This document shows, in pieces, positions 1 to 64,000 of a DNA stretch of 64,000 nt. Both the position numbers and the translations under genes were made by a program. Source of the DNA: Metapseudomonas otitidis (GTDB taxonomy: Bacteria > Pseudomonadota > Gammaproteobacteria > Pseudomonadales > Pseudomonadaceae); assembly GCF_900111835.1 (NCBI RefSeq), contig NZ_FOJP01000016.1, positions 62,001 to 126,000 on the forward strand. The letters run 5' to 3'. The notes under the pieces are model-generated. The model searched no databases, was not told the DNA's origin, and worked only from the letters and a program-made list of their open reading frames with translations. The stretch's first letter is position 1. Each line of letters starts with the position of its first letter.

Positions 1-1
1 G

Positions 2-649
2 ATCATCAAGCTGGCCAACGACATCGCCCGCACGGTCAACGCCGACCCCACGGTGCGTGGCCTGCTGAAGGTGGTGTTCCTGCCCAACTACAACGTCAGC
101 CTGGCGGAGACCATCATCCCCGCCGCCGACCTGTCGGAGCAGATCTCCACCGCCGGGCTGGAAGCCTCCGGCACCAGCAACATGAAGTTCGCCCTCAACG
201 GCGCGCTCACCATCGGCACCCTGGACGGCGCCAACGTGGAGATGAGCCAGCTGATCGGCGCCGAGCACATGTTCATCTTCGGCCTGACCGCCAGCCAGGT
301 GGAGCAGCGGGTGCGCGCGGGCGACCTGGAAATGCAGGCCGTGGTCGCCGCCGACGACCGCCTCGCCGCCGCCCTGGAGGCGATCCGCAGCGGGGTCTTC
401 TCACCGGACGACCCGAGCCGCTACCAGGGCCTGGTGGACGGCCTGGTGCACCACGACCGCTTCATGCTCTGCGCAGACTTCAGCGCCTACTGGCACGCCC
501 AGCGCCGGGTCGACGCCGCCTGGCAGGACCCGGACCGCTGGTGGCGCTCGGCGGTGCTGAACACCGCGCGGGCCGGGTGGTTCTCCTCCGATCGCACCAT
601 CGGTGAGTACGCAGCGGACATCTGGCAGGTGCCGACCCGGCGGGATTGA
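2..649 (+). CDS. glgP: Glycogen/maltodextrin phosphorylase, C-terminal part (5' truncated by window)
   Basis: This enzyme releases glucose-1-phosphate from glycogen or maltodextrin by phosphorolysis, using pyridoxal phosphate, in the cytoplasm. The open frame runs in from the window edge, so only about the last 215 residues are visible; full-length family members have about 800. The visible part contains the conserved C-terminal stretch VVFLPNYNVSLAE, followed by EASGTSNMKFALNGALTIGT and DGANVEM, which form the PLP and glucosyl-phosphate site of the family. These motifs are diagnostic for the family but do not separate GlgP from MalP. It ends at a TGA and no operon partner is visible downstream. 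Confidence 0.93.
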   Translation: MIKLANDIARTVNADPTVRGLLKVVFLPNYNVSLAETIIPAADLSEQISTAGLEASGTSNMKFALNGALTIGTLDGANVEMSQLIGAEHMFIFGLTASQVEQRVRAGDLEMQAVVAADDRLAAALEAIRSGVFSPDDPSRYQGLVDGLVHHDRFMLCADFSAYWHAQRRVDAAWQDPDRWWRSAVLNTARAGWFSSDRTIGEYAADIWQVPTRRD

Positions 650-661
650 TTCCTGCGGGTG

Positions 662-1045
662 TTACCAGAAGCCCGCCTGGCGCCGCTCGGCCGTGTAGTC
701 CAGGGACAGCCCGAAGGCTTCGCGGAAGAAGGCCGCCAGGCGGGTATCCAGCACCGTCTCGTTGACCGAGGCCGGCGCCGCTTCCAGGCGCCGGGTTTCC
801 CCCGCGTCGGCGAAGAAGCACTCATGGCGTACCCGTGCAGCTGCCGTGTCGCCCAGCAGGCGGTAGCGGCTGGGCCGCTCGCCGGGGCGTGCCACCTCCA
901 GGCACAGGGCGGGCCCCACGCTGTTGGCTTCGTAGCGCACCACCGCTTCCAGCCCTGCCTGGCGGGCGTGGCGTGCGGCGTCTTCGAACAGCGGGCGGGC
1001 GATCTGTTGCAGGAGGGCATGCAGGTCGTGCGGGGGCTGATCCAT
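662..1045 (-). CDS. Conserved hypothetical protein, 127 aa
   Basis: I do not recognise this family. The protein is about 127 residues, soluble, with no signal peptide or membrane segment. It has a helical N-terminus (MDQPPHDLHALLQQIARP) and a mixed C-terminal half ending in RRQAGFW. It converges with the phosphorylase gene, leaving a 12-base gap. Codon use matches the backbone, and it is the only frame here that fills the gap without conflict, so it is probably real. The ATG at 1045 was chosen because overlapping longer frames have low-complexity Arg/Pro-rich translations typical of shadow frames. Confidence 0.6.
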   Translation of the reverse strand: MDQPPHDLHALLQQIARPLFEDAARHARQAGLEAVVRYEANSVGPALCLEVARPGERPSRYRLLGDTAAARVRHECFFADAGETRRLEAAPASVNETVLDTRLAAFFREAFGLSLDYTAERRQAGFW

Positions 1046-1129
1046 GGGGCGGCTCCTCTCGGCGTGGCGGGTCCGAACGGTAGAGCCGCCGGGCCGGCGC
1101 GGGGTTTCAGCCGGCCGCCGGGTGGTCGC

Positions 1130-2044
1130 CTAGCCGCGCTGCCCCGACGACTTGCGGTACGCCCCCGGCTGCACCCCGGTGACCTTGTGAAAGGCGCGGG
1201 TGAAGGCCGCCACCGACTGGTAGCCGACGGCATCCGCCACCTCGGCCACCATCCGCCCGTTGTCCAGCAGGCGACACGCCTGGCGCATGCGCAATGCCAG
1301 CAGCACGTGGCCTGGTGACTCCCCCGCCAGCTCCTGGAAGCGCTTGAAGAACGCCGAGCGCGACAGCCCGGTGCAGGCCGCCATCTCCTCCAGGCTCCAG
1401 GCCCGGCCGGGCTGGGCGATCAGCTGTTCCAGCAGCCCGGCGAAGGCCGGCTGGCGCGCCAGCGCGGCGAGCCCGCCGAGGCGGGTGTTGTCCGTCACCT
1501 GCTGGCGCAGCACGTAGAGGAACAGCAGGTGGCTGAGGCGCTCCAGCAGGGCCGGCGAGGGCGCCGGAAGGCGCGCGCACTCCTGCAGGATCAGCTCGAA
1601 CAGGCTGCGCGCAGCGGCCAGGGAGGGGTCGCCCCTGCGCAGCACGATCCACGGTGGCAGCGACTCGACGATCAGCGCCGACAAGCCCTGGCGGAAGTGG
1701 AAGAACCCGCACACCAGCCCCACGCCATCCCCGGCGGCCGGCTCCAGGGCCTGCATGGTGCCCTTCGGCTGGGCGCGGGCGGCCTCCGCCGTCGCCTCGC
1801 CGGAAAGCCGGTAGGCCAGGTCGCGCAGCAGGAACACCGCGTCGCCGCTCTCCAGGCGCAGGGCCTCGCTGCCGTCGTCCAGATGCAGCCAGCAATGCCC
1901 CTGCACCACCAGGTGGAAGCTGGCGCGGGCCAGGCCCTGGGTGCTGGCGTGCCAGCCGCCGCAGTAACGGCCGACGTGGAAGAGGCTGGTGTCGAGTTCG
2001 AGGTTCTCTAATAACCAATCGACCAGGGGGCTGGATGAATTCAT
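1130..2044 (-). CDS. AraC-family transcriptional regulator
   Basis: This 304-residue DNA-binding regulator has an N-terminal cupin-type sensor domain (about residues 20-190; FHLVVQGHCWLHLDDG and LESGDAVFLLRDLAYRL are typical of the Cupin_6 AraC group). A C-terminal double helix-turn-helix follows (about 205-300), with GLSRSAFFKRFQELAGESP and VADAVGYQSVAAFTRAFHKV, the two AraC recognition helices. It is transcribed divergently from the AhpD-like gene that starts at 2151, across about 106 bases, so it probably controls that gene. Regulators of this architecture often respond to small metabolites or oxidative signals, but the effector cannot be read from sequence. Confidence 0.88.
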   Translation of the reverse strand: MNSSSPLVDWLLENLELDTSLFHVGRYCGGWHASTQGLARASFHLVVQGHCWLHLDDGSEALRLESGDAVFLLRDLAYRLSGEATAEAARAQPKGTMQALEPAAGDGVGLVCGFFHFRQGLSALIVESLPPWIVLRRGDPSLAAARSLFELILQECARLPAPSPALLERLSHLLFLYVLRQQVTDNTRLGGLAALARQPAFAGLLEQLIAQPGRAWSLEEMAACTGLSRSAFFKRFQELAGESPGHVLLALRMRQACRLLDNGRMVAEVADAVGYQSVAAFTRAFHKVTGVQPGAYRKSSGQRG

Positions 2045-2150
2045 CTAAGGGAAAGACTCAGGAGCAAGTGATAGCGACTTTAGAATATTGAACGGGTTTC
2101 TTATTACCAACAGACTTTTCGGCACCCGAACCGACCCAGGAGAAGACTCC

Positions 2151-2711
2151 ATGTCCCGTGTGCCCGTACAGACCCTCGACAGCGCCCCCGAAGCGGCGCG
2201 CCCGCTCCTCGAAAACGCCCTGAAGAACTCCGGTTTCATCCCCAACCTGCTGGGGGTGCTGGCCAATGCGCCGGCGGCCCTGGAAACCTACGTCACCGTC
2301 TCGGCGCTGAACGGCAAGGCTGAGCTGAACCTGGCCGAAAGGGAAGTGGTGCAACTGGTTGCGGCAACTCGCCACGGCTGCGATTTCTGCGTAGCCGGGC
2401 ACACTGCCGTCGCTACCAACAAGGCCAAACTGCCGGCCGAGGTGGTCAGTGCCCTGCGGGAAATGGCGCCCCTGCCCGAGGCGCGCCTGGAGGCCCTGGC
2501 GGCCTTCACCCAGGCCGTGATCGCCACTCGCGGCGATGTCAGCGACGCTGACTTCGCCGCCTTCCGCGCAGCCGGCTTCACCGACGGCAACGCCCTGGAG
2601 GTGATCCTTGGCGTGAGCCTGGCTACGCTTTGCAACTTCGCCAACGTCTTCGCCCGTACGCCGCTCAATGACGAGCTGGCCAGGTACCGCTGGCAACGTC
2701 CGGGGGCCTGA
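2151..2711 (+). CDS. Carboxymuconolactone decarboxylase/AhpD-family protein
   Basis: This 186-residue protein is of the all-helical AhpD/CMD fold. The motif ATRHGCDFCVAGH supplies the CxxC plus downstream His of alkylhydroperoxidase-type members, which use the cysteine pair in peroxide or thiol chemistry; true carboxymuconolactone decarboxylases lack it. The start at 2151 is preferred over an upstream in-frame ATG at 2088 because AGGAGAAG lies just upstream and the N-terminus MSRVPVQTLDSAPEAARP matches family starts. It is 30 bases upstream of the acyl-CoA-dehydrogenase-like gene and probably heads the operon that includes the ABC importer. The AraC gene is divergent. Confidence 0.88.
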   Translation: MSRVPVQTLDSAPEAARPLLENALKNSGFIPNLLGVLANAPAALETYVTVSALNGKAELNLAEREVVQLVAATRHGCDFCVAGHTAVATNKAKLPAEVVSALREMAPLPEARLEALAAFTQAVIATRGDVSDADFAAFRAAGFTDGNALEVILGVSLATLCNFANVFARTPLNDELARYRWQRPGA

Positions 2712-2741
2712 GCCCCGGACGCCGATGATCAGGAGATCGAC

Positions 2742-3818
2742 ATGCTGGACCCCAACCTGAGCCACTGGCTCGACAGCCAGGCCGAGGCGCTCGACACCGG
2801 CGCCTGCGACCCCGACACCCTGCTGCACGCGCTCAGCCAGGCCGGCCTACCCAAGGTCGGCGTGGATCGCGCCCTGGGCGGCGATGGCGGCACCCTGCAC
2901 GACGCCATCGAGACGGTCGCCGCCGTGGCTGGCCACTCGCTCACCGCCGCCTTCGTGCTGTGGGGGCAGCGCGCCTTCATCGAGTACGTGCTGCACACCC
3001 CCAACGAGGCCCTGCGCGAGCGCCTGCTGGGCGACCTGCTGGCCGGCCGCGTGGCCGGTGCCACGGGCCTGTCCAACGCCATGAAGTTCCTCAGCGGCGT
3101 CGAGGCGCTGCAGGTGCGCAGCCAGGCCACCGAGAGCGGCTGGCGCCTGGACGGGCGCCTGCCCTGGGTGACCAACCTGCGCCGCCAGGGCTTCCTGGTG
3201 GCCGCCGCCGTGGAAGCCGGGGAGGGCCAGCCGCCGCTGGTGCTGGCGATCCCCGACGGGCTGGCGGGCCTGGCGCGCTCCGCCGACCTCGACCTGCTCG
3301 GCCTGCAGGGCAGCAACACCGCCGCCCTCGACCTGGCCGGGGTGGAGCTCGACCGCGCCTGGCTGCTGCACGAAGACGCCCGGCGTTTCCTCCCGGGGGT
3401 GCGCCCGGCCTTCCTCGGCCTGCAGTGCGGCATGGCCCTCGGGCTGGCGCGGCGCTGCCTGGACGAGGTGCAGGCGCACCTCGGCGACGGCGGTGGCCGG
3501 GCCCTGCTGGAGGCCGAGCTGGGCGCGCAGCGCACCCGCCTGGAGGCCCTGGCCCGCGAACTGCACCAGGGGCTGGACGAAGGCCGCTTCCTCGCCCAGC
3601 CGGCTGCGCAGTTCCGCCTGCGCATCGGCCTGGCGGAGAGCGTCGCCGACGCCATCCAGCTGGAGCTGCAGGCCAGCGGCGGCAAGGCCTACCTGAGTGA
3701 GCACGGTGCGGGCTTCGCGCGGCGCTGGCGGGAGTCGGCCTTCGTGCCCATCGTCACCCCCAGCCTGGTGCAGCTGCGTACCGAACTGAACCGCCAGGCC
3801 CGCGAGGTGGTGGCGTGA
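2742..3818 (+). CDS. Acyl-CoA dehydrogenase-like flavoprotein
   Basis: This 358-residue protein has the acyl-CoA dehydrogenase fold: an N-terminal helical domain, a middle beta region (ATGLSNAMKFLSGVEALQV, then WRLDGRLPWVTNL) and a C-terminal helical bundle (QAAGGKAYL-like ending QASGGKAYLSEHGAGFARRW). It is a divergent member related to flavin-dependent desulfurisation or oxygenase-type enzymes, so its substrate should not be assumed to be a CoA ester. It lies between the AhpD-like gene and the ABC ATPase. Its TGA overlaps the GTG start of the ATPase, indicating translational coupling. A sulfur- or nitrogen-source oxidation role is inferred from the neighbouring importer. Confidence 0.8.
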   Translation: MLDPNLSHWLDSQAEALDTGACDPDTLLHALSQAGLPKVGVDRALGGDGGTLHDAIETVAAVAGHSLTAAFVLWGQRAFIEYVLHTPNEALRERLLGDLLAGRVAGATGLSNAMKFLSGVEALQVRSQATESGWRLDGRLPWVTNLRRQGFLVAAAVEAGEGQPPLVLAIPDGLAGLARSADLDLLGLQGSNTAALDLAGVELDRAWLLHEDARRFLPGVRPAFLGLQCGMALGLARRCLDEVQAHLGDGGGRALLEAELGAQRTRLEALARELHQGLDEGRFLAQPAAQFRLRIGLAESVADAIQLELQASGGKAYLSEHGAGFARRWRESAFVPIVTPSLVQLRTELNRQAREVVA

Positions 3819-4651
3819 GCGACGGGTTGCTGACGGCCGAGGGCATCCGCCTCGGCTACCTGCGCGGCAACCAGCGCCAGGAGGTGCTGGCGCGCTTCGA
3901 CCTGCAGCTGGCGCCGGGGGAGGTGGTGTCCATCCTCGGCCCCAGCGGCGTCGGCAAATCCAGCCTGCTGCGGGTGCTGGCGGGCCTGCAGCAGCCCTGC
4001 GGTGGGCAGGTGCGGCTCCACGGCGAGCCGCTGGACGGCCCCCACCCGCGCGTGGCGGTGGCCTTCCAGGACCCGAGCCTGCTGCCCTGGCTGAACCTGG
4101 AGAAGAACGTGGCCTTCGGCCTGGATTTCGCCCGCCAGCCCAAGCTGGCTGCCGCCGAACGCGAGGCGCGGGTGGAGCAGGCCATCGCCGCCGTGGGCCT
4201 GGCCCACGCCCGTGGCCACTTCCCCGCGCAGCTCTCCGGCGGCATGGCCCAGCGCACTGCGCTGGCCCGCTGCCTGGCACGGCGCCCCGAGGTACTGCTG
4301 CTGGACGAACCCTTCGGCGCGCTGGACGAGGTGACCCGCGCCGACATGCAGCAACTGCTGCTGCGACTGATCCACGAGCAGCGCACCGCCGCCGTGCTGA
4401 TCACCCATGACATCGACGAGGCCCTGCTGCTCTCCGACCGCATCCTGCTACTGGGCGACACCCCGGCGCGGATCCTCGGCGAGTGGACCCCGGACCTGCC
4501 CCAGCCACGGGCGGAGCGGGTGGAGGAACTGGGGGCCTTGCGCGTCGACATCCTCAAGACCCTACGGCGGGCCAGCCGCGGAAACGGAACCCCAACCCCT
4601 GATACGGAGGCCCACGATGTGCCTGGACGATCCCTCTCATTCCCGACGTGA
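3815..4651 (+). CDS. ABC transporter ATP-binding protein, nitrate/sulfonate/taurine type
   Basis: This 278-residue ATPase energises the importer encoded with it. It has Walker A GPSGVGKSS, a Q-loop (AFQDPSLLPW), signature LSGGMAQRTALARCL, Walker B VLLLDEPFGALD and switch His in LITHDIDEALLLSDR. The DPSLLPW segment and overall length are typical of the SsuB/TauB/NrtD group. It starts with GTG overlapping the preceding stop (GTGA). Its 3' end overlaps the start of the binding-protein gene by about 35 bases. The C-terminal tail after about residue 240 is poorly conserved. Confidence 0.93.
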   Translation: MSDGLLTAEGIRLGYLRGNQRQEVLARFDLQLAPGEVVSILGPSGVGKSSLLRVLAGLQQPCGGQVRLHGEPLDGPHPRVAVAFQDPSLLPWLNLEKNVAFGLDFARQPKLAAAEREARVEQAIAAVGLAHARGHFPAQLSGGMAQRTALARCLARRPEVLLLDEPFGALDEVTRADMQQLLLRLIHEQRTAAVLITHDIDEALLLSDRILLLGDTPARILGEWTPDLPQPRAERVEELGALRVDILKTLRRASRGNGTPTPDTEAHDVPGRSLSFPT

Positions 4652-5816
4652 CATCCTCAAGCTCGGCGCGCTGCTGACCGCCGCCGGCGCGCTGCCGCTG
4701 CTCACCAGCCTGCAGGCCCGCGCGGCCGCCGAGCCCGACGCGCCGGTGCGCATCGGCTACCTGCCGATCACCGACGCCACGCCGCTGCTGGTGGCCCACG
4801 CCAACGGCCTGTTCGAGGCCGAGGGCATCAAGGCCGAGCGCCCGGTGCTGCTGCGCAGCTGGGCGCAGGTGATCGAGGCCTTCATCTCCGGCCAGGTGAA
4901 CGTCATCCACCTGCTGTCGCCGATGACCGTCTGGGCCCGCTACGGCAGCAAGGTGCCGGCCAAGGTGGTGGCCTGGAACCACGTCGGCGGCTCCGGCCTC
5001 ACCGTGGCGCCGGGCATCGAGCAGGTGGCCCAACTGGGCGGGCGCACCGTGGCGATTCCCTTCTGGTACTCCATCCACAACGTGGTGGTGCAGCAGCTGC
5101 TGCGCGACAGCGGCCTGGTGCCGGTGAGCAAGCCGGTGGGCGCGGCCCTGGCCGCCAACGAGGTCAACCTGGTGGTGCTGCCGCCCTCGGACATGCCGCC
5201 GGCCCTGGCCAGCAAGCGCATCGACGGCTACATCGTCGCCGAGCCGTTCAACGCCCTGGCGGAGAACCTCAAGGTCGGCCGGGTGCAGCGCTTCACCGGG
5301 GACGTCTGGCGCAACCACGCCTGCTGCGTGGTGTTCATGCACGAGCACGACCTGAACAACCGCCCCGAGTGGTCGCAGAAGGTGGTCAACGCCATCGTCA
5401 AGGCGCAGCTCTGGACCCGCGAGAACCGTGCCGAGGCGGCGAAGCTGCTGTCCAAGGACGGCGCCAACCGCTACACCCCCCACGCCCCCGAGGTGCTGGG
5501 CAAGGTGCTGGCCCCGGCGGCCGGCGAGCGCGACGGCTACGTGAAGAGCGGTGCCATCCGCCATGCCGCGTGGGACGAGCAGCGCATCGACTTCCAGCCC
5601 TATCCCTTCCCCAGCTACACCGAGGAGCTGGTCAGCCGCCTGAAGGACACCCTGATCCAGGGCGACAAGTCCTTCCTCGCCGGGCTCGACCCCAAGGCCA
5701 CCGCCGCCGACCTGGTGGACGACCGCTTCGTGCGGGCGGCCCTGGCCGGCGTCGGCGGGCTGGAGGCGTTCGGCCTGGGCGGCGGCTTCGAGCGCACCGA
5801 GGAGATCGCCGTTTGA
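4617..5816 (+). CDS. ABC transporter substrate-binding protein, Tat-exported
   Basis: This 399-residue periplasmic binding protein is of the SsuA/NrtA (NMT1-like) class. The N-terminus has a Tat-type signal: SRRDILKLGALLTAAGALPLL ending in an ALA-like site (LQARA). The mature part opens VRIGYLPITDATPLLVAHANG, typical of nitrate/sulfonate binding proteins. It starts at the ATG at 4617 because GGAGG stands just upstream; the upstream open frame is a read-through of the ATPase gene. The ligand is not determined by the sequence. The stop overlaps the TTG start of the permease gene. Confidence 0.92.
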   Translation: MCLDDPSHSRRDILKLGALLTAAGALPLLTSLQARAAAEPDAPVRIGYLPITDATPLLVAHANGLFEAEGIKAERPVLLRSWAQVIEAFISGQVNVIHLLSPMTVWARYGSKVPAKVVAWNHVGGSGLTVAPGIEQVAQLGGRTVAIPFWYSIHNVVVQQLLRDSGLVPVSKPVGAALAANEVNLVVLPPSDMPPALASKRIDGYIVAEPFNALAENLKVGRVQRFTGDVWRNHACCVVFMHEHDLNNRPEWSQKVVNAIVKAQLWTRENRAEAAKLLSKDGANRYTPHAPEVLGKVLAPAAGERDGYVKSGAIRHAAWDEQRIDFQPYPFPSYTEELVSRLKDTLIQGDKSFLAGLDPKATAADLVDDRFVRAALAGVGGLEAFGLGGGFERTEEIAV

Positions 5817-6562
5817 ACCTGAACCGCCTGTTCCTCGGCCTCGGCGGCCTGGCCGCCCTGGGCCTGCTGTGGTGGCTCGGCGTGGCGGCCGGGGGCGGGG
5901 ACGACGGCCTGGCCGCACGCTTCTCGCCCCAGCAGACCCTGGCCAGCCTGCAGGAGCTGCTGCACCGTGGCGAGCTGTACGAGCACGTGTGGGTGAGCCT
6001 CAAGCGCATCCTCGTCGGGCTGTCCCTGGCGCTGCTGGTGGGCGTGCCCCTGGGGCTGCTGGTGGGCAGCTCGCGCAACCTGGAGGCCGCCACCACGCCG
6101 GCTTTCCAGTTCCTGCGGATGATCTCGCCGCTGTCCTGGATGCCCATCGCGGTGATGCTGATGGGGGTGGGCGACCAGCCCATCTACTTCCTGCTGGCCT
6201 TCGCCGCCGTCTGGCCGATCCTGCTCAACACCGCAGCCGGGGTGCGCCAGCTGGACCCGCGCTGGCTGCAGCTGGCCCGCAGCCTGAGCGCCACCCGCCG
6301 GGAAATGCTGCTGAAGGTGATCGTGCCCGGCGTGCTCGGCCACGTGCTGACCGGCGTGCGCCTGGCCATCGGCATCCTCTGGATCGTGCTGGTGCCCTGC
6401 GAAATGCTCGGGGTCAGTGCCGGGCTCGGCTACTACATCCTCGATACCCGCGACCGCCTGGCCTACTCGGAGCTGATGGCCATGGTGCTGCTGATCGGCG
6501 TGCTGGGCTTTGCCCTGGATGCCGCCGCGCGGGGGCTCTACCAGCGCTGGTCGCACACCTGA
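5813..6562 (+). CDS. ABC transporter permease, nitrate/sulfonate type
   Basis: This 249-residue inner-membrane permease of the BPD_transp_1 family completes the importer. It has an N-terminal membrane segment (FLGLGGLAALGLLWWLG) and about five further segments. The cytoplasmic EAA loop is at about residues 155-185 (ARSLSATRREMLLKVIVPGVLG). The start is inferred to be TTG at 5813, in TTGA overlap with the binding-protein stop; it gives the expected family length. It is the last gene of the operon that begins at 2151. Confidence 0.9.
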   Translation: MNLNRLFLGLGGLAALGLLWWLGVAAGGGDDGLAARFSPQQTLASLQELLHRGELYEHVWVSLKRILVGLSLALLVGVPLGLLVGSSRNLEAATTPAFQFLRMISPLSWMPIAVMLMGVGDQPIYFLLAFAAVWPILLNTAAGVRQLDPRWLQLARSLSATRREMLLKVIVPGVLGHVLTGVRLAIGILWIVLVPCEMLGVSAGLGYYILDTRDRLAYSELMAMVLLIGVLGFALDAAARGLYQRWSHT

Positions 6563-6575
6563 GGCGCTGGATGCT

Positions 6576-7763
6576 TCATGCGTGGGAGGCGAGGCGGGCC
6601 TGGTTTCGACCGGCCTGCTTGGCCTGGTAGAGCAGCTGGTCGCAGCGCGCCAGCAGGTCCTGGCGATGGGCCAGCCCTGGCGCGCTGGAGAGGCCGCCGC
6701 CGAGGCTGATGGTGAGGTGGTCCAGACCGTCCGGACGGTGGGCATGGTCGATCCCCAGGTCCGCCACCTCGCGGCGCAGGCGCTCGGCGATGGCCAGCAG
6801 CTCCTGCGCGTCGCTGACCTGCAGCAGCACCACGAACTCCTCGCCGCCGTAGCGGAAGATCTCCGCCTGACCACTGCGCAGCGCACTGCCCATGGCCTCC
6901 GCCACCTGGCGCAGGCACTGGTCCCCGGCCGGGTGGCCGTAGTGGTCGTTGTAGGGCTTGAAGTAGTCGATGTCCGCCATCAGCAGGGCGAAGGGGCGGC
7001 CGTTGCGGCCCATCTGCTGCCAGTGCTCGTCCAGGTGCTGGTCGAAGGCGCGGCGGTTGCCGACCCGGGTGAGGGCGTCGGTGCTGGCCATCTCCTGCAG
7101 GCGCTGGTTGAGCAGCGCCAGCTCCTCGCGCTGGCGGCGCTCCTCCTGCTCGGACAGGAAGGCCTGGCGCACTCCGGCGATGTTGGTCCAGCTGATGGCC
7201 AGGCTGAAGATCAGCACCGGCACGAACACCAGGGCGAAGATCATCACCGCCTTGGGGTTCCCCGGGTGGAGCAGCCACACGTTCCAGAAGATCACCCCGG
7301 TGATGATCATCGAGCAGGTGAGGATGCCCCGGAACGAATAGCGCACCCCCAGGTTGCCGAGGACGATGAACACCACCGAGGCGTAGAGGAAGGTGGGCAC
7401 GTCCGGCGAGCTGCTGGCCTTGAGCAGCTCGAACCAGGCGACGGTGGAGACGATGTCGTGGAACGGCATCAGCATGTCCCGCACCAGCACGCTCCGGCAG
7501 TAGCGGAACACCAGGAAGATGTTGAGCAGCCCGATCAGGCTCAGGCCGCCGCGCAGCAGCAGCGAGTTCCAGGCCATGTCCGGGATCAGCAGCGCGTCGG
7601 CCAGGACGTAGGAGTCGTAGGCGATCATCGCGATGAAATTGATCGCCAGCAGGAAGCGCCCGTGGCGTTCGAGCACGTAGCGGCGGAAGGCCGGCATCTG
7701 GCCGGGCGGGATGTGGCGCGTACGCGGCCGGGCAGGGGATTCGAAGGGTTCGAGTCGGGTCAT
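6576..7763 (-). CDS. Membrane-anchored diguanylate cyclase (GGDEF)
   Basis: This 395-residue protein synthesises cyclic di-GMP from two GTP. The N-terminal half (about residues 30-210) is a set of hydrophobic segments forming a membrane sensor region. A short coiled coil (QEERRQREELALLNQRLQEM) leads into a GGDEF domain beginning ASTDALTRVGNRRAFD. The active-site loop is RYGGEEFVVLL, an intact GGEEF. I see no clear RxxD inhibitory site just upstream of the motif (the local sequence is RSGQAEIFRY), so product inhibition may be absent. It is convergent with the ABC operon. Confidence 0.93.
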   Translation of the reverse strand: MTRLEPFESPARPRTRHIPPGQMPAFRRYVLERHGRFLLAINFIAMIAYDSYVLADALLIPDMAWNSLLLRGGLSLIGLLNIFLVFRYCRSVLVRDMLMPFHDIVSTVAWFELLKASSSPDVPTFLYASVVFIVLGNLGVRYSFRGILTCSMIITGVIFWNVWLLHPGNPKAVMIFALVFVPVLIFSLAISWTNIAGVRQAFLSEQEERRQREELALLNQRLQEMASTDALTRVGNRRAFDQHLDEHWQQMGRNGRPFALLMADIDYFKPYNDHYGHPAGDQCLRQVAEAMGSALRSGQAEIFRYGGEEFVVLLQVSDAQELLAIAERLRREVADLGIDHAHRPDGLDHLTISLGGGLSSAPGLAHRQDLLARCDQLLYQAKQAGRNQARLASHA

Positions 7764-7848
7764 GGGCCGCGCGGGGAGTGATGGCGAGCGGCCAGTTTAG
7801 GGGGCGCCCGCGATGCCGTCCATCGCCTCGCGAGCGCCTTTCAAGGGG

Positions 7849-8346
7849 CTACAGCCAGCGTCGGACCTGCTCGCGGTAGGCCAGGTAGTCGGCGCCGAAG
7901 AGCTGTTCGAGCATGCGTTCCTCCGGCGGGATCTGGTAGCGCTCGATGTACAGCATGAACAGCACCACGCCCGCCAGGGCGAAGGGCGCGGCGAGCCACA
8001 GGCCCCAGCCCAGCAGCATCAGGGCGAAGCCCAGGTACATGGGGTTGCGGGTGCGGTGGTAGATGCCGCGGATGACCAGGGCCGAGGTGCGCTCGGGGTG
8101 GATCGGGTTGACCGTGGTGCGGGCCTGGCGGAAGGCCAGGGCACCGGCCAGGCAGACCGCCACGCCGGCGGCCAGCACCAGCAGCGCGAGCAGCAGCCGC
8201 AGCGCCGGGGGCAGGGCGAAGGGCAGGCCCGGCGTGACCTGGGCCAGGCCGTACATCAGCGCGGCACAGGTCAGCCCCACCAGCGGCGGCGGGATGCGTC
8301 GTTCCAGCCAGCGGGCACGGGGGAGCGCGGTGGGGGTCTGGGTCAT
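7849..8346 (-). CDS. Isoprenylcysteine carboxyl methyltransferase-family membrane protein
   Basis: This 165-residue protein has four predicted membrane segments and the ICMT/PEMT signature near the C-terminus: GIYHRTRNPMYLGFALMLLG and, later, EERMLEQLFGADYLAYREQV. Bacterial members are thought to be SAM-dependent methyltransferases of unknown substrate. The start at 8346 (MTQTPTALPRARW) was preferred over the longer frame from 8412 because AAGGA lies at good spacing upstream and the extra residues are Pro-rich and unconserved in character. Confidence 0.85.
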   Translation of the reverse strand: MTQTPTALPRARWLERRIPPPLVGLTCAALMYGLAQVTPGLPFALPPALRLLLALLVLAAGVAVCLAGALAFRQARTTVNPIHPERTSALVIRGIYHRTRNPMYLGFALMLLGWGLWLAAPFALAGVVLFMLYIERYQIPPEERMLEQLFGADYLAYREQVRRWL

Positions 8347-8424
8347 GGGGCTGTCCTTGCGAGGTGGGGGAGGCGGCATCATCAAGCCTGGAGTGGCTAC
8401 AGAGTCAAGCACGCCTCCTGCGTC

Positions 8425-9354
8425 TCACTGGTCCCGTTCGAAACGCACGCCGGGCTTGGCGCGTTCGTCCACCCGCAGCTCGAAGACGTCGGGGCGGGCG
8501 TAGTGGCCGACCACGTCGAAGTCGTAGCGGGCGCGGGTCAGCTGGTCGGTGTCCACCTCGGCGCAGAGCAGGCCGGTGGCGTTGCGCAGCGGGCCGGCGA
8601 GCACCTCGCCCAGCGGGTCGACGATCACGCTGCCGCCCTGGATCAGCGGGCGGTCGTCATCCCAGCCCGGCACCTCGATGCCCAGCTCGCGGGGCGAGGG
8701 CTGCACCTGGCAGGCGCTGATCACGAAGCAGCGGCCCTCATGGGCGATGTGGCGCATGGAGCATTGCCACACCTCGCGCTCGTCCACCGTCGGTGCGCAC
8801 CACAGTTCCACGCCCTTGGCGTACATGGCGGTGCGCAGCAGCGGCATGTGGTTCTCCCAGCAGATGGCGGCGCCCAGGCGGCCGGCGGCGCTGTCCACCA
8901 CCGGCAGGGTGGAGCCGTCGCCCTTGGCCCAGATCAGCCGCTCGGTGCCCGTGGGCATCAGCTTGCGGTGCCGTGCCACCAGGCCTTCGCCGGGCTCGAA
9001 GAACAGCGCCGTGCAGTACAGCGAGCTGCCCGCGCGCTCGATCACCCCCAGCACCAGGCTGGCGCCGGTGCGGGCGGAGAGGCCGGCCAGGGCCTCGGTC
9101 TCGGCCCCCGGCACGTCGATGGCGTTGGCGTGGTAGCGGGCGAAGGCCTCGCGCCCCTCCGGCAGGCGATAGCCCAGGCGGGTGCCGAAGATCTCGCCCT
9201 TGGGGTAGCCGCCCAGCAGCGCCTCGGGCATCACCACCAGGGCGGCGCCGGCGTCGCGGATGGCTTGTTCGTAGGAGAGGATGAGGTCCAGGGTGGCCTG
9301 CTTGCCTTCCGGCAGGGAGCCGATCTGCAGGGCGGCGACGGTGCGGCGGGGCAT
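8425..9354 (-). CDS. Carbon-nitrogen hydrolase, nitrilase
   Basis: This 309-residue cytoplasmic hydrolase converts nitriles to acids and ammonia. The catalytic triad is visible: Glu in [12 protein letters not shown], Lys in [14 protein letters not shown] and Cys in [14 protein letters not shown]. The context CWENHMPL is typical of true nitrilases rather than amidases. Start 9354 ([12 protein letters not shown]) matches the usual beginning of the first beta strand; the longer frame adds 43 residues overlapping the LysR promoter. The divergent LysR gene starts about 60 bases away and is the likely regulator. Confidence 0.92.
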
Positions 9355-9412
9355 GGCGTGGGTCCTTGCTTGGTGAGGGATGACGGGGATGCTATAAGCC
9401 CCGCTTCCCGCA

Positions 9413-10366
9413 ATGAATGGCGATTCGCTGCTAATCGATATGAAGCGCATGAATATCGAACAGGCCGACCTGAACCTGCTCAAGGTCTTCGAGGCCCTCC
9501 ACGAAGAAGGCAGCGCCAGCCGCGCCTCGGTGCGCCTGGGGCTGACCCAGTCGGCGGTCAGCGCGGCCCTCGGGCGCCTGCGCCTGCTCTACGGCGATGC
9601 GCTGTTCCAGCGCACCGGGCGCGGCCTGGCGCCGACCCTGCTGGCGGATCAGCTCAAGCCGGTGATCAGCGAGGCCCTGGACCGGGTGCGCCAGAGCCTG
9701 GACCTGGTGGCCCCGGAGGGCGGCGACTTCAGCGGACGCTCGGTGACGGTGGGGCTCTCCGACGACTTCGAGATCGCCCTCGCACCCCGGCTGCTGGCCC
9801 AGGTGGCGCGGCGGGCGCCGCAGCTGCGGCTGATCTTCCGCCAGACCCACAGCCAGATCGTCAACGCCGCGCTGATGGAGCGCCAGGTGGACCTGGCGAT
9901 CACCTCCGGCGGCATCACCAGCCAGGGCCTGAGCCGCGCCTTGCTGGGGGAGGGCGGCTACGCCTGCGTGGTCGACCCCGAGGGGTTCGGCGATGCCGGG
10001 GCGCTGGACCTGGAACGCTTCGTCGCCAGCCCGCACCTGCTGATTTCCTCCGGCGGCTTCATCGGCATCGTCGACGAGGCCCTGGCCGCCCTCGGGCGCA
10101 GCCGCCGGGTGCTGGCCTCCACCACCCACTTCGCCGCCTTGCCCTATCTGCTCAAGGGCACGCCGGCCCTGGCCACGGTGCCGGCCCATGCCGCCGAAGC
10201 GGTGGCCCGCGTCAGCGGCCTGCGGGTGCTGGCCTGCCCGCTGGCGCTGCGGCGCTACCCCATCGAGCTGGGCTGGCGACCCCGCGCCCTGGAGGACCGC
10301 GCCGTGGCGCTGGTCCGCGAGGCCATCGAGGCCTGCTTCCCCCTGACCCCGTCCCAAGGAGCCTGA
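9413..10366 (+). CDS. LysR-family regulator, divergent to nitrilase
   Basis: This transcriptional regulator of up to 317 residues has an N-terminal winged helix-turn-helix ([38 protein letters not shown]) of the NodD/LeuO-like subgroup, then an effector-binding domain. Later in-frame ATGs at 9440 and 9449 are plausible starts; none has a strong ribosome site, so the N-terminus is uncertain by up to 12 residues. The divergent arrangement suggests it controls the nitrilase. Its stop is 1 base before the next LysR gene. Confidence 0.88.
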
Positions 10367-10367
10367 G

Positions 10368-11264
10368 ATGGACAAGTTGCTGGCCCTCAAGCTGTTCGTC
10401 GCCACCGTCGATTGCCGGGGCTTTTCCGCCGCCGCCCGCCAGCTGGGGCTGGCCACCTCCTCGGTGACCCGCGCGGTGGACGGGCTGGAGCGCGAGCTGG
10501 GCGCGGTGCTGCTGAACCGTTCGCCGCGCCAGGTCACGGTGACCGAGGCGGGCACCAGCTATTACCTCAGCGCGCGGCAGATCCTCGAACAGCTGGCCGA
10601 GGCCGATGCCGCCGTGAGCGATGGCGGGGACGAGCCCAGCGGGCCGCTGCGGGTCTCCGCGCCGGTGTCCTTCGGCCGCCACCGGCTGTCGCCGCGCCTG
10701 GGCGCCTGGCTGCAGCAGTACCCGCGCCTGGAGCTGGACCTGGCACTGACCGACGAGATCGTCGACCTGCTGGGGGAGCGTGTCGACGTGTCCATCCGCC
10801 TCGGCGCGCCGGCGCCCATGGACGGCGTGGTGGCGCGGCCCCTCGGGCAGTTCCGTCGCCGCGTGGTGGCCAGCCCCGGCTACCTGGCCCAGCGCGGCAC
10901 GCCGGAGCACCCCCGGGAGCTGGCCGGGCATGACTGCCTGCGCTTCGACTTCGGCCGCGCCCGGCAGTGCTGGACCTTCCACGACGCCGCCGGGACGCGC
11001 CTGCAGGTGCCGGTGCACGGCCGTCTGCGCAGCAACAACATCGACGTGTTGCGTGACGCGGCCCTGGCCGGCGCCGGCCTGGCGCTGCTGCCCGACTGGC
11101 TCGCCGAGGCGGAGCTGGCGGACGGGCGCCTGTGCGAACTGCTGCCCGGCTGGTCGGTCAACCCGGACGACTCGCAGCCCCAGGTGACCGCCCTGTACCT
11201 GCCCAATCACCGGGGCTCGCGGCGCATCGCCGCGTTCATGGCGTTCGTGGCGGAGCAGGTGTGA
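10368..11264 (+). CDS. LysR-family transcriptional regulator
   Basis: This 298-residue regulator has an N-terminal helix-turn-helix (FVATVDCRGFSAAARQLGLATSSVTRAVDGLER) and a C-terminal LysR substrate domain starting around residue 90 (GPLRVSAPVSFGRHRLSPRL). This form is common in CrgA-like members, which often control neighbouring efflux or redox genes. AAGGAGC precedes the ATG. The MFS gene that follows on the same strand after about 110 bases is a plausible target. Confidence 0.9.
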   Translation: MDKLLALKLFVATVDCRGFSAAARQLGLATSSVTRAVDGLERELGAVLLNRSPRQVTVTEAGTSYYLSARQILEQLAEADAAVSDGGDEPSGPLRVSAPVSFGRHRLSPRLGAWLQQYPRLELDLALTDEIVDLLGERVDVSIRLGAPAPMDGVVARPLGQFRRRVVASPGYLAQRGTPEHPRELAGHDCLRFDFGRARQCWTFHDAAGTRLQVPVHGRLRSNNIDVLRDAALAGAGLALLPDWLAEAELADGRLCELLPGWSVNPDDSQPQVTALYLPNHRGSRRIAAFMAFVAEQV

Positions 11265-11372
11265 AACTCCGTTGCGCCGCACGCAACGCCATGTTGCGGC
11301 GGGGGCGGATTCAGTCGCTGGGGCAGGGCGCATAACCTTGGCGCCAGGTTCCCTGCCAACCCGAGGATTGCG

Positions 11373-12578
11373 ATGAACACCCAGACCCTTGCCCACCCAC
11401 CCGTTGCCCATGCCCTGGGGCGCGGATTGGTGATGCTCTTCGCGCTGTGCTGCGGCGCCATCGTGGCGAACATCTACTACGCCCAGCCGATCATCGAGCT
11501 GATCGCCCCGGATGTGGGGCTGTCCAGCCACGGCGCCAGCCTGATCGTTTCCCTCACCCAGGTCGGCTATGCCCTGGGGCTGTTCTTCCTGGTGCCCCTG
11601 GCGGACCTGCTGGAGAACCGCCGGCTGGTGCTGGCGACCCTGGCGGTGACCTTCTTCAGCCTGCTGGCGGTGGGCTTCACCGAGCGGCCGGGCGGGCTGC
11701 TGCTGGCCTCGGCGCTGATCGGCTTCAGCTCGGTGTCGGTGCAGATGCTGATCCCCCTGGCGGCGCACCTGGCACCCGAGGCCAGTCGTGGCCGGGTGGT
11801 GGGCGGCATCATGGGCGGCCTGCTGCTGGGCATCCTGCTGGCGCGGCCGCTGTCCAGCCTGGTGGCGGACCACTTCGGCTGGCGCACGGTGTTTTTCGCC
11901 GCGGCGGGCCTGATGCTGCTGATCGCCGGAGTGGTGCGCGTGGCGCTGCCCGACCATCGCCCGGCCCACAAGGCCAGCTACGGTCAGTTGCTGGCCTCCC
12001 TCTGGCACCTGCTCCAGCGCGAGCCGGTGCTGCGCCGCCGGGCGTTGTACCAGGCGTTGCTGTTCGCCGCGTTCAGCCTGTTCTGGACCACGGCGCCCGT
12101 GGAACTGGCGCGGGTCCACGGCCTGTCGCAGTCGCAGATCGCCCTGTTCGCCCTGGTGGGGGCCATCGGCGCCATCGCGGCCCCCATCGCCGGGCGCCTG
12201 GCGGACGCCGGGCACACCCAGCGCCTGTCGTTCCTGGCGATGGGGCTGGCGGTGCTGAGCTTCATCCCCGGCTTGCCGGGCCTGCCCCTGGGCGTGGTGG
12301 GGCTGGCGTTGACCGGGGTGCTGCTGGACTTCGCCGTGCAGATGAACATGGTGCTCGGCCAGCGCGAGGTCTACGCCCTGGACGCCAGCAGCCGCGGACG
12401 CCTCAACGCGCTGTACATGACCAGCATCTTCATCGGCGGCGCCCTGGGCTCGGCGGTGGCCAGCCTGGCCTACGAACAGGGCGGCTGGTTGCTGGTCGCC
12501 GGGCTTGGCGCGGGGCTGCCGGCGCTGGCGCTGCTGGCCTTCGTCCTGGTGGGCCGGCCCCGGGTGACCCCCGTCTGA
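11373..12578 (+). CDS. MFS transporter (drug/arabinose efflux type)
   Basis: This 401-residue inner-membrane protein has about twelve hydrophobic segments. The first is preceded by a short cytoplasmic tail (MNTQTLAHPPVAHALGRG). The loop between segments 2 and 3 reads PLADLLENRRLV, the MFS motif A position, and the pair GAIGAIAAPIAGRLADAG marks the second half. The substrate cannot be assigned; the family suggests export of a small metabolite or drug. The LysR gene upstream is on the same strand and may regulate it. Confidence 0.87.
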   Translation: MNTQTLAHPPVAHALGRGLVMLFALCCGAIVANIYYAQPIIELIAPDVGLSSHGASLIVSLTQVGYALGLFFLVPLADLLENRRLVLATLAVTFFSLLAVGFTERPGGLLLASALIGFSSVSVQMLIPLAAHLAPEASRGRVVGGIMGGLLLGILLARPLSSLVADHFGWRTVFFAAAGLMLLIAGVVRVALPDHRPAHKASYGQLLASLWHLLQREPVLRRRALYQALLFAAFSLFWTTAPVELARVHGLSQSQIALFALVGAIGAIAAPIAGRLADAGHTQRLSFLAMGLAVLSFIPGLPGLPLGVVGLALTGVLLDFAVQMNMVLGQREVYALDASSRGRLNALYMTSIFIGGALGSAVASLAYEQGGWLLVAGLGAGLPALALLAFVLVGRPRVTPV

Positions 12579-12701
12579 CTGGCGGACCAGTGCCAGCGGA
12601 TTTCCTTGAACCAGCCGACAACATTCCGCTACCGGCTGGCCTAGGCTTCTGTATCCCGACCCGCCGGGTCGGCTCTTGAAACGATCGCAGGGAGCGAACC
12701 G

Positions 12702-12965
12702 ATGAAACTGGCCAAGGACGACATAGCCCGCTTGTTCACCCTCCATTTGCCGGACTACCGCTGCGAGGTCTCCCGCCACGGCGTGGCGGAGCTGGCCCTG
12801 CAATTCACCCACCGCGCCCTGGGCGACGTGTTCACCCTCTGCGTACCGGCCCGCGAGCTGGATGGCGCCCCGGCGGTGCGGGCCCTCAGCCGGGCCCTGG
12901 CGGAGGAGTTCGAAGGCGCCGTGGGCGCGCGCCTGTGCTTCGGCAACCTGCGTCGCCGGGCCTGA
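12702..12965 (+). CDS. Small conserved hypothetical protein, 87 aa
   Basis: This 87-residue soluble protein is of a family I do not recognise with certainty. It begins MKLAKDDIARLFTLHLPDYR and includes FTLCVPARELDG. It has a good ribosome site (AGGGAGCG) upstream, backbone-like codon use and its own intergenic space, so it is likely translated. It resembles the size and layout of small Pseudomonas DUF proteins. No function can be offered. Confidence 0.65.
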   Translation: MKLAKDDIARLFTLHLPDYRCEVSRHGVAELALQFTHRALGDVFTLCVPARELDGAPAVRALSRALAEEFEGAVGARLCFGNLRRRA

Positions 12966-13037
12966 GCGCAATAACGTACAAGACCGGCCCGCTGGCGGGC
13001 GGCACCTTCGGCGAGTCCCTCCTGCCCGAGCGTTGCC

Positions 13038-13961
13038 ATGGCCTTGCACATCGAAACCCCGTTGATCCACTCCCACCCGCTCTCCGCAGCCGCCGGACGG
13101 CGCGTCCGGCTCAAGCTGGAGGCGCTGCAGCCGCCCGGTTCGTTCAAGATCCGCGGCGTCGGTGCCGCCTGCGAGGTGCACGCGCGGGCGGGCAAGCGGC
13201 GTTTCATCTGCTCCTCCGGCGGCAATGCCGGGCTGGCGATGGCCTTTGCCGGGCGCCAGCTGGGCGTCCCGGTGACGGTGGTGGTGCCGGAGAACACGCC
13301 GGAGCGCGCCCGCGAAGCCCTGCGCCGCGAATGCGCGGACCTGCGGGTGCACGGCGCCGCCTGGCACGAGGCCAATGAACTGGCGCTGTCCCTGGTGGGC
13401 CCGGAAGACGCCTTCATCCACCCCTTCGATGACCCGCTGCTCTGGAGCGGCCACGCCAGCCTGGTGGACGAGGCCGTGCGCCAGGGCCCCCGGCCCGGCG
13501 CCGTGGTGCTCTCGGTGGGCGGTGGCGGCCTGTTCAGCGGCGTGGTGGAGGGCCTGCGCCGCAACGGCTGGGACGATGTGCCGGTGGTGGCGGTGGAAAC
13601 CCGGGGCGCCGCGTCCTTCGCCGCCGCGCGGGAGGCCGGCACGGCGGTGACCCTGGACACGCTGGCCACCTGCGCCGGCTCCCTGGCGGCGCGCCGCGTG
13701 TGCGACCGTGCCGTCGAACTGGCCCGGCTGCACCCGGTGCGCAGCCATCAGGTCAGCGACCGCGAGGCACTGCAGGCCTGCGAGCGCTTCCTCGACGATC
13801 ACCGCCTGCTGGTGGAACCGGCCTGCGGCGCAGCGCTGGCCGCGCTCTACGGGGAATGCCCGGCGCTGGAAGATCTCGACGACGTGCTGGTGGTGGTCTG
13901 CGGCGGGGTGACCGCCAGCCTGGAACAGATCCGCGCCTGGCACGCCCAGGCCGCGAACTGA
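13038..13961 (+). CDS. PLP-dependent serine/threonine dehydratase-like enzyme
   Basis: This 307-residue fold-type II PLP enzyme probably deaminates L-serine or L-threonine to the 2-oxo acid. The PLP lysine is in PPGSFKIRGVG, the substrate loop is SSGGNAGLAMA, and the phosphate-binding glycine loop is SVGGGGLFSG. The length matches the single-domain, animal-type L-serine dehydratases, not the longer IlvA, and there is no C-terminal ACT domain. It starts at ATG 13038. No operon partner is obvious. Confidence 0.88.
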   Translation: MALHIETPLIHSHPLSAAAGRRVRLKLEALQPPGSFKIRGVGAACEVHARAGKRRFICSSGGNAGLAMAFAGRQLGVPVTVVVPENTPERAREALRRECADLRVHGAAWHEANELALSLVGPEDAFIHPFDDPLLWSGHASLVDEAVRQGPRPGAVVLSVGGGGLFSGVVEGLRRNGWDDVPVVAVETRGAASFAAAREAGTAVTLDTLATCAGSLAARRVCDRAVELARLHPVRSHQVSDREALQACERFLDDHRLLVEPACGAALAALYGECPALEDLDDVLVVVCGGVTASLEQIRAWHAQAAN

Positions 13962-14019
13962 GGCTGATAGCAGGTCGTGACATGGGGTGCTGGCCTGTCT
14001 GGTGTTGAACGGCTTGGCC

Positions 14020-14035
14020 ATAACCAATTGGTTGG
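14020..14035. promoter_or_regulatory. PcaQ-type half-palindromic site upstream of pcaQ
   Basis: The sequence reads ATAACC-N4-GGTTGG. It matches ten of twelve fixed positions of the dyad seen upstream of pcaH in this window. It lies about 55 bases before the GTG start of pcaQ, so autoregulation is likely. This is inferred from the motif only. Confidence 0.6.
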
Positions 14036-14089
14036 CCTGAGACCCATCTGGCGCTAGGCTTGCGCGCATTGCCCTGCCTGGACCTGCCC

Positions 14090-15034
14090 GTGAACATCGA
14101 CACCCGCATCAAGTTCCGTCACCTGGTGTGCTTCCTCGAAGTGGCACGCCAGGGCACCCTGGCGCGCGCGGCGGACAAGCTGGCGGTCAGCCAGCCGGCC
14201 ATCTCCAAGACCCTGCGCGAGCTGGAGGACCTGCTGGGCGCCAGCCTGTTCGTGCGTGGCCATGGCGGGGTCACCCTGAGCGAGGCGGGGGTGGCCTTCA
14301 TGCGTTATGCCGGGCCCTGCGTGCAGGCCCTGCGGGACGGGGTGAACAGCCTGCGCAGCGGCGAGCACGAGTCGGCCACGCTGCGCCTGGGGGTGCTGTC
14401 CACCGTGGAGAGCCTGCTGGTGCCCGAAGCGGTGCGCCGCCTGCATGCGCGCCACCCGTCCCTGGTGGCCAGCGTGATCACCGGCCCCAGTGCCTGGCTG
14501 CTGTCGCAGCTGCACCTGGGCGAGCTGGACCTGGTGGTGGGGCGCATGACCGACAGCCCGCAGATCCAGGGGCTGGTGTTCGAGCACCTGTACAGCGAGT
14601 CGATGACCCTGGTGGTGCGCCCCGGCCACCCGCTGCTGGCGGCGCCCGGGGTGCGCGAGGCCCTGCAGGGCTTCCCGCTGGTGCTGCCGCTGGCCGGGAC
14701 CACCATCCGCAAGTACGCCGATGCCTTCTTCGTGCAGTGCGGTGTGGCGCAGCCGCGCCAGCGCCTGGAGACCCTGTCGGTGGCCCTGAGCCGGCGCTAC
14801 GTGCAGACCGGCGAGGCGATCTGGATCGCCCCCTACGACGCGGTGCAGCTGGACCTGCGGCGCGGCGAGCTGGTGGAGCTGGACCTGGGCATCCGCGAGC
14901 CCGGCGGCTCGGTGGGCATCTGCAGCAACGCCGCGCTGCCGCTGCCCCTGGCCGCCCACTGGTGCGTGGAGGTGCTGCGGGAGCTGGGGCAGGACTACCG
15001 GGACGGCCAGTACCCGGAGTCGGGCGGTGCCTGA
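14090..15034 (+). CDS. pcaQ: LysR-family regulator PcaQ
   Basis: This LysR regulator activates protocatechuate catabolism in response to beta-carboxy-cis,cis-muconate or related intermediates (known for the family). The N-terminus reads VNIDTRIKFRHLVCFLEVAR then QGTLARAADKLAVSQPAISK, the characteristic PcaQ helix-turn-helix. The GTG at 14090 gives the usual PcaQ N-terminus; the longer frame from 14060 adds ten unconserved residues. It precedes pcaH on the same strand and a perfect ATAACC-N4-GGTTAT dyad lies between them. Confidence 0.92.
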   Translation: MNIDTRIKFRHLVCFLEVARQGTLARAADKLAVSQPAISKTLRELEDLLGASLFVRGHGGVTLSEAGVAFMRYAGPCVQALRDGVNSLRSGEHESATLRLGVLSTVESLLVPEAVRRLHARHPSLVASVITGPSAWLLSQLHLGELDLVVGRMTDSPQIQGLVFEHLYSESMTLVVRPGHPLLAAPGVREALQGFPLVLPLAGTTIRKYADAFFVQCGVAQPRQRLETLSVALSRRYVQTGEAIWIAPYDAVQLDLRRGELVELDLGIREPGGSVGICSNAALPLPLAAHWCVEVLRELGQDYRDGQYPESGGA

Positions 15035-15041
15035 TTCACCC

Positions 15042-15057
15042 ATAACCCAGCGGTTAT
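15042..15057. promoter_or_regulatory. PcaQ-binding dyad upstream of pcaHG
   Basis: A perfect inverted repeat, ATAACC-N4-GGTTAT, lies in the pcaQ-pcaH gap about 104 bases before the pcaH ATG. The PcaQ site described in rhizobia is ATAACC-N4-GGTTAA, so this is a near-identical match in the expected place. Confidence 0.8.
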
Positions 15058-15160
15058 GCCTGGCGGTGTTCTTTTCAGTTCACGGGCCGTGTCCCAGCGG
15101 CGAGACTGCCAACCGCCCGCTGCCTGGCAGCCTCCACAACTCGAACAACAGGAGACCGAC

Positions 15161-15883
15161 ATGGCCGATCTTCCCTCGGAAAGCCGCTTTGTCATCCGCG
15201 ACCGTAATTGGCACCCCAAGGCCCTTACCCCCGACTACAAGACCTCCGTGCCGCGCTCTCCGCGCCAGGCGCTGGTGAGCATCCCGCAATCGCTGTCGGA
15301 AACCACCGGCCCGGACTTCTCCCACCTGAAGATGGGCGAGCACGACAACGACCTGCTGCTGAACTTCAACCACGGCGGCCTGCCCATCGGTGAGCGCATC
15401 GTCGTCTCCGGCCGGGTCATGGACCAGTACGGCAAGCCGATCCCCCACACCCTGGTGGAGATGTGGCAGGCCAACGCCGGCGGCCGCTACCGCCACAAGA
15501 ACGACCGCTACCTGGCGCCCCTGGACCCCAACTTCGGCGGTGTCGGCCGTGCCCTGACCGACAGCGAGGGCCGCTACATCTTCCGCACCGTCAAGCCGGG
15601 CCCGTACCCCTGGCGCAACGGCCCGAACGACTGGCGCCCCGCGCACATCCACTTCTCCATCAGCGGCCCGTCCATCTCCACACGGCTGATCACCCAGCTG
15701 TATTTCGAAGGCGACCCGCTCATCCCGCTGTGCCCCATCGTCAAGAGCATCGCCAACCCCGATGCCGTGCAGACGCTGATCGCCAAGCTGGACATGGGCA
15801 ACGCCAACCCCATGGACTGCCTGGCCTACCGCTTCGACATCGTGCTGCGCGGCCAGCGCAAGACCCACTTCGAGAACCGCTGA
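15161..15883 (+). CDS. pcaH: Protocatechuate 3,4-dioxygenase beta subunit
   Basis: This 240-residue iron-binding subunit of intradiol dioxygenase cleaves protocatechuate to beta-carboxy-cis,cis-muconate. The Fe(III) ligands are recognisable: Tyr in [13 protein letters not shown], a second Tyr in the [14 protein letters not shown] region, and His residues in [11 protein letters not shown]. It begins [19 protein letters not shown], with AGGAG upstream of ATG 15161; the frame open from 15056 is an artefact. pcaG follows after 12 bases and the two form a heteromultimer. Confidence 0.96.
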
Positions 15884-15895
15884 GGAGACACCCGC

Positions 15896-16501
15896 ATGCC
15901 CATCGAACTGCTGCCGGAAACCCCTTCCCAGACCGCTGGCCCCTACGTGCACATCGGCCTGGCCCTCGAAGCCGCCGGCAACCCGACCCGCGACCAGGAA
16001 ATCTGGAACCGCATGGCCAAGCCCGGCGCGCCGGGTGAACACATCGTGCTGATCGGCCGCGTCTACGACGGCAACGGCCACCTGGTGCGCGACTCCTTCC
16101 TGGAGTTCTGGCAGGCCAACCACGAGGGCGTGTACGACACCGCCTTCGACCTGGAGAAGCCGTTCAACAGCTTCGGCCGCACCGCCACCACCTTCGACGC
16201 CGGCGAGTGGACCCTGCACACCATCAAGCCCGGCGTGGTGAAGAACGCCGCCGGGGTGCCCATGGCGCCGCACATCAACGTGTCGCTGTTCGCCCGGGGC
16301 ATCAACATCCACCTGCAGACCCGCCTGTACTTCGAGGACGAGGCCCAGGCCAACGCGGCGGACCCGGTGCTCAACCTGATCGAGCAGCCGCAACGCCGCG
16401 AGACGCTGGTGGCGCGCCGCTGCGAGGTGGAGGGGCGCCTGGCCTACCGCTTCGACATCCGCATCCAGGGTGAAGGGGAAACGGTGTTCTTTGACTTCTA
16501 G
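15896..16501 (+). CDS. pcaG: Protocatechuate 3,4-dioxygenase alpha subunit
   Basis: This 201-residue alpha subunit pairs with PcaH to form the (alpha-beta-Fe) oligomer. It starts MPIELLPETPSQTAGPYVHIGL, the family hallmark, and keeps GRVYDGNGHLVRDSFLEFWQ and PHINVSLFARGINIHL. As usual for alpha subunits it lacks the full iron-ligand set. It lies in an operon with pcaH and overlaps or abuts the following zapE frame, depending on the zapE start. Confidence 0.95.
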   Translation: MPIELLPETPSQTAGPYVHIGLALEAAGNPTRDQEIWNRMAKPGAPGEHIVLIGRVYDGNGHLVRDSFLEFWQANHEGVYDTAFDLEKPFNSFGRTATTFDAGEWTLHTIKPGVVKNAAGVPMAPHINVSLFARGINIHLQTRLYFEDEAQANAADPVLNLIEQPQRRETLVARRCEVEGRLAYRFDIRIQGEGETVFFDF

Positions 16502-16514
16502 GGAACCGGCCCCC

Positions 16515-17582
16515 GTGCCCGATGCGCTGACCGAACCCATCGGCCAGCGCATCCAGCGGCACTTCGAGTCGGCGCTGGAGGCCCGGGGCTACCGGGCCGA
16601 CCCCGCGCAACGCACCGCCATTGCCCGTCTCGGCCAATGGCTGGAGGCGTTTGTGGCGGGGCGCAGCGGCTGGCTGCGGCGGCTGCCGGCCGGCCTCTAC
16701 CTCTGGGGCGGCGTGGGGCGCGGCAAGAGCTTCGTGATGGACGCCTTCTTCGACGCGGCCCCGGTGCCGGGCAAGCGGCGGGTGCATTTCCACGCCTTCC
16801 TGCAGGAGCTGCAGGGGCGCATCGCCGCCTTCGCCGGCCAGCCGGACCCGCTGGCCCTGGCGGCCCGTGCGCTGGCCGGGGAGGCGCCGCTGCTGTGCTT
16901 CGACGAGTTCCACGTCCATGACATCGGCGATGCGGTGCTGCTCGGGCGCCTGCTCAAGATGCTGGTGGAGGAGGGCGTCGGCCTGGTGTGCACCTCCAAC
17001 TACCACCCGGACGGCCTGTGCCCGAACCCGCTGTACCGGGAGCGCTTCAAACCCGCCATCGCCCTGATCGAGAAACGCTTCGAGGTGATCCACCTGGACG
17101 GCGGCGAGGACTACCGCCAGCGTGGCGGCGAGCGGGAGGCCTGGGGCGAGTACGCCTGGCCGCAGTCGGCCTTTGGCGAGGGCTGGATCACCGCCCGCCT
17201 GGGGCTGGAGGCGGCGGATGGCCAGGTGCTGACGGTCAACCACCGCCCGCTGCCGGTCCGGGCTGCAGGCGCTGACCGGGCCTGGATCGCCTTCGACAGG
17301 CTCTGCCGGGACCCGCGCTCCAGTGCTGACTTCCTCTGGCTGTGCCGGCAGTTCCGCCACCTCGCCATCAGCGAGGTGCCGTGCCTGGGCGAGGAGGCCA
17401 TCGACGTCCAGCAGCGCTTCGTCAACCTGGTGGACATCGCCTACGACGCCGGCACGCGCCTGCTGCTGACCAGCGAGGCGGACCTCGACGCCCTCTGCCG
17501 GGGCAAGCCGCACATGGACTTCTCACGAACCCGCAGCCGGCTCGGGCAGCTGCGCCCGCTGCACCCCGACTTTCCGGATTGA
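16515..17582 (+). CDS. zapE: AFG1/ZapE-family ATPase
   Basis: This cytoplasmic P-loop ATPase of about 355 residues belongs to the family of ZapE, which associates with the divisome. Walker A is GGVGRGKS in LYLWGGVGRGKSFVMD, Walker B is LLCFDEFHVHD, and sensor regions CTSNYHPD and LYRERFKPAI match AFG1/ZapE. Three non-ATG starts are possible (GTG 16470, TTG 16491, GTG 16515). I chose 16515 because AGGGAA sits nine bases upstream and the frame then does not overlap pcaG. Pseudomonads usually carry another zapE near cell-division genes, so this one, next to pca genes, may be a paralogue. Confidence 0.85.
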   Translation: MPDALTEPIGQRIQRHFESALEARGYRADPAQRTAIARLGQWLEAFVAGRSGWLRRLPAGLYLWGGVGRGKSFVMDAFFDAAPVPGKRRVHFHAFLQELQGRIAAFAGQPDPLALAARALAGEAPLLCFDEFHVHDIGDAVLLGRLLKMLVEEGVGLVCTSNYHPDGLCPNPLYRERFKPAIALIEKRFEVIHLDGGEDYRQRGGEREAWGEYAWPQSAFGEGWITARLGLEAADGQVLTVNHRPLPVRAAGADRAWIAFDRLCRDPRSSADFLWLCRQFRHLAISEVPCLGEEAIDVQQRFVNLVDIAYDAGTRLLLTSEADLDALCRGKPHMDFSRTRSRLGQLRPLHPDFPD

Positions 17583-17584
17583 AC

Positions 17585-18514
17585 ATGCTGCAGATACTTG
17601 CCATCACCGCGCCGATCTTCATCCTCATCGGCCTGGGCTTTCTCTCCGCACGCTTCGGCCTGGTGACCCAGGTCCAGGCCCAGGGCATGGGCCGCTTCGT
17701 CATCACTTTCGCGCTGCCGGCGCTGGTGGTCCACGCGCTGCTGCAGCGGCCCCTGGGCGAGGTCCTCGACCTGGGCTACCTGCTGGCCTACGGGCTGGGC
17801 TCGCAACTGGTGTTCTGGGGCGGCCTGCTGTTCACCCGGCTGGTGCGGGGCGAGCCGCTGAGCGCATCGGCCATCACCGCGCTGGGGATGTCGGTGTCCA
17901 ACAGCGGTTTCATCGGCTACCCCATCGTCGCCCTGGTGGTCGGCCCCACGGCGGGGGTGGCCCTGGCGCTGAACATGCTGGTGGAGAACCTGCTGATGAT
18001 CCCCCTGGCCCTGGGCCTGGCCGAGATGGGCCAGCAGGGCGGCAGCCGCCTGCGTGATGCGCTGCGTGACACCTTCCTGCGGCTGTTGCGCAACCCGGTG
18101 ATCATCGGCATCAGCGTCGGCCTGCTGCTGGCGCTGCTGGAGGTGCGGCTGCCCGCGGTGCCGGCGCGGGTGGTGGACATGCTGGCCTCGGCTTCCGCCC
18201 CGGTGGCGCTGTTCGTCATCGGCGCCAGCCTGCTCGGCCTGCGTGCCGGCGGCCTGCTGGCGGACGTGGCGCAACTGAGCCTCGGCAAGCTGGTGCTGCA
18301 CCCGCTGGTGGTGCTGCTGTGCTTCCAGCTGCTGCCGCCGACGGACCCGATGCTGAAGGTGGCCGGGGTGCTCTTCGCCAGCGCGCCGATGATGAGCATC
18401 TACCCCATCCTCGGCCAGCGCTTCGGCCAGGAAGGGCGCTGCGCAGCGGCGCTGGTGGCCTGCACCGTGCTGGCCTTCGGCAGCATCAGCCTGTTCATCG
18501 GCCTGATGCACTGA
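17585..18514 (+). CDS. AEC-family transporter
   Basis: This 309-residue inner-membrane protein of the auxin-efflux-carrier family has about ten hydrophobic segments. The N-terminus is MLQILAITAPIFILIGLGF, and GMSVSNSGFIGYPIVALVVG and FASAPMMSIYPILGQRFG are the two conserved half-helix regions. Bacterial members move malonate, malate or other organic acids. The ATG at 17585 is two bases after the zapE stop. The pca context makes an organic acid plausible but this is inference. Confidence 0.9.
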   Translation: MLQILAITAPIFILIGLGFLSARFGLVTQVQAQGMGRFVITFALPALVVHALLQRPLGEVLDLGYLLAYGLGSQLVFWGGLLFTRLVRGEPLSASAITALGMSVSNSGFIGYPIVALVVGPTAGVALALNMLVENLLMIPLALGLAEMGQQGGSRLRDALRDTFLRLLRNPVIIGISVGLLLALLEVRLPAVPARVVDMLASASAPVALFVIGASLLGLRAGGLLADVAQLSLGKLVLHPLVVLLCFQLLPPTDPMLKVAGVLFASAPMMSIYPILGQRFGQEGRCAAALVACTVLAFGSISLFIGLMH

Positions 18515-18691
18515 GCGCTGCGCAGTGCCAGCCCCGGGCGCGCGGGTGGCGCGCCGGGGTGGTGGCGTCTGCGGGGGGAGGTGGGCACTGCCTTGTGGGC
18601 AGGGCCCTGCCCGGAAGGGCGCGGCACCTGACCGAACCGCGCGCTCCCCGGCGGCGCAGAACGTACGGACGGCCGCGCCGGGGGTCAATTG

Positions 18692-18719
18692 CGATTATCG
18701 AACTTCGGTTCGATAATCG
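18692..18719. promoter_or_regulatory. PcaR-type operator upstream of pcaR (12-bp perfect inverted repeat)
   Basis: The arms CGATTATCGAAC and GTTCGATAATCG are exact reverse complements separated by TTCG. GTTCGATAATCG is the core of the 15-bp site at which PcaR acts in Pseudomonas putida. It lies about 35 bases before the pcaR ATG and would fit autoregulation. Confidence 0.78.
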
Positions 18720-18753
18720 ACCGCCTGCTGCGACTCCACACAGGACAACAACA

Positions 18754-19596
18754 ATGACCGAAGAAACGCGTGCACCCCTGACCCCCCTGGCGCCGCCCAT
18801 CGTCGCCTCGCCGGCCAAGCGCATCGAGGCCTTCACCGGGGACCCCAACTTCATGACCTCCCTGGCGCGTGGCCTGGCGGTGATCCACGCCTTCCAGGAG
18901 CGCAAGCGCCACCTGACCATCGCCCAGATCAGCCACCGCACCGAGATTCCCCGCGCCGCCGTGCGCCGGTGCCTGCACACGCTGATGAAGCTGGGCTACG
19001 TCACCACTGACGGGCGCACCTATTCGCTGCTGCCCAAGGTGCTGACCCTGGGCCACGCCTACCTGTCCTCGACGCCCTTGGCGGTGACGGCCCAGCCGAT
19101 CCTCGACCGCCTCAGCGAGCAGCTGCACGAGGCCTGCTCCATGGCCACCCTGGAGGGCGACGAGATCCTCTACATCGCCCGTTCGGCCACGCCCCAGCGG
19201 CTCATCTCGGTGGACCTCAGCGTCGGCAGCCGCCTGCCGGCCTACTGCACCTCCATGGGCCGCATCCTGCTGGCCGCCCTGGACGACGCGGCCCTGGATG
19301 ACTACCTGGAGCACGCCGACCTGCAGGTGAAGACCAGCCGCACCGTCTGCACCCCCGACGGCCTGCGCGCCAGCGTCGAGGAGATCCGCCGCCAGGGCTG
19401 GGTGATCATCGACCAGGAGCTGGAAATGGGCCTGCGCTCCGTCGCGGTGCCGCTGAAGGACTCCGCCGGCCAGGTGCTGGCCGCGCTGAACGTGGGCACC
19501 CACGCCGGCCGGGTGTCCCGCCAGGAGCTGGAGAACCGCTTCCTGCCGGTGCTGCTGGAAGCCAGCAAGGAACTCAGTACCCGCCTGTTCCACTGA
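18754..19596 (+). CDS. pcaR: IclR-family regulator PcaR of the beta-ketoadipate pathway
   Basis: This 280-residue IclR-type regulator responds to beta-ketoadipate and controls pca genes. The N-terminal helix-turn-helix includes SLARGLAVIHAFQ, LTIAQISHRTEIPRAAVRRC and LGYVTTDGRTYSLLPKVL, near-identical in character to known PcaR. The C-terminal effector domain includes YIARSATPQRLISVDLS and YCTSMGRILLAAL. The start at 18754 follows the operator. pcaK follows after a gap with another dyad. Confidence 0.95.
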   Translation: MTEETRAPLTPLAPPIVASPAKRIEAFTGDPNFMTSLARGLAVIHAFQERKRHLTIAQISHRTEIPRAAVRRCLHTLMKLGYVTTDGRTYSLLPKVLTLGHAYLSSTPLAVTAQPILDRLSEQLHEACSMATLEGDEILYIARSATPQRLISVDLSVGSRLPAYCTSMGRILLAALDDAALDDYLEHADLQVKTSRTVCTPDGLRASVEEIRRQGWVIIDQELEMGLRSVAVPLKDSAGQVLAALNVGTHAGRVSRQELENRFLPVLLEASKELSTRLFH

Positions 19597-19642
19597 GGTG
19601 AAGGGGCGCGGCCGGGGAGACCGCGCCCACCCGGCTGAACCT

Positions 19643-19675
19643 GTTCGACTATCGAACGCTTTGCCGATTATCGAA
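19643..19675. promoter_or_regulatory. PcaR-like repeats upstream of pcaK
   Basis: GTTCGA-N3-TCGAAC (19643-19657) is a perfect dyad, and CGATTATCGAA (19665-19675) repeats half of the operator found upstream of pcaR. Together they make a plausible PcaR site controlling pcaK. Confidence 0.65.
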
Positions 19676-19868
19676 TTGAACCCCTGGGGCGCTCTCCGTA
19701 ACGTCTGCACAGCCCGCCGCCTGGCGATCGGGCCCATAAGAACAATGAGAGACCGTTCCTGCCGCCACCGAGCGGCCGTGCACGCCCTCATTCCTGTCCA
19801 GTCCGAGCCGGTCCCGGTCGTCACCTTGCAAGAGGTCGCGGGTGCCAGGCCCCAGCAGGAATCCTTGC

Positions 19869-21218
19869 ATGACCAGCCAAGCCCACGTGCCCGTTGCGGG
19901 CACCCTCGATGTCCAGCACTTCATCAATGCCCAGCCGTTGTCCGCCTACCAGTGGCGCGTCGTCCTGCTGTGCTTCCTCATCGTCTTCCTCGACGGCCTC
20001 GACACCGCCGCCATGGGCTTCATCGCCCCGGCCCTGACCCAGGAATGGGGCATCGACCGCGCCAGCCTCGGCCCGGTGATGAGCGCCGCGCTGATCGGCA
20101 TGGTCTTCGGCGCCCTCGGTTCCGGCCCGCTGGCCGACCGCTTCGGGCGCAAGCTGGTGCTGGTGGGGGCGGTGTTCCTGTTCGGGCTGTTCAGCCTGTT
20201 CTCCGCCTTCAGCGCCAACGTCGACCAGTTGCTGGTGCTGCGCTTTCTCACCGGCCTGGGGCTGGGGGCGGCGATGCCCAACGCCACCACGCTGCTCTCC
20301 GAGTACACCCCCGAGCGCCTCAAGTCGCTGCTGGTGACCAGCATGTTCTGCGGCTTCAACCTGGGCATGGCGGGCGGCGGTTTCGTCTCCGCCAAGCTGA
20401 TCCCGGCGTTCGGCTGGCATAGCCTGCTGCTGATCGGCGGCCTGCTGCCGCTGCTGCTGACCCTGGTGCTGCTGCTGTGGCTGCCCGAGTCGGCGCGCTA
20501 CCTGGTGGTGCGCAACAAGGGCGATGAGCGCGTTCGCCGCGTGCTGGCGCCCATCGCCCCGAGCGAAGTGGCCGTGGCCAGCGGCTTCAGCGTGCCGGAG
20601 CAGCAGACGGTGCAGAGCCGCAACGTGTTCCGGGTGATCTTCTCCGGCACCTACAGCGCCGGCACCCTGCTGCTGTGGCTGACCTATTTCATGGGGCTGG
20701 TGATCGTCTACCTGCTCACCAGCTGGCTGCCGACCCTGCTGCGCGACAGTGGCGCCAGCCTGGAGCAGGCCGCCTCCATCGGGGCGCTGTTCCAGCTGGG
20801 CGGGGTGCTCAGTGCGGTGGGCGTGGGCTGGGCGATGGACCGTTTCGACCCGCACCGGGTGATCGGCGTGTTCTACCTGCTGGCCGGGGTCTTCGCCTGG
20901 CTCGTCGGCCAGAGCCTGGGCCAGATGACCCTGCTGGCCACCCTGGTGCTGGTGGCGGGCATGTGCATCAACGGCGCGCAGTCGGCCATGCCGTCCCTCG
21001 CGGCACGCTTCTACCCGACCCAGGGCCGCGCCACCGGCGTGTCCTGGATGCTCGGCATCGGCCGCTTCGGCGCCATCCTCGGTGCCTGGATCGGCGCCAC
21101 CCTGCTGGGCCTGGGCTGGAACTTCGAGCAGGTGCTCACCGCCCTGGTACTGCCGGCCGCCCTGGCCACCGCCGCCGTGCTGGTGAAGGGCCTGGTCAGC
21201 CACGCCGACGCCACCTGA
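19869..21218 (+). CDS. pcaK: Aromatic acid/H+ symporter PcaK (MFS)
   Basis: This 449-residue inner-membrane permease takes up 4-hydroxybenzoate and protocatechuate. It has twelve membrane segments, the aromatic-acid motif FLDGLDTAAMGFIAPAL in segment 1 and the loop GPLADRFGRKLVL. The length fits PcaK. ATG 19869 gives MTSQAHVPVAGTLDVQHFIN; the frame open from 19842 adds nine unconserved residues. It follows pcaR, as in other pseudomonads, but the usual downstream pcaF/T/B/D/C genes are not here. Confidence 0.93.
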   Translation: MTSQAHVPVAGTLDVQHFINAQPLSAYQWRVVLLCFLIVFLDGLDTAAMGFIAPALTQEWGIDRASLGPVMSAALIGMVFGALGSGPLADRFGRKLVLVGAVFLFGLFSLFSAFSANVDQLLVLRFLTGLGLGAAMPNATTLLSEYTPERLKSLLVTSMFCGFNLGMAGGGFVSAKLIPAFGWHSLLLIGGLLPLLLTLVLLLWLPESARYLVVRNKGDERVRRVLAPIAPSEVAVASGFSVPEQQTVQSRNVFRVIFSGTYSAGTLLLWLTYFMGLVIVYLLTSWLPTLLRDSGASLEQAASIGALFQLGGVLSAVGVGWAMDRFDPHRVIGVFYLLAGVFAWLVGQSLGQMTLLATLVLVAGMCINGAQSAMPSLAARFYPTQGRATGVSWMLGIGRFGAILGAWIGATLLGLGWNFEQVLTALVLPAALATAAVLVKGLVSHADAT

Positions 21219-21225
21219 TCCCGCC

Positions 21226-22626
21226 TCAGCCCTCGGGCGGCTGCCAGCCGCCGCCGAGGGCCTTGTAGAGGCTGACGCTGGCCTGCAGTTGCGCGAGGCG
21301 CACCTGCACGGCGGCGTCTTCGGCCTGGAACAGGCTGCGCTGGGTCTCCAGCACCGTCAGCCAGGTCTCCGCTCCCGCCCGGTAGCGGCGTTCTGCCAGT
21401 TCGAACGCCTGCCGGGCGCGGTCGCGTTCTTCGGCTTGCCAGCGTTGCTGGTGGGCGCTGCCTTCCAGGGCCAGCAGGGCGCGTTCGACGTCGGCGAAGG
21501 CGTTGACGATGGCGCCCTGGTAGGTGGCCAGCAGCTCCGCCTGGCGCGCCTGGCGTTGCTGGTGCACGGCGTCCAGGCGGCCGGCGTTGAAGATCGGCGC
21601 GCTGAGGGCCACGCCCAGGTTGGTGTAGGGGTTGCGCAGCAGGTCGGGGAACTGGTCGGCGCCGCTGCCCAGGGCGGCGGTGAGGCTGAGGCTCGGCAGC
21701 AGGGCGGCGCGGGCCACGGTGATATCGGCCTCGGCGGCGGCCAGGCGGGCTTCGGCGGCGGCGATGTCGGGGCGCCGGGCCAGCAGCGCGCTGGGCAGGC
21801 CGGGGTCGAGGGTTGGGTTGGCGAGGCGTTCGAAGCCCTGGTCGCTGACCTGCAGCTGCTGCACGGGCTGGCCGAGCAGGGCGGCGAGGGCGACCCGGGC
21901 CTCCTGCTGCTGTTGCCGTAGGCGTGCGTGCTCGCGTTCGCGGGCGGCCAGCAGGCCCTGCTGCTGGGCCAGCTCCACGGTGCCGGCAGCGCCGGCGGCA
22001 TGCCGGGTCTGCACCAGATCCAGGACCTGGCGGGCGTTGTCGCGGTGCTGCCGGGCGATCCGCTGCTGCTCCGCCAGGGCCTGCAGCGTGAGGTAGGCGC
22101 TGGCCACGGCGCTTTCCAGGGTCAGCTCCAGGGCGGCCTGGTCGAAGCGGCTGGCGGCGTAGCCCTGTTCGGCGCTGGCCAGGGCGGCGGCCTTGCCACC
22201 CCACAGGTCGAGTTCGTAGCTGGCGTTCAGCAGGCCGCCGAAGCTGTGGTAGCGCGGCTGCTCGCGGCTGGCATCCAGCTGGCTGTAACCCGGGCCGCGC
22301 AGCAGGCGTTGCTGGTTGGCGCTGAGGTCGGCCTTGAGTTCGGGCAACAGCGGTGCGCGGGCCTGGGTGACGGCGGCCCGGGCGTGGCGCAGGCGGGCGC
22401 GGCCGGCGGCCAGGTCGTGGCTGCCGGCGCGTGCCGTCTGGACCAGGCGCTCCAGGGCCGGGTCGTTGAAGTGACGCCACCAGTCGCGGACGCTGACGGC
22501 CGCATCCGGGGCGGCTGCCTGCCACCGGGGTGGCGGGGTGAGGGCAGCGGGTTCGACCGGCGCCTGGGGGGTGCAGGCGGCCAGGGTCAGGCACAGCAGG
22601 GCGAGGAGGGGCTTGGCGTCGGTCAT
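21226..22626 (-). CDS. opmQ: Outer-membrane efflux lipoprotein OpmQ (pyoverdine export)
   Basis: This 466-residue TolC/NodT-type outer-membrane channel completes the PvdRT-OpmQ pump, which secretes and recycles pyoverdine. The signal ends in a lipobox ([11 protein letters not shown]), so Cys is lipidated. It has two repeated OEP domains ([18 protein letters not shown] and, later, [18 protein letters not shown]). The identity as OpmQ rests on synteny with fpvR, pvdA and pvdQ and not on residues unique to it. It overlaps the pvdT stop by four bases. Confidence 0.88.
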
Positions 22627-24587
22627 GGTTGGGTGAGTGCGGTTACCGGGTCGAGGCGCGCGGCCTTGCGGGCCGGCATGTAGCCGAACAGGACGCCGGT
22701 GGCCAGGGCGCAGCCGAAGGCGCCGAGGGCGGCGAGCAGGGAGAAGCCCAGGGCCACGTCGGTGAGCAGCAGCAGGCCGCCCACCAGGCCGGCCAGCAGC
22801 AGGCCGAGCCCGCCGCCGGTGACGGAGAGCAGCGAGGCCTCGGTGAGGAACTGGCGGAGGATGTCGCGCTGGCGGGCGCCGGTGGCGATGCGGATGCCGA
22901 TCTCGCGGGTGCGTTCGCGCACGGTCATGAGCATCACGTTCATCACGCCGATGCCACCCACCAGCAGGGAGATGGCGGCGATGGCGGCGAGCATCAGCGA
23001 GAGGCTGTTGCGGGTGCTGGCCTCGGCCTGGATCAGGGCGGCGTTGTTGGTCAGCTCGAAGTCCCGTACGCCCCGGTGCAGGCGCAGCAGCAGGCGGTCC
23101 AGCGCCGCTTCGGTGGCCTGCACCCGGCTGGCATCGGCAGCGGCGACCACGACGAATGCCGGGTCGGGCTTGCCGAACAGGCGGATGCTGGCGGCGGAGT
23201 AGGGCACCACCACCTGGTTGTCGGCATCTTCGTCGCCGGAGCTGGCGCCCTTGGCCACCAGGGTGCCGATGACGCGGAATGGCACCTGGCCGATGAGCAG
23301 GTCACGGCCCACCGGGTCGAGGCCGGGGAACAGGGTGTCGCGCACCTTCTGCCCGATCACCGCCACCGGCGCCGCTTCGGCTTCTTCCCGGGCGTCGAAG
23401 TAGCGCCCGCTGGCCACCGGCCAGTTGAGGATCTCGGGGAAGTCCACGCCGTTGCCGCGCACGTAGGGGGTGATGTCGCGGTTGCCGTAGCGCACCAGCA
23501 GTTCGCCGCCGATCACCGGCATGATCCGCCGCACCTGGGGCAGGGTGGACAGCGCGGCGATGTCGTCGAGGGTGATGACCCCCTCGGGCAGCCGAGGCGC
23601 TGGGGGGTAGCCGGAGAGGTAGATGATGTTGGAGCCGAAGGCGCCCATCTGCGCCATGACCTGGCGCTTGCTGCCCTCGCCGATGGCCAGCATGACCACC
23701 ACCGAGGCGACGCCGATGACGATGCCGAGCAGGGTCAGTGCGGTGCGGAAGCGGTTGACGCCCATCATCCGCCAGGCGGCGCGCAGGGCATCGAGCAATT
23801 CGCCGGCCCAGGCGCCGGCGGGGGCGAGGCCGGGCTGCTCCAGGCGTTCGCGCAGCTGGCTGGCGGGCCGTGCCCGGGGGCTGATAGCGGGGTCGGTGCC
23901 GCTGTCGCTGATGATCTGCCCGTCGCGCACCTCGATCACCCGGCGGGCCCGTGCCGCCACCTGGCGGTCGTGGGTGATCAGCAGCAGGGTGTGGCCTTCG
24001 GCGGACAGGGCGTCGAGCAGGTGCATGACGTCTTCGCCGCTCTGGCTGTCCAGTGCTCCGGTGGGTTCGTCGGCGAGGATCACGTGGCCGCCGTTCATCA
24101 GCGCACGGGCGATCGAGACTCGCTGCTGCTGGCCCCCGGAGAGCTGGTGCGGGCGGTTGTCGCTGCGGCTGCCCAGGCCCAGGCGCTGCAGCAGGTCGCG
24201 GGCGCGGGCGGCGCGTTGCGGGGCGGGGGTGCCGGCGTAGAGGGCGGGCACTTCGACGTTTTCGCGGGCGGAGGCGGCGGGGATCAGGTGGTAGCCCTGG
24301 AAGACGAAGCCGAAGGCTTCGCGGCGCAGCCAGGCCAGGGCGTCGGCGTCGAGCTGCGCCACGTCGCGCCCGGCGAAGCGGTAGTGCCCGTCACTGGGGC
24401 GGTCCAGGCAGCCGAGGATGTTCATCAGGGTGGATTTGCCGGAGCCGGAGGCGCCGACGATGGCGACGTATTCGCCGGCCTGGATGCGCAGGGAGACGCC
24501 GCGCAGCACCTCCACCTCGGGGGCGCCGTTGCCGCCGTAGCGCTTGCGGACGTCCTGCAGCTCCAGCAGGGGCGGTTCGCCGTTCAT
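22623..24587 (-). CDS. pvdT: MacB-like ABC exporter PvdT
   Basis: This 654-residue fused ABC protein has an N-terminal ATPase domain (about 1-235; Walker [10 protein letters not shown], signature [15 protein letters not shown], Walker [13 protein letters not shown]) and a membrane part with the first segment near 275, a large periplasmic domain and three C-terminal segments. This is the MacB layout. It drives pyoverdine export with PvdR and OpmQ. It overlaps both neighbours by four bases, indicating coupled translation. Confidence 0.93.
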
Positions 24588-25714
24588 CCTTCGTGGGCCT
24601 CGTCGCCTACCAGCAGCCGCTCGCCTTCGGCCAGGCCGGTGAGCACCTGGACGCGCATGCGGTCCCGCAGGCCGATGCGCAGCTGGCGTTCCTCGACGGC
24701 GCCGCGCTCGTTCACCACGCGCACCCGGTCGCCGTCGCGCAGCGCCGCCAGGGGGATGGTCAGGGCGTTGCGGGCATGGCCTTCGACGAACTGCACCTGG
24801 GCGGTCATGTCGGTCATCAGGGCGCCGTCGGGGTTGTCCACGTCCAGCAGTACGGTGTAGAGCACCACGCGGCCGCCACCGGCGGTGGGGCTGCCGCCGC
24901 CCTGGCTGAGCTGCTCCAGGGGCCGTGGCGGCAGCGGCAGGATCTGCCGCACCTTCGCGTCCCAGCGCCGTCCGCCGCCGCCCAGGGTGCTGAACCAGGC
25001 GGGCATGCCGGCCTGGATGCGGCCGATGTCGGCTTCGGACACCTGGGCCCAGAGGGTCATGGGCGAGAGCTGGGCGATTCGCAGGATGAGCGGGGTCTGC
25101 TGCTGGGCGTTGAGGGTCTGGCCGACCCGCGCGTCCAGGGCCACCACGGTGCCGGAGAGGGGCGCGTAGATGCGCGTGTAGCCCAGCTCGGCTTCGTCGC
25201 TGCGCAGGGTGGCGCGGGCCTGGTCGATCTGGGCGCGGATCATGTCGATGCGGGCGCGGGTGGCGCGGACCTGGGCCTGGGCCACCTGCAGGTCTTCTTC
25301 ACGGCCGGCGCCGCCGGCGAGCAGGGTGCGCTGGCGGGCGTGCTGCTGGTTGGCCAGGTCGTGCTGGGCGCGCTGCTCGGCGAGCTGGGCTTCGAGGGTC
25401 TGGATGGAGTAGCGCCCGGCATCCACCTTGGCCTGCTGGGTGGACGGGTCGATCTCCACCAGCAGGTCGCCCTGGCGCACGCTGTCGCCGGGCTCCACGT
25501 GGAGCTTGAGGATCTGCCCGGAGGCCTGGGCGCCGACATCGACGTAGTGCCGGGGCTGCAGGGTGCCGAGGGCGCTGACGCTGCTCTCCAGGTCCGCCAG
25601 GGTGACGGCGACGCTGTCCGGGTGGGCCGACCGTGGGGCTTGGGTCCAGGCCACCAGGGCCAGCAGGGGGAGGGCGAGCAGGGGCGCGGCGAGCAGCTGT
25701 CGAGGTGTGGGCAT
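24584..25714 (-). CDS. pvdR: Periplasmic adaptor PvdR (MacA-like)
   Basis: This 376-residue membrane-fusion protein has an N-terminal anchor ([17 protein letters not shown]), a lipoyl half-motif ([21 protein letters not shown]), a long helical hairpin (about 95-170) and beta-barrel and membrane-proximal domains. It links PvdT to OpmQ. Start 25714 ([12 protein letters not shown]) excludes 17 unconserved upstream residues. A PvdS-type box is found 70-90 bases upstream, so the pump operon is probably iron-regulated. Confidence 0.92.
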
Positions 25715-25782
25715 GCGGGGCTTCCGGGCTGGCTGACGACCCGCGACCGCCGGTGCGACGACCACGGAGGGCTGCCTGGGAA

Positions 25783-25806
25783 ACGGATGGAGGCCCGGGG
25801 GATTTA
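25783..25806 (-). promoter_or_regulatory. PvdS iron-starvation box upstream of pvdR
   Basis: On the minus strand the sequence is TAAAT-N16-CGT, the consensus promoter element recognised by the PvdS sigma factor. It lies between fpvR and pvdR and points toward pvdRT-opmQ. Confidence 0.8.
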
Positions 25807-25834
25807 GTCCGGAGGGATGGCCAGGAGTGCCGGC

Positions 25835-26857
25835 TCAGCGGGCGTGGATCACCACGCGGCCGTCGTCCTGGGTGGCCAGGCGGATCGGCAGCACCTTGGG
25901 CAGGGCCTTGACCAGGTTGCCGATGTCCTGGGTGCTGTAGATGCCGCCGATGCGCTGCTCGCCGACGCTGGCATCGCCGAGCACCAGGGGGTGGTCGAGG
26001 TAGCGGTTGATCAGCGGCAGGGCGTCGGCCAGGGGCAGGTCGTCCAGCACCAGCTTGCCGTCGCGCCAGGCCAGGGCCTTGCCGGGGTCTGCCGCGCCGA
26101 CGCGGGGCTGCAGGTCGCCGGGGCGGAAGGCGGCCTGCATGCCGGGGGAGAGGTTGCTGTCGTTGCCGTGGCGGGCGCTGCGCACCTTGACCGAGCCTTC
26201 GGTGACGGTGACCACCACGTTGTCCTGGTAGGTCCAGACGTTGAAGCGGGTGCCGGTGACGGTGATCGAGCCGGCCCCGGCATTTACCACGAAGGGGTGC
26301 TGCGGGTCGCGGCTGACGTGGAAGTAGGCTTCGCCACGGGACAGGTCCACCCGGCGCTGGTCGATGAAGCTGGCGTAGCTCAGGCGGCTGCCGAGGTTCA
26401 GCTCCACTTCGCTGCCGTCGTCCAGGGTGAAGCGCTGGATGCTCGCGTCGGCGCTGTAGCGGTGGTAGCTGTCCGGCACCCAGCCGGCCAGCCAGCCGCT
26501 GTAGGCCGCCAGGGGCAGGCCGACCACCGCCAAGGCCAGGGCGCGGGCGTGGCGGGCAAGGAAGCCGCGCCGCCGCACGGGCGTGGCTGGGCGCTGCTGC
26601 GGGGCCGGGGCGGGCCGGGCTGGCGTCGGGCGTGCAGCCTTGCCGAGAGGTGCGGTGCTGGGCGGCAGGTGGGCGCTGAGCTCCCAGATCTCCAGCATTT
26701 CCGCGTATTCCAGGGCGTTGGCCGGGTCGCTGTCGATCCAGGCCTGGAACCCGGCGCGCTCCTCGGCGGTGCAATCCTCGGCGTGCAGTCGCATGCACCA
26801 GTGGGCGGCGACTTCGACCAGGGGATCGCTGGGGGCGGGGGAGGTGGCTTTATTCAT
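25835..26857 (-). CDS. fpvR: FecR-type anti-sigma regulator FpvR
   Basis: This 340-residue inner-membrane anti-sigma factor, in known systems, binds FpvI and PvdS and is released when ferripyoverdine binds FpvA. It has an N-terminal FecR_N region (AAHWCMRLHAEDCTAEERAGFQAW), one membrane segment near residue 110 (ALALAVVGLPLAAYSGW) and a periplasmic FecR domain (LDDGSEVELNLGSRLSYA, VDLSRGEAYFHVSRD). It is divergent from the sigma gene across about 120 bases that contain a Fur-like box. Confidence 0.9.
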   Translation of the reverse strand: MNKATSPAPSDPLVEVAAHWCMRLHAEDCTAEERAGFQAWIDSDPANALEYAEMLEIWELSAHLPPSTAPLGKAARPTPARPAPAPQQRPATPVRRRGFLARHARALALAVVGLPLAAYSGWLAGWVPDSYHRYSADASIQRFTLDDGSEVELNLGSRLSYASFIDQRRVDLSRGEAYFHVSRDPQHPFVVNAGAGSITVTGTRFNVWTYQDNVVVTVTEGSVKVRSARHGNDSNLSPGMQAAFRPGDLQPRVGAADPGKALAWRDGKLVLDDLPLADALPLINRYLDHPLVLGDASVGEQRIGGIYSTQDIGNLVKALPKVLPIRLATQDDGRVVIHAR

Positions 26858-26927
26858 CGGGCTTACCGGTTTGACCTGGGTTCCATGGTGATCTGAAGGC
26901 GATCCGTCGTTGAGGCTTAAATCTTGA

Positions 26928-26942
26928 TGAGAATTATTATAA
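26928..26942. promoter_or_regulatory. Fur-like box between fpvR and fpvI
   Basis: TGAGAATTATTATAA matches the 7-1-7 Fur consensus TGATAATNATTATCA at twelve of fourteen fixed positions. It lies about 37 bases before the fpvI start and could repress both fpvI and fpvR. Confidence 0.7.
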
Positions 26943-26978
26943 ATTTAGTTCATTTCAGACTGCCAGCATCGTAGGACG

Positions 26979-27515
26979 ATGGGCGTTGATCTCGCTCAAC
27001 TGGTGTGGCCGCGTGGAACGCGGCCGGGGGACGCCTTGGAAAACTACTATCGGGAGCTGCTGCGTTTCCTCCAGTCCAGGCTCGGAGACCGCCAGGCAGC
27101 AGCGGATGTCGCCCATGACGCGTATTTGCGGGTGATGGAGCGTGCGAGTCAAGAGCGCATCGAGTCGCCACGGGCCTTTCTCTACCGCACGGCACTCAAC
27201 CTGGTGGTGGATGAACACCGGCGCAGCGTCATCCGCCGCAACGAGCCGCTGGAGGTGCTGGACGAGGAGGAGCGCTTCCACGCGCCGTCGCCGCAGCGCC
27301 TGCTGGCCCGTGATCAGCGCCTGTCGATGCTCGCGCGGGCCCTGGACGAACTGCCCCAGGCCTGCCGCGATGCCTTCCTGCTGCGCAAGCTGGAAGGCCT
27401 GTCCCACGGGGAGATCGCCGAGCGCCTGGCGATTTCCCGCAGCCTGGTGGAGAAGCACATCGTCAATGCGATGAAGCACTGCCGGCTGCGCATGCGCGAG
27501 TGGGAGGCCGGTTGA
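26979..27515 (+). CDS. fpvI: ECF sigma factor FpvI
   Basis: This 178-residue ECF sigma of the FecI group directs transcription of the ferripyoverdine receptor gene in known systems. It has the sigma-70 region 2 (YYRELLRFLQSRLGDRQAAAD, VAHDAYLRVMERA, RAFLYRTALNLVVDEHRR) and region 4 (LDELPQACRDAFLLRKLEG, EIAERLAISRSLVEKHI). It could be slightly shorter if a downstream start is used. The location next to fpvR and pvdA supports FpvI over PvdS. Confidence 0.88.
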   Translation: MGVDLAQLVWPRGTRPGDALENYYRELLRFLQSRLGDRQAAADVAHDAYLRVMERASQERIESPRAFLYRTALNLVVDEHRRSVIRRNEPLEVLDEEERFHAPSPQRLLARDQRLSMLARALDELPQACRDAFLLRKLEGLSHGEIAERLAISRSLVEKHIVNAMKHCRLRMREWEAG

Positions 27516-27523
27516 GCCGCCGG

Positions 27524-27547
27524 TAAATTTCCCCGCCCAGTCCTCGT
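27524..27547 (+). promoter_or_regulatory. PvdS iron-starvation box upstream of pvdA
   Basis: TAAAT-N16-CGT sits just after the fpvI stop and about 80 bases before the pvdA ATG. It matches the PvdS promoter consensus, so pvdA should be expressed when iron is scarce. Confidence 0.82.
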
Positions 27548-27628
27548 TCCTTGTCAGCAGGCGGCCACCGGGCCGTCCCCCCATGACAGCCGCGGTCCGC
27601 GACGGCCCGCCAGCAGAGGACACAGGAC

Positions 27629-28963
27629 ATGACCCAGCCCCTCAACACCGCCATCCACGACCTGATCGGCATCGGCTTCGGCCCTTCCAACCTGGCCCTG
27701 GCCATCGCCCTGCAGGAGCGTGCCGCCAGCGGGCAGGGCGCCCTGGACGCGCTGTACCTGGACAAGCAGGCCGACTACCGCTGGCACGGCAACACCCTGG
27801 TGAACCAGAGCGAGCTGCAGATTTCCTTCCTCAAGGACCTGGTGACCCTGCGCAACCCCACCAGCCCGTACTCCTTCGTCAACTACCTGCGCCAGCACGA
27901 CCGCCTGGTGGACTTCATCAACCTCGGCACCTTCTACCCCTGCCGCATGGAGTACAACGACTACCTGCGCTGGGTCGCCGGCCAGTTCGCCGACCAGTGC
28001 CGCTATGGCGAGGAGGTCCAGGCGGTGGAGCCGCTGCTGGAGGGCAACCAGGTGCAGGCGCTGCGGGTGGTCTCCCGCGATGCCAACGGCCAGTCCCAGG
28101 TACGCACCACCCGCGCGGTGGTGCTCAGTGCCGGCGGCACCCCGCGCGTGCCCCAGGCCTTCCGCCACCTCAAGGGCGATGCGCGGGTGTTCCATCACGC
28201 CCAGTACCTGGAGCGGATCCAGCAGCAGCCGTGCGCCAGCGGCCAGCCGATGCGCATCGCCATCGTCGGCGGCGGGCAGAGCGCTGCGGAGGCCTTCATC
28301 GACCTCAACGACAGCTACCCGAACGTGCAGGTGGACGTGATCCTGCGGGGCTCCGCCCTCAAGCCGGCGGATGACAGCCCCTTCGTCAACGAGGTGTTCT
28401 CCCCCGAGTTCACCGACCTGATCTTCAGCCAGCCCACCGCCGAGCGTGAGCGGCTGATCCGCGAGTACCACAACACCAACTACTCGGTGGTGGATCTGGA
28501 CCTGATCGAGCGCATCTACGGCATCTTCTACCGGCAGAAGGTCTCCGGCTCGCGCCGCCATGCCTTCCGCAACCTCAGCGCCGTGGAGCGGGCTACTGCC
28601 ACCACCGATGGCATCGAACTGGTGCTGCGCCACATCGCCACCGGCGAGCAGAGCAGCCACCGCTACGACGCGGTGGTGCTGGCCACCGGGTACGAGCGCC
28701 AGGCCCACCGCGAGCTGCTGGAACCCCTGGCGCCCTGGCTGGGCGATTTCGAGGTGGCCCGCGACTACCGCCTGCGCACCGACGACACCTTCCGCCCCGC
28801 GCTGTACATGCAGGGCTTCTGCCAGGCCAGCCACGGCCTCAGCGATACCCTGCTGTCGGTGCTGCCGATCCGTGCCGACGAGATCGCCGCCTCCCTGCAC
28901 CAGCACCTGGAGCCCGCCGGTGCTGCCGGGCGTACCGCGCCGAGCTACGCCATCGCCGGCTGA
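27629..28963 (+). CDS. pvdA: L-ornithine N5-monooxygenase PvdA
   Basis: This 444-residue flavin-dependent hydroxylase makes N5-hydroxyornithine, the hydroxamate precursor of pyoverdine, from ornithine, NADPH and oxygen. The FAD-binding motif is GIGFGPSNLALAIAL, the NADPH-binding loop is IAIVGGGQSAAEAF, and the C-terminal VVLATGYER motif is typical of N-hydroxylating monooxygenases. GAGGA precedes the ATG. It is cotranscribed with or close to pvdQ, 54 bases downstream. Confidence 0.96.
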   Translation: MTQPLNTAIHDLIGIGFGPSNLALAIALQERAASGQGALDALYLDKQADYRWHGNTLVNQSELQISFLKDLVTLRNPTSPYSFVNYLRQHDRLVDFINLGTFYPCRMEYNDYLRWVAGQFADQCRYGEEVQAVEPLLEGNQVQALRVVSRDANGQSQVRTTRAVVLSAGGTPRVPQAFRHLKGDARVFHHAQYLERIQQQPCASGQPMRIAIVGGGQSAAEAFIDLNDSYPNVQVDVILRGSALKPADDSPFVNEVFSPEFTDLIFSQPTAERERLIREYHNTNYSVVDLDLIERIYGIFYRQKVSGSRRHAFRNLSAVERATATTDGIELVLRHIATGEQSSHRYDAVVLATGYERQAHRELLEPLAPWLGDFEVARDYRLRTDDTFRPALYMQGFCQASHGLSDTLLSVLPIRADEIAASLHQHLEPAGAAGRTAPSYAIAG

Positions 28964-29017
28964 CCACCCCCGCGCCGGCTTCGTCCGGCGCGTTCCCTTT
29001 CTCCGCGAGAACCCCCG

Positions 29018-31276
29018 ATGCCCATGCGCACCCTTGTCGCCGGGGCCGCAGCCTTGCTGCTGGCGCCGTGCCTGTCCCATGCCGCCGATGCCGGTGGCGA
29101 CACCCTGATCCGCTGGACCGCCCACGGCGTGCCGCATATCCGCGCGGCGGACGAGCGTGGCCTCGGGCGCGGCATCGGCTATGCCTACGCCCGCGACAAT
29201 GCCTGCCTGCTAGCCGAAGAGATCATCACGGCGCGAGGCGAGCGGGCCCGATGGTTCGGCGCGGACGGGCAGTCCTCCGCCGGCCTGGCCAACGTCCCGT
29301 CCGACCTCTTCTTCACCTGGCTGAACGCCCCCGAGCGGGTCTCCAGCTTCCGTCGTGCCCAGACCGACGAGGTGACTGAGCTGCTGGTCGGCTATGCCGA
29401 GGGCTTCAACCGCTACCTGGGCGAAGCCGACGCCGGCCGCACCCACTGCCTCGGCCAGGCCTGGCTGCGCCCCATCGAAGCGGATGATCTGGTCCGCCTG
29501 ACCCGGCGCCTGCTGGTGGAGGGCGGTGTCGGCCAGTTCGCCGAAGCCGTAGTGGGCGCCGCACCGCCCGGGCGGCAACAGGCTGATCGGGACAGCGGCC
29601 ACACCCTCGCGCGGGTGGAAGGCTTCCGCCTGGACCGGGGCAGCAACGCCGTGGCCGTGGGCCGCCAGCGCAGCGCCGATGGCCCGGCCATGCTGCTGGC
29701 CAACCCGCACTTTCCCTGGAGCGGGGCGCTGCGTTTCTGGCAGCTGCACCTGACCATCCCCGGCAAGCTCGACGTGATGGGCGCCGCGCTGCCCGGCCTG
29801 CCGGTGGTCAACATCGGCTTCGGCCAGCACCTGGCCTGGACCCACACCGTGGACACCTCCGCGCACTTCACGCTGTACCGCCTGGAGCTGGACCCGAAGA
29901 ACCCGACCCGTTACCGCGTCGACGGCCGCTACGAGCCCATGATCCGCACGCGCCTGCAGATCCGGGTGCGGCAGCCGTCCGGTGAGCTGGTCACCCAGTC
30001 CCACGACCTCTACGAATCCCGTTTCGGCCCGCTGCTGAACTGGCCCGGCAAGCTGGACTGGTCGGCCGGCGAAGCCTGGGCTCTGCGTGACGCCAACCTC
30101 GGCAACACCCGCGTGTTGCAGCAGTGGTACGCGATGAACCAGGCCCGCGACGTGAACGCCCTGCGCGCCAGTGTCGAGCGCCTGCAGGGCATTCCCTGGG
30201 TCAACACCCTGGCGGTGGATGACCGGGGCCGCGCGCTGTACATGAACCAATCCGTGGTGCCCCACCTGCAGCCCCGGCAGCTCGCCGAGTGCGTCATCCC
30301 GCAACTGGCGGAGCAGGGCCTGCCTGCCCTGCAGGGCAATCGCAGCGCCTGCGAATGGCAGCGGGAAGCCGGGGCCGCCCAGGCCGGCATCACCCCGGCC
30401 GTGCAGTTGCCCGTGCTGCTGCGCGAGGACTTCGTGCAGAACTCCAACGACAGCGCCTGGCTGACCAACCCGGCGAGCCCCCTGGTGGGCTACTCGCCCC
30501 TGGTGAGCCGGGAAACGCCGATCTCTCCCCGTGCCCGCTTCGCCCTGGGGCGCTTGCAAGGCCAGCAGCCGCTGCGGGCGGACGACCTGGCGGCAATGGT
30601 CACCGACAACCAGGTGGGCCTGGCCGGCGAGCTGCTGCCGGAACTGCTGGCGCTGTGCAAGGCACACGCCGGCGAAGCGGACCTGAGCCGTGCCTGCGGC
30701 GCCCTGGCCGACTGGGATGGCAAGGCGCGGGTAGACAGCGGCCTGGGCATGCTGGTGTTCCAGCAGGCGGCCCAGGCCTTTCTCGAACTGGACGACGGCT
30801 GGCAGCACCCCTTCGACCCCGCGCGCCCGCTGGACACCCCCACCGGCATCGCACCGGCCGCCCGCGAACCGCTGCGCCAGGCCCTGGTGGCCGCCAACGA
30901 GGCCCTGGCCGCCTCGGGCGCCCCCGCCGATGCCCGCTGGGGCGACCTGCACCAGGTCACCCGCGGCGCCCGAACCTTCCCCATGCCCGGCGCCGACGGC
31001 CACCTGGGCGTCTACAACGCCATGCAGAGCGAACACCAGGGCGACCGCCTGGAAGTGGTCAGCGGCACCAGCTACCTGCAACTGGTCACCTTCGACGCCA
31101 ACGGCCCCCGCGCCCGAGGCCTGCTGGCCTTCTCCCAGTCCAGCGACCCCGGCTCGCCCCATTACGCCGACCAGATCACCCTGTTCGCCGATAACCCCTG
31201 GCAGCCGCTGCCCTTCAGCGACAGCGATATCGATGCTGACCCGGCACTGGAGCGCAAAGTGCTGCAGCGCGAGTGA
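29018..31276 (+). CDS. pvdQ: Periplasmic acylase PvdQ
   Basis: This 752-residue Ntn hydrolase removes the myristoyl tail from the pyoverdine precursor in the periplasm and can also hydrolyse long-chain N-acyl homoserine lactones (known for PvdQ). A signal peptide (VAGAAALLLAPCLSHA) is followed by the alpha chain, a spacer and the beta chain. Autoproteolysis exposes the catalytic Ser in LDRGSNAVAVG (about residue 210). Other family motifs include MLLANPHFPW and LAWTHTVD. The gene ends just before a strong terminator and is the last backbone gene before the island. Confidence 0.94.
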   Translation: MPMRTLVAGAAALLLAPCLSHAADAGGDTLIRWTAHGVPHIRAADERGLGRGIGYAYARDNACLLAEEIITARGERARWFGADGQSSAGLANVPSDLFFTWLNAPERVSSFRRAQTDEVTELLVGYAEGFNRYLGEADAGRTHCLGQAWLRPIEADDLVRLTRRLLVEGGVGQFAEAVVGAAPPGRQQADRDSGHTLARVEGFRLDRGSNAVAVGRQRSADGPAMLLANPHFPWSGALRFWQLHLTIPGKLDVMGAALPGLPVVNIGFGQHLAWTHTVDTSAHFTLYRLELDPKNPTRYRVDGRYEPMIRTRLQIRVRQPSGELVTQSHDLYESRFGPLLNWPGKLDWSAGEAWALRDANLGNTRVLQQWYAMNQARDVNALRASVERLQGIPWVNTLAVDDRGRALYMNQSVVPHLQPRQLAECVIPQLAEQGLPALQGNRSACEWQREAGAAQAGITPAVQLPVLLREDFVQNSNDSAWLTNPASPLVGYSPLVSRETPISPRARFALGRLQGQQPLRADDLAAMVTDNQVGLAGELLPELLALCKAHAGEADLSRACGALADWDGKARVDSGLGMLVFQQAAQAFLELDDGWQHPFDPARPLDTPTGIAPAAREPLRQALVAANEALAASGAPADARWGDLHQVTRGARTFPMPGADGHLGVYNAMQSEHQGDRLEVVSGTSYLQLVTFDANGPRARGLLAFSQSSDPGSPHYADQITLFADNPWQPLPFSDSDIDADPALERKVLQRE

Positions 31277-31597
31277 TGCTTGGCGGCACGTTCTGGTAAA
31301 ACCTCGACTCAGCCAGCGCTATGCGCTGGCTGAGTTTTTTGTGGGTACGCATTGGGCGGGACTTTGTTGGGGAGTGAGTTTTCGAGCTTAGTGGTGAGGG
31401 ATTTTGCGGGTCACCAAATGCAAGTCAGACTATGTGGCTTGAGTTCTTAAGGATGGTCTGAAGTAGTCCGATATTTTTGGCCGACTTCAGTACCTGCTGT
31501 TTTTGAAAGCAGGGGCTCGATCAAAAAACGACCAAATCACCCGCTCACTTCTGTGTTTTTAGCCGCCGTGGACACCTCTCGGCGGCCATCCTCTGCA
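31277..31597. other. Non-coding junction between pvdQ and the island's left IS
   Basis: This stretch has no supported gene. It contains the pvdQ terminator, then AT-richer sequence, and from about 31533 the 3' end of the IS5-family element. The drop in GC after about 31341 marks the likely start of the acquired segment. Confidence 0.6.
31307..31340 (+). terminator. Rho-independent terminator after pvdQ
   Basis: A perfect 13-base stem (arms ACTCAGCCAGCGC and GCGCTGGCTGAGT, loop TAT) is followed by a T tract. It lies about 30 bases after the pvdQ stop and marks the edge of the backbone. Confidence 0.93.
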
Positions 31598-32636
31598 TTA
31601 CAGGCACATCTCTCCCGTGTTCGTCAGCAAGTGCCGGCGCGCCATCCACAGATTTGAAAGAGCGAATAGCGTGACCAACTGAGCAGTGTTTTTTGCTAGG
31701 CCACGGAAGCGAACCTTGGTGTAGCCGAACTGGCGCTTGATCACGCGAAACGGATGCTCGACTTTGGCGCGCGTCTGCGCCTTGGCTCTCTCGATCTTGC
31801 GCTTCATTCGGTACAACAGGCTGCATTTTCCGTGCTGCTTGTAGGTGCTGCGGCGCGCCGCAATCTGCCAGATGACTTGGCTTCCTTCGTGCTCGGGCCG
31901 TTTTTCCACCCCGGTATAGCCAGCATCGGCATGCACCGCCTTCTCTTCGCCATGCAGCAGCCGGTCGACTTGAGTGACGTCCGCCACGTTGGCCGCTGTG
32001 CCTACCACGCTATGCACCAAACCGGACTCGGCATCCACGCCGATATGGGCCTTCATGCCAAAGTAATACTGGTTTCCTTTCTTCGTCTGGTGCATTTCCG
32101 GGTCGCGCTTGCTGTCCTTGTTCTTCGTCGAACTGGGAGCATGGATCAGCGTGGCGTCGACGATGGTGCCCTGGCGCAGCAACGGGCCACGATCTCCCAG
32201 GTAGCCATTGATCACGCCAAGGATGCCGGCCGCCAACTCATGTTTCTCCAGCAGACGGCGGAAGTTGAGGATGGTGGTTTCGTCGGGAATGCGCTCCAGG
32301 CTTAGCCCGGCGAACTGACGCAGGATGGTCGTCTCGTACAGCGCCTCTTCCATCCCCGGATCGCTGTAGCCGAACCAGTTCTGCATCAGGTGCATACGCA
32401 GCATCGCCATCAGCGGGTAGGCCGGGCGGCCGCCTTCACCCTTTGGGTAGTGCGGCTCGATCAAGGCAATCAATCCCTTCCATGGCACCACCTGATCCAT
32501 CTCGATCAGGAACAGTTCCTTGCGGGTCTGTTTGCGCTTGCCGGCGTACTCGGCATCGGAAAAGTTCATCTGCTTCATCGTGAAACTCGGGCAACAGGAT
32601 CGGCGTATTTCACCAGATTCGGGAAGTCTTCTTCAG
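31533..32636 (-). mobile_element. IS5-family insertion sequence, apparently intact
   Basis: The limits are drawn where this copy and the deleted copy at 52173-52428 stop matching (CTGAAGAAG at the transposase-upstream end, GATTTG at the other). The exact tips and any target duplication could not be resolved by eye. It carries one full transposase gene. Confidence 0.75.
31598..32578 (-). CDS. IS5-family transposase
   Basis: This 326-residue DDE transposase begins MKQMNFSDAEYAGKRKQTRK. The DDE residues appear in context: Asp in GTIVDATLIHAPSSTKN, Asp in AVHADAGYTGVEKR and Glu in RAKVEHPFRVIKRQFGY, the Y-R-K-type signature of IS5. The helical N-terminal region (YPLMAMLRMHLMQNWFGYSD) is also typical. 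The length is full for the family with no stop or frameshift, so it may be active. A related but internally deleted copy lies at the other edge of the island in opposite orientation. Confidence 0.92.
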   Translation of the reverse strand: MKQMNFSDAEYAGKRKQTRKELFLIEMDQVVPWKGLIALIEPHYPKGEGGRPAYPLMAMLRMHLMQNWFGYSDPGMEEALYETTILRQFAGLSLERIPDETTILNFRRLLEKHELAAGILGVINGYLGDRGPLLRQGTIVDATLIHAPSSTKNKDSKRDPEMHQTKKGNQYYFGMKAHIGVDAESGLVHSVVGTAANVADVTQVDRLLHGEEKAVHADAGYTGVEKRPEHEGSQVIWQIAARRSTYKQHGKCSLLYRMKRKIERAKAQTRAKVEHPFRVIKRQFGYTKVRFRGLAKNTAQLVTLFALSNLWMARRHLLTNTGEMCL

Positions 32637-32804
32637 GATTTTCCAAGGTGATCAAGTGCATGGCCTATTGCTACTAGGACAGCGAATTCTTCTTCATGAA
32701 GATCAAGGCCGCTTCCCCCCCCTGAGAAAAAGGCTTGAAAGCTTTACAGCGGAAAAATCATTTGCTAGGTTCGGGGTGCTCAGTTTTATGGCAAGGAATG
32801 CCTG

Positions 32805-33833
32805 ATGAATAATAACTCGGATGCTGTCTTCGTTGTGTCTATTGCATTTGGTGGTCACTCACCAGAGCACGATGCCTCAATCGACTCCTTCTCCTATGTT
32901 TATGAATGCCTGAGGGAAAGTAGGGTATCCATAAATAACGTTTATTTTTTCGATATGCACGGTCGCGTGCATCGGCACGCCTACGACAAGCACCTATCGA
33001 CCTCGGACTACATGCGGCCACAAGCGGCAATGACTTATATCGAGGCGTTGGCTTGCTGGAAGGAAGAAAAAACATACATATTGAATCTTCTCCATGGGCG
33101 TCATGGTGAAGATGGAAACTTACAGGGTGCTGCGTCGCTTCTGGGGTTACAGGGAAGTTTTGGTTCGGTACTGGCGTCGAGTCTGTCGATGAGTAAGTTT
33201 CACATGGGGCACTATGCAAGAGGCGTCTGCCCCTCCCTGCAGATTCCACCCTCTGCCCTGCTGAAAGGTGGGGTATCGTTGACCCAAGCCTTGCGGGATG
33301 GTATCGATCCTGAGCGAAGCATTGTGATCAAGCCCAATGCCTCTGGAAGCTCTATCAACACCGAGCGCTATCCAAGTGCCATTGGCCATGAGGCCCTGAT
33401 GGACATCCAGTTGGAGCGGATGCGCGCCGACGGCGACGATGCCCTCATCCAGCAGTACATCGAAGGTGTTGAATATAGTGTCGGCTGCATAAAGACCGCG
33501 AACGGTGAGATCCGGGCGCTGCCCGTTGTGCGCATCACGTCAGAAACTGGATTTTTTGGATACCTCGAAAAAAATACGGTGGGCTCGGTAGTCAAGGAGT
33601 TGGTTAATGATGATGATGTCTTGGCTGAGGAGTTGCAGGTAATCGCTAGGACTCTTTTTGCTACTGTGGGTTTCTCCAGTATGTGCCGCTTCGATTTTAT
33701 TGTAAGAGCCGATGGCAAAATCTACTTCCTTGAGGCCAACTCCATCCCCGGCCTCATGAAAAATAGCCTATATCCAAAGATGCTGCGAGCCGCCGGTATC
33801 GGTATTGTGGATCTAGTCGCCGGCATGGCGTAG
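32805..33833 (+). CDS. D-alanine-D-alanine-ligase-like ATP-grasp enzyme
   Basis: This 342-residue cytoplasmic ATP-grasp ligase is related to Ddl, which joins two D-alanines for peptidoglycan. Visible Ddl features are AFGGHSPEHDAS (first D-Ala site with Glu and Ser), LHGRHGEDGNLQG, the ATP Lys in IVIKPNASGSS, and EANSIPGLMKNSLYPK for Mg and the second substrate. The omega-loop region reads GFFGYLEKNTVGS where DdlB-type enzymes have EAKY: the Lys is kept but the acceptor-site Tyr position appears to be Asn, suggesting altered second-substrate choice. AAGGA lies upstream of the ATG. It heads the cluster; it may be a resistance form of Ddl or a tailoring ligase. Confidence 0.82.
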   Translation: MNNNSDAVFVVSIAFGGHSPEHDASIDSFSYVYECLRESRVSINNVYFFDMHGRVHRHAYDKHLSTSDYMRPQAAMTYIEALACWKEEKTYILNLLHGRHGEDGNLQGAASLLGLQGSFGSVLASSLSMSKFHMGHYARGVCPSLQIPPSALLKGGVSLTQALRDGIDPERSIVIKPNASGSSINTERYPSAIGHEALMDIQLERMRADGDDALIQQYIEGVEYSVGCIKTANGEIRALPVVRITSETGFFGYLEKNTVGSVVKELVNDDDVLAEELQVIARTLFATVGFSSMCRFDFIVRADGKIYFLEANSIPGLMKNSLYPKMLRAAGIGIVDLVAGMA

Positions 33834-33921
33834 TCAACTTTATTTTTGCAGACTCTGGTGCGCATTTAATGCGTGAATCCCTATCGCCTACTAATTGTGG
33901 CGTAGTTATGCGGGGTGGCTT

Positions 33922-36900
33922 GTGGGGCACGAAAAAGTAGCAATCATAGGAATGTTTGGTCGACTCCCTGGGGCTGAAAATATCCATGAGCTGTGGCACA
34001 TGTTATTGGAAGGAAGAAACGGTACTCGCCGCTTCTCGTCTGATGAGTTGAAACAGCAGGGTGTTGCCGGCGCACTTTTGAGTGATGAGCGTTATGTACC
34101 TGTCCGAGGTGTTATCGGTAACGAAGAATATTTCGACTCCTCATTCTTCGGCTTTGCCGCGTTGGAAGCGGACTTGATGGATCCTCAGGCACGGCATGCA
34201 CTTGAATGCGCTTATGGCGCTCTCGAGGATGCCGGGTATGCTGATCCGGCTTACCGAACTGTCACCTCCACCTACGTATCGGTCAGTCGTTCCGAGTATG
34301 AGCATCATCTGCTCAAGACGCTGCCAGCCGAGATGCTAGCGGCACCCTATACGCTGGACGGAACCCTTCCTGACTTCGTCCCTTTGCGAATTGCCAACCG
34401 GTTGGGGCTGGAAGGGCAGAGCGTGCTGGTCAAGTCTGCTTGTTCAAGCTCGCTTCTGGCTGTACATCTGGCTTGCCAGGAAGTTCTTGGCGCAGAGGCA
34501 CCGATGGCGTTGGTCTGCTCCTCGGCGATTTCCTGGCCAACGCGGTCAGGGCGTATGGCTGTCTCGGGAGGTGTCATTTCCCGGGATGGCCTATGCCGGC
34601 CTTTTGACTCGGAAGCGAACGGCACGGTCAGTAGCGATGCCGTTATTGCCATATTGCTCAAGCGCCTGGATCTGGCACAGCGCGATGGCGACAGAGTCTA
34701 CGCGGTCATTAGTGCAACGGCCGCCAACAACGATGGAAATCGAAAGAGCAGCTTCACGGCACCCAGCGTTGAGGGGCAGAGGGATGTGGCCTGCGAGGCA
34801 TTGAGGAAGGCGGGATGCACTCCTGATGACGTCGGTTACATCGAAACACACGGTTCGGCGACGCTTGTCGGTGATCCTATCGAACTGGCAGCATTGGCTG
34901 AAGCCTATGTCACGGCGAGTGACGAAAAAATACCTATTGGTTCGCTGAAGTCGAATATCGGCCACACAGATACGTCCGCTGGCTTGGCGGGTTTGGTAAA
35001 GACAGCGCTTTGCCTGTATCACAGGACGCTCGTTCCTACTATCAATTACCACAATGCCAATCCGTTGATCGACTTGCCAGATATCCCATTTACGGTGAAT
35101 ACCCAGCGGCGAACCTGGCATGCAAAGCACAAGGCTGCCGTGCACTCGACAGGAATGGGGGGGACCAATGTCCACTGTATCTTGGAAGCCGTGCTACCGC
35201 AGCCCCAGGTTGTATCGTCCCCGCTCCCCTCCGAGCTGTTGGTTTTATCGGCGAGGTCTGCGGTGGAGCTTGAAAGGCTCACAGAGGCGCTGGCGACGCA
35301 CCTGCGCAACACAGCACCATTGAATGTAGCCGATATCGCCAAAACCTTACAGATGGGCCGTGAGGATTTCAGGTATCGGCGCAGGATCGTTGCTGTCTCG
35401 CTGGACGACGTACTGATGAAACTCACCCAACGGGAGAGCCCCGCAGTGAAGTCTTTCGATGAAAACGCTCGACGGGACAAGATAGCGTTCCTGTGCCCGG
35501 GGCTTGGCGTCAATGATTTTGCGCTCGCGCGGGCATTACTGAACACATCCAGTGTCTTCCGCGAGAGCCTGGAAGGTAGTTTCAGAATCCTCGATGTCCA
35601 ATTGGGTATAGACCTAATGGATGTGCTGAATGATGTTGCTGCCACGCAGGGTGCGCAGTCACTGGCATGGGGCAATGAGCAGAAACCTAGTCAGGTACTG
35701 AATGTCACTTATGCTCACCCGCTGATATTCTGCATTCAGCTTGGGCTGGCAGACCTGTGGGCTTCTGTAGGCATTGTGCCGGATTACATTGTTGGCTACA
35801 GCCTGGGCGAATACGTGGCCGCCACATTGTCCGGGGTCTTTTCGCGGGAGGATGCACTGACCCTGGTAGGCAAAAGAGCTCGCCTGATCGATCAGCAACC
35901 TAATGGCATGATGGTGGCTGTGGCGTTGCCCTACGCTCAGTTGCTTGATTACTGCATCGAAGGAGTGTCGATTGCCGCCGAGAACGCGAGCAGCCTGAAC
36001 GTTATCGCTGGTAGTGAATTGGCCGTCGGTGAAGTGTTGGAACAGCTTAGACAGCATCGTGTGTTCTTCAGCGTCATCCAGGCCGAGCACGCATTTCACA
36101 CGCCCTGGATGTCACCTGCCGCTTTTGAGCTGGAGCGCTTGGTGGCCAGCGTCAACAGGCACCAAGTGCAGATACCGTTTGTTTCGAATGTTACAGGTGA
36201 CTGGATCGATGATGAGCAGGCCCGCAGTGTCCATTATTGGGCAAAGCACCTGACATCGCCGGTGCGGTACTTGGACTCACTGAGAACCCTGGCTGGTGAA
36301 AAGGATCTTGCCTGCATCGAGCTTGGCTCGTCGGGGTATCTGGCCGATCTGGCCAAGTTGGTAACGCCGGCAAATGCCAGCCACATCATGACGACTTTCG
36401 ACAAGTCGGTTCAGGACGGTGTCTACGGACAATGGCTTGCCACATTGGGGGCTCTGTGGGGGAGTGGAGCGAGCGTCGATTGGCAGGGCATGGAGCGTTG
36501 TGCGGATGCGCGACGAGTCTCGCTGCCGACCTACCCCTACAGCCGCAAGCGGCACTTGATCGAAGCAAGTAACGTCACCTCAGGTCAGACTGTCAGTCAT
36601 CAACGCCTTGCCCAGGTTTCGTGGTCTCCAGTGGAAAACACCGAGGCTCAGGTCAGGGCGATGCGCGATGAAAAAGACAGTGAAGCGAGTGTTTCCTCGC
36701 ATGTCCGCACTATCTGGGCGCGAGCCTTTGGACGTGACGATCTTTCCAGCCAGAGCGACTTTTACGAAATCGGCGGTCACTCGCTGCTCGCCGTACAGCT
36801 TCTTTACTACATTCGGGAGTCGTTGAGTGTTGACCTGAACGTGGGTGATCTGCGCGCGAATCCGACACTGGGTGAGTTTATTCGGTTCGTCGAGCTGCGG

Positions 36901-38124
36901 CATCAGCGGCAACGTGACGAACACCTTGCGAAAGGGCACATTGCAGCAGAGGTTCTGGCCGCGCCCGAGCAGGATCGAGCTGCAGTGATCAGAAACTATG
37001 TGGTCGAAACGCTGCGGAGCCTTGCGGCCGACTGCGCCATTTCAGATGGTGCCAAAATAGAAAATCATGTTGTGTTGATACCGGACCTGACTCGGGTGTT
37101 CAAGCACGACCTAGGCCGTCCGGTGTATGCCCACGAGCTGGTAGCGCGAAATACCGTTGCTGAGCTTTGCAAATTGGTGCAGTCAGTTATCGGGGTTGAC
37201 GAAGGTGACGAGCACGGCGCCGAAACCACCGGCACGACGGCGACACAAACGCTCCGGCAAGGCACAACGGCTGCAGGGCTCAATCTGGGGGGGGGAGGGG
37301 CAAAGAATCCCCAGGCAGCCTTCATACTGTCATCGGCGCGCTCTGGGTCCACCCTGTTACGCGTCATGCTCGCAGGGCATCCCAAATTGTTCTGTCCACC
37401 AGAACTTCACTTGCTGGGCTACCCAACGGTCAAAGTACGTAACGAACATTTGAAGTCGGAACATTTTGGCAAAGGGCTGCAACGAGCGATCATGGAGTTG
37501 TACGGTATCGGTCCATCTGAGGCCGATTCAAAGGTGCGCTGCCTGGTCGAAAACAATGTTTCGATTGCTGAAACCTTTGCTCTGCTGCAAAGACTGGCCG
37601 CACCGCGGCTTGTCGTAGACAAGTCTCCAGACTATGCCGGCGACCCTGAAATTCTCAGAAGCACTCAGGACATGTTCGAGTCCTGCAAGTACATCGTGCT
37701 GACAAGGCACCCGGCCGCCGTGATCGAATCCTATGTGCGCAATCGAATCGGTGCGATTGCAACGCAGCGCTGGCGTGATCCCGTGGCGCAGGCGGAAGAT
37801 CATTGGTTCCGCTATTACAGCAATATCATGAACTTCGTCGGTTCACTCGCCGGGAATTATGTAGTCGTCAGGTATGAAGACCTAGTCGAACAAGCCGAAA
37901 TGACGATGCATCGACTTGCAGACTTCCTCAATGTCGATTTTCATCCGGCGCTGCTTCAACCTTACTCAGGAGGGCGGATGGTCGACGGGGCGGGTGATCC
38001 CAACTTCCATGAACACGATCAGATCGATAAATCGCTGAGCTATCGGTGGAAGGATGGCGGACTTGACTATCGCTTAAGCGATAAGGTCAGGGCATTGGCA
38101 AAAACAATGGGCTATGCAGTCTGA
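33922..38124 (+). CDS. Type I polyketide synthase with terminal sulfotransferase domain (KS-AT-CP-x-ST)
   Basis: This megasynthase of about 1400 residues has the following order. KS (about 5-430): Cys in VKSACSSSL at residue 174, His in ETHGSATLVGDPIE and KSNIGHTDTSAG. AT (about 520-830): active Ser 627 in GYSLGEY and EHAFHT near 720, a malonyl-type motif. Carrier domain (about 915-985): GGHSLLAV with Ser 954. An ACP-like segment (about 1015-1085) follows, ending VYAHELVARNTVAEL but lacking the attachment Ser. Last is a sulfotransferase (about 1125-1400): PAPS loop SSARSGSTLLRVML and 3'-phosphate motif VLTRHPAAVIESYVRNR. There is no KR, DH or TE. The start is GTG 33922, preceded by a GGGGTGG stretch; TTG 33895 is possible. 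Carrying an ST inside a PKS is rare; CurM of curacin is the classic case. Confidence 0.88.
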   Translation: MGHEKVAIIGMFGRLPGAENIHELWHMLLEGRNGTRRFSSDELKQQGVAGALLSDERYVPVRGVIGNEEYFDSSFFGFAALEADLMDPQARHALECAYGALEDAGYADPAYRTVTSTYVSVSRSEYEHHLLKTLPAEMLAAPYTLDGTLPDFVPLRIANRLGLEGQSVLVKSACSSSLLAVHLACQEVLGAEAPMALVCSSAISWPTRSGRMAVSGGVISRDGLCRPFDSEANGTVSSDAVIAILLKRLDLAQRDGDRVYAVISATAANNDGNRKSSFTAPSVEGQRDVACEALRKAGCTPDDVGYIETHGSATLVGDPIELAALAEAYVTASDEKIPIGSLKSNIGHTDTSAGLAGLVKTALCLYHRTLVPTINYHNANPLIDLPDIPFTVNTQRRTWHAKHKAAVHSTGMGGTNVHCILEAVLPQPQVVSSPLPSELLVLSARSAVELERLTEALATHLRNTAPLNVADIAKTLQMGREDFRYRRRIVAVSLDDVLMKLTQRESPAVKSFDENARRDKIAFLCPGLGVNDFALARALLNTSSVFRESLEGSFRILDVQLGIDLMDVLNDVAATQGAQSLAWGNEQKPSQVLNVTYAHPLIFCIQLGLADLWASVGIVPDYIVGYSLGEYVAATLSGVFSREDALTLVGKRARLIDQQPNGMMVAVALPYAQLLDYCIEGVSIAAENASSLNVIAGSELAVGEVLEQLRQHRVFFSVIQAEHAFHTPWMSPAAFELERLVASVNRHQVQIPFVSNVTGDWIDDEQARSVHYWAKHLTSPVRYLDSLRTLAGEKDLACIELGSSGYLADLAKLVTPANASHIMTTFDKSVQDGVYGQWLATLGALWGSGASVDWQGMERCADARRVSLPTYPYSRKRHLIEASNVTSGQTVSHQRLAQVSWSPVENTEAQVRAMRDEKDSEASVSSHVRTIWARAFGRDDLSSQSDFYEIGGHSLLAVQLLYYIRESLSVDLNVGDLRANPTLGEFIRFVELRHQRQRDEHLAKGHIAAEVLAAPEQDRAAVIRNYVVETLRSLAADCAISDGAKIENHVVLIPDLTRVFKHDLGRPVYAHELVARNTVAELCKLVQSVIGVDEGDEHGAETTGTTATQTLRQGTTAAGLNLGGGGAKNPQAAFILSSARSGSTLLRVMLAGHPKLFCPPELHLLGYPTVKVRNEHLKSEHFGKGLQRAIMELYGIGPSEADSKVRCLVENNVSIAETFALLQRLAAPRLVVDKSPDYAGDPEILRSTQDMFESCKYIVLTRHPAAVIESYVRNRIGAIATQRWRDPVAQAEDHWFRYYSNIMNFVGSLAGNYVVVRYEDLVEQAEMTMHRLADFLNVDFHPALLQPYSGGRMVDGAGDPNFHEHDQIDKSLSYRWKDGGLDYRLSDKVRALAKTMGYAV

Positions 38125-38138
38125 CGGAGTCTATCTAA

Positions 38139-38990
38139 ATGGATCTTATTGGCGTTGTAGGTGCAGGCACCATGGGCACCGGGGTGGCAATCAATGCAGC
38201 ACTCGCAGGATTTGAAGTCGTCCTTGTGGAAAAGGATACGCAAGCGTTTGAGGCTGCGCCAGGCAGGCTGCGCACGGCACTGCAATTGACTGCTTTGCTC
38301 GACAGGAGCAAGGTCGAGCATCTCGACAGTCAGCAGGATGCTCTTCGACGAATATCCATTGAGTCCTCCCTCGATAGGCTCGCGCAGGCCATGGTCGTGT
38401 TCGAGTGTATCTCGGAGAGCTTGCAGGAAAAGCAGGAATTGTATGAGGAACTTGATCGCATTTGCGCAAGGGATACTCTATTTGCCTCAAACACATCCTG
38501 CATAGAAATTAATGTACTGGCGCAGTTCACCCATCGCCCGAGTAAAGTGCTTGGTGTTCATTTCATGAACCCTGCCTCGTTGCGCCCCTTTGTTGAAATA
38601 ACAAAAGGGCGCAGCACCTCCGAGCAGACATTGAATATCGCGACCAAGGTGCTAGCAGCGCTTGGCAAGGACCATGAAATAGTCAACGACTCGCCGGGGT
38701 TTGTAATCAATCGCGTGTTGATGCTGGCAATTAACGAAGCAATCGGGGTTGTTGAAGAGCAAGTAGCCGATTGCAGGCAGGTCGACAACCTGTTCGAGAA
38801 ATGCCTGGGTCACAAAACGGGCCCGCTGGCCACTGCTGACTTGATTGGTCTTGATGTAATTGCCGATAGTCTGATTGTGCTGAGGAATCGTTTTGACAAT
38901 GGCATATATGAGCCGAAGAGCCTGCTGAAGGAGAAAGTGGCTCGCGGCGAGCTGGGCGTCAAGAGCAAGCAAGGGTTTTATAAATATTAA
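38139..38990 (+). CDS. 3-hydroxyacyl-CoA-dehydrogenase-like enzyme (FkbK-type)
   Basis: This 283-residue NAD-dependent dehydrogenase has the Rossmann motif IGVVGAGTMGTGVAINA, the catalytic His region VLGVHFMNPASLRPFVEI, the mid motif FASNTSCIEI and the C-terminal NDSPGFVINRVLMLAINEA. In methoxymalonyl- or hydroxymalonyl-ACP pathways such an enzyme (FkbK and relatives) oxidises the 2-hydroxyl side of glyceryl-ACP. Here it sits beside a free ACP, with FkbH- and FkbI-like genes in the same cluster, which supports that role. It starts 14 bases after the PKS stop. Confidence 0.88.
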   Translation: MDLIGVVGAGTMGTGVAINAALAGFEVVLVEKDTQAFEAAPGRLRTALQLTALLDRSKVEHLDSQQDALRRISIESSLDRLAQAMVVFECISESLQEKQELYEELDRICARDTLFASNTSCIEINVLAQFTHRPSKVLGVHFMNPASLRPFVEITKGRSTSEQTLNIATKVLAALGKDHEIVNDSPGFVINRVLMLAINEAIGVVEEQVADCRQVDNLFEKCLGHKTGPLATADLIGLDVIADSLIVLRNRFDNGIYEPKSLLKEKVARGELGVKSKQGFYKY

Positions 38991-39007
38991 GCACAGGAAA
39001 CCCAGAA

Positions 39008-39253
39008 ATGGATAGGAATACTATAGAGCAAAAAATCATGTGTTATGTGTGTGAGTTGGCGGGTGTCGAACGGATAGGAAAAACAGATGAACTGTTTTCA
39101 TCCGGACGTTTGACCTCGCTGAAGGCGTTGTCGTTGATCCAGTGGATGGAATCTACGTTCAGTATCGCAGTCGAAGGACATGACATCTCGCCCGACAACC
39201 TGAGGAGTGTCGAAGCCGCTTCCCGTTTCATTGAACTTAAGACTTCCAGATAG
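39008..39253 (+). CDS. Stand-alone acyl carrier protein (FkbJ-type)
   Basis: This 81-residue carrier protein has the helix-II motif LFSSGRLTSLKALSLIQWME. The phosphopantetheine Ser is in TSL, where most carriers have DSL. It is expected to carry the glyceryl and then hydroxymalonyl unit made by the FkbH/I/K-like enzymes. AGGAAA lies before the ATG. It sits in a tight operon between the dehydrogenase and the thioesterase genes. Confidence 0.85.
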   Translation: MDRNTIEQKIMCYVCELAGVERIGKTDELFSSGRLTSLKALSLIQWMESTFSIAVEGHDISPDNLRSVEAASRFIELKTSR

Positions 39254-39283
39254 CCTTTGGAACTTTATCGGGCGAGCCCTGTC

Positions 39284-40111
39284 ATGATGCATCATTCAAA
39301 ATTTGACCGCTTGGTTAATCTCAAGCCAGGTGACCGTGGCCCAGTATGGATCTGTATTCATGCCCTGAGTGGCTTTGTCGAGCCCTATCGAAATCTTCCC
39401 GATTTCATGGGCGATGCAGACGAGTGCTGGGGCATAGAAGCGAAGGGTATTGATGGAGAAGTCTTGCCCGAGCGCAGCGTCACGGCGATGGGGCTGGAGT
39501 ATGCGCAAGGCATAATTGAGACGTTCGCGGCGCGCCCCTGCGTAATCATTGGTTGGTCGTTCGGAGCATTGATCGCACACGAAGTTGTTACACGGTTAAG
39601 AGCGCTGGATATTCAGGCCCTGTTAGTAATCATTGACTCGCAGAAGTTTAGCGATACATCACCAAAGCAAATCGTTCCGCTCAACATCATGGCGGGGTTT
39701 GTCGAAACACTTTCCAACAAGCGCAGGCCGCTGGTGACGGAAATCGAAGAAAAACTGGGCGCCTTGCCGGAGAACCAGAGACTGGCAGCACTGCTGCAGT
39801 GGGCAGCTGAGGGCAGTTCGATCGACTCGATCGAACTGCTGCACCACCTGTATGAGGTCTACAGGGCTAACTCAATGGCCATGGTGAACTACCAGGTGCC
39901 TGAGCGGCATGGTGAGTATGCCTTGCTGGTTCGCGCGGTGAATCAAGAAGACGTATCAACTACGCACGATCGCGGGTGGGGGCGCTGCTTTGTTGACGGC
40001 ATGGAGGTAGTGGACTGCCCGGGCGACCATTACTCCATCATGAATGCGGAACATGCCGAGCGCTTGTCAGAACATATATACAGATTTGCTGAGCGACATG
40101 GATTGTATTGA
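39284..40111 (+). CDS. Type II thioesterase-like alpha/beta hydrolase
   Basis: This protein of about 275 residues has the thioesterase-domain fold of NRPS/PKS systems. The opening strand is GPVWICIHALSGFVEPYRNL, the nucleophile Ser is in GWSFGALIAHEV, an Asp follows in LLVIIDSQKF, and the His is in DCPGDHYSIMNAEHAERL. No other thioesterase is fused to the PKS or NRPS, so it may release the product or edit stalled carriers. ATG 39284 follows a GGCGAG; TTG 39257 is an alternative that adds nine residues. Confidence 0.85.
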   Translation: MMHHSKFDRLVNLKPGDRGPVWICIHALSGFVEPYRNLPDFMGDADECWGIEAKGIDGEVLPERSVTAMGLEYAQGIIETFAARPCVIIGWSFGALIAHEVVTRLRALDIQALLVIIDSQKFSDTSPKQIVPLNIMAGFVETLSNKRRPLVTEIEEKLGALPENQRLAALLQWAAEGSSIDSIELLHHLYEVYRANSMAMVNYQVPERHGEYALLVRAVNQEDVSTTHDRGWGRCFVDGMEVVDCPGDHYSIMNAEHAERLSEHIYRFAERHGLY

Positions 40112-40194
40112 ACAGTGTTGAGTCCGCCAAGACCATGAAGTTCTGCCGCACGTGAGGCAAAAGGCAGTCACGCCGATTGTTCAAGGAGTGTACA

Positions 40195-43100
40195 ATGGAA
40201 GTACCAGGGTGCAACAATGATGTTTCTACTGTCTTCGATCGGTTTCAGCAGTACGTCGCTACTCATCCTCATAGTCCGGCACTGGTCTGCGACACTTGTG
40301 CCTGGAGCTATAAAGAGCTGTTTCGGCGTGTCGAGGCGCTGGGCTCCTGCATTTGCGAAGCCGGGATCAGTGCCTCAGGTAACGTAGCGATATTCATTGA
40401 ACAGCGTTCTCAGGCTGTTCTGGGGATTCTAGCCACGATCTTTGCAGGACGCACTTGGGTCGCGTTGGATGCCAAAGCCCCTGCCGCTCATCTTCAACGC
40501 GTCGTCGCGCACGCCGAAATCAAGCTGATCATCACCGACACATCGCTCTACTCAAGTGCAGCGGCACTGGCAGGTGACAGCGTGAAAATAATGCTGCATG
40601 ACCAGTTGCCAGTGGGCTCGGTAGTGCCGAGACCAGCCAATGACATTGCCTATATCATTTACACTTCGGGATCGACCGGCGTGCCAAAAGGGGTGTTCCA
40701 GAGTCATCAAAATTTGCTACGGCACATAGACGCTTACAAGCAGTCTATCCACATCACCCGTGACGACCGGGTGTCGTTATTACCTTCGACCAGTGTCGAT
40801 GCCGGGTTGATGGACATCTTTGGTGCATTGACATCAGGTGCTGCGCTTCACCTCTTTGATGTTCATGCCCAGGGCATAGAAGCATTGCCCGCGTGGTTGA
40901 ACCATCGAGAAGTCACTGTCTATCACTCGACCCCGACGCTGTTCAGGGGACTCTGCACTGTCGCACCCGCCGATATGGTTTTTCCGACCATTCGAGTGGT
41001 GGTTCTCGGTGGCGAAATGGCCTATGAAACTGATTTTCGTCATTTCAGCAGACGCTTTACGGCTGACGCTATGTTGATCAACGGACTGGGCCCAACCGAA
41101 TCGACTATTGCATTGCAGGCTTTCTATCACACTCAGGACAGAGTCCCTGAGGGAACGCTATGTGTCGGTACGCCAGTGCCGGGTATGAGCGTCCTGCTGA
41201 TGGATGCGAACAGAAAGGTCGTTGCCCATGAGGGGGAGCTTGTCCTGTGCAGTGACGCATTGGCGCTGGGCTATTGGAATGATCCCGAAAGCAGTGAAAA
41301 AGCTTTTGTCAGTACACATGATCCTGATGGCAAACGCCTTTATTTCACCGGTGATATGGCCAGAAAACTGAATGATGGGACCTTCCTTCACCTGGGACGT
41401 AAAGATAATCAGATCAAGCTGCGGGGACACCGTATCGAGGCCGGAGAGGTGGAAGCTGCCATACGCCGCCTTGAGTGTGTCGCGGAGGTTGCTGTCGTCA
41501 AATATCGATTCGCCAGTGGCCTCGAGTCACTGGTAGCAGTGGTCACTTCTGGTGAGCACGCACCTGTTTCAACCACTTCCATCATTTGTCGACTCAAGCA
41601 GGTGTTACCCACTTACATGGTGCCTCACAATATTGTGGTCGTGGACATGCTGCCGTTGACCCTCAGCGGCAAGATTGACCGCAGACAAGTGCTGGAGGAG
41701 CTCACCCTTGATGAGCTTCCTTCGATTGAGGTGGCCAGCGCCAATCTGACACCCTTGCAGCAGGAAGTACTTGACTTCTGCCAAAAGGAATTAGGGGCTG
41801 GGGTGGGTATCGACAGTAATTTCTTTGCGGTGGGAGGGGACTCACTACTTGCCAGCAGACTGCTGTCGGTGATCAGGAAGCGCGTTAACGCCAGCTGTTC
41901 TCTCTCGGCGTTTTTTGACGCCCCGACGTTACGTCAATGGACGTCACTGATGGAAGAGTCTACCAGCAACGTAGATGCATCAATGTCGGCGCCCGTGTTC
42001 GCTCAAGGCAAGGCACCTCTCTCATTCTCCCAAGAGCAGATCTGGATCTCCCAACAGTTCTCTACCGAAAAAAGCTTATACACACTCCTTTACGGACTGA
42101 AGCTCGACGGCCCTCTTGAAATCACGCTTCTGACCCAGGCCTTTGCACTGCTGGTCCAACGACACGAGAGCTTGCGGGGCAGCGTCGAAGTCTGTGAGGG
42201 CATGCTTTTCCAGAGTGTCCGGGATGCCGCTGATCTTACGTTCGAACTCAAAGTCATCGATACAGAACCTGAGCTGCACCCACAGCGGTTGAAGGAGGAA
42301 ATAGCGCTTATCTCCTTTGCCCCTCAGCACGAGCTCGACGGCCCACTGATAAAGGCCTGCTTGATATCAAACCACTCATCCGAACACTATCTGATCATCG
42401 CACTTCATCATCTGGCGGCAGACGGCCTCGCCGCCAATACGCTGTTCAAGGACCTGGGGTCGATCTACCGCGACCTGCTGGCAGGCGCCGAGATCGAACC
42501 TTTGGTTCAGCCGTCAAGCTACCTCGATTATTGCCGGTCGCAACGCCGGTGGATGAACAGCCAAGATTACAAGAGACATCAGCAATGGTGGCTCGAACAT
42601 CTGGACGGTTTACCGGCATTGGCCCTACCAACCGATTTTCCCAGGCCGTCCATCCCGACGTTTTCAGTTGCGCTTCACCGATTCAAGCTCCCTGCCCACC
42701 TGCAGGCAGAGTTGAAGCAGGTCGCCGCCGAGTGTGCCGTGACTCCGTACATGCTTTATCTCGCGGCATTTGCACTGATGCTTGCCAGGTGCTCAGGGCA
42801 GGAAGACTTTGCCGTTGCCAGCCCAGCTTCGGGACGTCTGTCCATGGAGCACGTGGATGTGGTGGGGACGTTCGTCAATCCGATTCTCGTGCGAATTAGA
42901 GTAGATGAAGACTTGGCGCCATCAGTGTTCATTTCCCACATCAAGCAGGCCGTCCTGGCGTCGCTCGACCATCAGCAATTTCCTGTTTCTCATCTGACCG
43001 CGACGTGCTCGGACAGCCGCCAGACTTTTTCCAGCAGTCTGTTCAATGTGATGCTCGCCGTTCAGAAGCGGCCGGAGTGGGGACTGAGTTCGGATCAGTT

Positions 43101-45135
43101 GAGCGCCACCGACCTGTGTTTGAACCAGCAGACGATTGTCAGTGACCTTTGCCTGACACTGTACGAAGGTAGCGCTGAGGTTGAATGCGAGTTCGAGTAC
43201 GCGAAAGACCTGTTTAGACAGGAAACCATCGAGCGCTATACCGACTACTTCCAACGACTGCTCAGCGGCATTGTGTCAGGTCAAAGTCTCCAAGTGGACG
43301 CCCTACCCATGCTGAGCGAAGCAGAAATCAGACGCCTACTGGGGCGGGCTGATCATTCAACCGCTGCGGGATATGGAAACCAGTCGCTGTATGACAGGTT
43401 TACGGATTTCGTGCAAAACCAGCCCCGCGCGATGGCCATCTGGTCTCCCGAAGGGAATATTACCTACAAGGAGCTCCATTCGGAAGTGGTCTCGCTTGCC
43501 CACCTACTCAAGGAGGCAGGGGTCGGTCCTGGGCGGCTGGTTCCGGTCATAGCCTCGGACAGCAGGCATGTGGTCACCGCGTGGATAGCGATAAACAGCA
43601 TCAGTGCGGTGTTTGTCCCGATTGAAGCCACATGGCCGGAATCAAGAGTGCTTGAAGCGACTGCCAGGTGCGCGGCGGACGTGGTAGTCGTAGCGGCCAA
43701 GCTTAAGTCTCGGCTGCAGGAACAATACTTGGTCATTCAATTGCCACTCCAGCCGGAACAAGTGATGGAGTCAACCGCCATCGATGCTGTGAGCTACGAT
43801 CCGGAGGCGGCGATCTACGGGGTTTTCACATCTGGGTCCACCGCGGCTCCGAAGTTGGCGATTGTCCCGCAACGAGGCATTAGCAACCGTTTTGACTGGA
43901 TGACAGCAGAGCTTAGCGCAGGTCAAGCGCCAATCACCCTGCAAACCACGACACATGTGTACGACAGCGCAGTCTGGCAGTTGCTGTGGCCACTGACGGT
44001 CGGTGGACAAGTTGTGATACCAACTGAAAACCTGGCGTTTGATATCGAGCGATTGTTGAGTCATATCGCGACGTTCAAGGTGAGCATCATTGACTTCGTG
44101 CCTTCGGTATTTGATGTGGTTGTTCAACAACTCATAGCGCGTGGTCAGCCGCTGCAGGCACTCAGTACTCTCAAGCACTTGATACTCGGAGGAGAGTCAT
44201 TGCAAGGGGCAGCGCTCAAACTCTTCGCCGAGCGCTATCCCGAAGTAACCCTGCTCAACCTGTATGGTCCAACGGAAGCCTCCATCGGCTGCATCTTCAG
44301 CACACTGCGCGACGTCGATCCACCGTACCCGATCGGAAAACCTATTCCCAACGTCAGTGCGTTTGTACTGGATCGTCGGCAACGCCTTTCTCCCCAGGGG
44401 ACGGCAGGTGAGTTGTACTTAGGCGGAGCTTGCGTCGGTCTGGGGTACTGGGGCGATGAGTCAGCCACTCAAGCGGCATTTATTACCAATCCCTATCGAC
44501 TCTTTTCAAATTCTCCAAAAATCTACAGGACGGGCGACCAGGTCAGGTGGCAAGGGGACGACCTATATTTCCTAGGGCGCTACGACGATCAAGTCAAAGT
44601 TCGCGGGCTACGCATTCAACCAGCTGAAATAGCTGAAAAACTGCTGGCACATCCGGATATCGACGACGTGGTGGTCGATGTGCGTCCTGTGAAAGGCAAA
44701 CCCGCATTGTGTTCGTGGATTCGCCCGGGTGTGCCCGAGGACATCAGACAGTATTGCCTGGGCTGCTTGCCGATTTCACTGATACCCGAGTACTTCATTG
44801 GTTGCGAGAATTTTCCAATTGCAGCCTCGGGCAAACTGAACAAGCGTGAACTGCCCGATCCGCCGGTGGTGGTGCCGTCTGAGAGACATCGTTCAGCTCG
44901 GCGCAGCACGGCAAAAATAGAGGTGCTCGCCGCACTTTGGGCTGAGGTGCTGGGAGTCGATAAATCAACGATTGATCATGATAAAAATTTCTTTGAGCAG
45001 GGTGGCAACTCGCTGTTGGCCATACAGTTGCTGCACCGCCTGAAAAAAAACTTTGGGATCAAGTTGTCGATCGCCGACATCTTCAGGTTCAGCCAACTCG
45101 AAGCATTTGCCAAACGCTACCTAGGAGATAACTGA
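40195..45135 (+). CDS. Non-ribosomal peptide synthetase, A-PCP-C-A-PCP
   Basis: This synthetase has about 1646 residues. A1 (about 10-500): core A3 YTSGSTGVPKG near 157, the specificity Asp in VDAGLMDIF at 202, GLGPTEST, FTGDMARK, and the final Lys in LSGKIDRR. PCP1 has GGDSLLAS with Ser 550. C (about 600-1030): HHLAADG near 738, intact. A2 (about 1070-1545): VYDSAVWQLLW with Asp near 1257, LYGPTEAS, Lys in ASGKLNKREL; its A3 motif is unusual (TSGSTAAPKLA). PCP2 has GGNSLLAI with Ser 1606. There is no E or TE domain. ATG 40195 has AAGGAG upstream; the TTG at 40177 is disfavoured. It starts with an A domain, so it can initiate a chain. Both A domains keep the Asp that binds an alpha-amino group; substrates are not predicted. 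Confidence 0.92.
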   Translation: MEVPGCNNDVSTVFDRFQQYVATHPHSPALVCDTCAWSYKELFRRVEALGSCICEAGISASGNVAIFIEQRSQAVLGILATIFAGRTWVALDAKAPAAHLQRVVAHAEIKLIITDTSLYSSAAALAGDSVKIMLHDQLPVGSVVPRPANDIAYIIYTSGSTGVPKGVFQSHQNLLRHIDAYKQSIHITRDDRVSLLPSTSVDAGLMDIFGALTSGAALHLFDVHAQGIEALPAWLNHREVTVYHSTPTLFRGLCTVAPADMVFPTIRVVVLGGEMAYETDFRHFSRRFTADAMLINGLGPTESTIALQAFYHTQDRVPEGTLCVGTPVPGMSVLLMDANRKVVAHEGELVLCSDALALGYWNDPESSEKAFVSTHDPDGKRLYFTGDMARKLNDGTFLHLGRKDNQIKLRGHRIEAGEVEAAIRRLECVAEVAVVKYRFASGLESLVAVVTSGEHAPVSTTSIICRLKQVLPTYMVPHNIVVVDMLPLTLSGKIDRRQVLEELTLDELPSIEVASANLTPLQQEVLDFCQKELGAGVGIDSNFFAVGGDSLLASRLLSVIRKRVNASCSLSAFFDAPTLRQWTSLMEESTSNVDASMSAPVFAQGKAPLSFSQEQIWISQQFSTEKSLYTLLYGLKLDGPLEITLLTQAFALLVQRHESLRGSVEVCEGMLFQSVRDAADLTFELKVIDTEPELHPQRLKEEIALISFAPQHELDGPLIKACLISNHSSEHYLIIALHHLAADGLAANTLFKDLGSIYRDLLAGAEIEPLVQPSSYLDYCRSQRRWMNSQDYKRHQQWWLEHLDGLPALALPTDFPRPSIPTFSVALHRFKLPAHLQAELKQVAAECAVTPYMLYLAAFALMLARCSGQEDFAVASPASGRLSMEHVDVVGTFVNPILVRIRVDEDLAPSVFISHIKQAVLASLDHQQFPVSHLTATCSDSRQTFSSSLFNVMLAVQKRPEWGLSSDQLSATDLCLNQQTIVSDLCLTLYEGSAEVECEFEYAKDLFRQETIERYTDYFQRLLSGIVSGQSLQVDALPMLSEAEIRRLLGRADHSTAAGYGNQSLYDRFTDFVQNQPRAMAIWSPEGNITYKELHSEVVSLAHLLKEAGVGPGRLVPVIASDSRHVVTAWIAINSISAVFVPIEATWPESRVLEATARCAADVVVVAAKLKSRLQEQYLVIQLPLQPEQVMESTAIDAVSYDPEAAIYGVFTSGSTAAPKLAIVPQRGISNRFDWMTAELSAGQAPITLQTTTHVYDSAVWQLLWPLTVGGQVVIPTENLAFDIERLLSHIATFKVSIIDFVPSVFDVVVQQLIARGQPLQALSTLKHLILGGESLQGAALKLFAERYPEVTLLNLYGPTEASIGCIFSTLRDVDPPYPIGKPIPNVSAFVLDRRQRLSPQGTAGELYLGGACVGLGYWGDESATQAAFITNPYRLFSNSPKIYRTGDQVRWQGDDLYFLGRYDDQVKVRGLRIQPAEIAEKLLAHPDIDDVVVDVRPVKGKPALCSWIRPGVPEDIRQYCLGCLPISLIPEYFIGCENFPIAASGKLNKRELPDPPVVVPSERHRSARRSTAKIEVLAALWAEVLGVDKSTIDHDKNFFEQGGNSLLAIQLLHRLKKNFGIKLSIADIFRFSQLEAFAKRYLGDN

Positions 45136-45136
45136 C

Positions 45137-46177
45137 TTGTCAGGACTCAAGAAAATCAAGTGCGTCATCTGGGACCTCGACGAAACCCTCTGGCACGGTG
45201 TTCTGGTGGAAGGCGGGGGTATTCATCTGAAGGATCAGATCCTCAAGATCATTCAGGAACTAGATCGCCGAGGAATTCTGCAGTCGGTAGCCAGTAAAAA
45301 TGATTCCGAGTTAGCCATGGCAGCAATTGAGCGTCATGGGCTGGCAGACTATTTCCTGTTTCCACACATCAACTGGGGCTCCAAAGCGCATTCACTGGAG
45401 CGCCTAAGCCAGCAGCTGAACCTGAGTCTCGACACCTTCCTGTTTGTCGATGATCAGGCCTATGAACGAGACGAAGTGAAGATCGCCCATCCCATGGTCC
45501 GCTGTATCGATGCAGCGGAGTATCTGGCACTGCCTACACTGCCGGCAATGATGCCTGAGTTCATCACCGAGGACAGCGCGTTGCGCCGCAGGCGGTATCA
45601 AGAGCAGCAGCGACGTGACCGAGACGAGCAAAACTTTAAAGGGCCGAGCGAGGCGTTCCTGGCATCGTTGAATATGGAAGTGGTCGTTTCGGTGGCTACT
45701 GAGCAGGATCTGCGTCGGGCGGAAGAGTTGACGGTCAGGACCAACCAGTTAAATGCCACTGGTGTTACGTACAGCTACGATGAACTGAACGACTTTTGTG
45801 ATTCGCCCGACCATCGACTATTGGTTTGCGAGTTGACAGACATTTATGGTTCCTATGGAAATATCGGCTTGTTGTTGTTCGAGCATGTCAACGACACGCT
45901 CTTCATAAAGATGCTGCTCGTCTCTTGTCGGGTAATGAGCCGGGGTATTGGTTCGATACTCTTGACCTACGCGATGAAGTACGCAAAGAGCAGAAAATTG
46001 AAGTTAATAGCCGAGTACAGACCAACCGGGCGAAACAGGATCATGCAGGTGACCTACGGCATGGCCAATTTCAAAACGTCAGGTGAGCGTGGCGATACGT
46101 TCTTGCTCGTCAACGACCTGGATAGCGTCCCTGACTATCCTGGCCACTTGAAAATCACCACGCCCACAGGCATTTGA
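45137..46177 (+). CDS. FkbH-like HAD-fold glyceryl transferase/phosphatase
   Basis: This 346-residue protein matches FkbH, which loads a glyceryl unit from 1,3-bisphosphoglycerate onto an ACP with loss of phosphate. The HAD motif I is CVIWDLDETLWHG and a later acidic motif is FLFVDDQAYERDEV. The C-terminal acyltransferase-like half includes RTNQLNATGVTYS, a family hallmark. The start is TTG 45137 with GGAG upstream; it follows the NRPS stop by one base. It is the committing step for a hydroxymalonyl-type extender in this cluster. Confidence 0.9.
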   Translation: MSGLKKIKCVIWDLDETLWHGVLVEGGGIHLKDQILKIIQELDRRGILQSVASKNDSELAMAAIERHGLADYFLFPHINWGSKAHSLERLSQQLNLSLDTFLFVDDQAYERDEVKIAHPMVRCIDAAEYLALPTLPAMMPEFITEDSALRRRRYQEQQRRDRDEQNFKGPSEAFLASLNMEVVVSVATEQDLRRAEELTVRTNQLNATGVTYSYDELNDFCDSPDHRLLVCELTDIYGSYGNIGLLLFEHVNDTLFIKMLLVSCRVMSRGIGSILLTYAMKYAKSRKLKLIAEYRPTGRNRIMQVTYGMANFKTSGERGDTFLLVNDLDSVPDYPGHLKITTPTGI

Positions 46178-46271
46178 ATCCACTGCGTGCGTGTCTTATT
46201 TATGCTCGTGGTTTTTAGTTAACAAACTTTCGGGTATGGGTGATGACCGCAACTTGATCCGGAGAAGGACC

Positions 46272-46880
46272 ATGCAACCAGAAGCACCAGTGGCGGGAAT
46301 CAAAAACAACGTCTCGCCGACCCCGGCAATGACGCTGTGGTTCACTGGCCTGTCCGGAGCTGGCAAAAGCACCTTGGCACAGGCCCTTCACACGCGCCTG
46401 CTTGATCAGGGCAGAACCTGCGTGATACTCGATGGTGATCACTTGCGGCAGGGTCTCAACAGCGACTTGGGATTTTCGGCTGTTGATCGCAGAGAAAATA
46501 TCAGGCGCGTGGCTGAAGTGGCGAAGATCTTCAACAACGTCGGGGTCACAGTCATTACTGCATTGATCTCGCCGATGGCGGACGATCGTCGGTTGGCAAA
46601 GTCCATCATCGGTGCAGCACATTTTCGTGAATTGTATATCTGTGCCAGCCTGGAAGTTTGTGAGGCGCGGGATCCCAAGGGCCTGTACGCCAAAGCCAGG
46701 TCGGGCTTGATTCCCGACTTTACGGGTATCTGCGCGCCTTATGAGCCTCCAAAGTACGCTGCGTCGGTAGTTCGTACGGATGTCGTGTCGATTGATCATG
46801 CAGTCGAGCAGTTGCTGACGATGGTTATCTCAAGCCCGCAGGATGATGCTGAATCGTTGCGCTGCGTGTATAACCGGTAA
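46272..46880 (+). CDS. cysC: Adenylylsulfate (APS) kinase
   Basis: This 202-residue kinase phosphorylates APS to PAPS. Walker A is FTGLSGAGKST, followed by VILDGDHLRQGLNSDLGFS, ENIRRVAEVAKI, TALISP and KGLYAKARSGLIPDFTGI, the full CysC signature set. The start at 46272 is chosen because GGAGAAGG sits just upstream; a longer frame opens at 46191. A PAPS-making kinase in the operon makes sense only if a PAPS-consuming enzyme is present, and the PKS here ends in a sulfotransferase domain. Confidence 0.93.
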   Translation: MQPEAPVAGIKNNVSPTPAMTLWFTGLSGAGKSTLAQALHTRLLDQGRTCVILDGDHLRQGLNSDLGFSAVDRRENIRRVAEVAKIFNNVGVTVITALISPMADDRRLAKSIIGAAHFRELYICASLEVCEARDPKGLYAKARSGLIPDFTGICAPYEPPKYAASVVRTDVVSIDHAVEQLLTMVISSPQDDAESLRCVYNR

Positions 46881-46893
46881 AGAGACAGTGAGC

Positions 46894-47415
46894 ATGAAGG
46901 ATGATAAGGGAGAGATTGAGCGGTACTTTCAGCAGTTGGGGATCAGCCGATCGATCATCGAAGAAAAAAAGCTTTCGTTGTGGTTGCCGCCCGACGAACT
47001 AATGGAAATAAAGGGGAAGGAGGCTGGCAGGTGTTATCTGCTGGACTCAAATGCTGCACAGGCCTGGCTCGATATGCAGGAGGCAGCCAATAAGGCTGGT
47101 GTGCAGCTTTATGCAATCTCAACCTATCGTAGTATTAGCTATCAAGCGGATATAATAAAAAGAAAGTTGAAACTTGGCCAGGAGATGAAAGACATCCTGA
47201 AAGTCAGCGCCCCGCCCGGTTACAGCGAACATCATTCAGGAAGAGCAATTGATATTGGTACACCAGGATACACTGATCTTGAGGTTGAATTTGAATTGTC
47301 AGGTGCATTCAAGTGGTTGTCGAGGCATGCATCTGACTTTAATTTTACGCTGTCCTTTCCACGGAATAATGTCCACGGTTACTCCTATGAACCTTGGCAT
47401 TGGCTGTTCAGCTGA
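46894..47415 (+). CDS. VanY-like D,D-carboxypeptidase/dipeptidase (M15B)
   Basis: This 173-residue zinc peptidase has the VanY domain. Zinc and catalytic motifs are YSEHHSGRAIDIG (His...Asp) and the C-terminal SYEPWHWLF. No signal peptide or membrane segment is visible, so it is probably cytoplasmic, unlike classical VanY and more like VanXY forms. In resistance systems such enzymes trim D-Ala-D-Ala ends or dipeptides. Paired with the Ddl-like ligase in the same operon it could give self-resistance, or act in maturation. The start is ATG 46894 (an in-frame GTG lies 6 bases before). Confidence 0.85.
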   Translation: MKDDKGEIERYFQQLGISRSIIEEKKLSLWLPPDELMEIKGKEAGRCYLLDSNAAQAWLDMQEAANKAGVQLYAISTYRSISYQADIIKRKLKLGQEMKDILKVSAPPGYSEHHSGRAIDIGTPGYTDLEVEFELSGAFKWLSRHASDFNFTLSFPRNNVHGYSYEPWHWLFS

Positions 47416-47447
47416 ACCTGCCCAGATAGTTACACAAGGAAATGTGC

Positions 47448-48578
47448 ATGAGGATTAGTGACGAAGGACTGTCGTTTTTGGTCGAGGCAGGCATGTTCAT
47501 TGATGAGCATATCCGGCCGCACGCGGGTACATTTGACAAGAAACGGATAATGCCCCGGAGCCTTCTGAAGTCGATGGCACGACAGGGATATTTTGGTCTC
47601 AACATTCCAAAAGAAGACGGCGGTTCAGGGCGCAACGCACTGGAGTACGGAGAGTTTACGGCACTGCTCGGTAGAGCATGTTCCTCCGTGCGGACTCTGT
47701 TGACCGTACATTGCTCGCTGGTTGCCGAGTCGATTGCCCGATGGGGGACGCAATGGCAAAGACGTGAATGGCTACCCGGCCTGCTCAGTGCAGAGACAAT
47801 CTGCGCGTTTGCCATCAGCGAACCCGCGCACGGTTCTGATATCAAGGGTATTGCAACCCACTATAGAAAATGTGGATCGGACTATGTGATCTCCGGCACA
47901 AAGAAATGGATCTCTTTTGGCGCCATTGCCGATTGTTATCTGTTGTTCGCAAGGTGCGAAGGGAAGATGTCGGCGTTCCTGGTTGATCGTGCGGCCACGG
48001 GGGTGCATGTGGAACCGATTGATAACCTGCTGTCGCAGCGGGCCTCACACTTGGCGCAGATCACCTTTAATGAGGTGGCTGTCAACAAGAACCAATTACT
48101 GGGAACAGAGGGCGGGGGAGACTTGCTGCTCATGTCTGCCCTTGATCACGGCAGGTTCAGCGTTGCCTGGGGGGCCGTGGGGCTCGCTAAGGAGGCTCTG
48201 GTGCAAATGATTGACTATGCCGAGTCGCGTGAACAATTTGGCAGCCGATTGGCGGACTTTCAGTTGATACAAGGTCTCATCGGCGATGGGGCGACTGCGG
48301 TGCATGCTGCTCAAGCCATGTGTGAACGTGCGGCATCACACCGGATGGCGCGTTCGTGCGATGCGGTCTATGAAACAACAATTGCCAAGTATCTTGCCGC
48401 CAGCACAGCGGTAAAGGTCGCGGAGCAGGCGTTACAGGTTCACGGAGCAAACGGCTTGAGCGGTGATTTTAGTGTCGAGAGGTTGTTTCGCGATGCCAAG
48501 GCACTGGAAATAATCGAGGGGAGTTCGCAGATGCAAAAGCTGATGATCTCCAGCTACGCCATGACCGTGGAGAAATAA
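47448..48578 (+). CDS. Acyl-CoA-dehydrogenase-like enzyme (FkbI-type)
   Basis: This 376-residue flavoprotein has the acyl-CoA dehydrogenase fold, with FAISEPAHGSDIKGIATHY, ISGTKKWISFGAIADCYL and LQVHGANGLSGDFSVERLFRDAKALEIIEGSSQ (FAD and substrate motifs). In FkbI-type systems the enzyme oxidises the acyl-ACP intermediate to the malonyl-type acid. With FkbH, J and K homologues present this is the best assignment. ATG 47448 has AAGGA at a better distance than ATG 47442. The IS427-type element is 16 bases downstream. Confidence 0.87.
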   Translation: MRISDEGLSFLVEAGMFIDEHIRPHAGTFDKKRIMPRSLLKSMARQGYFGLNIPKEDGGSGRNALEYGEFTALLGRACSSVRTLLTVHCSLVAESIARWGTQWQRREWLPGLLSAETICAFAISEPAHGSDIKGIATHYRKCGSDYVISGTKKWISFGAIADCYLLFARCEGKMSAFLVDRAATGVHVEPIDNLLSQRASHLAQITFNEVAVNKNQLLGTEGGGDLLLMSALDHGRFSVAWGAVGLAKEALVQMIDYAESREQFGSRLADFQLIQGLIGDGATAVHAAQAMCERAASHRMARSCDAVYETTIAKYLAASTAVKVAEQALQVHGANGLSGDFSVERLFRDAKALEIIEGSSQMQKLMISSYAMTVEK

Positions 48579-48656
48579 AACCTGTCCTGACTAGGCGGCG
48601 TTCTCATTTGATGTTGAAGGTGCTGACCGGTAGTCCCGTCGCTTTTTGGAGTAGGG

Positions 48657-49025
48657 ATGTGCCGCTATTGGCTGCGTGATGATCAGTGGCAGCGAATCAA
48701 GGAATTATTGCCTGGCAAATCCAGTGACCGTGGCGTGACGGCCAGAGATAACCAGAGGTTCGTCGAGGCGGTGCTTTGGATTGCTCGAACCGGCTCGCCT
48801 TGGCGCGATCTCCCAGAAGCCTATGGTCATTGGCATCGTGTGTATGTGCGGTATAGCCGCTGGTCCCGTAAGGGGGTGTGGCTACAGGTGATGGAGTCGC
48901 TTGCGGCTGACGCAGACGTTGAACACCTGATGGTAGATGGCAGCATCGTGCGGGTTCATCAGCATGGTGCGGCAAAAAAACCGATCAGGATGCCGAGGCC
49001 ATGGGCAAATCCCGAGGCGGATTGA
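48657..49025 (+). CDS. IS427-type transposase, first frame (OrfA)
   Basis: This 122-residue first part of the transposase begins MCRYWLRDDQWQRIKELLPG, with GSPWRDLPEAYGHWHRVYVRYSRW. The first catalytic Asp is near the end (MVDGSIVRVHQH). The frame passes an A7 run (after GCGGC) near 48974; a -1 slip there enters the second frame to give a full-length enzyme, the usual mechanism in this group. Without the slip it ends in NPEAD. Confidence 0.9.
   Translation: MCRYWLRDDQWQRIKELLPGKSSDRGVTARDNQRFVEAVLWIARTGSPWRDLPEAYGHWHRVYVRYSRWSRKGVWLQVMESLAADADVEHLMVDGSIVRVHQHGAAKKPIRMPRPWANPEAD
48974..48980 (+). other. Probable -1 ribosomal frameshift site in the IS427-type transposase
   Basis: A run of A residues after GCGGC is read GCA AAA AAA in the first frame; a -1 shift joins the second frame in phase. 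This matches the programmed slip of IS427 elements. Confidence 0.65.
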
Positions 49026-49408
49026 GTACCAAGATCCATGCGGCCGTAGACGCACTGGGAAATCCGGTACGCCTCCTGCTGACGCCAGGGCAGGCCTCGG
49101 AATACGGTCAAGCCCAAGCGCTGCTCGATGGCTTTAGCCCTGAGGCGGTATTGGCAGACAAGGGCTATGACTCGGATGCCTTCGTTGAAGCCATCCAGAA
49201 CCTGGGCGCCAAGACGGTCATCCCTTCAAGAAGAGACCGTTTGGAGCCTCGCGACTTGGATCTGCATCTCTACCAGGAACGTAACTTGGTCGAGCGCTTC
49301 TTCCAGAAGCTGAAACAATTCCGTCGGATCGCAACCCGGTTCGAACGACTGGCAAGAAATTATCAGTCGATGCTCAGCCTTGTATCCATCGTCATATGGC
49401 TAGCCTGA
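49001..49408 (+). CDS. IS427-type transposase, second frame (OrfB)
   Basis: This 135-residue second part begins MGKSRGGLSTKIHAAVDALG and carries the second Asp (VLADKGYDSDAFVEA) and Glu in NLVERFFQKLKQFRRIATRFE. It is read mainly by -1 frameshifting from the preceding frame; the fusion would place TDQDAEA between the two parts. It is intact and may be active. Confidence 0.9.
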   Translation: MGKSRGGLSTKIHAAVDALGNPVRLLLTPGQASEYGQAQALLDGFSPEAVLADKGYDSDAFVEAIQNLGAKTVIPSRRDRLEPRDLDLHLYQERNLVERFFQKLKQFRRIATRFERLARNYQSMLSLVSIVIWLA

Positions 49409-49433
49409 TTGAGAACACCCCCTAGGAGCTAAC

Positions 49434-50189
49434 ATGAAAACACTGAAGGACGAGGTACATGTCTGGTATTACCAAGGCCCGCCTATTGAACTCCAGATGA
49501 ACGAGACGCTCACCCTGAGCGAAGAAGAACAGTCTGTCGTGCGTGGACTATCAAGTGTGCAGGCGAAGTCGCAATACAGGCTTGCACATGGCTTGTTACG
49601 CATGCTCATCGGCCTGCACTTGGATGTTGATCCGCGCCGTTTCCAGTACAGCAATAATGAATATGGTAAGCCGGAAGTCGTCGGCCATGACATTCATTTT
49701 AGTCTCAGCTACACACGAAATTGTTTTGTGCTTGCGCTTAGCAGGGCACATGATATCGGCGTAGATGTGGAATGGCTAGACCCGCATTTTAATTATACCT
49801 CGATTGCTCGGCGGTTTTTCACCATGGAAGAGCAGTCCATGATGAACCCATTATTAGAGCCTCAGCGGCGCACGTTGTTTTTTGAGCTCCATACGTTGAA
49901 GGAGGCTTATGTAAAGGCGCTGGGAAAAGGCCTCTCGTATGGGATCGAAAATGTCGGGTTCGCGCCCTGGCCGCACCAGCAGTCCGTGTTTTCATGTGAC
50001 GATCCGAGCAATGCAAAGGTCAACGAGGCATGGACGTTCAGGAAGCTTCAGCTCATTCCTGATGTGATTGCAAGCGCTGCCGTCAAGGGGGCGCAGCCCA
50101 TAGCAATCGAGGTATTTCGTTTATGCAAGCGCGGGTACTTTCAGCTGTTGAATCGCTTTGCGAGGGATGCATCTAGTGCATACGCTTAG
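49434..50189 (+). CDS. Sfp-type 4'-phosphopantetheinyl transferase
   Basis: This 251-residue enzyme moves the phosphopantetheine arm of CoA onto carrier-protein serines, here most likely those in the PKS, the NRPS (two) and the free ACP. Motifs are HFSLSYTRNCFVLAL, IGVDVEWLD and the KEAYVKALGKGLS stretch with Lys and Glu. AGGAG just upstream comes from the CTAG target repeat plus GAG. The next gene overlaps its 3' end. Its presence makes the island self-sufficient for carrier activation. Confidence 0.93.
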   Translation: MKTLKDEVHVWYYQGPPIELQMNETLTLSEEEQSVVRGLSSVQAKSQYRLAHGLLRMLIGLHLDVDPRRFQYSNNEYGKPEVVGHDIHFSLSYTRNCFVLALSRAHDIGVDVEWLDPHFNYTSIARRFFTMEEQSMMNPLLEPQRRTLFFELHTLKEAYVKALGKGLSYGIENVGFAPWPHQQSVFSCDDPSNAKVNEAWTFRKLQLIPDVIASAAVKGAQPIAIEVFRLCKRGYFQLLNRFARDASSAYA

Positions 50190-51390
50190 CAGAATCATTC
50201 GCTCGCCACGGAACCATATAGTCGCTGGGCTGTTCATCGTTTCACTGGGCACCTACCTAGTCGCCCCTCTCTACGTGGTTCATCTGGTCGGGTCCCTTGG
50301 CTTGAGTGCGGCAGATGTTGGCACGCTCCTGATCATCACTGCCATTGCGCAGCGTGGGCTTACATTGCCAGTTGGCATGGCGATCGACAAAGTCGATGCA
50401 CGCTGGTTTCTGCTTGCCGGGCTTGGTTTCAGGGCGCTGTCATTTTTCGCCTTGGGGATGGCCGACTCATTTTCATTGTTGGCAATTTCCGCCGCGCTAG
50501 CTGGCAGCGGCACGGCCGCCTTTCAGGCGGCGGGGAAAACAGTGCTGTTGGAGCTCGACCCTGACAAGGCGCTGTCGTTATCCTTGCGAAACATGGCCAT
50601 CAATGCCGGTATCGCCCTTGGCCCTCTGGTCGGACTGCTGTTGACGCGCTACGACTTTTTCACCACCTGCATGATTACCAGCAGCCTGTACATGGCGGTC
50701 ATGGTTACCGAGGCTATTTCTTTGAGGCGCATGAAAGTGCGTGCGCTAGCATTGCCGAATGGGCGCTACCGTGATCTCTTCCTGCCTTTGAAGTCCCACC
50801 GCGCGAGATTCCTGCTATTTGCCAACTTCTGTTTTTTTGGGATTTTTTCCCTGTTTGAACTGGTACTGCCCCTGCACATCAAAGCGTCATATCCCGCCTT
50901 CTATGTTGGGGTTTTGTTTGCCCTCAATGCCATCGTGGTGGTGGCTTTTCAGCTTCCGGTTTCCCGTGTGATCACCAAGCATGATCTTGCGATTGGGTAC
51001 GGCTTCAGTCTCTTGCTTTGCTCTTTACTGGTGTTTTTCCTGTCCTCAATCTGTCCAGCGTCGTGGTCCCTTACATTATTTTTCTTCGGTGTTATTCTGT
51101 TCAGCCTTGCTGAGGTCTATCTGATGTTCATTATCGAATTACGTTTAGTTGCTTCGATAGGAGACGCTCCGACCGGCACGGCCCTGGGATGTTCTTCTTT
51201 AAGCGCAATGCTCGGGCTGTCATCAGGTCTGCTGCTGTTCGGGTGGATTTACGACCAATGGGCAGTGCAACAGGAACACTTCTTCTGGATGCTGCTTTCG
51301 TTGATCTGCCTTGTCATCGTCTTGCTGATCAATTTAGCTGAGCGCTGGACGAGCAAAGCCCCCAGAGGGGTGCTGCAGAAGGACTACTGA
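50167..51390 (+). CDS. MFS exporter of the biosynthetic cluster
   Basis: This inner-membrane transporter of about 407 residues has twelve hydrophobic segments and a motif-A-like loop GMAIDKVDARWFLLAG. Its AT-rich codons and tight overlap with the phosphopantetheinyl transferase gene place it in the cluster, and product export is the likely role. The start is unsure: ATG 50167, TTG 50158 or GTG 50176, the last with GAGGG at better spacing. It is the last cluster gene; nothing after it is biosynthetic. Confidence 0.85.
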   Translation: MHLVHTLSRIIRSPRNHIVAGLFIVSLGTYLVAPLYVVHLVGSLGLSAADVGTLLIITAIAQRGLTLPVGMAIDKVDARWFLLAGLGFRALSFFALGMADSFSLLAISAALAGSGTAAFQAAGKTVLLELDPDKALSLSLRNMAINAGIALGPLVGLLLTRYDFFTTCMITSSLYMAVMVTEAISLRRMKVRALALPNGRYRDLFLPLKSHRARFLLFANFCFFGIFSLFELVLPLHIKASYPAFYVGVLFALNAIVVVAFQLPVSRVITKHDLAIGYGFSLLLCSLLVFFLSSICPASWSLTLFFFGVILFSLAEVYLMFIIELRLVASIGDAPTGTALGCSSLSAMLGLSSGLLLFGWIYDQWAVQQEHFFWMLLSLICLVIVLLINLAERWTSKAPRGVLQKDY

Positions 51391-51462
51391 CAGGCCTTGA
51401 TCAAGTGCGCGGCAAACCACGCCTGAATCGTCCCGTGTTTTGTGGAGGCCGTTTCGTTTAAG

Positions 51463-52130
51463 TCAGGCCGCCATGGCCTGACCTGCTTGTTGCTGGTGGA
51501 AGTTTGCCTCAGCCTCCGCAGGCGGGATATAGCCGATTGAGCTCAACAGGCGCTGGTGGTTGTACCAGTGCACCCACTTCAAGGTCGCCATCTCAACAGC
51601 TTCGCGGCTCTTCCATGACTGATGATAGATCAGCTCGGCCTTGTACAACCCGTTGATGGTCTCGGCCAAGGCGTTGTCGTAGTTATCGCCCTTGCTGCCA
51701 ACTGAGGGCTCAATGCCGGCCTCTGCCAGCCGCTCGGTGTAGCGAATAGAGACGTACTGGCTGCCACGGTCGCTGTGATGGATCAGAACACTCGTGCAAT
51801 GCGGCTGGCGGGCATACAGGGCTTGTTCCAGAGCATCCAGCACGAAGTCGATCTTCATGCTGATACTGACTCGCCAGCCAACGATCCGCCGCGCAAACTC
51901 GTCGATCACGAAGGCCACGTACAGCCAGCCTTGCCAGGTCGACACATACGTGAAGTCCAACACCCACAGCTGATTTGGGCGGTCGGCATGGAACTGGCGC
52001 TGGACGCGATCCAGCGGGCAGAGCGACTTTTCGCCGGCCACCGTTGTTCGCACGACCTGGCCGCGCCTGATGCCCTGCAATCCAGCCCGGCGCATCAACC
52101 GCTCAACCGTGCATTTGGCTACCTCGATGC
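51463..52130 (-). pseudogene. IS3-family transposase OrfB, 5'-truncated
   Basis: About 215 residues of an integrase-type transposase remain. The DDE core is present: DFTYVSTWQGWLYVAFVIDEF, HHSDRGSQYVSIRYTERL and AEAGIEPSVGSKGDNYDNALAETINGLYKAELI, with HWYNHQRLLSSIGYIPPAEAE near the end. The reading frame continues a few codons upstream of the first Met (IEVAKCTVERL) and then stops matching, and no OrfA is visible. It abuts the deleted IS5 copy, which probably removed its 5' end. Confidence 0.85.
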
Positions 52131-52172
52131 TCGCCGATCATGTCCCAGCGAGTGGTGTAACTGAGGGAAACT

Positions 52173-52428
52173 CTGAAGAAGACTTCCCGAATCTGGTGAA
52201 ATGCGCCGATCCTGTTGCCCGAGTTTCACGATGAAGCAGATGAGCTTTTCCGATGCCGAGTACGCCGGCAAGCGCAAACAGACCCGCAAGGAACTGTTCC
52301 TGATCGAGATGGGTCAGGTGGTGCCATGGAAGGGATTGATTGCCTTGATCGAGCCGTACTACCCAAAGGGTGAAGGCGGCTTGCCCGGCCTACGGCGGCT
52401 AAAAACACAGAAGTGAGCGGGTGATTTG
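52173..52428 (+). mobile_element. Internally deleted copy of the left IS5-family element
   Basis: The first part matches the 5' end of the element at 31533-32636, through about residue 53 of the transposase (KQMSFSDAEYAGKRKQTRKE), and then jumps to its last codons and 3' end (RRLKTQK). Most of the transposase is missing. Orientation is opposite to the left copy. Confidence 0.88.
52231..52416 (+). pseudogene. IS5-family transposase remnant
   Basis: An open frame of about 60 residues joins the N-terminus of the transposase (ending PYYPKGEGGLPG) to its last residues. It cannot encode an active enzyme because all DDE residues are lost. It may still make a short peptide. Confidence 0.85.
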
Positions 52429-52455
52429 ACGGCCTTCCCCAAATGAGAATGCACC

Positions 52456-52713
52456 ATGAAAAATGATTTGCTTAGTGCTTTTTTGGAGCAGGAGCTTAGC
52501 GACTCCGTAAGAGAGGTGTTTGCAGCCGCTGTGAGAGAGTCTATAAATCCAGAGGCGCAGGTTGCTATAAGAAATTTTGAGTTTAACTGTTTTGATGTTG
52601 CTTTGGACTTTGAGTTTGGTACGGCTACTTTAGGAGATGTCTTATCTTCAGGGGCTGGCAGTGAGCAAGTGATTTCGCTGCAATTTTTCCTAGAAGCGTG
52701 CGGCTTGAGCTAA
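52456..52713 (+). CDS. Low-GC orphan protein, 85 aa
   Basis: This 85-residue acidic protein begins MKNDLLSAFLEQELSDSVREV. I do not recognise a family. It is AT-rich and unlike the host in codon use, and starts just after the deleted IS. Its size and acidic nature fit small immunity-like or orphan accessory proteins, but this is only a guess. ATG 52456 is preceded by a weak Shine-Dalgarno. Confidence 0.55.
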   Translation: MKNDLLSAFLEQELSDSVREVFAAAVRESINPEAQVAIRNFEFNCFDVALDFEFGTATLGDVLSSGAGSEQVISLQFFLEACGLS

Positions 52714-52746
52714 TGGTCCAAAAGGAATATGAATCGCCCGGCCTCC

Positions 52747-52808
52747 CTAGACACTCTCCAAACTTTGGAAATAACGCTTTTCATACTCCATCGGCGATAG
52801 CTGCATAG
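52747..52808 (-). pseudogene. C-terminal scrap of an IS3-family transposase
   Basis: On the minus strand the sequence reads LSPMEYEKRYFQSLESV then a stop. This is the conserved C-terminal end of many IS3-family OrfB proteins (LSPxEFE...). Nothing else of the gene remains. It is a different element from the remnant at 51463. Confidence 0.7.
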
Positions 52809-52983
52809 CGCTGCTCTCCGTTACCGCGTTGTCGTGGCAGTTACCGCGTCGGCTCACTATTTCAGACCATCCCTGAAACCAAATTTTCGCCCACGCCATA
52901 GCCCCCCATCTATTTCACTCCGAAAATCTCGTGGCCATCTTGAGTCGTGGAGTCAAATGGAAAAATCAGCCCCTTCTGATTCA

Positions 52984-53421
52984 TCAACCGTTCAGCCTCT
53001 CAACAAAATCTTCCAAGATCTTTTTAACTGGTAGTGAAGTCTCGCCTAAGAAATATTCAGCCCTAGACGACAACGCTTCTCTTGTACGCTCATCCACTCC
53101 TGAAAGATCCAGCATTCTTAGTGTATCAAAACAGCAAGTCTGCAAATCTTCATCGTCCGTACTGATAACACGCAGAATGATTTCAATCTCGCACAAAATC
53201 TTCAAATCCCCCAAGCACTCCACAAGCCTCTTTTTCCAGAACACTCCCTTATCTTCTAAATCATCTAAGAGCAACCCCCAGTCCTTCTCATCAAACTCCC
53301 TCAAGACATCGGTAGCCTCCAAAATTCCACAGTCATACCAATAATCACCGGGGTGTCGCTCCAAGGAAAAATCAACTATGCAACCCTCAAATTTCCCATA
53401 CAAGCTATCAGTTTTATTCAT
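52984..53421 (-). CDS. Low-GC orphan protein, 145 aa (immunity-like)
   Basis: This 145-residue, strongly acidic, soluble protein begins MNKTDSLYGKFEGCIVDFSL and includes EIEIILRVISTDDEDLQ. There is no signal or membrane segment. I do not recognise a family with confidence. Its small size, acidity, low GC and orphan position resemble immunity proteins of polymorphic toxin systems, but no toxin gene is present in the window. Codon use differs from the host backbone. Confidence 0.55.
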   Translation of the reverse strand: MNKTDSLYGKFEGCIVDFSLERHPGDYWYDCGILEATDVLREFDEKDWGLLLDDLEDKGVFWKKRLVECLGDLKILCEIEIILRVISTDDEDLQTCCFDTLRMLDLSGVDERTREALSSRAEYFLGETSLPVKKILEDFVERLNG

Positions 53422-53661
53422 GTAATCTCAGACCATCCTTAGCGTTCTTGGCTATGTATTGCTGGTGATGAGTGGGATGTCTTCGTTTGCGAGTAATAAG
53501 AGATTTGCGCATTTCCATATTTCTCCCGATGCAAATCTGAAAAAGAACTTCGAGTGGGGCTGATGAAGCTGAAGTTTCTGGCTGCGTGATCGCTTGGTTC
53601 GCGAGCCTACTCCCGCCCCGACCCGCTAAGATAGCCACCCTTCAAACGCCTGGGGATTGCC

Positions 53662-54525
53662 ATGGATATCGACCTGGCACGCACCTTTCTCGAAATCGCT
53701 CGCAGCGGCAGCTTCGTCTCGGCGGCGGAGCGTTTGCATGTGACCCAGACCGCCATCACCGCGCGGGTGCAGAACCTGGAGGGGCAGCTTGGCTGTCGGC
53801 TGTTCGTGCGCAACCGGGCCGGGGCGCGGTTGACGCCGGAGGGGGAGGTGTTCGTCGGGCACGCCACGCAACTGGTGAAGACCTGGGAGGCCGCCCGGCG
53901 TGACCTGCCGCTGCCCAAGGGCTACCGCGACCTGCTGGCCATCGGCGGTGAGGTGAGCCTGAGCAACCCGCTGTTGCTGGGCTGGATGACCCGCCTGCGT
54001 GAACGGATTCCGTCCCACGCAGTACGGGTGGAGGTGGCCGCCGGCCAGCACCTGCAGCAGCAGATCGAACTGGGGCTGCTGGATGCGGCGCTGGTCTACC
54101 AGCCCGAGTACTGGCCGGGCATGCAGGTGGAGTTGCTGCTGGAGGAGAAGCTGGTGCAGATCCGTTCCAGCCGTGCGCCCGAACCCTACGTGCAGGTGGA
54201 CTGGGGCCCGCGCTTCCGCCAGCAGCACGATGCGGCGCTCCCTGACCTGGCGCGGGCGGCGGTTTCGGTGAACCTCGGGCCGCTGGCCCTGCAGTTCATC
54301 CTGCAGAACGGCGGCTCCGGCTATTTCCGCACGCGGGTGGTACAGAGCTACCTGGACGACGGCGTGCTGGAGCGGGTGGAGCGGGCGCCGGAGTTCACCT
54401 ACCCGACCTACCTCGTTTACTCCCGTGACCGTGATTCGGCGCTGTTGCAGCAGGCCATCGGCGTGCTGCGCGAGGTGGTGGCCGACGATATCGACTGGTC
54501 CCAGCGCTGGGATGCGGTGCTTTGA
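53662..54525 (+). CDS. LysR-family transcriptional regulator
   Basis: This 287-residue regulator has the N-terminal helix-turn-helix ARTFLEIARSGSFVSAAERL then HVTQTAITARVQNLEGQLG, and a C-terminal effector domain (LLAIGGEVSLSNPLLLGWM). Codon use returns to the GC-rich host pattern, marking the right end of the island. It converges with the PhoD-like gene. The target is unknown. Confidence 0.92.
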   Translation: MDIDLARTFLEIARSGSFVSAAERLHVTQTAITARVQNLEGQLGCRLFVRNRAGARLTPEGEVFVGHATQLVKTWEAARRDLPLPKGYRDLLAIGGEVSLSNPLLLGWMTRLRERIPSHAVRVEVAAGQHLQQQIELGLLDAALVYQPEYWPGMQVELLLEEKLVQIRSSRAPEPYVQVDWGPRFRQQHDAALPDLARAAVSVNLGPLALQFILQNGGSGYFRTRVVQSYLDDGVLERVERAPEFTYPTYLVYSRDRDSALLQQAIGVLREVVADDIDWSQRWDAVL

Positions 54526-54534
54526 GCGCCGGGT

Positions 54535-56541
54535 TCAGGCCCGCCGCGCGAGGGGATGGGCATCGCTGACGTCGTCGCGGTCTTCGAGGAACTCGGTGGG
54601 TGCGGTGCCGTTGGCATTGAGCTGGAACACCCGCGTCGGCCGCCCCTCGGCATCGAAGAACACCTGGCCCAACCCGGCGCCGTTCCACAGGCGTTCCCCC
54701 GCGCGGCTGTGGGCCGGTGTGTGGGGCACCACCTTCATGCGGCGACGCTGGGTGAACCAGTTGAGCGGCGAGCGGGGCGCGTAGAGCCAGCGGTTGAGGC
54801 GGTCGAACAGGTCCAGCAGGCGGTGGGGGAATTCGTTCTTCACGCCGCTGCTGGTGATCTGCCAGATCTGCGGGCCCTGCTGGCGATGGCGGATGAGCAC
54901 GCGGTAGACGAAGGAGTAATGCACGTCGCCGGAGAGGATGGTGTAGCTGCCCGGCGTGCGTGAGTGACGGAAGATGTTGAGGATCACCTGGGCGGCACCG
55001 CGATGGGCCATCCAGTTTTCCGCGTCCACCAGCAGCGGGTGGCCGAGCCAGGTGAAGACCCGCTGCACGGCCTCGATCAGCTTCACGCCGAACACCGGGG
55101 CCGGGGACACGACGATGGCCGAGGGGTGCCCCAGCAGCGCCTGTTGCAGTTCGCACAGGGCCTCCCAGTCCAGCAGGCCGGACGGCCGCTTGAGGTCGAC
55201 TTCGCTGCGCCAGCGGCGGGTGCGGGTGTCCAGCACCCGCAGGGGTGGCTGGGTGTCCAGCTCGTACTGCCAGCCGTTGAAGGCCAGCAGGCGGCCGATC
55301 AGGCCGTCGAGCCGCGTGCTGTCCAGCCGGCTATGGGGATCTGGGCTGTTGCACAGCGCGGCGAGGTCATCCTGCAGCTCGTCGAAGGCGTCCGGGTCGT
55401 TGCCCCAGCCCTGGCAGAGCAGGTAGGCGAGCAGGGCGTTGCCGATGATGCGGCGGGAGAAGGGGTGGCCGTAGGCCGTCTGCTCCCACTGGGCGGAGAG
55501 GTTCCAGTCATCGGTCACGTCGTGGTCGTCGAAGATCATCAGCGTCGGCAGGTGCGCCAGCACCCGCGCCACGCCCGGCAGGCCGGCGACGAAGCCTTCG
55601 AGGCGCGTGGCTTCGAGGTGGTAGCGCTCCGCTTCGGACGTGCCGAGTGCGGGCATCTGCGGTGCCACCAGCCTCCAGGGCACCGGCGACCAGACCAGCA
55701 GGTACATGGCCAGCACCTCGGCGAGGGTGACGAGGTGGTTCTCGGCGTTGCTGCTGGTGAAGATCGGCTTGCGCGCGCCGCCGAAGAAGCGCTCGCGCAG
55801 GGTTTCGTTGCTCTCCAGGGCGGGTAGCAGGTCGGCGCGCCGGTAGTAGCTGGCGGGGTGCTGGTAGAGCGCTTCGCTGTCGCTTACCACGGCGCCCTCC
55901 AGGTACTCCCCGTACAGGCCCAGGCGCTCGATTAGCGAGTGGATGGCGCACAGCATCGGCCCGGCCACGTCGTCGGCGTAGATCTGGTCCCCGCTGAGCA
56001 TGAGCAGCGCCGGGCGTTGTTCCGGCAGGGGCTTTTCGGCCAGCAGGCGGTCAGCGCAGAGCAGCCCGTCGGGGGCAGGGTGATGAGGCTTGCGGCAGGA
56101 GCCGTGGAGCAGGTGGTCGATGCGCGAGCGCAGCACGAAGTCAGGCCGGGTGGCCTCGCCGTAGAGCAGGTGCGGCGCCCACTCGGCAATGCCCTGGCCG
56201 TCGATCAACAGGTCGTAGGCGATGGGCGTGTCCCGGGGCAGGGGCGCCTCCAGGCGCAGGTCGATCAGGTGCACATGCGCGTGCCGGCCCACCGCAAGGA
56301 TGCGGCATTGCCGGGCGTCCAGGCTGTGGCGCTGGGCCTGGCCGTCGGCCTCCAGCAGCAGGATGGGTTGCAACGGGCGCGTGGCCACCAGCCAGAACAC
56401 CAGGCGCCGGGGTTCGGCGCGGCGCAGCAGGGGGCCGGCCAGGACGGTGGGCAGGGCGGTCAGGGGAGCATCGGCAGGCATCGGTACCACGGTTTTGGGA
56501 AAGCGGTTGGGCATAGTACGACAGCGAAGCGGCGTGTTCAT
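54535..56541 (-). CDS. PhoD-like metallophosphatase
   Basis: This 668-residue protein has the PhoD-like phosphatase fold. Metal-binding motifs include LMLSGDQIYADDVAGPM, MIFDDHDVTDDWN and ILSGDVHYSFVYRV. There is no obvious signal peptide at the assigned start, in contrast to secreted PhoD enzymes, so it may be cytoplasmic or peripheral. It is close to large hypothetical PhoD-like proteins common in pseudomonads. It converges with the LysR gene. Confidence 0.85.
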   Translation of the reverse strand: MNTPLRCRTMPNRFPKTVVPMPADAPLTALPTVLAGPLLRRAEPRRLVFWLVATRPLQPILLLEADGQAQRHSLDARQCRILAVGRHAHVHLIDLRLEAPLPRDTPIAYDLLIDGQGIAEWAPHLLYGEATRPDFVLRSRIDHLLHGSCRKPHHPAPDGLLCADRLLAEKPLPEQRPALLMLSGDQIYADDVAGPMLCAIHSLIERLGLYGEYLEGAVVSDSEALYQHPASYYRRADLLPALESNETLRERFFGGARKPIFTSSNAENHLVTLAEVLAMYLLVWSPVPWRLVAPQMPALGTSEAERYHLEATRLEGFVAGLPGVARVLAHLPTLMIFDDHDVTDDWNLSAQWEQTAYGHPFSRRIIGNALLAYLLCQGWGNDPDAFDELQDDLAALCNSPDPHSRLDSTRLDGLIGRLLAFNGWQYELDTQPPLRVLDTRTRRWRSEVDLKRPSGLLDWEALCELQQALLGHPSAIVVSPAPVFGVKLIEAVQRVFTWLGHPLLVDAENWMAHRGAAQVILNIFRHSRTPGSYTILSGDVHYSFVYRVLIRHRQQGPQIWQITSSGVKNEFPHRLLDLFDRLNRWLYAPRSPLNWFTQRRRMKVVPHTPAHSRAGERLWNGAGLGQVFFDAEGRPTRVFQLNANGTAPTEFLEDRDDVSDAHPLARRA

Positions 56542-56579
56542 CGCCGCTTGGACCGCATCGAGCCACCCGGGTGCCGTGG

Positions 56580-57758
56580 TCAGGCGGACTTGCGTGATGC
56601 CCCATGTGTCAGCGGCGCCGGGGCCGCATCCTTCAACCAGTGCCGGTAGAGCCCGCCGATGAGGTCACTCTGGGTCACCAGGCCCACCAGTCGGCCGTGT
56701 TCGTCCTGCACGGGCAGGCCGTGCAGGCCCTGGTCGGAGAGCAGGGAGACCAGGGCGCCGATGTCGGTGTCGGGGCGCACGCTGCGCACCTCCCGCGTCA
56801 TCAGCTGGCGCACGCGTACCTGCTGCGGGCGCAGGCGGGCGAGCAGCGAGACGGATGGGTCGCGATGGCCGTGGTGCAGCAGGTCGGTGGGGGTGACCAC
56901 GCCCACCAGGGTGCCGTCGGCGTCCAGCACCGGCAGCAGCTTGATGCGGTGCTGGCGGAACAGCTTCCAGGCGTCGGCGAGGCTCGCGTCGCGGGACAGG
57001 GTGCGCAGGTCGCGGGACATGATGTGTTCGGCCGTGACCCGGCCCATGCCGCGCCGCAGGGCGACCCGTTCGGTCTGGCGCAGCAGGCGTTCGAGGTCGT
57101 CGCGGGTGATGTCGACGAACTCGCCGAAGTCCGCCAGGGCCTGGTCGAGGTCGGCTTCGGCGAAGGCGGCCCGCTCGCTGGGCAGCGGGTCGTCCGTGAG
57201 GTGGCTGTCGTTGCGCGGTTGCGCCGGGGCGTTGACCAGGGCGCCGCGGGTCAGGCGGTTGTAGGCCAGGGCGCTGATGATCAGTACCGCCGAGCCCATC
57301 AGCACCGGCCAGGCCACGCCGAAGCCCAGGGCTTCGAATGCCGGGCCGCCCAGGGCCACGGCCACCGCCAGGGCGGTGCCCGGCGGGTGCAGGCAGCGCA
57401 GGCTGTACATGGCCAGGACGGTGAAGGCCATGCTCAGGGTGGCGGCCAGCACCGTGTGGTCGATCCACAGGCCGCAGGCGGTGCCCACCAGGGCCGCCAC
57501 CAGGTTGCCGAGCAACACCGACCAGGGCTGGGCCAGGGGGCTGCTGGAGACGGCGAACAGCAGCAGCGAGCTGGCGCCCAGGGGTGCGGCCAGGCGCAGG
57601 GTGACGTCGAGGCTGAACAGGTGGCTGGTGACCAGGCAGCACAGGGCCAGGCCGACGCAGGCGCCAAGGGAGGCGCGCAGCCATTCGGTGGGCGGTGCGC
57701 TACGGGGGAGGGGGGCGAGGCGCCTGGACCAGCGGCGCCAGCGACTTTCCGGGGGCAT
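56580..57758 (-). CDS. HPP-family membrane protein with two CBS domains
   Basis: This 392-residue protein has an N-terminal HPP region with about four membrane segments (RASLGACVGLALCCLVTS, LRCLHPPGTALAVAVAL), then a cytoplasmic tail with two CBS domains (TAEHIMSRDLRTLSRDASLADA and VRQLMTREVRSVRPDTD). HPP proteins have been linked to nitrite transport in plants and cyanobacteria; CBS domains usually bind adenosyl ligands. The start at 57758 was preferred because the upstream frame crosses a terminator hairpin. Confidence 0.87.
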   Translation of the reverse strand: MPPESRWRRWSRRLAPLPRSAPPTEWLRASLGACVGLALCCLVTSHLFSLDVTLRLAAPLGASSLLLFAVSSSPLAQPWSVLLGNLVAALVGTACGLWIDHTVLAATLSMAFTVLAMYSLRCLHPPGTALAVAVALGGPAFEALGFGVAWPVLMGSAVLIISALAYNRLTRGALVNAPAQPRNDSHLTDDPLPSERAAFAEADLDQALADFGEFVDITRDDLERLLRQTERVALRRGMGRVTAEHIMSRDLRTLSRDASLADAWKLFRQHRIKLLPVLDADGTLVGVVTPTDLLHHGHRDPSVSLLARLRPQQVRVRQLMTREVRSVRPDTDIGALVSLLSDQGLHGLPVQDEHGRLVGLVTQSDLIGGLYRHWLKDAAPAPLTHGASRKSA

Positions 57759-57770
57759 GACGAGTCTCGT

Positions 57771-57795
57771 AAAAAAGGGGGCCGGAGCGGCCCCC
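57771..57795 (-). terminator. Intrinsic terminator in the leader of the HPP/CBS gene
   Basis: On the minus strand the stem GGGGGCC / GGCCCCC with a 5-base loop is followed directly by six T residues. It ends about 12 bases before the HPP gene start, so it lies in the 5' leader and not after a recognised gene. Confidence 0.78.
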
Positions 57796-57997
57796 AGGGA
57801 AGTCCCACTGCGTGCGCGGGATCGGTGGCCTCGCCGGAGCGCGACGAGGCGAACGGGGCGCATCCTACGGGGGCGTGATCCATCGATGCCAATGAATGTT
57901 ATTGCAGCTTGAGTGCAGTTTTTTTGAATTCAAATGCCCGGCAAGGCGAGCCGTGGCGGCGTAGCATGCGATGCGAACCAGGTAGAGGAGGGGCGTG

Positions 57998-58705
57998 ATG
58001 CGGCGGCTTGACGTGGAGGCGGGGTTGGCAGCGGAGCGTGCGCTGCTGGAGCAGGTACACCGAGGGGAACGGGACGCGGGCGTACTGCTCTGGCGGCCGT
58101 TGCACCGTGCCCTGGTGATGCCCGCGCTCATGAGCCGTCTGCCGGGCTTCGAAGCGGCGCGGGCGCGCTGCGAGGCGCTGGACTGGCCGGTCTCGCTGCG
58201 GGATACCGGCGGCGAGCCGGTGCCGCAGTCACCTGGCGTGCTGAACATCGCCCTGGCCTATGCGGTGCCGACCGGGGAGAGCGAGCTGACCCGGATCGAG
58301 ACCGCCTACCTGCGCCTGTGCCGCCCCTTGTGTGACTGGCTGGCGGGGCATGGGCTGGAGCCGGGCATCGGCGAGGTGCCCGGGGCCTTCTGCGATGGGC
58401 GCTACAACGTGCGGCTGGGCCCACGCAAACTGGTGGGCACGGCCCAGCGCTGGCGCCGCCGCAGCCAGGACGGGCGCCACGTGGTGCTGGTGCATGGGGC
58501 GATGCTGGTGGAGGACGAGCGTGAAGCGATGGTGGCGGTGGTCAATGCCTTCTATGCGGGGTGTGGCCTGCCGGATCGCTGCGAGGCCGCGAGCCACGTG
58601 GGGTTGGCCGAACAGCTGGAGCGTCCCTGGGATGCCCTGTCGACCTTGTTGCCCGGTATGCGGCGGACGCTGGCGGAAGGCGGAGTTGCCCTGCCGGAAG
58701 CCTGA
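57998..58705 (+). CDS. Lipoate-protein ligase A-family protein
   Basis: This 235-residue protein has the BPL/LplA/LipB fold. The motif GRYNVRLGPRKLVGTAQRWRR includes the conserved Lys. Family members attach or transfer lipoate or octanoate. A clear GGAGGGG precedes ATG 57998, with a GTG immediately upstream also possible. It is not next to lipoate-dependent enzymes here, so the substrate is inferred only from the family. Confidence 0.85.
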   Translation: MRRLDVEAGLAAERALLEQVHRGERDAGVLLWRPLHRALVMPALMSRLPGFEAARARCEALDWPVSLRDTGGEPVPQSPGVLNIALAYAVPTGESELTRIETAYLRLCRPLCDWLAGHGLEPGIGEVPGAFCDGRYNVRLGPRKLVGTAQRWRRRSQDGRHVVLVHGAMLVEDEREAMVAVVNAFYAGCGLPDRCEAASHVGLAEQLERPWDALSTLLPGMRRTLAEGGVALPEA

Positions 58706-58954
58706 TGTGAAAAAAGTTGCTTCAGGGCCTTCCCAGCCCCCACCGGGTAGGCACTATCATCGCCGCTCCCCAGTGCCCGCACTGCAGGCTGCCTGAAGGC
58801 GCCGCACCCGCCGCCGCTGTGCCGGACCCGCTCGGAGCATCCGCTACAACCGCCAGGACGGCGCCGCATGGGTTCCTGCCAGCCGCTGCGCGTGACGCCT
58901 TCACCCAACCCGCCGGGCCCGTTCGCATTCTCTCGATGGATGGACACCGCCCCC

Positions 58955-61033
58955 ATGAGCTCAAGCCGTAGCCCGATCGGGCCGTATCGCCCCACGCTGC
59001 GCAGTCACCTGGCCTTCACCGTCTATTCCGGCCTGGTCTTCCTGGTTCTCTATACGCTGCTGCGCGGGGCCTTGCTGATCTACAACCGCGAACTGATCGG
59101 CAGCACCCCGGCCTCGACCTTCGTCGAGGCCTTCATCAACGGCTTCCGTTTCGACCTGCGCCTGACCATCTACGCCCTGGCGCCGCTGCTGCTGTCCATC
59201 CCCTTCGTCACGGCCATGTCGCTGCGCCGGCTGCACCTGGCCTGGCTGACGGTGTTCGCCAGCCTGACGCTGTTCTTCGGCATCCTCGAACTGGACTTCT
59301 ACCGCGAGTTCCACCAGCGCCTGAACAGCCTGGTGTTCCAGTACATGAGCCAGGACCCGAAGACCGTGATGAGCATGCTCTGGTACGGTTTCCCGGTGGT
59401 GCGTTATCTGTTGGCGTGGGCCTTGGTGACCTGGCTGCTGTTCAGGCTGTTCAAGCGCCTGGATCGCGCCACCCGGCCCGCCGGTGCCGCGCTTGAGGCC
59501 TCGCCCAGTCTGGGCGGACGCAGCCGGGTAGCGCCCTGGTACGTGCGTGTCGGCGTGTTCGGCCTGTGCCTGGTGCTGGCCGTGGTCGCCGCCCGTGGCA
59601 CCCTGCGCCAGGGCCCGCCGCTGCGCTGGGGGGATGCCAATACCACGGATTCGGCCTTCGCCAACCAGTTGGGCCTGAACGGCACGCTGATGCTGGTCAA
59701 CGCCGCCCAGGCGCGCTTCTCGGAGACCAACGAGAACGTCTGGAAGGCCACCCTGCCGGATGAGCAGGCGCTCTCGGTGGTGCGCGAGATGCTGCTGACC
59801 CCGCAGGATCGCCTGGTGGACCCGGCCACCGCTGCCGTGCGCCGTGTGCTGACGCCCGAGGCCGAGCGCACCCTGCCGATCCGCAACGTGGTGGTGATCC
59901 TGATGGAGAGCTTCGCCGGCCACTATGTCGGCGCGCTGGGTGGCAAGGGCGACATCACCCCGAACTTCGACCGCCTGAGCAAGGAAGGGCTGCTGTTCAC
60001 CCGCTTCTTCTCCAACGGCACCCACACCCACCAGGGCATGTTCGCCACCATGGCCTGCTTCCCCAACCTGCCGGGCTACGAGTACCTGATGGAGCAGCAG
60101 GAGGGGACCCACAAGTTCACCGGCCTGCCGCAGCTGCTGAGCGCCCGCCAGTACGACGACCTGTACGTCTACAACGGTGATTTCGGCTGGGACAACCAGA
60201 TGGGGTTCTTCGGCAACCAGGGCATGCGCAACTTCATCGGGCGTAATGACTTCGTCAACCCGGTGGTGTTCGACCCCACCTGGGGCGCCTCCGACCAGGA
60301 CATGTTCGACCGCGCCGCCCAGGAGCTGCGTGACAACTACGGCAAGAAGCCCTTCTACGCGCTGCTGCAGACCCTCTCCAACCACACGCCCTATGCGCTG
60401 CCCAACCCGCTGCCGGTGCCACCGGTGACCGGCTTCGGCTCCGGCGACGAGCACCTGACGGCCATGCGCTACTCCGACTGGGCCCTGGGGCAGTTCTTCG
60501 AGAAGGCCAAGCAGTCGCCGTACTACAAGGACACCCTGTTCGTGGTGGTGGGCGACCATGGTTTCGGCGCGCCCGAGCAGCTCACCGATATGGACCTGTA
60601 CCGCTTCAACGTGCCGCTGCTGCTAATCGGCCCCGGTATCCAGGAGAAATTCGGCGCGCGCACCGACGTGGTGGGCAGCCAGATCGACATCGTGCCCACC
60701 ATCATGGGCCGCCTGGGGGGCGAGACCCGCCACCAGTGCTGGGGCCGCGACCTGCTCAGCCTGGCGCCGGAGGACAAGGGCTTCGGTGTGATCAAGCCCT
60801 CCGGCAGCGACCAGACCGTGGCCATCGTCAGCGGTGACCGCGTGCTGATGCAGCCCCGTGGTGGCGAGCCGCAGCTGTTCCGCTATCAGCTCAACAGCGA
60901 AGGCCAGAACACCGGCCGCATCGAGGACCCGGCAGCTGTCAAGGCCCTGAGCGAGCGCCTGGAAGCCTTCCTGCAAGTGGCCACCAAGAGCCTGCAGGGC
61001 AATACCGCCGGCCTGGAGGACCCGAAGCGCTAG
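58955..61033 (+). CDS. LTA-synthase/phosphoglycerol-transferase-like membrane protein
   Basis: This protein of about 692 residues has four or five N-terminal membrane segments (TVYSGLVFLVLYTLLRGAL and onward) and a periplasmic sulfatase-fold domain. The catalytic nucleophile region is FFSNGTHTHQGMFATMACF (Thr), and the metal site includes FVVVGDHGFGAPEQ. Gram-negative members decorate periplasmic glucans or lipid A-like substrates. The start at 58955 (MSSSRSPIGPYRP) is favoured over the frame from 58868, whose extra residues are Pro-rich. Confidence 0.9.
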   Translation: MSSSRSPIGPYRPTLRSHLAFTVYSGLVFLVLYTLLRGALLIYNRELIGSTPASTFVEAFINGFRFDLRLTIYALAPLLLSIPFVTAMSLRRLHLAWLTVFASLTLFFGILELDFYREFHQRLNSLVFQYMSQDPKTVMSMLWYGFPVVRYLLAWALVTWLLFRLFKRLDRATRPAGAALEASPSLGGRSRVAPWYVRVGVFGLCLVLAVVAARGTLRQGPPLRWGDANTTDSAFANQLGLNGTLMLVNAAQARFSETNENVWKATLPDEQALSVVREMLLTPQDRLVDPATAAVRRVLTPEAERTLPIRNVVVILMESFAGHYVGALGGKGDITPNFDRLSKEGLLFTRFFSNGTHTHQGMFATMACFPNLPGYEYLMEQQEGTHKFTGLPQLLSARQYDDLYVYNGDFGWDNQMGFFGNQGMRNFIGRNDFVNPVVFDPTWGASDQDMFDRAAQELRDNYGKKPFYALLQTLSNHTPYALPNPLPVPPVTGFGSGDEHLTAMRYSDWALGQFFEKAKQSPYYKDTLFVVVGDHGFGAPEQLTDMDLYRFNVPLLLIGPGIQEKFGARTDVVGSQIDIVPTIMGRLGGETRHQCWGRDLLSLAPEDKGFGVIKPSGSDQTVAIVSGDRVLMQPRGGEPQLFRYQLNSEGQNTGRIEDPAAVKALSERLEAFLQVATKSLQGNTAGLEDPKR

Positions 61034-61184
61034 CCGGCCGTTGCCAAACGACCTGCCTGTGCGCTTCGTCGGTTGCCGCGCGTTCAGCGCGCGGGCGGGC
61101 CTAAGGTGAAGGTCCGGCGTCCACCCGGCGCCGGACCCACCGGGAAGGCTCCACCGGGCCTTCCGCTCCAGAGGAGGCCGCGCC

Positions 61185-61436
61185 ATGAACGCCAGCAACC
61201 GCTGCACCTACCGTGACCATGTGATCACCGCCCACCTGATCGAGCACCCCGGCATTCCCACCCCCTGGGCCGGCGGGGTGCACATCACCGCGCCAGACGG
61301 CCACCGCACCCGACGTATCCCGCTCCCCGCCGATGCCGCTTTCCTGGCCGAGGAGGACAACGCCCGCCGCGCATCCATCGCCCACGGCCGCTGGCTGGTG
61401 GACCGCAGCCTGGACCAGGGCATGCGCCTCGGCTGA
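61185..61436 (+). CDS. Small hypothetical protein, 83 aa
   Basis: This 83-residue soluble protein begins MNASNRCTYRDHVITAHLIE. GAGGAGG upstream of the ATG and isolated position support translation. I do not recognise the family. Confidence 0.65.
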   Translation: MNASNRCTYRDHVITAHLIEHPGIPTPWAGGVHITAPDGHRTRRIPLPADAAFLAEEDNARRASIAHGRWLVDRSLDQGMRLG

Positions 61437-61567
61437 GGCGCTTCGTCCCGTTGCCTGAACCGGAACGGGCTTCGGGCGGTCGTTGAGAAGGAGGGCGCCG
61501 GATTCGCCGGTGCTGCCTGTCTGGACAACCGCCCGGCATGACTTTGCCCGGGCCAGGAGGATCGACC

Positions 61568-61876
61568 ATGGTCGCTTTCGAGCCGCAATCCCGTGATACC
61601 GCCACCCCTGATGCCGGCAACGTGCAGGGCTGGGAGCGGATGTTCTGCATCGGCACCGGCGTGGCCATGCTGGGTTCCGGCGTGCACCGGGGTGGGCCGG
61701 CAGGCTGGTTGCGCGCCGCCCTGGGCTCTGTGGTACTGGTCCGGGGCCTGAGCGGTCACTGCCCGGTCAAGCGGGTGATCGCCGAGCGCCATTCAGAGCT
61801 GGAGGCACTGCGGGCTCGCATCGAGGAAGCCGCCGGCAAGCTGGCAGCCTGGGAGAAGGCACAAGCGAAAGGGTGA
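61568..61876 (+). CDS. YgaP-like DUF2892 membrane protein
   Basis: This 102-residue protein carries the DUF2892 hydrophobic core (ERMFCIGTGVAMLGSG, GWLRAALGSVVLVRGLSGHCP) with about two membrane segments and a C-terminal coiled coil (ELEALRARIEEAAGKLAAWEK). GGAGG precedes ATG 61568. Function unknown. Confidence 0.8.
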   Translation: MVAFEPQSRDTATPDAGNVQGWERMFCIGTGVAMLGSGVHRGGPAGWLRAALGSVVLVRGLSGHCPVKRVIAERHSELEALRARIEEAAGKLAAWEKAQAKG

Positions 61877-61897
61877 TGGCAGCCTCCAGGGCCGGAA

Positions 61898-61928
61898 ACG
61901 AAAACGGCAGCGCCAGGGCGCTGCCGTT
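61898..61928 (-). terminator. Intrinsic terminator after the lipoprotein gene
   Basis: A 12-base perfect stem (AACGGCAGCGCC / GGCGCTGCCGTT) with a short loop is followed on the minus strand by TTCGTTT. It lies just after the stop of the lipoprotein gene at 61946. Confidence 0.85.
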
Positions 61929-61945
61929 ACACCTCTGGTGGGTGC

Positions 61946-62500
61946 TTACTTGCCGTAGTTGCGGCGGAACTGGGCGATCAGCTTCTCGGGCTTGGGCTCT
62001 TCCTTGATCAGCACGTACACCACGCGCTGGCCATCGGGGCCGCCGCCGATGTCGACATAGCTGAAGGTGGGCTCGCCGATCTTGTACATGTCCATCATGT
62101 CGCCGTAGCGGCTGAACACGTAGATGATGCCTTCTTCGTCGCGCAGCTCGCCGTAGAAGGGCTGGGCCGGCGGCAGGCTGACATCCAGGAAGCGCTGGGC
62201 GCTGGTCTTGGCTTCCTTGCCCTGGTCCTCGGCCTTGAGCACCAGGATGATCTCGCGACCGAAACCGTCCTGCTTGCCGGTGTCCTTGCGCACGGGGGCG
62301 GCACCGTTGGCGACGTAGTTGCGGTAGGTGGTGTAGTCGTCGAAGACGAACAGTTCCTTCTCGGTACGGATCTGGTACCAGTCCTCGTTGTTCAGGGCCT
62401 CCACCTTGGCCGGCGCGGCCGGCTGGGTGGCGCAGGCGCCGAGCGCCGCGGCCACCAGGGCCAGGCTGAAGCTGCGGATGAAGGTCTTGGTGTTGGGCAT
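61946..62500 (-). CDS. Hypothetical lipoprotein
   Basis: This 184-residue protein has a type II signal peptide: SFSLALVAAALGAC, with Cys as the likely lipidated residue. The mature part is mixed alpha/beta (FVFDDYTTYRNYVANGA, YVLIKEEPKPEKLIAQFRRN). I do not recognise a named family. Start 62500 has GGGAGGA at the right distance; the longer frame to 62746 lacks a signal. A strong terminator follows. Confidence 0.85.
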   Translation of the reverse strand: MPNTKTFIRSFSLALVAAALGACATQPAAPAKVEALNNEDWYQIRTEKELFVFDDYTTYRNYVANGAAPVRKDTGKQDGFGREIILVLKAEDQGKEAKTSAQRFLDVSLPPAQPFYGELRDEEGIIYVFSRYGDMMDMYKIGEPTFSYVDIGGGPDGQRVVYVLIKEEPKPEKLIAQFRRNYGK

Positions 62501-62732
62501 TGCGGTTCCTCCCCGGTAATGGTGAGACGCGAATCTGCCCGAGTCCTGTGACGACCACATGACAGCCAGGTGCACGCGCTGTGACAGCCTCACCGATACC
62601 GGGAACAGAGGCTGCACCTGCTCGGTGGCTGCAACAATCATTTGATCCTTTCGGGTTTTATCTACCGAAGCAGAGCCAATACAGTGGCGCACCCCGGCCA
62701 GAAGGCCGTCTTTCCCGATCTCGGAGGTGCCC

Positions 62733-63434
62733 ATGGCCACTGCCACCCTGCATTACTTTCATGACCCGTTCTGCGGCTGGTGCTACGGCGCCGCGCCCCT
62801 GGTGGCGGCTGCCCGCGCGGTGCTGCCGGTGCGCGCCCACGGCGGCGGCATGCTCGCCGGCCCGGCCCGCCAGCACGGCGGCGAGCAATGGCGAGGCCAT
62901 GTGCTGCCCCATGACCGCCGCATCGCCCAGATGACCGGCCAGGTATTCGGCGACGCCTACCTGAACGGGCTGCTACGGGACCCGGAGGCGGTGTTCGACT
63001 CGCTGCCGGCCATCGCGGCCGTGCTGGCGGCCGACACCCTGGCAGGCAAGGGCCTGGACATGCTCGCGCGGCTGCAAGTGGCCCACTACGGCGAGGGACG
63101 ACGCATTGCCGAGGCGGCGGTGCTGGTGGCCCTGGCGGCTGAACTCGGCCTGGAGCCGGAAGCGTTCCGCAGCGCCCTCGACCAGGCGCTGGCCCATGAC
63201 GTGGCCGGGCACATCAGCGAAGCCCGTCGCCAGATGGCGCGCCATGGGTTGAGCGGGTTCCCGTCCTTCCTGCTGGAAGTGGACGGCCGCTTCGAGCGGG
63301 TGGATGTCTCGGCCTTCCTCGGCCAGCCGGCCCAGTGGCGTGCGTGGCTGGCCCAGCGTCTCCAGGCGCAGGGGGCTGCCTCGGTCGCCGAGGCGGTGGA
63401 TGGCCCGAGCTGCGGGCTCGACGGTTGCGTGTGA
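62733..63434 (+). CDS. DsbA/FrnE-like thioredoxin-fold protein
   Basis: This 233-residue protein has the CxxC motif in YFHDPFCGWCYGAAP and a cis-Pro region GLSGFPSFLLEV. There is no signal peptide, so it is likely cytoplasmic, as FrnE-type DsbA-like enzymes are. They act as thiol-disulfide isomerases in polyketide tailoring or stress. GGAGG precedes ATG 62733. The SnoaL-like gene is 10 bases downstream. Confidence 0.88.
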   Translation: MATATLHYFHDPFCGWCYGAAPLVAAARAVLPVRAHGGGMLAGPARQHGGEQWRGHVLPHDRRIAQMTGQVFGDAYLNGLLRDPEAVFDSLPAIAAVLAADTLAGKGLDMLARLQVAHYGEGRRIAEAAVLVALAAELGLEPEAFRSALDQALAHDVAGHISEARRQMARHGLSGFPSFLLEVDGRFERVDVSAFLGQPAQWRAWLAQRLQAQGAASVAEAVDGPSCGLDGCV

Positions 63435-63444
63435 GGGGCGAACG

Positions 63445-63834
63445 ATGAAGAGCAACCTGCAGATCATTGCCGACCACTACGAGGCTTCGGCACGCGGCGA
63501 CCTGGCCGGCATGCTGGCGGAGGTCGCGTCCAATGTGCGCTGGACCGAGATGGACGGCTTCCCCTGTGCCGGCACCTGGGTCGGCCCGGAGGAGGTGGTG
63601 GCCCAGGTGTTCAGCGTGCTGGCGCGGGACTGGGAAGGCTACCGCTTCGAGCTGGATGCCCTGGTGGATGGCGGTGCCAGCATCGTCGGCATCGGCACCT
63701 ACCGGGGCGTGCACCGCACCACCGGCAAGGCCATGGCGGCGCGTGTGGCCCACCACTGGCAACTCGAAGGCGGCCGCATCACGGCCTTCGAGCAGTTCAC
63801 CGACACCCTGCGGGTGGCCCAGGCCATGGCCTGA
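63445..63834 (+). CDS. SnoaL-like/NTF2-fold protein
   Basis: This 129-residue single-domain protein with the NTF2-like fold includes MKSNLQIIADHYEASARGDL, VRWTEMDGFPCAGTWVGPEEV and HHWQLEGGRITAFEQFTDT. Members are isomerases, cyclases or ligand-binding proteins. It is in probable operon with the DsbA-like gene. Function is not known. Confidence 0.87.
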   Translation: MKSNLQIIADHYEASARGDLAGMLAEVASNVRWTEMDGFPCAGTWVGPEEVVAQVFSVLARDWEGYRFELDALVDGGASIVGIGTYRGVHRTTGKAMAARVAHHWQLEGGRITAFEQFTDTLRVAQAMA

Positions 63835-63978
63835 CGCCTCGGGGTGGCGCATTCGTCGAAGCCGGCCACACTTGGATTCACGAGCAAGGGGTTTGACCGT
63901 CCGACGATTGACGCCATCAAAATGACATCGCTGGACTACGCTCACTCACAGGGACCTCTCTCCACTGGAGGCACGTGT

Positions 63979-64000
63979 ATGAAAGTCCTGATAGCCGATG
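63979..64000 (+). CDS. Start of a probable response regulator (cut by window end)
   Basis: Only MKVLIAD is visible, the usual beginning of a receiver domain. A GGAG site precedes the ATG. The identity is a guess from seven residues. Confidence 0.4.

Follow-up and report, generated by a model that had tools for sequence, protein, structure and literature searches.

A candidate acquired cluster for an O-sulfated peptide-polyketide in Metapseudomonas otitidis, pairing a predicted hydroxymalonyl cassette with an in-line sulfotransferase

What might be made by an AT-rich island in which a polyketide synthase (PKS) with its own sulfotransferase (ST) domain is encoded beside a nonribosomal peptide synthetase (NRPS), an APS kinase, an FkbH-type enzyme set, a Ddl-like ligase and a VanXY-like peptidase? 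Within the window, i.e. the whole 64,000-nucleotide stretch analysed here, the initial annotation had placed twelve cluster genes on the plus strand between 32805 and 51390. Pfam and NCBIfam searches recover all twelve with the domains as named, the count taking in the free ACP at 39008-39253. Their order is Ddl-like, PKS, 3HCDH, ACP, TE, NRPS, FkbH, APS kinase, M15, ACAD, PPTase, MFS, and no broken gene was seen among them. Motifs of the KS, AT, ACP and ST domains were found by script; those of the C, PCP, TE, APS-kinase and M15 domains were read by eye from the translations. The features are:

31533..32644 (approximate), minus strand: IS5-family element at the left edge, extent by self-BLAST; transposase ORF at 31598-32578 (Pfam DDE_Tnp_1; NCBIfam transpos_IS5_4, 358.6 bits)
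32805..33833, plus strand: Ddl-like ATP-grasp ligase (Pfam PF07478/PF01820)
33895..38124, plus strand: PKS, KS-AT-ACP-(serine-less carrier-like)-ST (Pfam; alignment); start probably GTG 33922 rather than the listed one
38139..38990, plus strand: 3-hydroxyacyl-CoA dehydrogenase family protein (3HCDH; Pfam PF02737/PF00725), which we take to be FkbK/ZmaG-like
39008..39253, plus strand: free ACP adjoining the HCDH gene (Pfam PP-binding, E 5.2e-6)
39257..40111, plus strand: thioesterase (TE; Pfam PF00975), the probable release enzyme
40177..45135, plus strand: NRPS, A-PCP-C-A-PCP, without a terminal domain (Pfam); start probably ATG 40195 rather than the listed one
45137..46177, plus strand: FkbH, glyceryl-ACP forming (TIGR01686, 253.9 bits, cut-off 146.65)
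46191..46880, plus strand: APS kinase, for PAPS supply (Pfam PF01583; TIGR00455, 205.3 bits, cut-off 138.7)
46843..47415, plus strand: M15 (VanXY-like) peptidase (Pfam PF02557; PDB relatives); start probably ATG 46894 rather than the listed one
47442..48578, plus strand: acyl-CoA dehydrogenase family protein (ACAD; Pfam), presumably FkbI/ZmaE-like
48595..49421 (ends approximate), plus strand: internal IS5-family element (Pfam; end sequences)
49434..50189, plus strand: Sfp-type phosphopantetheinyl transferase (PPTase; Pfam ACPS)
50158..51390, plus strand: MFS exporter (Pfam MFS_1)
51463..52098, minus strand: partial IS3-family transposase (NF033516, model positions 174-369 of 369)
52166..52428 (approximate), plus strand: copy of the left IS5 element in opposite orientation, with an internal deletion (self-BLAST)

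The island spans 22 kb, and the AT-richness initially ascribed to it is evident: GC falls to ~0.53 (range 0.52-0.56) over ~31.3-53.6 kb against ~0.70 in the flanks, and GC3 is 0.51-0.64 in the twelve cluster genes against 0.70-0.91 in four flanking ORFs. Two further ORFs completed the six neighbours measured, namely that of the left IS (GC3 0.77) and the island-edge ORF 52984-53421 (0.47). The flanking ORF 27554-29137 (GC3 0.70) matches no Pfam family and is possibly not a real gene. Bracketing IS elements, likewise claimed earlier, are present as the IS5-family copy on the left and, on the right, the IS3 transposase, which covers the second half of its model only, and the deleted IS5 copy, which aligns with the left one in two blocks, of 229 bp at 96.5% and of 37 bp at 100%. 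The internal IS5-family element, absent from that earlier account, is intergenic between the ACAD and PPTase genes, with two overlapping transposase ORFs within 48657-49408 and CTAG on either side. The left flank is conserved in three of 17 other genomes of the genus, the match ending near 31267; the right-flank genes lie elsewhere in these three genomes, which places the island at a junction that has been rearranged. A clean empty insertion site was rejected, the two flanks not being adjacent in the three relatives. An ST search of 398 genomes of the family matched this genome alone, and the cluster seems to have been acquired from elsewhere. Plasmid carriage was also considered and rejected: a megablast search of plasmid sequences with the island yielded 11 records, and among the matches listed, taking the best place of each, only IS-end sequence was covered (query 18716-18801). 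Viral contigs gave no match with the ST as sole query, in a scan on query-specific 8-mers that is a weak test. As stated initially, there is no pathway-specific regulator inside the island; the LysR gene at 53662 was rejected for this role, having backbone GC3 (0.878) and lying elsewhere in the three relatives. No RNA family reached its gathering score, and a scan found 18 terminator-like sites where 17.4 are expected by chance.

The ST domain is nearest to that of CurM (4gbm, E 1.6e-68; 4gox, E 1e-66) and homologous along its length to the STs of CurM and the cyanobacterial OLS ST-TE PKSs; it has a PAPS-binding stretch of the CurM type and keeps the RSGSTLLRVML and DPNF stretches. The histidine following DPNF, a putative catalytic residue, is kept in the window, but since it is absent in 23 of 90 aligned rows it was not used as a criterion. 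The PKS departs from the CurM/OLS type in several ways: by Pfam it has no KR domain, the carrier-like domain preceding the ST lacks its serine in the alignment, the ST has a shortened loop, the TE is a separate PF00975 protein, and a hydroxymalonyl-type cassette is present. In both controls, from Calothrix and genome G490, a KR is present and the TE is fused to the ST (PF00561 and PF00975, respectively). Where 900 or more residues precede the ST, a KR was found in 68 of 73 proteins, or 66 of 71 without two doubly counted contigs (L031/L097 and L032/L098); the five lacking it include a short contig, L088, and an NRPS, L039. The best 80 of 281 ST relatives were kept for comparison, and the tree of 88 rows, window included, comprises these loci minus three (on contigs already represented by L031/L032 and L005) plus ten others. 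The loop has two residues in three rows, namely the window, a Byssovorax MAG (JANYGI010000007.1, L063) and Reinekea sp. G2M2-21 (NZ_JADPQG010000013.1, L133), and nine, i.e. seven more, in the other 85. The PKSs of both relatives also lack a KR. The tree joins the window to Byssovorax with supports of 100/96, and both to Reinekea with 94/43; in a quick tree with the loop columns removed, window and Byssovorax remain together (97) and Reinekea stands apart.

These two relatives bear on the initial statement that no described cluster with this gene set is known. The core of the set is not unique, recurring as PKS-TE-NRPS in Byssovorax and PKS(-TE)-FkbH-ACP-ACAD-HCDH with APS kinase in Reinekea. 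The Byssovorax PKS is 40% identical over its full length, with the same architecture and the order PKS-TE-NRPS; its NRPS is 36% identical over the full length with nearly the same adenylation codes, and those of both window A domains match no nameable substrate. Its hydroxymalonyl cassette lies on another contig (G666:C87), in a genome with other PKSs that could use it, and nothing matching the Ddl, VanY, APS kinase or PPTase genes was found in the stretches compared. The Reinekea locus combines a KS-AT-ACP-ST protein, with the TE fused to the ST, and FkbH, ACP, ACAD, HCDH and APS kinase, alongside an inositol-phosphatase-family gene, separate A-PCP and A proteins, an Asn-synthase and an amidohydrolase; it has no Ddl or VanY match, and its KS is only 34.5% identical to that of the window. 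The window 3HCDH is 46% and 41% identical to the cassette genes of Byssovorax and Reinekea, and the ACAD 37-38% to those of both; the window TE is weakly similar (21-24%) to the ST-fused TE of Reinekea and the PKS-adjacent one of Byssovorax. In both, FkbH lies within a full HCDH-ACP-ACAD-FkbH set. In a control covering FkbH only, not the whole cassette, in 49 genomes out of the best-80 set, a strong match (E <= 1e-50) occurred in both short-loop genomes besides that of the window versus four of 47 long-loop genomes. The enzyme set, the integrity of its motifs, the short-loop ST type and the recurring core are evident from sequence, and the pairing of extender and ST recurs in genomes of two phyla. 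A literature search, covering papers only, recognised none describing this gene set among those listed, so the novelty of the cluster is not proven. Bulgecin or another sulfated Burkholderia/Pseudomonas product was considered and rejected, the part of PMC5472815 consulted giving no matching gene set.

The FkbH protein, passing its curated cut-off, shares one operon with the free ACP, 3HCDH and ACAD, a cassette of the kind in the zwittermicin A pathway, for which we in part assume the roles of the Zma genes in making hydroxymalonyl-ACP. Such a set yields hydroxymalonyl-ACP when no methyltransferase accompanies it, and methoxymalonyl-ACP when an O-methyltransferase is present; Pfam finds no methyltransferase family among the twelve genes, and the free ACP is the probable hydroxymalonate carrier. 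The AT reads GYSLG, with the tyrosine seen in ZmaA (GYSFG), where CurL, Byssovorax and Reinekea have histidine. At the RXR positions it reads F-F-S, compared with K-T-K in the malonyl-CoA-using CurL, M-C-M in ZmaA, F-G-A in Reinekea and T-C-K in Byssovorax, the last thus retaining a lysine at one position. Hydroxymalonyl-type ATs are recognised by hydrophobic residues replacing the cationic RXR motif (PMC4207774); the window AT, like that of ZmaA, has no cationic residue there, but has a serine at the third place, and it has the malonyl-like HAFH where ZmaA has GAAH. Unlike the zwittermicin A pathway, the window has only one PKS module, which carries an ST and no KR, and there is no second (aminomalonyl) set among the twelve genes.

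We give a probability of about 0.55 to the reading that the island is an acquired cluster directing the biosynthesis of a small O-sulfated peptide-polyketide, assembled as follows. FkbH, the free ACP, HCDH and ACAD would make hydroxymalonyl-ACP, and the NRPS a dipeptidyl-S-PCP. The KS would take the dipeptide, with the AT loading hydroxymalonyl on the single serine-bearing PKS carrier, and condensation, with no KR to follow, would give a β-keto, α-hydroxy acyl thioester. The ST would then transfer sulfate from PAPS, supplied by the clustered APS kinase, to the hydroxyl that stems from the extender. Taken jointly, these four steps are reasonably probable. The chain would be released by the thioesterase and exported by the MFS protein, with the Ddl-like ligase and the M15 peptidase protecting the producer or trimming the product. 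A free α-sulfooxy-β-keto acid would be expected to lose CO2 and become a peptidyl sulfooxymethyl ketone (peptide-CO-CH2-OSO3-). With its leaving group built in, this compound might persist as an electrophile or cyclise; such an outcome is tentative, with the odds against it. Among the matches listed in a literature search on sulfooxymethyl ketones, none was on topic by title. The substrate flow, including the hand-over from NRPS to KS, the sulfated position and the decarboxylation are what we infer from the gene set. The product type put forward initially, a sulfated or sulfate-derived peptide-polyketide, is supported; the view that its structure cannot be deduced holds only in part, since two amino acids, an extender unit of the hydroxymalonyl type and a single O-sulfation can be proposed. 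The cluster would join two rare PKS features, the hydroxymalonyl extender and the in-line ST, in one KR-less module, and if the ST acts on the α-hydroxyl this would be a candidate release chemistry with a reactive sulfate ester as its possible product.

The sulfate might instead be plain decoration, a stable ester on the extender hydroxyl kept in the final product with no leaving-group chemistry. This needs only the enzymes present, and the exporter and APS kinase suit a sulfated product, but it is unlikely on balance: the TE follows directly after the ST in Reinekea and Byssovorax, and the CurM ST, as well as the haliamide ST as proposed in the part of PMC6274090 consulted, serves activation before release.

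Somewhat less likely still is termination as in CurM, in which the β-keto group would be reduced in trans, the β-hydroxyl sulfated and decarboxylative elimination give an enol and, with the hydroxymalonyl unit, an aldehyde. The ST is closest to CurM/OLS and an HCDH-family enzyme is at hand, though one already assigned to the extender pathway. The missing KR need not exclude alkene formation, as the haliamide (hla) cluster of Haliangium ochraceum, likewise an NRPS-PKS hybrid, has a KR-less last module with an ST-TE and a product with a terminal alkene (PMC6274090, in part). It differs from the window in its ST-fused TE, in a module 5 that is also devoid of an AT and in its malonate extender, and no FkbH set, Ddl or VanY is named in the part consulted (PMC6274090). 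Against such termination are also the short ST loop, common to the window and its two relatives only with the other 85 rows being long, and the TE, which is of PF00975 and not the PF00561-type hydrolase following the ST in the Calothrix control; yet the G490 control combines ST, KR and a PF00975 TE.

Returning to the preferred reading of an O-sulfated peptide-polyketide, the Ddl-like ligase and M15 peptidase are a concrete hint at a cell-wall target. Both keep their catalytic motifs, and a part in producer protection or product trimming is proposed for them. The ligase gene is the first of the operon and the M15 gene lies inside it, 13 bases past the APS kinase gene when started at ATG 46894. 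The ligase reads Lys-Asn where two aligned housekeeping rows have the ω-loop Lys-Tyr, and it falls below every NCBIfam cut-off among the 25 families listed out of 33, including the housekeeping model TIGR01205 (146.9 bits, cut-off 245.65). VanC/VanG-type resistance, with its D-Ala-D-Ser ligase and VanXY, offers a parallel in the Ddl-family ligase and a VanXY-like M15 peptidase with no evident signal peptide. However, all Van models listed score far below cut-off (ligase against VanG, 109.9 of 495; peptidase against VanXY, 49.3 of 250), and no two-component or racemase gene is among the twelve. It is accordingly improbable that the two are an ordinary glycopeptide-type resistance pair unrelated to the cluster, even though Van operons contain enzymes of both types, the nearest M15 relative recovered from the plasmid collection (53% identical) is a stand-alone Pantoea plasmid protein beside GNAT genes, and no match to either gene is seen in the two related loci or in the best 80 of 281 ST-related ones. 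A further extension has equally long odds: a new PKS termination in which the short-loop ST acts on the hydroxymalonyl hydroxyl and CO2 loss gives a sulfooxymethyl ketone electrophile, whose peptide would address D-Ala-D-Ala enzymes, with the Ddl-like ligase and M15 peptidase as shields.

Lastly, the island is doubtfully a silent or decaying one making no product, in which the internal CTAG-flanked IS, lying directly at the PPTase ribosome-binding site, would block expression of PPTase and MFS, and a scan found no enrichment of promoter-like sites (7 against 12.6 expected by chance); the genes are nonetheless open with intact motifs, and another host PPTase could stand in for the clustered one, whose best model is HetI (NF042922, 103.3 bits, below the cut-off of 370).

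The region 32805-51390 of the window is a real, acquired NRPS-PKS cluster, whose sequence indicates that it is apparently intact. All twelve genes that the initial annotation had placed on one strand were found there, with an additional insertion, in the order:

Window 32805-51390, + strand:
Ddl-like ligase
PKS
3-hydroxyacyl-CoA dehydrogenase family protein (HCDH)
ACP
Thioesterase (TE)
NRPS
FkbH
APS kinase
M15 (VanXY-like) peptidase
Acyl-CoA dehydrogenase family protein (ACAD)
48595-49421: IS5-family element
PPTase
MFS transporter

The AT-richness attributed to these genes is borne out by a lower GC across ~31.3-53.6 kb, with GC3 values of 0.51-0.64 in the twelve genes versus 0.70-0.91 in four flanking ORFs. 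The proposed bracketing by IS elements likewise stands: an IS5-family element marks the left edge, and an inverted, internally deleted copy together with a partial IS3 transposase marks the right edge. The extra IS5-family element is intergenic, with CTAG at either side, and lies directly at the PPTase ribosome-binding site; it may alter transcription of the PPTase and MFS genes. LysR and PhoD-like genes (window 53662-56541) are adjacent here and occupy separate sites in three same-genus genomes, indicating that the island is located at a rearranged junction. The right edge (window 52456-53421) also encodes two small ORFs (85 aa, + strand; 145 aa, - strand, GC 0.43), neither with a Pfam match, and the left flank (window 29018-31276) encodes a penicillin-amidase family protein, matched at 77-78% identity on the DNA level in three genomes of the same genus.

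The PKS sulfotransferase domain (ST) is rare in related organisms: at E <= 1e-20 only one of 398 family genomes matched, namely the 6.34 Mb genome containing the window, and at E <= 1e-15 ten of 369 class genomes did so, the window's own included, with the best other being 45% identical. Nine records of a plasmid collection matched, none of these at >= 60% identity. The Ddl-like ligase recovered matches in 284 of 298 family genomes; apart from the genome's own gene, those among the matches listed are 27-34% identical, and we take these as ordinary Ddl paralogues. In literature searches, with MIBiG outside their scope, no published description of this gene set was recognised.

Relatives from Byssovorax and Reinekea narrow the chemistry of the product. 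An ST-alignment scan of genome contigs yielded 281 relatives, the best 80 of which were compared with the window proteins (E <= 1e-6). FkbH and HCDH were matched in a single one of these 80 loci, that of Reinekea sp. G2M2-21, and the APS kinase in three; Ddl and VanY were matched in none. The Reinekea locus encodes Asn-synthase, A-PCP, A, amidohydrolase, KS-AT-ACP-ST-TE, FkbH, ACP, ACAD and HCDH, followed by an IS66 transposase, a transporter, an APS kinase and an inositol-phosphatase-family gene. The highest ST identity among the 80 loci (52%) is to a Byssovorax MAG, where PKS (40%), TE and NRPS (36%) are contiguous and ordered as in the window. Its HCDH-ACP-ACAD-FkbH cassette is on a different contig, 54 of whose 113 kb held no match to the window PKS; other PKS matches are present elsewhere in that genome. 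Besides these two centres, ST searches recovered no match in 108 genomes of the Byssovorax family (E <= 1e-40) and one, 36% identical, in 293 genomes of Reinekea's order (E <= 1e-35).

Adenylation codes, read by eye at the GrsA positions, are nearly the same in the window and Byssovorax (A1, DAMHVGGIAK and DAMHVGGLAK; A2, DSWDIGLIGK and DSWDIGVIGK), suggesting that both residues are probably common to the two products; those of Reinekea are unlike them. No substrate could be named for either code; the Asp at position 278 in A2 might accommodate a basic side chain. On the same contig, ~24-32 kb past the window end (G000:C9:149808-158107), there are more long frames with weak carrier-domain matches, perhaps another NRPS.

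The window PKS comprises KS, AT, a single ACP (GHSLL) and ST. The segment between ACP and ST aligns with the CurM-type carrier preceding ST in the Calothrix control PKS; in the window, Byssovorax and Reinekea it lacks the serine and shares DL and PVY-x-x-E. No KR was found in these three PKSs, whereas both ST-TE controls carry one. KR is matched in 68 of 73 ST proteins with >= 900 residues upstream (66/71 once two double-counted contigs are removed), the five without it being these three, L088 (on a short contig) and L039 (an NRPS). The ST loop from RM-x-DG to DPN spans 2 residues in 3/88 sequences and 9 in the other 85. In the ST tree the window and Byssovorax pair with support of 100/96 and Reinekea joins at 94/43; in a quick tree without the loop columns Reinekea falls apart from them, hence its short loop may have arisen separately. 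The His following DPNF, presumed to be catalytic, is replaced in 23 of 90 rows, mostly by Arg and mainly in cyanobacteria; it was accordingly given no weight, and its presumed role may merit re-examination.

As a control, FkbH was sought in 49 of the whole genomes behind the best 80 loci. Strong matches (E <= 1e-50) occur in six: both short-loop genomes versus 4 of the 47 long-loop ones. FkbH thus accompanies the short loop at a higher frequency than expected, albeit with only two short-loop genomes, and FkbH by itself also serves other pathways. In the window FkbH scores above its curated cut-off, and HCDH, ACP and ACAD make up the rest of the set. An Fkb/Zma-type set devoid of a methyltransferase is expected to supply hydroxymalonyl-ACP, which is therefore the predicted extender unit. 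The ZmaA-AT study (PMC4207774) describes ATs taking ACP-bound units as having GYSFG instead of GHSXG and hydrophobic residues instead of RXR. The window AT has GYSLG and F-F-S, that of Reinekea GHSLG and F-G-A, and that of Byssovorax GHSLG and T-C-K (the latter two RXR positions counted from the catalytic His); the window AT thus fits this pattern best and Byssovorax is ambiguous. However, ZmaA has GAAH where the window AT has HAFH.

A module that extends with hydroxymalonyl and lacks a KR would leave on its ACP a product bearing a beta-ketone and an alpha-hydroxyl, the latter being the likely ST target; by inference, release would give an alpha-sulfooxy-beta-keto acid and, upon decarboxylation, a sulfooxymethyl ketone. 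Haliamide argues against this outcome: its ST-TE module has no KR, and a terminal alkene is nonetheless formed (PMC6274090). The beta-ketone might therefore be reduced in trans, which with a hydroxymalonyl unit would yield an aldehyde.

In the Ddl-like protein the ATP-grasp residues Arg, Asp, Glu and Asn are conserved, as is the carboxylate-pocket Ser-Leu, but the omega-loop Lys-Tyr reads Lys-Asn (residue roles presumed). The Tyr position is His, His, Arg and Thr in four plasmid homologues and Tyr in two housekeeping enzymes. The protein scores below each cut-off among the 25 listed of 33 NCBIfam families, and a 41% identical Paraburkholderia phymatum homologue also adjoins a transporter and an NRPS-like gene. 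The M15 protein retains SEHHSGRAID and EPWH, with no signal peptide seen by eye; the plasmid protein closest to it (53%) is encoded by a stand-alone gene with GNAT genes nearby. These motifs and neighbourhoods make a role in protection or trimming plausible. A further neighbourhood of Ddl and M15 genes, on a Rhodococcus plasmid (L016 11962-15383), consists of consecutive genes for a Ddl-like protein, a PLP enzyme, a C39 peptidase and an M15 peptidase.

Other proteobacterial NRPSs have an in-line ST (L038 1-6726, L039 5638-14172, L033, L037 and L015 18057-21704), with an A-PCP-ST-C arrangement in L038 and L039; these five, L035 and L036 make up a distinct seven-row branch of the ST tree. An Agrobacterium vitis NRPS with an in-line ST is encoded near cysD/cysN and an ectB gene.
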